A stretch of DNA of 23,413 nucleotides from a virus, in IMG/VR virus record IMGVR_UViG_3300021142_000185, positions 1 through 23,413 of that record. One strand, written 5' to 3'. The notes beneath the pieces are model-generated. The model was given only the letters and a program-made list of their open reading frames with translations, was not told the origin of the DNA and ran no database searches. The position numbers and the translations under genes are program-made. Below, piece after piece: positions 1 to 23,413 of the stretch; positions within the stretch are counted from its first letter, which is position 1; every line of letters begins with the position of its first letter.

Positions 1-1
1 C

Positions 2-682
2 CGTTTCATCTACCAAATCTATGGCTTGGCTTATGCCTTGACCAAAGTTTTGATGGAAGACGGCGATCACATCCGTATCGGTTCAACCTTCGCTAAGCAC
101 TTGGCTCAGTCTATGATTGAAACCAAAGAAACTCTTTGCGCCAACATCCTTAACTTTGCTTTCACAAGCGGTTATGTTGGTGGCGACGGCGTTACTTTGA
201 TCAACACAGCTCACCCAATCGCTAACGGCGCTTCTTACTCTAACCAGTTATCTACAGCTGCATCTTTGAGCCAAACTTCTGTTGAACAGATGTTGATTCA
301 GATTCGCTCTGCTGTTGACAACAACGGTAAGCGTATCCGCCTGAAGGCAGAGCAGTTAGTTGTTCCACCAGCACTCGAGTTCCAAGCTGAGGTTATCCTC
401 AAGTCTGTTCTCCGTTCTGGTACAGCTGACAACGATTTGAACCCAATCAAATCAACAGGCATGTTGCCTAAAGGCACACACGTGGTTACACGTTTGTCCT
501 CTAGCAAGGCTTGGTGGGTTCAGACTGATGCTGAGAATGGTCTCATGCTCGTTATGCGTCGTCCAATGGAAAAAAGTATGGAGGGCGATTTTGAGACTGA
601 CTCCATGCGTTATAAAGCCACTGAGCGATACGCAACAGGATGGCACGATGCACGTAACATCTACGGCACACCTGGTTTGTAA
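2..682 (+). CDS. Major capsid protein, C-terminal part (5' truncated by the window edge)
   Basis: This is the shell-forming protein of the head. The reading frame is open from the first bases of the window with no stop, so the gene starts upstream; a TTG eight codons into the visible frame is not taken as the start. About 226 residues are visible. The segments VTLINTAHPIANG, LVVPPALEFQAEVILKS, DNDLNPIKSTG and the ending ERYATGWHDARNIYGTPGL match the pattern I know from capsid proteins of the HK97 fold in the Mu gpT-like group of phages. The gene ends just before a strong intrinsic terminator, as expected for a very highly expressed capsid gene. The capsid call rests on recalled family patterns and position; the exact family is less certain than the role. 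Confidence 0.82.
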   Translation, partial: RFIYQIYGLAYALTKVLMEDGDHIRIGSTFAKHLAQSMIETKETLCANILNFAFTSGYVGGDGVTLINTAHPIANGASYSNQLSTAASLSQTSVEQMLIQIRSAVDNNGKRIRLKAEQLVVPPALEFQAEVILKSVLRSGTADNDLNPIKSTGMLPKGTHVVTRLSSSKAWWVQTDAENGLMLVMRRPMEKSMEGDFETDSMRYKATERYATGWHDARNIYGTPGL

Positions 683-701
683 TCCAAACCATTGCAACAC
701 C

Positions 702-730
702 AAAAAAGCCACCCACAAGGTGGCTTTTTT
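702..730 (+). terminator. Strong intrinsic terminator after the capsid gene
   Basis: A perfect 12-bp inverted repeat (AAAAAAGCCACC / GGTGGCTTTTTT) encloses a 5-nt loop CACAA, and the descending arm runs into a T tract (ctttttt gtttttt). It lies 20 nt after the capsid stop codon and 28 nt before the next promoter element. Because of the A and T tracts it could work in both directions. The arrangement of capsid gene then terminator resembles the T-phi position in phage T7. Confidence 0.9.
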
Positions 731-758
731 GTTTTTTAGGGCGCTTTGCAGCAATTTA

Positions 759-781
759 GCGTATTAGTAAATATAGGAAGA
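759..781 (+). promoter_or_regulatory. Putative phage RNA-polymerase promoter, copy 1
   Basis: The element GCGTATTAGTAAATATAGGA recurs at 13878 and 20997 with only small changes, always in an intergenic gap before a gene block. Aligned without gaps to the 23-nt T7 consensus, 14 positions agree, including TATAGG over the start site; by that alignment +1 is the G at 776. No sigma-70 pair of boxes is evident here. The leader to the next ATG is about 87 nt. Promoter function is inferred from recurrence, position and T7 resemblance. Confidence 0.72.
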
Positions 782-862
782 ATCATCCCATTCTGACCGC
801 TGAACTTCCCGGCGAGACGACTTAGAGACAGCTTGGGATACCCACTAAGATAAGGAATCAAA

Positions 863-1435
863 ATGTCAAGCACATTCACAGGCCCAATTCGCGTATTCAA
901 GCGCAATAACCCAACAAACAACGGCACAATCGCTCCAGATAACACTGGCGCAGTATCTGTAAACCAACAGAGCTTCATTACTAACCCAATCACTACAACC
1001 ACAGCCGGAACAACTTTGTTCACAACAGCTGACGTTGGTACAACTACAGCAACACCATACGTAATCCCAGCTGGTGCAATTATCAGCAACATTCGCTTTT
1101 TCCAAACTGTTGCAGCTGGCGGTTTAGTTGGTGGTGTTATCACTGTAGCTATTGCTCAAACTAACCCAACAACTGGTGCTGTAACTACTACCACTATCGG
1201 TACAATTACTCCTACAGCAGCTGGCGGTGTTATTTCTTATGTTCCAACAGCTACTGCAGCTACTGCAGCAATCTTGAACAACATCGGTACACTAGACGCT
1301 ACTTTGACTTTCACAGCAGCTGCAGTAACTACATTGACAAGCGGTTCTTTGAACGGCACATTTGATGTATCTTACACACCACGTAACGTTGATGGTTCAA
1401 TCACTGCCTACGGTGCTGGTTTAACTAACTCGTAA
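863..1435 (+). CDS. Small beta-rich virion protein, possibly head decoration
   Basis: The protein has 190 residues and is very rich in Thr, Ala, Val and Gly with almost no charged residues after the first 20, which fits an extended beta-sandwich virion protein. It has no signal peptide, TM helix or catalytic motif. The start is supported by AAGGAA seven nucleotides upstream of ATG. It is the first gene after the capsid gene and has its own promoter and, downstream, a hairpin, so it may be made in large amounts. Decoration or cement proteins often occupy this place, but I do not recognise the family and the role is inference from position and composition only. Confidence 0.6.
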   Translation: MSSTFTGPIRVFKRNNPTNNGTIAPDNTGAVSVNQQSFITNPITTTTAGTTLFTTADVGTTTATPYVIPAGAIISNIRFFQTVAAGGLVGGVITVAIAQTNPTTGAVTTTTIGTITPTAAGGVISYVPTATAATAAILNNIGTLDATLTFTAAAVTTLTSGSLNGTFDVSYTPRNVDGSITAYGAGLTNS

Positions 1436-1445
1436 TTAATTGCCT

Positions 1446-1463
1446 AGGGGGAGCAATCCCCCT
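1446..1463 (+). terminator. GC-rich hairpin with GCAA tetraloop; weak terminator or mRNA stabiliser
   Basis: AGGGGGA / TCCCCCT forms a 7-bp stem closed by the GNRA loop GCAA, 11 nt after the preceding stop codon. The stem is followed by TTGTTTAAC, a poor T tract, so termination would be partial at best. It may attenuate expression between the presumed decoration gene and the genes that follow, or protect the 3' end of a processed transcript. Confidence 0.45.
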
Positions 1464-1488
1464 TGTTTAACATTTAAGGAAATTAATT

Positions 1489-2301
1489 ATGGCACTCGTC
1501 ACAAATTTACAGCAAAATCCATCACCTCCTCATTCCGTAACCGTTCAAGGCGCTTATGAGCCGTTTGAACTTCAAGTGTCTCGTAACCAAATTATGGGCC
1601 ACAATACTGCAAATATTTTTGCTTACGGAACTACGCCTGCTACTGCAGGTTTATTTAGAACAGTTTGGGAAAACATGTCGACAACAGACTACGTGTTTCC
1701 TACGTCTGCGTCTACAATGACATTAGTAAGTACCGTTAATACAGATACTGCTACCATTGCAATTACCGGCTTAGATATAAATTACAACCTTCTTACTGAA
1801 AATTTGGTTTTGAATGGTACAACAGGTGTAACAACAGTTAATTCGTATTTCCGTATCAATAACATTTCGGTATCTGTAGGTTCAGCAACTAATCCTACAG
1901 GAGTTATTACGCTTGCTACTGGCGGAGTAACTTACGCACAAATCAATACACAAGTTGTTAACGGTGTTACCACCAGTATTGGTACGTCACAAATGGCTGT
2001 GTATACTGTACCTAACGGCTATACATTTTATGGGTATAGATACGGTGCATATTCGTCTTTTAACGGCAACAGTGCAAACTACACAACTTACAGAGCATTA
2101 ACAAATGCTTCTTCTGGTGTGCAAAGAGTTATTGTACAAACTCCATTTAATACCACTTATGAAGTTCAAAGGCATTTTCCTTTCCCTTATGCTAGCGGAA
2201 CAGATTTAAGATTCCAAGTTGCAAGCAGTGCCGCTACAGCCGCAGTTACTAGCGTAAACATCGGTGGTGTTTTAATCAAGAACAACGGTCAAACCGCTTA
2301 A
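1489..2301 (+). CDS. Beta-structured virion surface protein
   Basis: This 270-residue protein is rich in Thr, Asn, Val, Gly and Tyr. The stretch ITGLDINYNLLTENLVLNG, followed by RINNISVSVGS and QMAVYTVPNGYTFYGYRYG, fits a pattern I associate with uncharacterised structural proteins of marine and freshwater podoviruses and cyanophages. There is no enzyme motif or membrane segment. The start is supported by TAAGGAAATTAATT just before ATG. It lies between the presumed decoration gene and the IPT-domain gene, so a role on the head or tail exterior is likely. Family recognition is from memory, and function is unknown. Confidence 0.6.
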   Translation: MALVTNLQQNPSPPHSVTVQGAYEPFELQVSRNQIMGHNTANIFAYGTTPATAGLFRTVWENMSTTDYVFPTSASTMTLVSTVNTDTATIAITGLDINYNLLTENLVLNGTTGVTTVNSYFRINNISVSVGSATNPTGVITLATGGVTYAQINTQVVNGVTTSIGTSQMAVYTVPNGYTFYGYRYGAYSSFNGNSANYTTYRALTNASSGVQRVIVQTPFNTTYEVQRHFPFPYASGTDLRFQVASSAATAAVTSVNIGGVLIKNNGQTA

Positions 2302-2310
2302 GGCACCTAA

Positions 2311-2937
2311 ATGCCCCCCGTATATTTGGATACAAGAGGTAACTCTGTCCTATCTGTAGCGGTCTGTGACCGCTGCAATAGGAAGTTCGCCTATGTGGAC
2401 CTCATGCCAGATCCAAACTTCCCTGGCATGCGGGTGTGTAAGGACGACCTAGATAACTTTGACCCATGGCGCTTGCCTGCGCTTCAAACCGAAAACATTG
2501 CATTACGTTTTCCGCGCCCTGACGTGTCTATTGCAATTGCTCCAAATTTAATTGACCAACAAGGCGCCCCAAATACCAATGTACAGTATGACAACTTGTA
2601 CATTGAGGGTGCGCCGTACGGCCAAGCTGGTGCTCCTGGTGACTTGAACCTAAACAGTCAGTATATATCCGCACCACCCCCACTATCGCCAGCGCTCTAC
2701 AACATTAGTCCAATTACTGGACCTAAAGCTGGTGGCACAAGCGTAACAATTAATGGCTCTAATTTTGTGAACATCACCAACATCAAGTTTGGTGGAGTAA
2801 ACGCAACGTTTACAATAAATTCACCAACACAAATTGTAGCTACCACCCCCGCATATATTGTAACCGGTCTTGTTGACGTTTCTGCCAGTTCCACTTACGG
2901 AACAGCAACGTTGCACGGAGCATTTACTTACACATAA
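2311..2937 (+). CDS. Virion protein with N-terminal Cys-knuckle and C-terminal IPT/TIG domain
   Basis: Residues 13-56 form a small module with CDRC (Cys19, Cys22), Cys43 in RVCKDD and the ending DPWRLP, then a conserved-looking ALRFPRPD segment. This resembles a common phage N-terminal module that usually has four Cys (CxxC...CxxC); here the fourth position seems to be Asp or Leu, so metal binding is doubtful. Residues 127-208 (YNISPITGPKAGG, VTINGSNF, FGGVNATF, ATTPAY) are a clear immunoglobulin-like IPT/TIG fold, often found on phage surfaces, where it can bind carbohydrate. The start has AAGGCA upstream, 9 nt after the previous stop. The next gene begins 6 nt after its stop codon. Confidence 0.65.
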   Translation: MPPVYLDTRGNSVLSVAVCDRCNRKFAYVDLMPDPNFPGMRVCKDDLDNFDPWRLPALQTENIALRFPRPDVSIAIAPNLIDQQGAPNTNVQYDNLYIEGAPYGQAGAPGDLNLNSQYISAPPPLSPALYNISPITGPKAGGTSVTINGSNFVNITNIKFGGVNATFTINSPTQIVATTPAYIVTGLVDVSASSTYGTATLHGAFTYT

Positions 2938-2942
2938 AATAA

Positions 2943-4166
2943 ATGGCAAATTTACCGATAACGCAACTACCCGTAGCAACAAGCCTAACCGGCATAGAGC
3001 AAACGGTTGTAGTACAAAATGGTGTAACAAAACAGGCGTCTGTTTCCCAGATCGCCAATGCTGCCTCGCCCGGCAAATTAATTACCAATATTATTTACGA
3101 CCCAACAACGGGTAACCTAACCATTTATTTTAGCGACGGATCAACCGAGGTTGTCGGTCCTGTTTCTGGTTCTTCAGGCTTTTCTGGATACTCTGGTATT
3201 TCTGGCTTTAGTGGCTACTCTGGCATCTCTGGCTATTCTGGTAAATCCGGCTTTTCTGGCTACTCTGGCTACTCTGGTAGCGGAGTATCGGGTTATAGCG
3301 GCAGCGGCGTGTCGGGATACAGCGGTTATTCTGGCATCTCTGGATACTCTGGCACTTCTGGATACTCTAGCTTTAGTGGCTATTCTGGATACAGCGGTAT
3401 TTCTGGGTACTCTAGCTTTAGCGGCTATTCTGGTATTTCTGGATACTCTGGTACTTCTGGCTATTCTGGGTCTGGTGTTTCTGGTTATTCTGGGTCTGGT
3501 GTTTCTGGCTATTCTGGATCTGGCGTTTCCGGATACTCTGGCATCTCTGGATACTCTGGCATCTCTGGATACTCTGGCATCTCTGGATACTCTGGTACTT
3601 CCGGATACTCTGGCTACTCTGGTATTTCTGGGTACAGTGGTACTTCTGGATACTCTGGTACTTCTGGCTACTCTGGATCTGGTGTTTCTGGCTATTCTGG
3701 ATCTGGTGTTTCTGGCTATTCTGGCATTTCTGGATACTCTGGCATCTCTGGATACTCTGGCATCTCTGGATACTCTGGCTACTCTGGTACTTCTGGATAC
3801 AGTGGTACGTCAGGATACAGCGGGTACTCAGGATTCCCCGCAACAATTTTAACCGCCAGCATTACCACCGCAACAACCATTACACCAACTCCAAACACGG
3901 CTACTCAATACGAAGTAACCGCGTTGGCAACTTCGGCAACAATTGCAACTCCCTCTGGAACTCCAACAGACGGACAAAAATTAATTATTCGCATTAAAGA
4001 TAACGGAACCGCACAAGCACTTACTTGGACAACTACCAGCGGCGCGTATCGCGCGGTTGGTGTAACGTTGCCGGTAACAACGGTTGCGGGTAAAGTTTTA
4101 TATATTGGTTGCATTTATAACAGTCAAGATACTTTTTGGGACGCAGTAGCAACCGCGCAACAATAA
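2943..4166 (+). CDS. Collagen-like tail fibre protein 1
   Basis: The 407-residue protein has three parts. Residues 1-72 (LPITQLPVATSLTGIEQTVVVQNG) are the attachment-type N-terminus common in phage fibre proteins. Residues 75-298 are collagen-like Gly-X-Ser/Thr triplets (GYS, GIS, GTS, GFS) without proline. Residues 299-407 are a compact beta domain ending in FWDAVATAQQ. In homologous fibres such repeats form rigid trimeric rods. The triplet register is broken by seven Gly-Ser-Gly steps (GSGVS) and two Gly-to-Ser changes (GYSSFSG). No strong Shine-Dalgarno is visible (ACATAAAATAAATG), so translation may depend on the upstream gene. A role in host recognition is inferred from the family type. 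Confidence 0.78.
   Translation: MANLPITQLPVATSLTGIEQTVVVQNGVTKQASVSQIANAASPGKLITNIIYDPTTGNLTIYFSDGSTEVVGPVSGSSGFSGYSGISGFSGYSGISGYSGKSGFSGYSGYSGSGVSGYSGSGVSGYSGYSGISGYSGTSGYSSFSGYSGYSGISGYSSFSGYSGISGYSGTSGYSGSGVSGYSGSGVSGYSGSGVSGYSGISGYSGISGYSGISGYSGTSGYSGYSGISGYSGTSGYSGTSGYSGSGVSGYSGSGVSGYSGISGYSGISGYSGISGYSGYSGTSGYSGTSGYSGYSGFPATILTASITTATTITPTPNTATQYEVTALATSATIATPSGTPTDGQKLIIRIKDNGTAQALTWTTTSGAYRAVGVTLPVTTVAGKVLYIGCIYNSQDTFWDAVATAQQ
3163..3836 (+). repeat. Collagen-like coding repeat, 9/18-nt periodic
   Basis: About 75 copies of a 9-nt unit of type GGNTAYTCT/GGNATYTCT run in one frame. Some 18-nt units (GGATACTCTGGCATCTCT) are repeated identically in tandem, near 3530-3590 and again near 3730-3778, as part of a larger duplicated block coding for GSGVS-GYS-GSGVS-GYS-GIS units. 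Near-identity at DNA level implies recent expansion or gene conversion and probable length variation. The periodicity also creates long meaningless ORFs in other frames. Confidence 0.9.
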
Positions 4167-4339
4167 TGGTAATTGATTACACAATCACACAAAACGGGTA
4201 CACATTTAGCGATGCACTAATCCTAGATGATGACAACACGCTTACGCCTGAAGAAATTGAGGCAATGAAGCAAGCCCGTTTTGATAAGTGGTACAAGATT
4301 ATTACCACTCCTGTAGATAACCCTGTGTTTCAGGAATAA
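4166..4339 (+). CDS. Small fibre-linked protein of 57 residues
   Basis: The ATG shares its A with the TAA stop of the collagen-like fibre (TAATG), which points to translational coupling and is why I prefer this start over an in-frame ATG 30 nt upstream inside the fibre gene. The product begins MVIDYTITQNGYTFSDALILDDD and contains LTPEEIEAMKQARFDKW. It is acidic with one amphipathic helix. Similar short proteins beginning TITQNGYTFSDAL occur beside fibre genes in other phages as far as I recall. The function is unknown; a fibre chaperone or a small virion component are possibilities. Confidence 0.62.
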   Translation: MVIDYTITQNGYTFSDALILDDDNTLTPEEIEAMKQARFDKWYKIITTPVDNPVFQE

Positions 4340-4342
4340 TAA

Positions 4343-7072
4343 ATGGCTAACAGATATTGGGTTGGCGGTACAGGAACTTGGGATGCTACCGCTGGTACTA
4401 AATGGGCAACAACTTCTGGTGGTACTGGAGGTCAGGCCGTTCCTACAACTGCTGATAACGTATTTTTTGATGCTAATTCAGGTGCTAATACAGTAACTAT
4501 TGGTTCTGGAACAGCAATATGTAATGCACTAAATATAAATGCTTTTACAGGAACATTAGCATTTGGAACAAACAGCATCACAATATCTGGCAATAGTGCT
4601 TTTATGTTTAGTGGTGGAAGTGGCTATACATTAACTGGTACTCCGTTGTGTATATTAAACTCTACTAGCACAACTGGAACTAGAACTATATCCCCAGGTG
4701 GTGCATCTGAAGCCAATTCAATGAGTTTTAATATTACTGGCGGAACAGACACAATTACATCAAGCACCACTGCGGGTACAGCAACTTTTAAAAACTTAAA
4801 TCTTACAGGATTTGCAGGGACATTTGCAAATACTACTAAAACAATTTATGGTGATTTAACTCTACCTTCTAGTGGTTCAGGTGCAACAATATCCGCTGGT
4901 GTTAATACAATAACATTTGCATCTACTTTAGTCCAACAAAACATAACCAGTAATGGTTTTACAATGGACTTTCCTATTACAGTGTCGGGAACACAAACAG
5001 TTCAGCTTGTAGGTAATTTAACAATAGGCTCAACTAGAACATTTACTTTTACATCTGGCAATTTAAACTTAAATAACAATACTTTAAGTTGCGGAATATT
5101 TAGCTCGACAAACTCTAATACTCGGTCGATTGCTTTTGGTACTGGAAATATTACACTTACTGGCAATTCTGCTACTGTATGGGCTATGAGTACTGCTACG
5201 GGGTTTACTTTAACAGGCACACCTCAAGTTAATTTAACTTATTCAGGCTCTACAGGTACAAGAACAATATCTCATTCAAATACGGCTGGAGCTGTAGGAG
5301 AACTTGGTGCTATTAGTTTTACTTTTTCTGCATCAAGTGATGCTATTACTCTAACAAGTAATAGTTTTATTAAAAACTTAATATTTAGTTCTGGTTCTAC
5401 TAATACAGTTGCAAACTCAACAATATATGTTTATGGAAATTACACATTAGCTTCTGGCATGACATTGACTGCTGGAACAAATAACACAACATTTCTTTCT
5501 GGTTTAAGTACACAGCAAAACATTACCACCAACAGCGTCACACTTGATTTTCCAGTTTTTATAGGAGCAAGTATAACCCCTACTGGTATTACTGGTAGTG
5601 GTAGCACAGTCACAGTAACATATGCATCAACTTCAACATTTCCTGCAGTCGGCTCAACAATTACTGTAGCAAACGTAGTGCCATCTGCATATAACGGCAC
5701 TTTTACTGTAGTTTCATCATCTAATACAGGACTTACTTATTCAAGTTCTGCAACAGGAACAGTAACTACTTTTGGAACTGTTAGTCTAGCTAGTTGTACA
5801 GTTCAGCTTCAAGACGCAATGACTATGGGTACTAGTAGGACATTAACTTACAATAGCGGAACATTAGACTTAAACAGTAAAACGCTTACTACAGGATTCT
5901 TTTCAGCTAATAATGCTGCTCCTCGTAATATTTTATTTGGTACAGGACAAATTAACGTAGCAGGTAGTAATGGCAGTGTTTGGTCAAGCAGTAGTGCAAC
6001 AACGGTTCCATTTACTTACACGGGCACAAGTAAAATTAACTGCACTTATTCTGGCTCTGTAGGAACAAGAATTATAGGTGCCCAACAACAAACAGAAGCA
6101 AACGCACTTAACTTTTACATTACTGCTGGTTCTGATAACTTTCAAATTAATGGAAGTCGTGGCTATCAAACAATAGACTTTACTGGTTTTACCGGAACAT
6201 TCGGTTTAGTTCCAGCTAGTACAGGTAACGCAATTATTTATCAAAATCTTGTATTACCAGCAGCAGGGGTCGCTACAGGATTTGGTGCAAACAGCGCAAC
6301 ATACGGATTTAGTTTTAGTTCAGCAACAAATAGCCAAACATTTACTAGCAATGGTTATTCATTAGACACTACTATATTAAAACAAGCCGCAGGAAGTTTG
6401 ACATTAGTTGGGCCATTAACTTTAACATCTTCTGTTAGCACAGGGCAATTTACACTTTCTGGTGGAACATTTAGCACAGCTGGATATGCATTAAACTGCG
6501 CAATATTTAACTTTCAAAATACTGGTACTAAAACATTAACTTTAACTAATAGCACAGTAACTATTTCTGGCGGTACTTCTAATTCAGGATTTTCTGGTTC
6601 AAACACTAATACAACTTACAATTTAACAGGTTCAAACATTGTATTTACTAGCTCTGCTACTACATTTTTTAATGCTCCACTAGGCGTATTTCCTCAAGTT
6701 ACTATGGGTGGTACTGGAACACTTAATATTGGTCAAGCATCTGCTTCAAACACAATTACAACCTTAACAAATACAACACAGCCTTGTACTATCTCTTTAT
6801 TGGCAACTGCAACACAGCTTAATGTAACCAATTTAAATTTAAATGGTACGGCTGGCAATTTAGTTACATTAAATAGCACAGTATCAGGAACACAAGCTAC
6901 TATTAGTAAAACAAGCGGTCAAGTATCTGTCAACTATTTAAACATTCAAGACAGCAAAGCTACCGGCGGTGCTGCGTGGGACGCTTACTATTCCACCGAT
7001 TCTGGAAATAACACAGGCTGGTTTATCTCGTCAAACCTGTCAAACTTTTTAAATTTATTTGATAAACGATAG
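4343..7072 (+). CDS. Large beta-repeat tail or fibre protein
   Basis: The 909 residues begin MANRYWVGGTGTWDATAGTKWATTSGG, a pattern I recognise from phage structural proteins, and end in NNTGWFI followed by a short tail. The body is a low-charge Thr/Ser/Asn/Gly sequence with repeated landmarks: TGTRTIS near residues 111 and 304 and GTRII near 574; QQNIT at 198 and 391; M/LDFP at 208 and 401. The first two units are 193 residues apart. The next is about 270 apart because an extra module of about 70 residues (GITGSGSTVTVTY...PSAYNGTFTVV) is inserted near 411-480. A beta-helix or stacked beta-sandwich is expected. The DNA is more AT-rich than the neighbouring fibre gene. Likely a tail fibre or tail-associated protein; receptor binding is inference. 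Confidence 0.65.
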   Translation: MANRYWVGGTGTWDATAGTKWATTSGGTGGQAVPTTADNVFFDANSGANTVTIGSGTAICNALNINAFTGTLAFGTNSITISGNSAFMFSGGSGYTLTGTPLCILNSTSTTGTRTISPGGASEANSMSFNITGGTDTITSSTTAGTATFKNLNLTGFAGTFANTTKTIYGDLTLPSSGSGATISAGVNTITFASTLVQQNITSNGFTMDFPITVSGTQTVQLVGNLTIGSTRTFTFTSGNLNLNNNTLSCGIFSSTNSNTRSIAFGTGNITLTGNSATVWAMSTATGFTLTGTPQVNLTYSGSTGTRTISHSNTAGAVGELGAISFTFSASSDAITLTSNSFIKNLIFSSGSTNTVANSTIYVYGNYTLASGMTLTAGTNNTTFLSGLSTQQNITTNSVTLDFPVFIGASITPTGITGSGSTVTVTYASTSTFPAVGSTITVANVVPSAYNGTFTVVSSSNTGLTYSSSATGTVTTFGTVSLASCTVQLQDAMTMGTSRTLTYNSGTLDLNSKTLTTGFFSANNAAPRNILFGTGQINVAGSNGSVWSSSSATTVPFTYTGTSKINCTYSGSVGTRIIGAQQQTEANALNFYITAGSDNFQINGSRGYQTIDFTGFTGTFGLVPASTGNAIIYQNLVLPAAGVATGFGANSATYGFSFSSATNSQTFTSNGYSLDTTILKQAAGSLTLVGPLTLTSSVSTGQFTLSGGTFSTAGYALNCAIFNFQNTGTKTLTLTNSTVTISGGTSNSGFSGSNTNTTYNLTGSNIVFTSSATTFFNAPLGVFPQVTMGGTGTLNIGQASASNTITTLTNTTQPCTISLLATATQLNVTNLNLNGTAGNLVTLNSTVSGTQATISKTSGQVSVNYLNIQDSKATGGAAWDAYYSTDSGNNTGWFISSNLSNFLNLFDKR

Positions 7073-7090
7073 TCAATTTTTTACTTTTTT

Positions 7091-7113
7091 GCGTATTAGT
7101 GGTAGTAAGATGA
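7091..7113 (+). promoter_or_regulatory. Degenerate copy of the phage promoter, copy 2
   Basis: The first ten bases GCGTATTAGT are identical to the three full copies. The part that should read NNNTRTAGGA is changed to GGTAGTAAGA; aligned without gaps, 16 of 23 positions match copy 1. A TATAGG does occur, but 18 bases further on. It could be a weakened promoter, a decayed one, or a site reshaped by indels next to the glycosyltransferase module. Confidence 0.45.
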
Positions 7114-7119
7114 TATAAT
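7111..7119 (+). promoter_or_regulatory. Sigma-70-like extended -10 box (TGATATAAT)
   Basis: TGATATAAT is a perfect extended -10 element 30 nt before the ATG of the glycosyltransferase gene. At 17-bp spacing the -35 region is GCGTAT, a poor match, but extended -10 promoters tolerate that. It would give host RNA polymerase access to the modification genes independently of the phage promoter system. AT-rich DNA produces such boxes by chance, so this remains a candidate. Confidence 0.45.
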
Positions 7120-7122
7120 ATA

Positions 7123-7136
7123 GGTTCGTACGAACC
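7123..7136 (+). promoter_or_regulatory. Perfect 14-bp palindrome GGTTCGTACGAACC
   Basis: The site is fully self-complementary and sits between the promoter-like elements and the ribosome-binding site (AAGGAAAAT) of the next gene. As DNA it is a typical size for a dimeric repressor operator just downstream of a start site; as RNA it could form a 5-bp stem with a GUAC loop at the 5' end of the message. No protein partner can be named from this window. Confidence 0.45.
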
Positions 7137-7148
7137 CGTAAGGAAAAT

Positions 7149-8369
7149 ATGAAATACAGCATTGTAATACCAACTTACAATAATTGTGAGAAGTACTTAA
7201 AGCCGTGTGTAGACTCGATTATTAAGTACACCGACTTGACCGATGTAGAGCTGATTATCAGCGCCAACGGGTGTACAGATAACACAGATAAGTACATTAA
7301 CTATCTGGCAAGCGCAATACCCCACTTTGATGCTATTTGGGATCCGGCACCCGCTGGGTTTGCAGTGGCTACAAACAGGGGCATTAAAAAGGCTAAGGGG
7401 GACAAAATCATCCTCCTTAACAACGACACCCAGCTATTGGGGCCAAATTGGATTGAGAAGTTAGACAGTGGTGCTGATATTTGCTCTGTGTGGACGCAGT
7501 TCTCACCCATTACCCAGCGTCGTTTTGCGGTGTTCTTCTGCGTGTTAATTGACGCCAAGGTGTTTAAAACCATTGGCTACCTTAACGAAGAATACAGCAC
7601 CGGTGGCTGTGAGGACATTGAGTTTTGCCTAAAAGCCCAAGATGCTGGGTTTACGATGGACGCAAACTGGGATAATGGTCAGTTTCCAATCTACCACAAG
7701 GCCGAGGGCACGATGCACGACCCGCAGCTGGTACAAGACTGGGGCAACAAGTTTTTGCTAAACGAACTTCGGTTAGCAAAGCAATACAACTTAGACTGGT
7801 ACCGCTGGCGCCTGTCAAACAACTACGAGCGGGCAGTATTCCTCAAAGGTGATCCAGTGTTTCCCCGTGAAACCCAAAGATACGAGTGGGCAGGGAAAAA
7901 CGTACTACCGGGCTCGGTGCTTGAGATTGGATGCTCTACAGGCTACGGTTACCAGTTTTTAAACACGCAAGCCTACATGGGTTTGGACTACGACCCAATT
8001 ATTATAAACGTAGCCAAAGAACAACAGTGGTCTGATAACGCAACGTTTTACCAAGCTGACATCAATACGTTTGATTTGGGGCGCTATGGCACGATTATAG
8101 CGTTCGAGGTAGTGGAGCACCTAGACAACGGCCTACAAGTCGTAGAGAGGCTAAAAGGGCACTGCAAACGCCTTTTAATTACCGTGCCTCACAACGAGCC
8201 AAAAGGCTTCTGGGGAGAGCACCACAAGCTGCATGGGTTGACTGAAAAAGACTTCCCTGGATTTACGTTTGAGTACATCGACTTTGAGGGTAACATTTCC
8301 TCGGTAATGCGCCAAGTAGACCAGAGCAATCCGGGCAACTTGATGATCTGCAGGTGGGACAATGAGTAA
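7149..8369 (+). CDS. Bifunctional glycosyltransferase (GT2) - SAM methyltransferase
   Basis: Residues 1-220 are a GT-A fold family 2 glycosyltransferase: YSIVIPTYNN at the start, PAGFAVATNRGI, the metal-site motif LLNNDT (NND 91-93) and the acceptor-side GCEDIEFC (153-160). Residues 250-406 are a class I methyltransferase: motif I VLEIGCSTGYG (257-267), the acidic residue after motif II in MGLDYD, then FEVVEHLD and LLITVPHNEP. One polypeptide could therefore transfer a sugar from a nucleotide-sugar donor and methylate the glycan. The start has AAGGA upstream. It opens a three-gene sugar-modification cluster and overlaps the next gene by 8 nt. The likely target is a virion glycoprotein or a cell-surface glycan; the substrate is unknown. 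Confidence 0.82.
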   Translation: MKYSIVIPTYNNCEKYLKPCVDSIIKYTDLTDVELIISANGCTDNTDKYINYLASAIPHFDAIWDPAPAGFAVATNRGIKKAKGDKIILLNNDTQLLGPNWIEKLDSGADICSVWTQFSPITQRRFAVFFCVLIDAKVFKTIGYLNEEYSTGGCEDIEFCLKAQDAGFTMDANWDNGQFPIYHKAEGTMHDPQLVQDWGNKFLLNELRLAKQYNLDWYRWRLSNNYERAVFLKGDPVFPRETQRYEWAGKNVLPGSVLEIGCSTGYGYQFLNTQAYMGLDYDPIIINVAKEQQWSDNATFYQADINTFDLGRYGTIIAFEVVEHLDNGLQVVERLKGHCKRLLITVPHNEPKGFWGEHHKLHGLTEKDFPGFTFEYIDFEGNISSVMRQVDQSNPGNLMICRWDNE

Positions 8370-9336
8370 AGTACTATGTTCCGTGGCAACACGGGGTAGG
8401 TACTTCACAACACTGCCCTTAGTATTAAATGCCATCATTAACCAATCCAAGCCGGTTGATAAGCTGATTGTCTACGATGACAATGACGAGCCGCAGGACA
8501 TGCGAAAAGAGTTTTTGTACCAGCACTTTTTTCAGATGTTAGATATTAAGGGTGTTGCATGGGAGTGGCAGTACGCTGACAAAAAAGGTCAGCACCACAT
8601 CCACCAACGAGCCAACCTAGCGGGTTTTGATTGGGTTTGGCGCGTTGACGATGACGCGGTACCTGAGTACAATGTACTAGAAGAGTTGTATCGTTGGATT
8701 GATATGTGGCCCGATTTGGGTGCTGTGGGTAGTCATATTTGGACACCACCAAACATACCAAACACCGCTGGCATAACTGGACGAATTGATAACATTGATT
8801 CAGAACCAAACATCCAGTGGGGCAAGTTTAATGTAGCCCAAGAAGTTGATCATCTACACTGTTCATTTTTATATCGTGCTGGTGTGGCAGATTATAATTT
8901 AGGACTATCTAGGGTAGCGCACAGAGAAGAGACGTTGTTTACTTTTCAGCTGCAGCAAAAAGGTTACAGCATTTTAGTAGTACCAAACGCCATTACCTGG
9001 CACATGAAGAATCCTGACGGCGGGATTCGTAGCGAGACAAGGAAGGAAATGTATGAGCATGATGAGCAGATTTTTAGAAATATTTTGCAGTACCGTGATC
9101 GTACCATTGTGGTTCTCAATTGTGGCCTTGGTGACCATATTGTATTCAGCCGCATACTTCCTTCAATACCTAACGCTGAAGTTTTTAGTTGTTACCCTGA
9201 AGTGGTTCCCGGCAGGTCAATAGCAGAGGCAGTGCAGCTATTTGGTGATCTTGACCCGTGGAACGTCTACAAGAAGATGAACCAGTGGAAGTGGAAAGAT
9301 AGTTTAGAAAAAGCATACCGGAAGATGTACTTATGA
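8362..9336 (+). CDS. Glycosyltransferase family 2 with C-terminal GT9-like segment
   Basis: Residues 1-240 look like a GT-A enzyme: VLCSVATRGRY, KLIVYDDND, WVWRVDDDAVPE with the DxD-type motif DDD (96-98), HREE (187-190) and the late TWHMKNPDGG. Residues 247-324 then change character: RTIVVLNCGLGDHIVFSRILP contains GLGDH (255-259), which is the N-terminal signature of GT-B family 9 heptosyltransferase-like enzymes. The missing GT9 C-terminal domain is coded by the next gene, which overlaps this one as ATGA. The two products may form a split enzyme. Sugar transfer is well supported; donor and acceptor are not known. Confidence 0.75.
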   Translation: MSKVLCSVATRGRYFTTLPLVLNAIINQSKPVDKLIVYDDNDEPQDMRKEFLYQHFFQMLDIKGVAWEWQYADKKGQHHIHQRANLAGFDWVWRVDDDAVPEYNVLEELYRWIDMWPDLGAVGSHIWTPPNIPNTAGITGRIDNIDSEPNIQWGKFNVAQEVDHLHCSFLYRAGVADYNLGLSRVAHREETLFTFQLQQKGYSILVVPNAITWHMKNPDGGIRSETRKEMYEHDEQIFRNILQYRDRTIVVLNCGLGDHIVFSRILPSIPNAEVFSCYPEVVPGRSIAEAVQLFGDLDPWNVYKKMNQWKWKDSLEKAYRKMYL

Positions 9337-9773
9337 TTATCATCTCCCCGTATGCACAAAAACTAAGAACAAATAAAGAAAACCCAAAAAACTATCCATA
9401 TTGGGAACAACTTGTACAAGAATTGCAAAAAACTATACATGTTGTGCAAATTGGCGTTGAGGGTGAAAAGCAATTAGTACCAGATTTTAGAAAGAATTTA
9501 CCGATTCCAGCTTTGCGAGAATTACTATGGCAATGTAAGACATGGATTGGAGTAGATAGTTTTTTTCAACATTTAGCTTGGGATGAAGGAGTACCCGGCA
9601 TCGTATTATGGGGGCCATCTGATCCGCTGATATTTGGACACCCAGAAAATATTAACCTACTAAAAGACCGATCATGTTTAGTAGAAAATCAGTTTATATG
9701 GTGGGAGGCCACCGAACACAGTAACGATCGCTTTGTAAAACCAAAAGAAATATTAGAGCACCTAAAGGAATAA
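9333..9773 (+). CDS. GT9-like C-terminal glycosyltransferase domain, stand-alone
   Basis: The 146 residues begin IIISPYAQKLRTNKENPKNYPYW and contain VVQIGVEGE, then WIGVDSFFQHLAWDEGVP and LWGPSDPLIFGHPEN. The latter two correspond to the donor-binding half of heptosyltransferase-type GT9 enzymes (DS, H and GPSDP at 75-98). A normal GT9 has an N-terminal Rossmann domain before this; here only a short GLGDH-bearing candidate is present, at the end of the upstream protein. ATG overlaps the upstream stop (ATGA), so translation is coupled. The DNA is AT-richer than the fibre gene that follows. The enzyme may act in complex with the upstream protein, or be a degenerate GT9. Confidence 0.68.
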   Translation: MIIISPYAQKLRTNKENPKNYPYWEQLVQELQKTIHVVQIGVEGEKQLVPDFRKNLPIPALRELLWQCKTWIGVDSFFQHLAWDEGVPGIVLWGPSDPLIFGHPENINLLKDRSCLVENQFIWWEATEHSNDRFVKPKEILEHLKE

Positions 9774-9776
9774 AAC

Positions 9777-11558
9777 ATGGCCCAATCCGGCTACACACCA
9801 ATTTCGTTGTACTACAGCGCCACCTCTGGGGTTGCCCCGACGGCAGGCAACCTTGTAAACGGTGAGCTGGCACTTAACATCACCGACGGCAAGATGTACT
9901 TTAAGAACACCAGCGGCGCAGTAACACTGCTTGCCTCCGTAGCTGGCGCTGCGGCAGCAGGCAATCTATCGGGTGGCACATCAGGCCAAATCCCTTACCA
10001 AAACGGTGTAAGCTCCACTGTGTTTATGGCCGCACCAAGTGTGTCTGGCACTTATCTTGGATGGAACGGTAGTGGCTTTTACTGGACATCTTCTACCGGC
10101 GCATCTGGTTTTAGTGGTTTTAGCGGCTTTAGTGGATATAGTGGCGGGACAGGAACTAACGGAACGTCTGGTTACAGCGGCCTTTCTGGCTACTCGGGCT
10201 ACAGTGGCTCTGGCGTGTCTGGTTACAGCGGCTCTGGCATCTCAGGTTACAGCGGCTTTTCTGGATACAGCGGTATTAATGGTTCTAGTGGTTCTTTAGG
10301 CATCTCGGGATACAGTGGATTTTCTGGCTACAGCGGATCTGGAGCCTCTGGTTACAGCGGTATTAGTGGCTACTCTGGTCAAAACGGATCAGCGGGTGCG
10401 TCGGGTTTTAGTGGATACTCTGGTTCAACGTCTTACACCGCAACCAACTTATCTGGCGGTTTTGTAAGCGCAACCAGTATTGCCTACACCACCACGTTAA
10501 CTGGCGGTACTGGTATTGTTAACTTAGGTTCTGGTCAGTTCTATAAAGACGCCAGCGGCAACGTGTCGATTGGCTCTACGTCTACGCCAGCCACCTTGTA
10601 CGTCAAGGGCGGCAACTCAAACAACCTGTCAATTGATAACGGTGGCCAGCAATATACCACTGTGTCACTATACAACAACGGCACCGAAAAGGCGCAGATG
10701 TACTGGGACCAAACCAACACGCTGTTCGTGTTTGGTACGGACGTAGGCGCACCGGTGGTGTTCAAGGCAGCTACCGTGGAGCGTATGCGCATCTCTAGCG
10801 CTGGCGGCGTGTCGATCGGCACGTCAACAGACGCGGGCGCAGGCAACTTGCTAGTAAACGGCACGATAAATGGTACAACAATAACAGCCTCTACTCAGTT
10901 TAGTGGTCCAGGTACTGGGTTAACAGGAACTGCCGCTGGATTATCAATTGGAGGAAACGCGGCCACAGCCACAACAGCAGCAAACGGCGGCGTAACTTCT
11001 GTTAATGGTAGTACAGGAGCTGTGTCTCTACCTGCAGCAGTCGGTGTGCTCGGCCAAGTCTTTACAGCTAACGGAACATTTACAGTTCCTGCTGGAGTTA
11101 CAGCAGTTAAAGTATCTATATGTTCTGGTGGTGGCGGCGGCGGTGGCGGTGCATTTTCAGGAGCTACTAGTGGTGGGTCTGGTGGTTCATCGTCTTTTGG
11201 CTCTTATGTAGTAATTGGAACAAGTGGAGGTGGTGCAGGGTCTAGTAATCAAAGTGCTGGAACTCATTCGGGAGCAAATGGAACAAGTGGTTCTATTACT
11301 GGCGGAACTTCGTATGTTTTGCCATCCATTACTGGGAGAGGAGGTAATGGAGTTGGGGGACAAAACACAACTCTTATTTGTTGTGGAACTACTCCATGCA
11401 CAAACATTGGTGGGGTTGGTGGTTCGTCTAGCACAGTCGGCTATGTAACTGGTTTAACTCCTGGTGGCTCAGTTACTGTAACTGTTGGTGCGGCTGGTAC
11501 TGCTGGTAGTCCTAATGGTACTGCTGGTGTAGCTGGTTTTGTTCTGATTGAATGGTAA
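9777..11558 (+). CDS. Collagen-like tail fibre protein 2 with glycine-rich tip
   Basis: The 593 residues begin SGYTPISLYYSATSGVAPTAGNLVNGELALNITDG, in the style of many phage fibre N-termini. Residues 110-217 are collagen-like Gly-X-Ser triplets (GFS, GYS) with GSGVS, GSGIS and GSGAS register breaks. A middle part (ERMRISSAGGVSIGTSTDAGAGNLLVNGTI) is the fibre or spike pattern often seen before a tip. The C-terminus (VFTANGTFTVPAGVTAVKV, then an eight-Gly run, GGVGGSSSTV and VAGFVLIEW) is the glycine-rich domain of phage adhesins, comparable in composition to polyglycine-II tips of T4-like gp38 adhesins. AAAGGAATAAAAC precedes ATG. It is the best candidate here for the receptor-binding tip. 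Confidence 0.78.
   Translation: MAQSGYTPISLYYSATSGVAPTAGNLVNGELALNITDGKMYFKNTSGAVTLLASVAGAAAAGNLSGGTSGQIPYQNGVSSTVFMAAPSVSGTYLGWNGSGFYWTSSTGASGFSGFSGFSGYSGGTGTNGTSGYSGLSGYSGYSGSGVSGYSGSGISGYSGFSGYSGINGSSGSLGISGYSGFSGYSGSGASGYSGISGYSGQNGSAGASGFSGYSGSTSYTATNLSGGFVSATSIAYTTTLTGGTGIVNLGSGQFYKDASGNVSIGSTSTPATLYVKGGNSNNLSIDNGGQQYTTVSLYNNGTEKAQMYWDQTNTLFVFGTDVGAPVVFKAATVERMRISSAGGVSIGTSTDAGAGNLLVNGTINGTTITASTQFSGPGTGLTGTAAGLSIGGNAATATTAANGGVTSVNGSTGAVSLPAAVGVLGQVFTANGTFTVPAGVTAVKVSICSGGGGGGGGAFSGATSGGSGGSSSFGSYVVIGTSGGGAGSSNQSAGTHSGANGTSGSITGGTSYVLPSITGRGGNGVGGQNTTLICCGTTPCTNIGGVGGSSSTVGYVTGLTPGGSVTVTVGAAGTAGSPNGTAGVAGFVLIEW
10104..10425 (+). repeat. Second collagen-like coding repeat
   Basis: A Gly-X-Ser coding array is shorter and less regular than that of the first fibre and uses more AGC/AGT serine codons (GGYTACAGCGG). 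It is interrupted by GGTGTNGTS, GINGSSGSLG and GQNGSAGAS stretches. The difference in codon choice suggests that the two fibre genes are not a recent duplication of one another although the repeat logic is the same. Confidence 0.8.
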
Positions 11559-11571
11559 AAAGGAATATTAA

Positions 11572-11889
11572 ATGACAACTCAAAACTATTTTGTAGTAGA
11601 AAATAATGTAGTAACTAATAATGTTGTATGGGATGGTGATGTTAATACTTGGCAACCCCCAGCAGATGCAACTATGCTTGTCCAAGCAACTACACCAGCA
11701 ATGGTTTGGACAACCCCAACAAAAACAACTCCATCGGTATTAGAACAAGTTGTTGGTGCTGGCGATATTGGATTTACTTGGGATGGTACTGTTTTAACAA
11801 CCAATCAGCCACAACCTATTTATGTTGCTCCAGACCCTCAAACTCCAGCCGCTAATCAACCAACGACAACTGGAACACAGGCGGCATAA
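11572..11889 (+). CDS. Small fibre-associated protein of 105 residues
   Basis: The product begins MTTQNYFVVENNVVTNNVVWDGD and ends in a Pro/Thr/Gln-rich flexible tail. A pattern of V-x-NVVxWDGD...W.PP followed by G.IGFTWDGT is one I recall from small proteins immediately downstream of phage fibres, of unknown exact role (fibre assembly helper or tip component). AAAGGAATATTAA precedes the ATG. It lies 13 nt after the collagen-like fibre and its stop overlaps the next ATG (TAATG). No catalytic motif is visible. Confidence 0.6.
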   Translation: MTTQNYFVVENNVVTNNVVWDGDVNTWQPPADATMLVQATTPAMVWTTPTKTTPSVLEQVVGAGDIGFTWDGTVLTTNQPQPIYVAPDPQTPAANQPTTTGTQAA

Positions 11890-12167
11890 TGCAACCTGCA
11901 CTTTTAAAACATGATTTTATTTATGATGGTGCACAGATTCGTGTGTACCATGCTAATAAAGATGAAGGATTGCCAGCACATAATCATATTTACTCACACG
12001 CAACTATTTGCCATAGTGGTTCTTGTTTGGTAAGCCTTGAAGGTCGTAGCTACACAATTAATAAAAATAGTCAGCCTTTAAATCTTCCTGCTGGCGAATG
12101 GCATGAAATTGAAGCATTAGAAGATGGCACAGTTTTTGTAAATGTATTTGCTGAAGGTAAGTATTAA
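11889..12167 (+). CDS. Small single-domain cupin
   Basis: The 92 residues make one cupin beta-barrel. Motif 1 is seen as GLPAHNHIYSHA with His31, His33 and His37; motif 2 is LNLPAGEWHEIEAL with PAG and His72. The usual Glu of motif 1 is not obvious and His37 may replace it. Such residues normally bind a divalent metal. ATG shares the A of the upstream stop codon, so it is coupled to the fibre-linked gene. In this place a sugar-related or structural role is possible, but cupins are too varied to name a reaction. Confidence 0.68.
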   Translation: MQPALLKHDFIYDGAQIRVYHANKDEGLPAHNHIYSHATICHSGSCLVSLEGRSYTINKNSQPLNLPAGEWHEIEALEDGTVFVNVFAEGKY

Positions 12168-12194
12168 TTTTAACAACAATAAGGAATTATTATC

Positions 12195-12395
12195 ATGGCA
12201 TTAAAAGACACTATTGAAACTGAAGTTATTGCTCCAGTTGCTACTATTGAAGAAGCTCCAGCTGCTCCAGTGGAGCCAGAAATTGTAGTTGCAGATACTC
12301 CAGAGCCACAGGTTCACCAGGCTCCAGTATCCCCAATCCTGCAGATGGCAATCGACCAAGCGGCATACCGCCTAGCAAGAGAGACTGCAGAATAA
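12195..12395 (+). CDS. Acidic Pro/Ala/Val-rich small protein
   Basis: The 66 residues are dominated by Ala, Pro, Glu and Val up to residue 46 (EEAPAAPVEPEIVVADTPEP), then a short helical end, ILQMAIDQAAYRLARE. It is preceded by TAAGGAATTATTATC, a good ribosome-binding site. There is no signal peptide or TM segment. The next gene starts 1 nt after its stop, tying it to the lysis genes. I do not recognise the family; a disordered tether with a C-terminal helix is what the sequence suggests. Confidence 0.55.
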   Translation: MALKDTIETEVIAPVATIEEAPAAPVEPEIVVADTPEPQVHQAPVSPILQMAIDQAAYRLARETAE

Positions 12396-12396
12396 A

Positions 12397-12627
12397 ATGG
12401 ACTTACAATCTTTTTTCAACATGATACTGCCGCTGGTGTTTGTGGCAATCGGTTGGTTTATGAAAGAGCTTTGGACTGCGGTCCAGGCTCTTAAAATAGA
12501 CTTACACGACCTGCGCACACACTTGGCTGAAAACTACATGCACAAGGACGACTTTTCAGACCGTTGGGAAGAGGTTCTTAAAGCAGTCCACCGTATTGAA
12601 GATAAGCTAGACCAAATTCGCAAATGA
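12397..12627 (+). CDS. Small membrane protein with coiled-coil tail, lysis-linked
   Basis: Residues 5-23 (SFFNMILPLVFVAIGWFMK) form one hydrophobic helix close to the N-terminus. The rest (ALKIDLHDLRTHLAENYMHKDDFSDRWEEVLKAVHRIEDKLDQIRK) is highly charged with heptad-like spacing, so it likely forms a coiled coil in the cytoplasm. The gene is preceded by an acidic small gene and overlaps the putative holin as ATGA. Similar proteins lie next to lysis genes in other phages as far as I recall. It could be a holin, an antiholin or an accessory membrane protein; the sequence does not decide. Confidence 0.6.
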   Translation: MDLQSFFNMILPLVFVAIGWFMKELWTAVQALKIDLHDLRTHLAENYMHKDDFSDRWEEVLKAVHRIEDKLDQIRK

Positions 12628-12848
12628 ACGACATTATTAAGCAACTACTTACTGGCAAGGACAACACGACCTACGACCTAGGCCGTGTGTCTTGGCTGGT
12701 CGGCATGTTCGCCGTTATCTTACTGGCAGCCTATGAAGTGTTGCACGGCACCGTCAGCCTTCGTGAGCTTGCCGAATCGCTTGGGATTGTCTCAGCTGCC
12801 GGAGGCGCCAGTGTCGCTATGAAGCAAAAGGCTGAGCCAGATCAATAA
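12624..12848 (+). CDS. Putative holin
   Basis: The 74 residues include a clear TM helix at about 23-40 (SWLVGMFAVILLAAYEVL), a weaker hydrophobic segment at 53-65 (LGIVSAAGGASVA), and a charged C-terminus (KQKAEPDQ). Small size, membrane segments, and location directly before Rz/Rz1 and the lysozyme fit a holin, which would trigger lysis by disrupting the inner membrane. ATGA overlap with the upstream gene and TAATG overlap with Rz show a tightly coupled cassette. The evidence is context and topology, not a recognised holin family, so the upstream TM protein could share or swap this role. Confidence 0.55.
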   Translation: MNDIIKQLLTGKDNTTYDLGRVSWLVGMFAVILLAAYEVLHGTVSLRELAESLGIVSAAGGASVAMKQKAEPDQ

Positions 12849-13255
12849 TGTTTCCCCTACCGATACTTACTTATGCAAAAATTGGAATTTGTGTTGTACT
12901 GTTATGCGGCGCTGGCTATCTTGGCTACTCTTTGGAAGCTGCAAGATTTGATCGCTACAAAGCGCAGCAACAAGCCCTCACCCAAGAGCTCCAAGAACGA
13001 CACCAAGCCGCCGCCGACCAAATAAGAAAAGATAAAGATGCCCAAATCACTTCTATTAATTCTCAGCTCGTTGATGCTCTTATCGGGCTGCGTGAACGTC
13101 CCAATCGCACCCAAGCCTCCAGCAATGGACAAGGTGGAACTGGGTTGTCCCTTTCTGCCGAGGATGCAACTTTTCTTGACCGGGAAGCTGCCCGAGCCGA
13201 CATCTTGCGATCAGCTCTCTCAGCCTGCTACCAACAATACGACGCATTGAAATAA
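12848..13255 (+). CDS. Rz: Inner-membrane spanin subunit, Rz-like
   Basis: The 135 residues have an N-terminal signal-anchor helix at about 8-28 (TYAKIGICVVLLCGAGYLGYS) followed by a periplasmic helical part rich in Gln, Ala, Lys and Glu (YKAQQQALTQELQERHQAAADQ). That is the typical i-spanin design. With its o-spanin partner it fuses inner and outer membranes at the last stage of lysis, which implies a Gram-negative host. Identification is strengthened greatly by the nested Rz1 reading frame. Its start overlaps the stop of the putative holin gene. Confidence 0.8.
   Translation: MFPLPILTYAKIGICVVLLCGAGYLGYSLEAARFDRYKAQQQALTQELQERHQAAADQIRKDKDAQITSINSQLVDALIGLRERPNRTQASSNGQGGTGLSLSAEDATFLDREAARADILRSALSACYQQYDALK
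13038..13250 (+). CDS. Rz1: Outer-membrane spanin lipoprotein, Rz1-like, nested in Rz
   Basis: This 70-residue frame lies wholly inside Rz in the +1 frame. It begins MPKSLLLILSSLMLLSGC: a Lys, a hydrophobic stretch and the lipobox LLSGC with Cys18 as the expected lipidated residue. The mature part starts VNVPIAPKPPAM, proline-rich as in known Rz1 proteins, and ends shortly before the Rz stop codon. The embedded arrangement is the same as the one known from lambda-type spanins. A chance frame of this kind with a lipobox at the correct place is unlikely. Confidence 0.82.
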   Translation: MPKSLLLILSSLMLLSGCVNVPIAPKPPAMDKVELGCPFLPRMQLFLTGKLPEPTSCDQLSQPATNNTTH

Positions 13256-13304
13256 AATACAGGCTATAGCCGATAATTGCAAAATACAAGCTATAGCCTG
13301 TATT
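13256..13304 (+). promoter_or_regulatory. 15-bp perfect inverted repeat in the endolysin leader
   Basis: AATACAGGCTATAGC and GCTATAGCCTGTATT form a perfect 15-bp stem with a 19-nt loop, directly after the Rz stop codon. Because the core GGCTATAGCC is itself palindromic, the same bases also make an 18-nt direct repeat (AAAATACARGCTATAGCC at 13254 and 13281, one mismatch). No T tract follows, so it is not a standard terminator. It may be a processing or stabilising hairpin, or a double operator controlling lysozyme expression. Confidence 0.6.
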
Positions 13305-13314
13305 GACCCCCTAA

Positions 13315-13331
13315 TGTGGTAATATACCACA
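13315..13331 (+). promoter_or_regulatory. 17-nt inverted repeat next to the endolysin ribosome-binding site
   Basis: TGTGGTA-ATA-TACCACA has two 7-nt arms around ATA and ends just before AAGAAAGGAGCCAAAATG. Located between the larger stem-loop and the Shine-Dalgarno, it could be an operator or a short mRNA hairpin that affects ribosome access. Confidence 0.45.
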
Positions 13332-13346
13332 AAGAAAGGAGCCAAA

Positions 13347-13868
13347 ATGAAAAAGCTATTTGTAGTACTTTTATGGGTGTTGGGCATATTTGCCGCCATC
13401 CACTTCACAGATAAATACACCAAAATTGAAGAAAATATCATGGCCATTGCTAAATCCACTTTAGACTTTATTACCAAAGAAGAAGGCGCCCGTAACAAGG
13501 CATACAAAGATACCAAAGGTCTATGGACCATTGGCGTAGGTCACCTTATTAAAGATGACGAAAAAGACCTTATTAACGCCACCCTAACTAATGACCAGGT
13601 AGAAGAGCTTCTTAGAAGCGATTTAAAGTGGTGTAGCGAGGCCGTAGAGAGCTCGGTGAAGGTACCCCTTAGCCAGAACCAATTTGACGCCTTATACAGC
13701 CTGTGCTTTAATATTGGAGCTACAGCGTTTAAAAACTCCACTGTAGTAAAACGCATTAACGCAAACGACCTAAAAGGCGCTGCGGATGCAATCTTGATGT
13801 GGAACAAACCCGCCGTTTTAGAAAATCGCCGCAAACGTGAAAAAGAACTATTTTTAGGGGCAATTTAG
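13347..13868 (+). CDS. T4-type lysozyme (GH24) with N-terminal membrane anchor (SAR-like)
   Basis: This muramidase cleaves the peptidoglycan glycan backbone. The catalytic arrangement of T4 lysozyme, Glu-(8)-Asp-(5)-Thr, is present as Glu46, Asp55 and Thr61 in EEGARNKAYKDTKGLWTIGVGH. Before it lies KK, a hydrophobic helix at 4-20 (LFVVLLWVLGIFAAIHF) and a linker, suggesting a signal-anchor-release endolysin or a plain type II anchor. A second in-frame ATG at codon 32 (13440), preceded by GAAGAAAATATC, would give a soluble 142-residue T4-like enzyme. AAAGGAG precedes the first ATG. The gene stands apart from the coupled holin-Rz genes behind a leader with two inverted repeats, so its expression may be separately timed. 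Confidence 0.88.
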   Translation: MKKLFVVLLWVLGIFAAIHFTDKYTKIEENIMAIAKSTLDFITKEEGARNKAYKDTKGLWTIGVGHLIKDDEKDLINATLTNDQVEELLRSDLKWCSEAVESSVKVPLSQNQFDALYSLCFNIGATAFKNSTVVKRINANDLKGAADAILMWNKPAVLENRRKREKELFLGAI

Positions 13869-13877
13869 CCTGTTTTA

Positions 13878-13900
13878 GCGTATTAGTAAATGTAGGACTG
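13878..13900 (+). promoter_or_regulatory. Putative phage RNA-polymerase promoter, copy 3
   Basis: GCGTATTAGTAAATGTAGGA differs from copy 1 by one base (TATAGG to TGTAGG) and is 9 nt after the lysozyme stop codon. Flanking bases are shared too: TTTAG before it, and ATCATCC at the same distance after the predicted start G at 13895. The leader to the next ATG is about 42 nt and contains the ribosome-binding site CGAGGAAACACA. Confidence 0.72.
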
Positions 13901-13936
13901 ATCATCCTTTAACCCATAAACCCTCGAGGAAACACA

Positions 13937-14794
13937 ATGTCAGATTTCAAAGCAACTCCCAAAATGAGAAGCGATTTACCTTGCTTTAAAGAAGGTGGAT
14001 CTATTCAGCAACAAGTAAAAAACTTCACAAAACGCGACCGCAAACAAGTAGCAGAAGTAAACGCTCCTGCCAAAAAAGTAGTTAAAAAAGCGATTGGCAT
14101 GCACGATGAGCAACAACACGAAGAAAAGACTGACTTGTCTGGCCTCAAAAAAGGCGGCCGTGCTAAAAAGGCCGTTGGTACAGTTAAGAAGTATTGTGGC
14201 GGCGGTAATGCCTACAAAGAAGGTGGTAGCGTAGACAATGAGTACAGCGCTAAAAAATCTTCTGGCGACTTAGACCGTATTGCCAAGGTAAAAGACATCA
14301 AGCCGGGCAAAGCAGCAGCTCCGTCTAAAGCGGCCACAAAGCCAAACTTCAAGGGCTCTGACGTAGAAAAAGAGAAGAGCAAACCAGCTGGTCACAAAGA
14401 CGCAATCAAAAAAGTACCTGCAACTGGCGACAAGAAAGCCGACGCACCAAACAAAGCTGCTATTAAGCCAAGTCGCTTAAAAGACAAAAACGCAATTGAT
14501 GACATCAACGGATACAAGACTGGTCGTGGCGTAAAAAAGTTTGCTGACGGAGGCAATGTATTAACTGACCTCCGTGACAAGATTATGGGCACACCAGCAC
14601 AAAACGCTGCAGCCCGTGCAAACGAAGCTAAGTACCTTAGAGCCAAGCAGTTACAACAAGCCGCCGGCGTGCCAATGGGTGCTGGCGAACAGGCAGCGAT
14701 GGGCTTGGCTGGCTTGGGTCAGCAGATGCAACCGGCTCCACAAGCTCCTGCTCCAGTAGCTCAAAAGCGTGGTGGCAAAGCAGGTAAGTGCTAA
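13937..14794 (+). CDS. Highly basic KxGG-motif virion protein
   Basis: The 285 residues contain very many Lys and Ala and little hydrophobic core. Short GG motifs recur: CFKEGGS (16-22), [23 protein letters not shown] (87-99), KKFADGGNV (200-208) and KRGGKAGKC at the end. A segment [12 protein letters not shown] (125-136) is repeated in altered form as [12 protein letters not shown] (167-178). The C-terminal fifth is Gln/Pro/Ala-rich. FADGG-type motifs occur in phage internal or structural proteins of unknown role, as far as I recall. Charge suggests DNA contact inside the head, but a scaffold or disordered linker is equally possible. It is the first gene after a promoter and precedes the adaptor genes. 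Confidence 0.6.
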
Positions 14795-14795
14795 T

Positions 14796-14963
14796 ATGCC
14801 ATACAAATCGGAAAACCAGCGAGCCGCAATGTACGCCGCAGCCGCTGGTAAATCAACAATTGGAATACCTAAAAAAGTCGGTAAAGAATTTGTCAAAGCA
14901 GGACCAAGTTCTAATAACCTACCCAAAAAAGTAACTAAGCGAGCCGCGGGCCGCGGAAGGTAA
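14796..14963 (+). CDS. Small basic protein of 55 residues ([16 protein letters not shown] type)
   Basis: The start ATG lies 1 nt after the upstream stop and has AGGTAAG upstream; an in-frame GTG nine codons earlier would overlap the previous gene and is less likely. The product begins [20 protein letters not shown], includes [14 protein letters not shown] and ends in a KRAAGRGR basic tail. Short proteins of the type MPxKSxxQRxxMxAAA are widespread in phage structural regions, of unknown function. The charge suggests nucleic-acid contact or a helper role. Confidence 0.62.
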
Positions 14964-14964
14964 C

Positions 14965-16032
14965 ATGGCTTATAGCAACACCACTGGCCAAACAACAATT
15001 AGTGTTGACCAGTTAATTTCCTATGCGTTCCGTGATGCTGGTAAAACAGCAGAAGAAATCACGCCTGAGTATATTGGCGCTGCTAAGCAAGCGTTGTTTT
15101 ACAACCTGCAAAACCTATCCAATCTCGGGGTAAACCTTTGGCTCTTAGAGAACCAGTTATATGGCGCTCTAACAGCACAACAGCAACTAACACTGCCAAA
15201 AACCACGATTGATGTTCGTGAGGCTAACTGGGTGTACATTATCAACTCTCAGGCATCTTCATACTTGCCTACAGACAATACCCTATCCCCAGCAGCGTTT
15301 GACCAAAACCTTAATACCATTGCTACTTCTACAGTAAGCGAAAATTGGCTTGGATTGCAGTACGCCCAAGCGCAACCAGTGTTTTATGTTGGTTTTAATG
15401 GGTACAATGCAACTGGCGGAACCACAACATACAACTTTGCGTACGAGGTAAGCGACGACGGCGCCACATGGACTACCGTACAGCAGCTACCGACTACTAC
15501 GCTATCAGATCGTCAGTGGGCGTATTTTAACATTGCCATCACACCAAATCACCTTTATTATAGACTAAGAGAAACCGTAGCGACCACATTTACTGTTCGC
15601 GAGATTGTGTTCTCTACCAGTCAACAGGTTATTCCATTGGCTCGCCTAAACCGCGACGACTACTGGAATCTTCCTAACAAACAATTCCCTTCTGTTCGTT
15701 CATTACAGTATTGGTACGACCGCACCATTGAGCCATCAATGTACTTGTGGCCAGTCCCAAACAATGACTTCCAAATGTTCCAGCTTCTTGTTGAAAAACA
15801 AATGGAAGACGTTGGTTCATTGACAAACCAGATCTATGTACCAGACCGTTGGATCACTTCAGTACAAGCCAGTCTGTCACACAAACTGTCGCTTCAACTA
15901 CCTGGCGTAGATATGACACGCGTTCAGTATTTAGAACAGCAAGCAGATAAGCTATTTATGCAAGCCTCTAACGAAGAACGTGACAAATCGCCAATTTATT
16001 TTGCTCCAGTAATTTCGTATTACACCAAATAG
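14965..16032 (+). CDS. Head-tail adaptor, P22 gp4-like, with inserted discoidin-like domain
   Basis: Residues 1-92 (QLISYAFRDAGKTAEEITPEYIGAAKQALFYNLQNLSN) and 225-330 (YWNLPNKQFPSVRSLQYWYDR, YLWPVPNNDFQMFQLLVEKQME, VPDRWITSVQASLSHKLSLQLPGVD) form an alpha-helical adaptor of the P22 gp4/SU10-type group that sits under the portal. Between them, about residues 95-217, lies a beta-rich insert (LSPAAFDQNLNT, NWLGLQYAQ, YEVSDDGATWTTVQQLP, YYRLRETVATTFTVREIVFS) with the pattern of an F5/8 type C (discoidin) domain. Such domains usually bind sugars or are displayed on the outside. The gene starts one base after the preceding stop. Adaptor role is inferred from family resemblance and order. Confidence 0.68.
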   Translation: MAYSNTTGQTTISVDQLISYAFRDAGKTAEEITPEYIGAAKQALFYNLQNLSNLGVNLWLLENQLYGALTAQQQLTLPKTTIDVREANWVYIINSQASSYLPTDNTLSPAAFDQNLNTIATSTVSENWLGLQYAQAQPVFYVGFNGYNATGGTTTYNFAYEVSDDGATWTTVQQLPTTTLSDRQWAYFNIAITPNHLYYRLRETVATTFTVREIVFSTSQQVIPLARLNRDDYWNLPNKQFPSVRSLQYWYDRTIEPSMYLWPVPNNDFQMFQLLVEKQMEDVGSLTNQIYVPDRWITSVQASLSHKLSLQLPGVDMTRVQYLEQQADKLFMQASNEERDKSPIYFAPVISYYTK

Positions 16033-16033
16033 C

Positions 16034-16627
16034 ATGTTCTATACATACGCGCACACTAAACCAAATGGGACTATTTTCTATATTGGAAAAGGTATTAAAA
16101 GACGTGCGTGGAAAACACACAATAGAAATTTACATTGGAAATCTATTGTACAAAAACATGGAAGTTTTAATGTTGAAATTTTAGCTAATTGGGATACTGA
16201 AGAAGAAGCCTTTAGTCATGAAGTATTATTAATTAAATGTTTTAATGATTTAGGATATTCATTAGCTAATAAAACAAATGGTGGTGAAGGTGCTTCTGGT
16301 TATAAACACTCAGATGAAACTAAATTAAAAATGAAACATATAACATCTGAAAAAACAAAACAAAAAATTAGTATTGCTAGAAAAGGTAAATATTGCGGAA
16401 AAAATCACCCTAGATTTGGAAAAATTGTTTCTCAACAAACTAGAGAAAAAATGAGAATTGCTAATGCTGGCGGAGCCAATAATCCCCAAACACGAAAAAT
16501 CAAATTTAATGATGTTATTTTTACCGGAATACAAACATTAGCAGATTTTCAAAAATTACATTACAAAACAATTGCATATAGAATAAAAACAAACCCTGCA
16601 AAATGGGGATACGAGGTTTTAAAATGA
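16034..16627 (+). CDS. GIY-YIG homing endonuclease, free-standing
   Basis: The N-terminus FYTYAHTKPNGTIFYIGKGIKRRAW carries the GIY-YIG module (YTY at 3-5, FYIGKG at 15-20, Arg23/24), with Glu63 as the likely metal-binding residue. Residues 88-147 contain NUMOD3-like DNA-binding repeats (HSDETKLKMK, SEKTKQKISIARKGK, SQQTREKMRIANAGG), and the end resembles a NUMOD1-type helix-turn-helix (FTGIQTLADFQKLHYKTIAYRIKTN). The DNA is clearly more AT-rich than its neighbours, which indicates transfer. It has no own Shine-Dalgarno and starts 1 nt after the adaptor stop codon, so it may be read by re-initiation. Such genes copy themselves into related phages lacking the insertion by cutting near the site. 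Confidence 0.85.
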   Translation: MFYTYAHTKPNGTIFYIGKGIKRRAWKTHNRNLHWKSIVQKHGSFNVEILANWDTEEEAFSHEVLLIKCFNDLGYSLANKTNGGEGASGYKHSDETKLKMKHITSEKTKQKISIARKGKYCGKNHPRFGKIVSQQTREKMRIANAGGANNPQTRKIKFNDVIFTGIQTLADFQKLHYKTIAYRIKTNPAKWGYEVLK

Positions 16628-17238
16628 GTGTTGTTATGACCTACGACAATCTTGTTGCAGATATAATTAATTATTCAGAACGGTCTGATGATAATTTTAT
16701 AGCAACTATTCCCACTATTATTGCCATGACTGAAGCTCAGATAGCTGCTGAGTTAAAGACATACATGCAGCTTATTGTTGTAGAAACTAACCTTACCTCT
16801 AACGTAGCGGTTTTAAACAAACCAGCCCGTTGGCGTAAAACGGTGTCTATGAAGATTAATGGCGAGCCGGTGCTACTACGCAGTCAAGACTACGTGGCGC
16901 AGTATACCGCCGAATCTTCTACAGGAAAACCGTTGTACTACGCAGACTATGACTACAACAACTGGAATTTTGCTCCAACCCCAAATCAAAGCTATCCGGT
17001 TGAAATTATTTACTACGCTGAAATCCAACCACTAGACGCAAACAACCAACAAAATTTATTTACTGCCACTTGCCCACAATTAATGTTGTACGGCAGCATG
17101 TATCATGCAATGGTATATTTAAAAGCATTGGACAAAATACAAACTTGGCAAAATTATTACCAAACAGCACTTGCCGCGCTGAAAAAAGAAGACAATTCGC
17201 GCCGCGTAGATCGAAATACCTCTGTTCAGGAACCCTAA
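16624..17238 (+). CDS. SU10-type phage adaptor protein
   Basis: The 204 residues (MSVVMTYDNLVADIINYSERSDDNFIATIPTIIAMTEAQIAAELKT and so on) match the pattern of the phage adaptor family typified by SU10, including ARWRKTVSMKI, YYADYDYNNWNFAPTP, VEIIYYAE and the helical C-terminus. It probably forms a ring between portal and tail. The ATG overlaps the endonuclease stop as ATGA, and its Shine-Dalgarno GAGG (16613-16616) lies within the end of the endonuclease gene. An in-frame ATG four codons later (MTYDN) may be the ancestral start. Upstream in-frame ATG codons inside the endonuclease gene were not used. Confidence 0.72.
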   Translation: MSVVMTYDNLVADIINYSERSDDNFIATIPTIIAMTEAQIAAELKTYMQLIVVETNLTSNVAVLNKPARWRKTVSMKINGEPVLLRSQDYVAQYTAESSTGKPLYYADYDYNNWNFAPTPNQSYPVEIIYYAEIQPLDANNQQNLFTATCPQLMLYGSMYHAMVYLKALDKIQTWQNYYQTALAALKKEDNSRRVDRNTSVQEP

Positions 17239-17241
17239 TAC

Positions 17242-18546
17242 ATGTCCACACCAGTTTATACCTCACCCTTTACAGGCACTGTTGTAACGCCAACAGACGT
17301 ATCTTACTCTGCGCTTGCGTTTAGTGCTAATACAGCTTTATATTGGCCTTCAACGGTAAACCAAACCGCCGGTCAGGTTCCAGCAACTCGAATCATTGAC
17401 TGTACACCGTCTACCTCTGGCTTGTCTATTGCGTTGCCGCAGGGTAGCTTTGGTACCGTTGGCGCAGACATCATGTTTAACAACAAGGGATCATATTCCT
17501 TCTTGGTAACAGATTCAACTGGCTCCAACTCCGTCACCATTGCACCGGGCATATCACAGTATTTTTACCTAACAGATAACAGCACTACATCTGGCACTTG
17601 GGGGAATTTTGTTTTTGGTGCTGGAACATCTACTGCCAACGCCGCAGCATTAATCAACAACTCACCGTCCACCCTTGGTGCCTACGGTTTGAGTACTGTA
17701 AATGGCTACTTGGCAGTTACTCAAATTATTGTTGATATTTCAATTGCTCCTAACCCAGTCATTGGTAACTTAGATAGAGCAAAGACATATAATTGGTCAG
17801 CAGGCCTTGGAACCATTCCGTTACCAAATACATCTACCTTGCAAAGAGGTTGGTTTATTGCGTTTAGAAACAGCGGAACCGGCGCGTTAACTTTTACCAC
17901 AACATCCCCACAAACTATTAACGGCTTGTCCTCAATTGTCACCAATCCGGGCGACTCAGGCTACATTTTTTACGATGTTAACACTGGTAACTACATTACT
18001 GTTGGCTGGGTAACACCAAACAACATTGTGTTTACTTCTGCAACATACGACGTTGACGCTATTTCTGGTAGCACCTTGAACCTTGTTTCAAATGCTCCAA
18101 TTATTCAAACCTACATTTCCCAGTCTGGTACACGTAACGCATCATTGGCTGTAACACTTCCCGCTATTACGCAGCTATACGTAATGGTTAATAATTGTAC
18201 TAGCGCCAGTGACACAGTTACATTCCAAAACCAGGGAAGTAGTCAATCCCCGTTGTCTCTTGGAATTGGTAACACTTACACGTTATTAAGCGACGGTACT
18301 TATTTATACATTTTAAATTCGTCATCCTCTTCTAGCTTTAAGGCTGTTAACGGTGTAGCAACAGCGCCGTCTTATTCATTCTTAAATGACACTAGAACTG
18401 GTATGTATTTGCCCGGTACTAACATTCTTGGACTTGCAGCAAACGGCGTGGAAGTTATTGATATTAACGCAACCACTTCATCCTCTCCAGTAGTGACAAT
18501 TAACGGCAGACTATACGCAACAACCTTTAGCGGCGGAACGTTCTAA
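17242..18546 (+). CDS. Tail structural protein with fibre-type C-terminal motif
   Basis: The 434 residues are Ser/Thr/Asn/Gly-rich with low charge. N-terminal part: PVYTSPFTGTVVTPTDVSYSALAFSANTALYWP, then beta-strand repeats such as AGTSTAN, RGWFIAFRNSG and GALTFTTTSPQTINGLSSI. Near the C-terminus, PSYSFLNDTRTGMYLPGTNILGLAANGVEVIDI is the motif common in phage fibre and spike proteins (PxYSFxxDxxTGxYxP). It lies directly between the SU10-type adaptor and the gp10-like hub, and its stop codon abuts the next ATG, so it is probably part of the tail base or a short tail protein. AGGAACCC precedes the ATG. The exact role is not known to me. Confidence 0.62.
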   Translation: MSTPVYTSPFTGTVVTPTDVSYSALAFSANTALYWPSTVNQTAGQVPATRIIDCTPSTSGLSIALPQGSFGTVGADIMFNNKGSYSFLVTDSTGSNSVTIAPGISQYFYLTDNSTTSGTWGNFVFGAGTSTANAAALINNSPSTLGAYGLSTVNGYLAVTQIIVDISIAPNPVIGNLDRAKTYNWSAGLGTIPLPNTSTLQRGWFIAFRNSGTGALTFTTTSPQTINGLSSIVTNPGDSGYIFYDVNTGNYITVGWVTPNNIVFTSATYDVDAISGSTLNLVSNAPIIQTYISQSGTRNASLAVTLPAITQLYVMVNNCTSASDTVTFQNQGSSQSPLSLGIGNTYTLLSDGTYLYILNSSSSSSFKAVNGVATAPSYSFLNDTRTGMYLPGTNILGLAANGVEVIDINATTSSSPVVTINGRLYATTFSGGTF

Positions 18547-20706
18547 ATGGCGGCTGATAATCAGCAACAGGACAACTCGCAGTACACTTCAATTTACAGC
18601 CTAGCAATACCGGCTGGGATTAAGCGCGACGGTACACAGTTTCAAAACGACCAGTATACCGACGGCGTGTGGTGTCGTTTTCAGCGTGGTGACCCTAAAA
18701 AAATGGGTGGCTACCGCACACTGTTTACCAGCAATATTGGAATCTATCGTGGCTTGATTTCACAGCCATACAACGGCGTCAACTATATTTTTGCTGGTAA
18801 CTACAAAGAGCTAGACGTGTTTACCTGCGGCATTACATATGGCACAGGTAGTGGTCCTTTTGCGGCAAATATTTTACCCGGTACTGTTCAATTTACGTTG
18901 GTATCAACTACCAGCACTACTTTTGTTATCAAAGGTGATGTGCGGTCTAGTTTTCCTACAGGCACAACGGTTATATTTAATCAGACAACGCCAGTAAATT
19001 ACATTACAACTGGCACACCAACCTATACATCCCCCAACACAACAGTAACAGTAACCACCACCATTACCGGCAGTCCGACAAGCGTATGGTTAAACAACAG
19101 CGCGGTATTTACAGCAGACCCAACAGCTGGGCCATATAGGATTACTTGGCAGTTTGATTCTCAGTTTAGCCCGCTAGGTGGTAACCTTTCCCTGTTTGCT
19201 CACCCAGGGTACAACTTAGTTGATATTGACAACGGTGTTCCATCACAAGTATTGGTTGGTAATGTTTCACCGAGCACTGGAAACAGTTGGACGTTTACTG
19301 GACTATCAGATAGCTCCGGCGCAAACCCAACCTATCAACCCATTAGCGTTGATGGTGGTGTAACTGTGTTGTATCCGTTTATATTTGTATACGGATCACA
19401 TGGCTACATTGCAAACAATAACGTTAGCAGCACATACTTACAACAAAACTTTTACGATTGGAACGGTACCTTAGCTAACCAAGTTAACGTATCTTCATCC
19501 AAAATTGTTAAGGGCATGCCAATGCGTGGTGGTACTAACTCACCAGCTGGTTTGTTCTGGGCAACTGACTCTTTGATTCGTGTTTCATTTAACTCCTCTG
19601 CTTCTAGTACAGCAACTACTAGCCAGTTTTGGAACTATGATATTATTTCTAGCCAAATCTCTATCATGTCGTCTAACGCCGTGGTTGAAATGGACGGTGT
19701 GTACTGGTGGATGGGTGTTGACCGTTTTTATGCTTATAACGGTAGTGTTACAGTAGTGCCAAATGACAAAAACATAAACTACTTATTTGACAACATTAAC
19801 TATTCACAGCGCCAAAAAGTATGGGCCACTAAGGTGCCACGCTACAACGAAATTTGGTTCTTTTATCCACGTGGCACTGCTACTGAGTGTACTGATGCTA
19901 TTATTTATAATACAAAAGATAAGCTATGGTATGACGCTGGGCAGGCACAAGGAGCACAACGTTCTTGTGGATATACCACCGAGATTTTTCCAACACCTAT
20001 TTGGTCGGATTGGAACTATACCCCAACATTTAGCGCACCATACACCACTATAACAAACCCAGCAAGTTTGCCAGCAGCGGGCGCAAATCAAATTTATATT
20101 GCGGGCGATGTAACTTCAGTATTTAGCCCTGGTAGTATCCTGACCTTTTCACCAACTTCTGGTGCTTTGGCAACATTTCAAGTAACTGCTGTGGTTAATA
20201 CATTCAATACCACTATCGGAACCCCTGGCGTTACTTTGGTAACGTTTACTGGTTCTAGCACCGTTACTCCCGCCGCTGGTACTTTGGTATACAAACAAAA
20301 TGGTGGCTACACAATTTGGCAGCATGAATACGGCCAAAATAAAGTTGGCTTAACCGGTGAAACTGCCGTGTATTCCAGCATTACAACAAGCGATATTAGC
20401 TGGTTAACTGGTAACCCAAGCCAAGACGGTTTAATTGGGGTCAACCGCCGTATGCACCTACGCCGCGTGGAGCCAAACTTCTTACAGACTGGCACCATGT
20501 CTATGACCGTGTTAGGTAGGAAGTTTGCAAACAGCCCAAACGAAGAGGATTCTGGACCATTTTACTTTGATCCCGATACCGATAAAATAGACCTTCGTAT
20601 TGAGCACCGCTTAATTCGACTACAATTCACATCAAACCAAATTGACGGCAACTTTGAAATGGGTCGTTTGCTTATTACCTGCGAGTTTGGTGATGAGCGG
20701 CCATGA
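18547..20706 (+). CDS. Packaged-DNA stabilisation / tail hub protein, P22 gp10-like
   Basis: The N-terminal segment IPAGIKRDGTQFQNDQYTDGVWCRFQRG and KKMGGYRTLF, and the core VEMDGVYWWMGVDRFYAYNG, KVPRYNEIWFFYPRG and LWYDAGQAQGAQRSCGY, fit the phage stabilisation-protein family I know from podovirus-like genomes, comparable to P22 gp10, a beta-propeller-type tail hub that closes the head after packaging. Two insert-like modules, about residues 116-187 and 512-583, share the pattern [FY]xIxGDVxSxFxxG and may be one domain present twice. The C-terminus (INRRMHLRRVEPNFLQ style, then RLIRLQFTSNQIDGNFEMGRLLI) is a beta domain. The start directly follows the previous stop, and the stop overlaps the next gene (ATGA). 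Confidence 0.7.
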   Translation: MAADNQQQDNSQYTSIYSLAIPAGIKRDGTQFQNDQYTDGVWCRFQRGDPKKMGGYRTLFTSNIGIYRGLISQPYNGVNYIFAGNYKELDVFTCGITYGTGSGPFAANILPGTVQFTLVSTTSTTFVIKGDVRSSFPTGTTVIFNQTTPVNYITTGTPTYTSPNTTVTVTTTITGSPTSVWLNNSAVFTADPTAGPYRITWQFDSQFSPLGGNLSLFAHPGYNLVDIDNGVPSQVLVGNVSPSTGNSWTFTGLSDSSGANPTYQPISVDGGVTVLYPFIFVYGSHGYIANNNVSSTYLQQNFYDWNGTLANQVNVSSSKIVKGMPMRGGTNSPAGLFWATDSLIRVSFNSSASSTATTSQFWNYDIISSQISIMSSNAVVEMDGVYWWMGVDRFYAYNGSVTVVPNDKNINYLFDNINYSQRQKVWATKVPRYNEIWFFYPRGTATECTDAIIYNTKDKLWYDAGQAQGAQRSCGYTTEIFPTPIWSDWNYTPTFSAPYTTITNPASLPAAGANQIYIAGDVTSVFSPGSILTFSPTSGALATFQVTAVVNTFNTTIGTPGVTLVTFTGSSTVTPAAGTLVYKQNGGYTIWQHEYGQNKVGLTGETAVYSSITTSDISWLTGNPSQDGLIGVNRRMHLRRVEPNFLQTGTMSMTVLGRKFANSPNEEDSGPFYFDPDTDKIDLRIEHRLIRLQFTSNQIDGNFEMGRLLITCEFGDERP

Positions 20707-20972
20707 CGATTTACGTAAATAAAAACAACCAGCAATTCTTTCCGTTTGTGCCGGATCAGTCTAGCTGGGAGGATTGGAACGGTAACTTTATTATCTACTA
20801 CGGTCAGTTAAATATACCATACCACACCGAAGAAAACTGGAAAAGCACCGCAGAAATTATTGCTAGTACGTTTACCTTCTCTGCTTTTCCAATTCCGGAC
20901 CCAGACCGCTACGAAAACTGGCAGGATTGGGCTAAAGAAGTAACTTTGATTATTAACGGTAAGAGTCACTAA
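20703..20972 (+). CDS. Small protein following the tail hub gene
   Basis: The 89 residues (MTIYVNKNNQQFFPFVPDQSSWEDWNGNFIIYYGQLNIPYHTEENWKSTAEIIASTF, then AFPIPDPDRYENWQDWAKEVTLIING) are rich in Trp, Tyr and Asn and appear globular. ATG overlaps the stop of the tail hub gene (ATGA), so it is translationally coupled and probably made in proportion to it. I recall similar small proteins in the same place in other phages, but no function. A minor tail component or assembly helper is the most economical guess. Confidence 0.6.
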   Translation: MTIYVNKNNQQFFPFVPDQSSWEDWNGNFIIYYGQLNIPYHTEENWKSTAEIIASTFTFSAFPIPDPDRYENWQDWAKEVTLIINGKSH

Positions 20973-20996
20973 TCTAGGGCAAAAAGCCCCAAAAAC

Positions 20997-21019
20997 GCGT
21001 ATTAGTGTATATAGGAACA
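20997..21019 (+). promoter_or_regulatory. Putative phage RNA-polymerase promoter, copy 4
   Basis: GCGTATTAGTGTATATAGGA matches copy 1 in 18 of 20 positions, with the two changes in the three-base spacer. The predicted start G is 21014, which leaves a very short leader of 19 nt before the next ATG. It drives the small gene and the large ejection-type protein at the right edge. Confidence 0.72.
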
Positions 21020-21032
21020 CCCCGGATATAAA

Positions 21033-21413
21033 ATGACACCATCACAGATTATAGCAGAGGATCATAAACGCTTTGGCCATAGTCAAAAGGATACTGCTCG
21101 TCTAGCCGAAACTATGCAAGCCATGATTAAAAAGAACATGGCGCATTTAATCCAGCATGGTGATTCTCTTTTGTTTTTAGTTAATCTTGGAAACAAAGCA
21201 TCTGAAATTAATTTTTTTACCGCTGATTCACCGCAAAAAATTAAATCTTCAATGGTGTATTTTATAAAACAAGTTAAACAAGCTGGTTTTAATAAAGTAT
21301 ACGGGGAAAACGGCGGTCCGATATTAAATAAAACATTAAAGCTACTTGAAAAACTTGGACTTAAAATAGAAAAATCTGATAACCCAAAATATTATTGGAT
21401 GGCTAGTTTATGA
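21033..21413 (+). CDS. Small protein of 126 residues, possible acetyltransferase-fold virion protein
   Basis: The C-terminal half (INFFTADSPQKIKSSMVYFIKQVKQAGFNKVYGENGGPILNKTLKLLEKLGLKIEKSDNPKYYWMASL) has the order of secondary structure and the late L-x-x-L-G turn seen in GNAT-like proteins. T7 gp13, the core or assembly protein of the internal virion complex, has a similar arrangement. The N-terminal half is helical (MTPSQIIAEDHKRFGHSQK). No acetyl-CoA P-loop of type Q/RxxGxG is visible, so catalysis is unlikely. The ATG follows the promoter closely, and its stop overlaps the next gene as ATGA, which also suits an ejection-complex partner. Family assignment is tentative. Confidence 0.5.
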   Translation: MTPSQIIAEDHKRFGHSQKDTARLAETMQAMIKKNMAHLIQHGDSLLFLVNLGNKASEINFFTADSPQKIKSSMVYFIKQVKQAGFNKVYGENGGPILNKTLKLLEKLGLKIEKSDNPKYYWMASL

Positions 21414-23413
21414 GTGGCGGAAATCCATTAAGTAGTGCAACCGATTGGGTATCTCATCAGTTAGGTACGGATGGTAGCCATGCAGGTTTATTAGGTGGTT
21501 TAGCAGATCTAGATAAATCTGTCCGCACAGCCATTCCGGGTGGTTGGGCAATGATTGGTGCTGTAGCCCTATCTGTGTTGTCTATGGGTACTGTCGATTT
21601 AGAACCTGAAGCATTAGCTGCCGCTGGTGCTGAAGAAGCTGCCGCTGCTGGAGAGGCTACCGCAGCTGGCGCTACTGCAGCTGAAGGCACTGCTGCTGCA
21701 GATGCTGCTGCTAACTCAACTTTTGCTGCAACTCAAGCAGCTGAAGATATGGCTGGTGGTACACAAGCTATTGCCGATGCTAATAGCATTACAGGTAGTG
21801 CTTCATTAGATAATGCTATTGCAACTGTAGGTAAGGGTGCGTTAACTGGCGGTGCTTTAAGTGGCACCAGGGCCGCATTAACTGGGCAAGATGTTTTACA
21901 AGCAGCATTGCAAGGAGCAATACAGGGTGGTTTAACCGCCGGTGCTATTGGCGGTTTAACTTCCGTTGGAATACCCTCTTCTATTGCAGCGGGGCTAGTA
22001 GCTGCTAGTAAATCTATTGCTGCTGGCGCAAATCCAACTACAGCCTTAGAAAATGCTGTGCTGGGTGGTGGCTTGGCCGCTATTGGTGGTCAAGTTAATA
22101 CTGCGCTAAATACTGCGGGAGTACCGTCTACAATAGCAAATACTTTAATTGGTGCTGGAACTGGCGCCATAGGTTCTGCTGTTAAAGGTGGTAATATTGC
22201 CGCTGGAGCAGAAAGTGGTGCTATCGGTGCCGGAATTGGCAGTTTAACAGCCCCTTCTTCATCAATATCCCCAGCTCCTGTAACAGACAATAGTACAGCT
22301 TGGACTCCACCCGATAACACCGTTTTTAAAGATCAACTAGCTGCTGAAGCACATCAGTTATCTGGAACTGCTTTAGACCAATTAAATCAAGTAAATGACG
22401 CACAAACTGCTGCTACTGGTGGTCTTGCGGCAACAAATAGCGCACTTACTGACGCCCAAAATGCACAAGCGGCTTTAGATAAAGCCAATACCAGTATTTT
22501 TCAGCCTGCTAAAGATAATGTAGCTAACTTACAGCAAACTGCTAGTGGATTGTATACAACTGCTAAAGCTGCGGAAGATGCGTATAACACAGCGCAAGCA
22601 AAACTAACGGCTGACCCGACTCAAGAAAACTACAATGCTGCTCAAGCAGCCGGTACTGCGTATCAAAACGCTGTCAATGCTTTTATGCCAGCTAACGAGG
22701 CATTTACCACAGCTAATACAAACCTACAAAGTTTATACGATAGTCAGATTAAGCCATTGGTTGACGCCGCAACAACTGCAACAGCAACTTTAAATTCTAA
22801 TTTAGCAACATATGGAACAGATAAAAGTAATTTAAGTAATTTGTCTAGTCAATTAGGTACCACATTAGGCGGATTATCACAGATTTCAAATGGTCAACTT
22901 GTTTCTGGCATGAATATTCCAGAAGTTGCTTTGTCAGCACCATCTGCTCAAGTTGGCCCACTGCCAGGAACAGATAATCTAACCCCACAAACATCAGGGC
23001 CAAGTATTGCAAAAATAAATGCTGAGTTAGCTGCGAATGCCTCTTCGCCAAATGTGGCGTTAAATGCACCTTCGGCAAATATTAGTGATCTTTCAAAGAG
23101 CATTGATCAATTAGCTAACGATCCTGCTACTGCAAATGTTATAAACAAAGCAGATCCGAATGCTTCTGTTACTGTAAGTTCTCCGACCAATGAAGAATTG
23201 GCCGCGATGGGCATAAATACTGATACTCCTGTGGGACCGGTAGAAGATTTGGTAGAACCAGTAGAACCACCAGCAGATAGTAATGCTCCGGTATCATCTT
23301 CTGATGTTGTGGCTAACTTAGTGGCAACAGATACAAACCAACCAGCTACAGCAGAGCAGCCAGCTCCTGTAACACCAGCTACAGCAGAGCAACCAGCTAC
23401 AGCAGAGCAACCA
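21410..23413 (+). CDS. Large Ala/Gly-rich internal (DNA ejection-type) protein, 3' truncated
   Basis: The frame is open to the window edge, giving 668 visible residues. It begins MSGGNPLSSATDWVSHQLGTDGSHAGLLGGL, then GGWAMIGAVALSVLSMG. Residues 66-115 are almost pure Ala/Gly/Glu/Thr. Residues 140-280 carry glycine-zipper-like helices (GAIQGGLTAGAIGGL, NAVLGGGLAAIGGQ, TLIGAGTGAIGSAV) in about two copies, with GIPSSIAAGL and GVPSTIANTL as landmarks; these can insert into membranes. Residues 315-500 are Gln/Asn/Ala-rich and probably helical coiled coil. The last 24 residues repeat PATAEQP. ATG overlaps the upstream stop (ATGA). The composition and last position in the late region fit a pore-forming ejection protein; this is inference. 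Confidence 0.6.
   Translation, partial: MSGGNPLSSATDWVSHQLGTDGSHAGLLGGLADLDKSVRTAIPGGWAMIGAVALSVLSMGTVDLEPEALAAAGAEEAAAAGEATAAGATAAEGTAAADAAANSTFAATQAAEDMAGGTQAIADANSITGSASLDNAIATVGKGALTGGALSGTRAALTGQDVLQAALQGAIQGGLTAGAIGGLTSVGIPSSIAAGLVAASKSIAAGANPTTALENAVLGGGLAAIGGQVNTALNTAGVPSTIANTLIGAGTGAIGSAVKGGNIAAGAESGAIGAGIGSLTAPSSSISPAPVTDNSTAWTPPDNTVFKDQLAAEAHQLSGTALDQLNQVNDAQTAATGGLAATNSALTDAQNAQAALDKANTSIFQPAKDNVANLQQTASGLYTTAKAAEDAYNTAQAKLTADPTQENYNAAQAAGTAYQNAVNAFMPANEAFTTANTNLQSLYDSQIKPLVDAATTATATLNSNLATYGTDKSNLSNLSSQLGTTLGGLSQISNGQLVSGMNIPEVALSAPSAQVGPLPGTDNLTPQTSGPSIAKINAELAANASSPNVALNAPSANISDLSKSIDQLANDPATANVINKADPNASVTVSSPTNEELAAMGINTDTPVGPVEDLVEPVEPPADSNAPVSSSDVVANLVATDTNQPATAEQPAPVTPATAEQPATAEQP
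23342..23413 (+). repeat. 18-nt coding tandem repeat at the right edge
   Basis: CCAGCTACAGCAGAGCAR occurs at 23342, 23375 and 23393, the last two directly in tandem, and a further copy appears to begin at the window end. It codes for PATAEQ units, a flexible Pro/Ala/Glu linker inside the large internal protein. How far the array continues cannot be seen. Confidence 0.8.

Follow-up and report, generated by a model that had tools for sequence, protein, structure and literature searches.

Sigma factors with reduced or divided domains

In phage phiEco32, the sigma factor gp36 lacks region 4 and serves promoters with a single element, tAATGTAtA, ahead of middle and late genes, and transcripts start 6-8 bases downstream of this element (PMC8948821). 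Phage 7-11 has a sigma factor, gp47, that is unrelated to that of phiEco32 and is paired with different promoters at similar positions, and the authors predicted further such pairs (PMC8948821). The gp47 promoters have the form GTAAtg-(16)-aCTA, and this sigma, acquired independently and with 15% identity, possesses a region 4 (PMC8948821). Late transcription of T4 depends on gp55, gp33 and gp45, of which gp33 has no sequence-specific DNA binding (PMC2988020, PMC7892883), and in Bacillus subtilis, SigO-RsoA is a cellular sigma factor of two subunits (PMC8103513).

The DNA considered here (the window) is a virus contig of 23.4 kb that carries the end of a capsid gene followed by tail fibre, glycosyltransferase, lysis and head-tail genes, all of them on the plus strand. 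Like the promoters of the phages just named, those of the window can probably be assigned to a small sigma factor of the phage, and as related phages encode two diverged forms of this factor, the pairing of sigma and promoter can be followed from one phage to the next.

Promoters of the window

An earlier note on this DNA had placed the repeat GCGTATTAGTNNNTRTAGGA at 759, 13878 and 20997, and an exact search confirms these copies on the plus strand, each in a gap between plus-strand genes. A fourth copy at 7091, in the gap 7073-7148, had been overlooked; it differs from GCGTATTAGTNNNTRTAGGA at two positions, both outside the core. With up to three mismatches allowed, the window holds five matches to GCGTATTAGTNNNTRTAGGA against 0.07 expected from shuffled sequence, and the fifth of these lies on the minus strand at 1893, within a gene and without the core. 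The core itself, the 10-mer GCGTATTAGT, is found exactly at 759, 7091, 13878 and 20997, always intergenic and in the direction of transcription, that is four times on the plus strand and never on the minus strand, against a mean of 0.06 and a maximum of 1 in 300 shuffles. The repeat is real and, judging by the sequence, a promoter family, although the earlier description as a family of the late region was too narrow, because the element also precedes replication genes in relatives.

Promoter 1 (759-775, plus strand) has its core at 759-768, the spacer AAATAT, and a predicted +1 at A775, which leaves 88 nt of 5' leader before the gene at 863. Its -35-type element, AGGGCG, is at 738-743 on the plus strand (-37 to -32), and just upstream, after the capsid gene, the same strand reads as an intrinsic terminator at 708-730 (GCCACC-CACAA-GGTGGC, then T6). 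By alignment, this promoter has homologues in the related records G002, G009, G010 and G004, and also, with a switched core, in G015; the -35-type element is invariant, as AGGGCG/GGGGCG, in the six-genome alignment. Promoter 2 (7091-7107, plus strand; core 7091-7100, spacer GGTAGT, predicted +1 A7107) is upstream of the glycosyltransferase genes that begin at 7149, has no GGGC at -36 and is conserved in G005, G002 and G011. Promoter 3 (13878-13894, plus strand; core 13878-13887, spacer AAATGT, predicted +1 A13894) precedes the gene at 13937 and has GGGGCA at 13857-13862 on the plus strand as its -35-type element. Promoter 4 (20997-21013, plus strand; core 20997-21006, spacer GTATAT, predicted +1 A21013) precedes the gene at 21033 and has AGGGCA at 20976-20981, again on the plus strand.

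Some other features of the window are recorded here in their own right. A long inverted repeat, AATACAGGCTATAGC...GCTATAGCCTGTATT, occupies 13257-13305 in the intergenic stretch ahead of the endolysin gene. An ORF at 16034-16627, between two structural genes, has a GIY-YIG-like start (YTYAHTKPNGTIFYIGKG) and is likely a homing endonuclease. The tail proteins contain long collagen-like GYSG/FSG repeats (2943-4166 and 9777-11558).

Promoter profile and transcription start

Relatives were gathered both by the motif and by a structural protein of 719 residues, and several whole records were read. Terminal repeats mark two of them as probably complete genomes, G004 (65.8 kb) with repeats of 127 bases and G010 (65.6 kb) with repeats of 90. 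The long relatives, these two included, contain 8-14 exact copies of GCGTATTAGT each, in the late and replication blocks and nearly all within -60 to +200 of the start of a codirectional gene.

A profile of 206 distinct sites and contexts shows the core GCGTATTAGT with a weakly AT-rich flank upstream, and downstream a pyrimidine at position 16 (99%), an A at position 17 (97%) and a G at position 19 (82%). In 53 of the 206 sites an ATG follows exactly 6 nt after the core, and any other offset is used by at most 16. From this register of ATG and YA over all 206 sites the transcription start is inferred at the A six bases downstream of the core; read in the simplest way, position 17 is +1 and the pyrimidine is -1, so that the core spans -16 to -7. 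Sigma regions 2 and 3 touch the DNA in this part of a promoter. Many messages would then be leaderless, as the predicted first base is in 53 sites also the A of the ATG. K-mer counts that ignored strand orientation gave other repeats and no promoters, and were abandoned; in the literature, no paper was found that describes GCGTATTAGT in the sense of a promoter.

A short sigma factor in two clades

The long relatives encode a sigma-70-type factor of about 189 residues that comprises regions 1.2, 2 and 3 and ends just after region 3. Region 2 (PF04542) is over the cut-off in all six records that cover the locus, region 4 (PF04545) gives no match over the cut-off in any record, and the protein falls into PHROG 351 (sigma factor). 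Its best PDB relatives, in sequence as well as in predicted fold, are SigA, SigS and factors of that kind. Among annotated phages there is no sigma that is more than 38% identical, and bacterial genomes searched with the phage sigma yielded remote cellular sigma factors only (25-44%). The Caulobacter phage GB2A and ctpbd312, which are distant structural relatives, have neither the motif nor this sigma in the parts of their records that were covered. The gene that follows the sigma gene (36973-37296 in G010) was considered as a frameshifted region 4 and rejected; it has no such similarity and is absent from G008 and G015.

Eighty sigma loci were collected, and the sigma factors fall into two clades by identity to the sigma of G010, clade I with 74-100% and clade II with 50-56%. 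The sigma gene of the window's own phage lies outside the window, and we infer that it belongs to clade I by way of two further records: G005 matches the window collinearly, at 90-96% identity, for most of its length, and it overlaps with L202, which encodes a clade I sigma, at 100% over 6761 bp.

Co-variation of sigma factor and promoter

The promoter core switches with the sigma clade. Of 32 clade I loci, 31 contain GCGTATTAGT, and the one that does not is a piece of 4.8 kb. None of the 49 clade II loci contains it; 46 of these have TTGCATTA[G/A]T in its place, and three lack an exact copy of that core. The clade II elements were found by a strand-aware search of the regions upstream of genes without any prior assumption, and have the form TTTGCATTAGT, in G015 TTTGCATTAATA. 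The copies of TTGCATTAATA in G015 occupy sites that are homologous to those of clade I promoters, and the flanks can still be aligned. Within the sigma factors, residues of regions 2.4 and 3.0 differ consistently between the clades, RIPIK-REE as against RLPIN-ME, and these are the regions that in known sigma factors read the -10 and the extended -10 element.

Shared ancestry alone is not sufficient to explain this, because the promoter types interleave when contigs are ranked by the similarity of a structural gene to that of the window (19 contigs with the clade I type, 41 with the clade II type, 2 with both and 18 with neither). G015 and G017 have the sigma and the core of clade II and a structural gene 80-81% like that of the window, and the clade I phages G010 and G004 have a structural gene that is only about 68% and 59% like it. 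The promoters of each contig fit its own sigma, and the promoter type thus tracks the sigma and not the structural genes. The strength of the argument lies in the switching of a whole set of promoters and not in the number of loci, because independent events are few, as there are few clades and the loci are not independent. It is most likely, on this comparison, that sigma and promoters have changed together in related phages.

Probable order of the transcription programme

Among loci with 4 kb or more of sequence upstream of the sigma gene, 21 of 22 in clade I and all 36 in clade II are free of a codirectional core within the 4 kb before it, and the first one downstream of the gene follows usually after 0.7-1.3 kb. 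The divergent late block begins 3.5-7 kb away on the other side. The motif-free stretch before the sigma gene agrees with an early phase of transcription by the holoenzyme of the host, after which the phage sigma would turn on replication and late genes.

Two further repeats were seen in this part of the genomes. In clade II, GTTTAAAC palindromes are scattered over the early genes ahead of sigma, many of them immediately in front of an ATG (GTTTAAACATG), as seen in L243 (18 positions from 166 to 9740, mostly before the sigma gene at 10001), L274, L256, L266, L249 and L251; they are absent from the window and probably serve early genes as an operator or start element. TGCCACACTT repeats form two clusters (5641-5944 and 11682-11988 in L196, 3971-4311 and 11316-11628 in L222) that flank the early and sigma region at a distance of 6-7 kb with near-identical internal spacing, and are possibly iterons or duplicated origins.

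Altogether, the element is very probably the extended -10 promoter of a phage sigma-70-type factor that acts on the host RNA polymerase. The sigma of about 189 residues would be made early, from a transcript that lacks a promoter of this kind, would join the host core enzyme and would itself recognize GCGTATTAGT at -16 to -7, opening the promoters for a start at the A six bases downstream (A775, A7107, A13894 and A21013 in the window). It would thereby turn on the replication genes downstream of its own gene as well as, in the divergent direction, the operons of the window for packaging, head, lysis and tail. The late promoters would need, or gain strength from, [A/G]GGGCG at -37 to -32, the reader of which would be something other than the sigma, possibly a small phage protein that resembles region 4. 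This explanation is based on the motif, its register, the co-variation with the sigma, and the lack of any detectable RNA polymerase of the phage. Against it stand the position of the sigma gene outside the window, the -35-type element of late promoters although the sigma has no region 4, the three clade II loci without the exact expected core, and the two structural contigs with both core types.

The second element and its possible reader

The hexamer [A/G]GGGCG is found at one upstream offset only, -37 to -32, in 66 of the 206 sites, and GGGC at that offset is present in 82 of them and in three of the four promoters of the window. Single genomes have it at 3-7 promoters, several of which are unrelated, and also have core-only promoters, and in G015 it is unchanged although the core has switched. 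GGGC...GCCC as an upstream hairpin or terminator was rejected, as the GCCC half is weak and variable and AGGGCG is fixed in register. A sigma that lacks region 4 is not expected to recognize [A/G]GGGCG, and the sigma alone is therefore not the whole story; another factor may read the element, and a small region-4-like protein of the phages is the tentative candidate.

This protein has about 101 residues, is conserved in both sigma clades, and its gene is preceded by a core promoter that lacks GGGC and predicts a leaderless message. Its C-terminal half is confidently predicted to be helical, and when the predicted fold was compared by Foldseek, each of the 14 best PDB matches was a sigma region 4 domain or a sigma factor, at E values of 0.18 or worse; Sigma70_r4_2 gives a weak match in 12 of 30 members of the family. 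A diverged paralogue (30%) was seen in L211 at 9030-9269, just before the sigma gene at 9814. It can be imagined that the sigma function is split in these phages, with a region 2-3 protein that suffices for core-only promoters and the region-4-like protein as the reader of [A/G]GGGCG that is needed in addition for the late ones. Such a split would account for the single offset, for the recurrence at unrelated promoters of one genome and for the constancy in G015, but no single fold match is significant, a profile-profile comparison with sigma region 4 was not above shuffled columns, a PDB profile search with the protein found no sigma, its turn is shorter than that of a normal region 4, and another protein could read the element as well. 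We therefore regard the split as a possibility that is somewhat more likely to be wrong than right. Marginally less probable still is the full sequence of events that it would allow, in which the region 2-3 protein, made early, opens the promoters that have only the core, one of these yields the AGGGCG reader, and this turns on the late genes, the -10 half having switched across the phage group together with all its promoters and the -35 half having stayed fixed.

Core-only middle promoters often have a palindrome, TTTCACA-TGTGAAA, in place of AGGGCG, which may be the site of another regulator. TTTCACAnTGTGAAA-like palindromes about 30 bases before the core were seen at middle promoters of G004 (1406, 14394), G009 (21509, 36084), G008 (23406) and G011 (11212).

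Other readings of the element

The element could also be an operator or activator site at ordinary host sigma70 promoters and not the -10 element itself, as activator sites can be conserved and codirectional and as the middle promoters do carry the TTTCACAnTGTGAAA-like palindrome upstream. The core is, however, placed at -16 to -7 with a fixed distance of 6 nt to the predicted start, where sigma regions 2 and 3 bind, its sequence switches with the clade of the phage sigma, and no TTGACA-type element is seen at the -35 positions of the profile, all of which makes the operator quite unlikely compared with the sigma-dependent promoter.

In the earlier note the repeats were taken for T7-type promoters, served by a single-subunit RNA polymerase of the phage with a new specificity loop and encoded outside the window. 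The single compact element at -16 to -7, the AT-rich start region and the TATAGG over the start of some copies agree with this, and the count of 14 matches in 23 positions for copy 1 was arithmetically correct, but the likeness is no better than chance. The other three copies match the T7 promoter at 9, 10 and 12 of 23 positions, and the score over the 206 sites in relatives is mostly 7-12. Likeness to T7 is uninformative because shuffled windows hold on average 12.3 places with at least 14 of 23 matches, and the window holds 7. The TRTAGGA part is moreover the weakly conserved half of the promoter family. As to the polymerase, the Pfam profile RNA_pol (PF00940) matches nothing in the window, which is a fragment of a genome, and nothing in 30 of the 31 related or motif-carrying records, G004 and G010 with their terminal repeats included. 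Its one strong match (E 2e-85) is in G027 and serves as the positive control; this record of 36,983 bp and 32.5% GC is apparently unrelated, has a T7-type polymerase, and contains a single exact GCGTATTAGT inside a gene, which looks like chance. The large early and middle proteins examined in the relatives are a primase, SNF2 helicase, exonuclease, RNR and PolA, and the large late ones are tail fibre, portal, terminase and tape measure, so that no candidate for a polymerase is among them. A T7-type system is thus very improbable; what holds of the prediction is that a specificity factor encoded by the phage very probably lies outside the window. A multisubunit polymerase of the phage was rejected, as none of its subunits was found in the relatives.

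Significance

A global regulator and its dozen promoters have to change in concert, and a stepwise route to this is difficult to picture. Related freshwater phages, dozens of them and all uncultivated, comprise two sigma clades and three forms of the promoter at homologous positions, and structural genes have been shuffled among them; the co-evolution of regulator and sites thereby becomes testable within one phage group, as a natural record of how a viral genetic switch was rewired. The core also gives a sequence test for the assignment of late operons in these phages, and the comparison supplies a set of likely leaderless phage messages as well as a candidate for a two-part phage sigma.

Comparison with known systems

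By analogy of features, phiEco32 appears to be the closest described case to the phage sigma discussed here, with T4 gp55 and its partner gp33 as the other precedent. PhiEco32 shares the podovirus-like layout with a divergent late block, the sigma without region 4 and the single-element middle and late promoters. It differs in the element, tAATGTAtA as opposed to GCGTATTAGT, and the phages considered here have in addition the fixed -35-type element at late promoters and many apparent leaderless starts; their sigma is closer to primary sigma factors. Where phiEco32 starts 6-8 nt downstream of its element, the ATG and YA register here predicts a start at the A that lies six bases downstream of the core. 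Sigma factors of the gp55 and gp36 kind do without a -35 element, whereas here a late subset has [A/G]GGGCG at -37 to -32 next to promoters with the core only.

Phage 7-11 is similar in that a phage sigma and its promoters keep their positions while the sequences differ from those of a relative, but its sigma was acquired independently and with region 4, whereas the two sigma factors here are homologous (50-56%), and the pair would have diverged rather than been replaced. Like T4 gp55, the sigma here is a small protein of the sigma family without region 4 that would serve a -10-type promoter, and T4 needs a second protein at the flap, but gp33 has no sequence-specific binding, and here a conserved sequence is found at -35. 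If the two-protein reading of the late promoters holds, there would also be a likeness to SigO-RsoA, where the activities of sigma 2 and sigma 4 reside on separate proteins; that system is cellular and not of a phage, and in the phages considered here regions 2 and 3 remain on one protein, with no more than a candidate for the second half. What sets these phages apart from these precedents, as far as the sequences can tell, is that homologous sigma factors and their promoters appear to have diverged in step, with apparent leaderless starts and with a fixed -35-type element beside a sigma that has no region 4.

What the first reader, a model, noticed from the sequence alone, without database searches (positions are those of the whole stretch)
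7149..9773. Sugar-transfer cassette placed between two collagen-like fibre genes
A GT2-methyltransferase fusion, a second GT2 and a GT9-like domain lie in one coupled unit between fibre genes whose rods are dense in Ser and Thr at regular spacing. Phage glycosyltransferases usually act on host glycans or DNA; this position suggests O-glycosylation (with methyl capping) of the phage's own fibres as a hypothesis.
Basis: inference. Interest (0 to 1): 0.55.

Follow-up and report, generated by a model that had tools for sequence, protein, structure and literature searches.

The report
Likely phage fibre sugar-coating gene cassette
Three linked sugar-transfer genes in a freshwater phage travel almost only with fibre genes that carry a serine at every third position, which suggests that the phage decorates its own fibres with sugars, a step so far known in only a few phages.

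Summary
Three overlapping ORFs (7149-9773) encode a GT2-methyltransferase fusion, a second GT2-like enzyme (GT2b) and the isolated C-terminal half of a GT9 heptosyltransferase (GT9c). A Gly-X-Ser fibre gene starts 3 bases later; another lies 3 kb upstream. A Gly-X-Ser ORF accompanies the cassette in 77 of 80 relatives (the 3 misses are truncated). In one capsid-defined family 26 of 26 carriers have Gly-X-Ser fibres (Ser 92% at Y, about 1% Pro at X); of 21 non-carriers 18 lack them (their short arrays are Pro-rich with Thr at Y) and 3 end too early. In a fibre-first scan GT2b sits in 52 of 77 records with Ser-type arrays but 1 of 40 others. Predicted folds fit: GT2b ranks nearest polypeptide GalNAc-transferases, GT9c nearest TibC, which heptosylates serines. 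Most likely the enzymes O-glycosylate and methyl-cap fibre serines; no chemistry is shown. Against a strict rule: 25 of 77 Ser-type records lack GT2b, and two distant cassette lineages lack such arrays nearby. A GT9 split over two proteins looks unusual.

The parts
7149..8369 (+). ORF1: GT2 glycosyltransferase (about residues 1-110) fused to a class I methyltransferase (about 249-350)
   Evidence: Pfam PF00535 1.3e-17, PF13489 1.4e-7. The GT2 part is missing in P19250A.
8362..9336 (+). ORF2 (GT2b): GT-A glycosyltransferase plus an 81-residue C-terminal Rossmann-like piece, the probable N-half of GT9
   Evidence: AF2 pLDDT 93.3; Foldseek and VIA-align rank polypeptide GalNAc-transferases first; 38-sequence alignment with invariant D96-D98, H214, G257-D258-H259. 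The N-half identity is weak: hhalign E 0.16 to WaaF residues 3-75.
9333..9773 (+). ORF3 (GT9c): stand-alone C-terminal (donor-binding) half of a GT9 heptosyltransferase
   Evidence: PF01075 C-part; WaaC 180-294 E 8e-5; AF2 pLDDT 92.7; TibC 218-385 Z 13.9, WaaF Z 13.6, WaaC Z 13.4.
9333..9336 (+). ATGA stop/start overlap of ORF2 and ORF3
   Evidence: Present in 76 of 76 copies in which both ORFs were found, the window's own copy (L001) included.
9777..11558 (+). Downstream fibre gene with Gly-X-Ser array (32 triplets, 26 Ser at Y)
   Evidence: PHROG 1806 collagen-like minor tail 1.8e-5.
2943..4166 (+). Upstream Gly-X-Ser fibre gene (60 triplets, 59 Ser at Y, no Pro at X)
   Evidence: Pfam Collagen 3.5e-24.
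4343..7072 (+). 909-aa structural-looking ORF between the upstream fibre and the cassette; no family match
   Evidence: No Pfam or PHROG match.

Best explanation
A modification cassette of the structural module. Most likely GT2b puts the first sugar on the Y-position serine of the Gly-X-Ser rods of the phage's own fibres. A GT9-type enzyme built from the C-terminal piece of GT2b and GT9c adds, or itself attaches, a heptose-type sugar from an ADP-sugar. The GT2 part of ORF1 (optional) extends the chain and the methyltransferase caps it. Shown: gene order, overlap, folds by prediction, and the link of the cassette to Ser-type rods. Inferred: protein as acceptor, order of transfer, sugar, methyl cap, and assembly of the split GT9.
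For: 77 of 80 close relatives have a Gly-X-Ser ORF in the held stretch. In one capsid family, 47 records with at least 5 kb after the capsid gene (33 of 80 dropped as shorter): 26 of 26 cassette carriers are Ser-type; of 21 non-carriers 18 are not, and the other 3 end before the cassette's place. On the capsid-gene tree the state changes at least 8 times and the two traits go together in 4 of 4 independent pairs on well-supported branches. The arrays differ in kind: Y=Ser 0.92 and X=Pro about 0.01 with the cassette; Y=Thr 0.61, Ser median 0, X=Pro 0.42 without. Fibre-first scan: GT2b in 23 of 36 Ser-type against 0 of 14 other records, then 29 of 41 against 1 of 26 in the next 67. Gly-Pro-X control: GT2b in 0 of 119 held stretches. 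Found without regard to fibres: P19250A, a different phage type, has a 280-triplet rod next to MT-GT2b-GT9c; MAG contig L162 likewise. Nearest folds include two protein-glycosylating enzyme families; TibC modifies Ser, not Thr, in the peptide mapped (PMC4358343, passages read). No strongly hydrophobic segment (highest 19-residue Kyte-Doolittle mean 1.58). Jumbo-phage relatives add dTDP-sugar genes and a large multi-GT protein next to GT2b-GT9c and a fibre-like gene.
Against: No activity or glycopeptide data. 25 of 77 Ser-type records lack GT2b, some in contigs of 26-155 kb. Among 10 distant relatives found by GT2b, 3 have Gly-X-Ser arrays; 3 of the misses are under 5 kb, but L478 and the lineage L480-482 lack them in 16-21 kb. 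Fibre and cassette are neighbours, so joint transfer of a module can inflate the link. GalNAc-transferases are only 1-2 Z above other GT-A enzymes. Only 4 tree contrasts are well supported (sign test p 0.125).
Confidence: 0.7

Rival explanations
1. The enzymes change the host's LPS or O-antigen to block superinfection; their place by the fibre genes reflects a shared host-recognition module.
For: GtrB-like PHROG matches for ORF1 (6.9e-8); this is a usual reading of aquatic-phage GTs near tail fibres (PMC7029224 passages). GT9 enzymes of LPS core are close by fold.
Against: No hydrophobic anchor seen. An LPS role does not predict Ser in place of Thr at Y in the fibres.
Confidence: 0.15
2. No functional tie: cassette and Gly-X-Ser fibre are passengers of one exchanged recombination module.
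For: The genes are neighbours and state changes on the capsid tree are joint.
Against: The pairing holds in several phage types and with GT2b down to about 32-40% identity, with gaps of kilobases in some; most GT2b-distant cases were, however, found through their Gly-X-Ser pattern.
Confidence: 0.1
3. The enzymes glycosylate another structural protein or phage DNA.
For: Phage GTs acting on DNA, capsid and tail tube are reported (PMC12619734 passages).
Against: Gene place beside fibre genes and the tie to Ser at Y.
Confidence: 0.05

Closest known systems
Virion glycosylation of mycobacteriophages (Freeman et al. 2023; not held; seen only as cited in PMC12619734)
   Same: Glycans on the phage's own virion proteins; phage-encoded glycosyltransferases (last point recalled).
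   Different: There the C-termini of capsid and tail tube subunits; here predicted Gly-X-Ser rods of fibres, and other enzymes.
TibC/AAH autotransporter heptosyltransferases (PMC4358343, passages read)
   Same: GT9-type C-terminal fold; serine acceptors in a surface protein.
   Different: TibC is one chain and a dodecamer; here the GT9 is split and no autotransporter is seen.
Mimivirus L230 (PMC9614988, passages read)
   Same: Viral enzyme that glycosylates a viral collagen-like protein.
   Different: L230 hydroxylates lysine and adds glucose to hydroxylysine.
[quoted passage not shown] rest recalled)
   Same: O-glycans, some methylated, on a collagen-like rod with a fixed hydroxy residue.
   Different: Gly-Pro-Thr spore protein, not a phage fibre; other enzymes.
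Alg13/Alg14 split GT-B enzyme (recalled)
   Same: Two halves of a GT-B enzyme on separate proteins.
   Different: Other family; here the probable N-half is fused to a GT-A enzyme.

Membership tests
GT2 (ORF1 N-part, ORF2) | Pfam PF00535 match | tested here: met
   ORF1 64.7 bits; ORF2 22.2 bits against a cut-off of 23.3 in the window, 38 of 38 relatives at E<=0.1, best 1.4e-10
GT27 polypeptide GalNAc-transferases (ORF2) | Sequence relation to solved members | tested here: not met
   Profile A3 against PDB sequences: no match at E<=1
GT27 polypeptide GalNAc-transferases (ORF2) | Fold nearest to the family | tested here: inconclusive
   First 19 VIA-align rows, Z 18.0-19.2, but other GT-A enzymes at 17-18
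GT9 heptosyltransferases (ORF3) | C-terminal domain similar in sequence and fold | tested here: met
   PF01075 23.3 bits over cut-off 22; WaaC E 8e-5; Z 13.1-13.9 to the GT9 rows, next row 11.6
GT9 heptosyltransferases (ORF3) | Both Rossmann domains in one chain | tested here: not met
   Only the C-half; 76 of 76 copies split by ATGA
GT9 heptosyltransferases (ORF2 C-end as N-half) | Sequence similarity to the GT9 N-domain | tested here: inconclusive
   hhalign to WaaF 3-75, E 0.16; no GT9 among PDB sequence hits
BAHT/TibC family | Dodecamer, iron, autotransporter substrate | not testable with these tools
   Quaternary state and metal unknown; no autotransporter gene noticed in the window
Phage virion glycosylation systems | Glycan on virion protein | not testable with these tools
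   Needs mass spectrometry

The most novel reading that the evidence does not exclude
A dedicated fibre glycosylation machine in which nearly every Gly-X-Ser triplet carries a methyl-capped, heptose-type glycan that takes over the stabilising role of proline, letting phages build long proline-free collagen-like rods; its GT9 works only as a complex of two proteins, the N-half riding on a polypeptide-O-glycosyltransferase-like enzyme.
Probability: 0.25. Interest if true: 0.85.

Novelty: new variant of a known kind. Interest (0 to 1): 0.68.

Why it matters
Phage glycosyltransferases are mostly explained as DNA or LPS modifiers. A cassette whose presence follows one residue (Ser, not Thr) in the phage's own fibre offers a testable substrate, and a cultured phage (P19250A) in which to test it. 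If true it adds a class of glycosylated phage fibres that recurs in freshwater viromes, and a natural tool for decorating collagen-like proteins.

Tried and rejected
Sequencing error or frameshift as the cause of the split GT9: rejected, since ATGA recurs in 76 of 76 copies and in L469 the two parts lie about 950 nt apart. A fused GT2b-GT9c chain was not found: in L466, L467, L468 and L469 the long frames are MT-GT2b, GT2-GT2-MT-GT2b, GT2-GT2b and MT-GT2b, and GT9c stays separate (domain make-up partly read by eye). The first array detector (runs of 6 triplets) missed interrupted arrays in L058, L062, L129 and L133 and was replaced by a count of SGxSG. The GT9 N-half could not be shown by sequence. 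PADLOC gave only a weak methyltransferase match. PHROGs gave nothing for ORF3 and only a weak unnamed match for ORF2. Genome collection: 2 contigs in MAGs, of no use for the host. Literature: 9 searches listed no paper on glycosylation of phage collagen-like fibres that I could recognise from title and abstract start; the library lacks most subscription journals.

The 0.7 limit for Ser-type arrays was chosen after seeing the first 50 records; the next 67 were then scored with the same limit. Two records were left out of the second set as duplicates (L245, L270), and one weak partial GT2b hit (L279, 6.6e-19) was counted as absent. Array limits differ: at least 15 triplets for carriers, 8 for non-carriers, because the latter's arrays are short. 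Records in these sets include near-copies, so p values are nominal. Not inspected one by one: the 10 of 64 new GT2b loci without SGxSG ORFs; three of them (L327, L331, L334) have long downstream but short upstream DNA.

Full report
What is there. The window is one virus record of 23,413 bases. Its structural module runs from a capsid gene, apparently cut by the window's left end (Mu-like gpT), through a TIG-domain ORF, a Gly-X-Ser fibre gene (2943-4166), a 909-aa ORF, the three-gene cassette (7149-9773), a second Gly-X-Ser fibre gene (9777-11558) and on to an SU10-type adaptor gene. The nearest isolates by capsid are Caulobacter phages such as RW (68% identity); RW has no SGxSG ORF in the 20 kb read, and no GT2 or GT9 match in the whole record.

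The enzymes. ORF1 is a GT2-methyltransferase fusion, ORF2 (GT2b) a GT2-like enzyme, ORF3 (GT9c) the C-terminal half of GT9. Models of GT2b and GT9c are confident (pLDDT 93.3 and 92.7). GT9c aligns over its whole length to the second domain of TibC (Z 13.9, 2.6 A, 138 residues), WaaF (Z 13.6) and WaaC (Z 13.4); the GT9 rows stand above the next row at 11.6. GT2b ranks polypeptide GalNAc-transferases first in Foldseek and VIA-align (Z up to 19.2, 242 residues, 3.5 A), with other GT-A enzymes close behind at 17-18. The last 81 residues of GT2b carry an invariant G-x-G-D-H loop. A profile comparison puts this piece on the start of WaaF in register, but at E 0.16, so its identity as the GT9 N-half is likely, not shown. 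That the missing half should bear the catalytic Asp is in line with TibC Asp-110, which lies before the part matched by GT9c (PMC4358343 passages).

Conservation of the cassette. Among 80 relatives of ORF1 (the best 80 of 283), GT2b follows in 80 and GT9c in 75; in the other five the contig ends inside GT2b. The ORF2/ORF3 junction is ATGA in 76 of 76 copies, the window's own included. The GT2 part of ORF1 is optional: phage P19250A has only the methyltransferase part.

Link to Gly-X-Ser fibres, cassette first. 77 of 80 loci have an ORF with at least five SGxSG motifs; the three without end within 150 nt of the cassette on one side. The ORF is directly adjacent (under 200 nt) upstream in 31 and downstream in 50 loci. 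Of 64 further loci found by GT2b, 54 have one. Of 10 distant relatives, found by two GT2b queries and 40-47% identical to them (query loci themselves left out), three have one, three are under 5 kb, and L478 and the near-identical L480-482 lack one.

Link, capsid first. Of 80 loci found by capsid, 47 hold at least 5 kb downstream; GT2b was sought in their whole records. 26 have it and all 26 have SGxSG ORFs; 21 lack it, of which 18 lack SGxSG ORFs and three (L108, L110, L139) have them but end before the cassette's place. Fisher p for 26/0 against 0/18 is 1e-12, nominal because of kinship. On the capsid-gene tree the state changes at least 8 times; on well-supported branches there are 4 independent pairs, all in agreement. 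The fibre differs in kind: with the cassette 37 arrays hold 3,742 triplets, X is Tyr, Ile or Phe and Y is Ser (0.92); without it 17 arrays hold 381 triplets, X is Pro (0.42) or Ala (0.34) and Y is Thr (0.61), with median Ser 0. Of the 18 non-carriers 3 have another GT2 and none a GT9.

Link, fibre first. In the first 50 records GT2b occurs in 23 of 36 with Ser-type arrays (Ser at Y in at least 0.7 of triplets) and 0 of 14 others; in the next 67 in 29 of 41 and 1 of 26. The one exception, L244, has 71 SGxSG motifs. A control pattern for Gly-Pro-X arrays gave no GT2b in 119 held stretches. PF00535 occurs in 32 of 50 records of the first pattern and 13 of 50 control records.

What this does not show. 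25 of 77 Ser-type records lack GT2b. Many are short, but contigs of 26-155 kb are among them (L164, L174, L176, L181, L184, L208, L215, L252, L273). I read 13 GT2b-negative neighbourhoods of the first 50 records by eye and searched ten of their ORFs in Pfam: L192 has UDP-glucose dehydrogenase and UDP-galactopyranose mutase genes near its Ser-type rod, L215 two 2OG-Fe(II) oxygenases beside a rod with 591 SGxSG motifs, and L191 a GT2, a GT2-methyltransferase fusion and two DXD-type transferases before a Gly-X-Thr rod. These look like parallel solutions but were picked by eye.

Mechanism. Best reading: O-glycosylation of Y-position serine. Support beyond co-occurrence is the residue specificity, which matches TibC acting on Ser but not Thr in the peptide mapped (PMC4358343, passages), and the lack of strongly hydrophobic segments. 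Jumbo-phage relatives (L480 in a 370-kb record) place dTDP-sugar-type genes (nucleotidyl transferase, dehydratase, RmlD-like) and a 2,182-aa protein with GT17, GT2 and methyltransferase domains before GT2b-GT9c and a fibre-like gene. The near absence of proline from the rods with the cassette suggests that glycoserine takes over proline's stabilising part; a precedent in worm cuticle collagen is recalled, not read.

Known or new. Papers read in passages explain aquatic-phage GTs as DNA or LPS modifiers (PMC7029224, PMC10202952). Virion glycosylation is known from mycobacteriophages (cited in PMC12619734), protein heptosylation from TibC, viral collagen glucosylation from L230 (PMC9614988). None of these passages joins a phage cassette to Gly-X-Ser rods. 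I file it as a new variant of a known kind.

Noticed in passing
16034-16627 (+): GIY-YIG/NUMOD3 homing-endonuclease-like ORF between two structural genes, in the lowest-GC kilobase (34%) of the window.
   Followed up: no
11889-12167 (+): 92-aa cupin/FdtA-like ORF (PF05523 5.8e-4, under cut-off) after the second fibre; found again in 6 of the 80 cassette loci. FdtA acts on nucleotide sugars (recalled), so it may belong to the glycan pathway.
   Followed up: partly
14965-16032 (+): Structural ORF with a weak F5/8 type C (often sugar-binding) domain match (3.1e-5, under cut-off).
   Followed up: no
26-682 (+) and loci: The best 80 capsid relatives in IMG/VR are 95-100% identical in protein, while the cassette enzymes behind them vary far more: host-interaction genes seem to be exchanged behind a near-fixed capsid.
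   Followed up: partly
L191:301-6075: A second, unrelated set (GT2, GT2-methyltransferase fusion, two DXD-type transferases) directly before a Gly-X-Thr fibre, as if for threonine.
   Followed up: partly
L215:390-1582 (-): Two 2OG-Fe(II) oxygenases beside a fibre with 591 SGxSG motifs: possible hydroxylation of a phage collagen-like rod.
   Followed up: partly
L480:2-11484: 370-kb phage record with a 2,182-aa multi-domain GT17/GT2/methyltransferase protein and dTDP-sugar-type genes before GT2b-GT9c and a fibre-like gene.
   Followed up: partly
L162, L163: Cassette contigs binned in Nitrosotalea and Mucilaginibacter MAGs; probably misbinned phage contigs.
   Followed up: no
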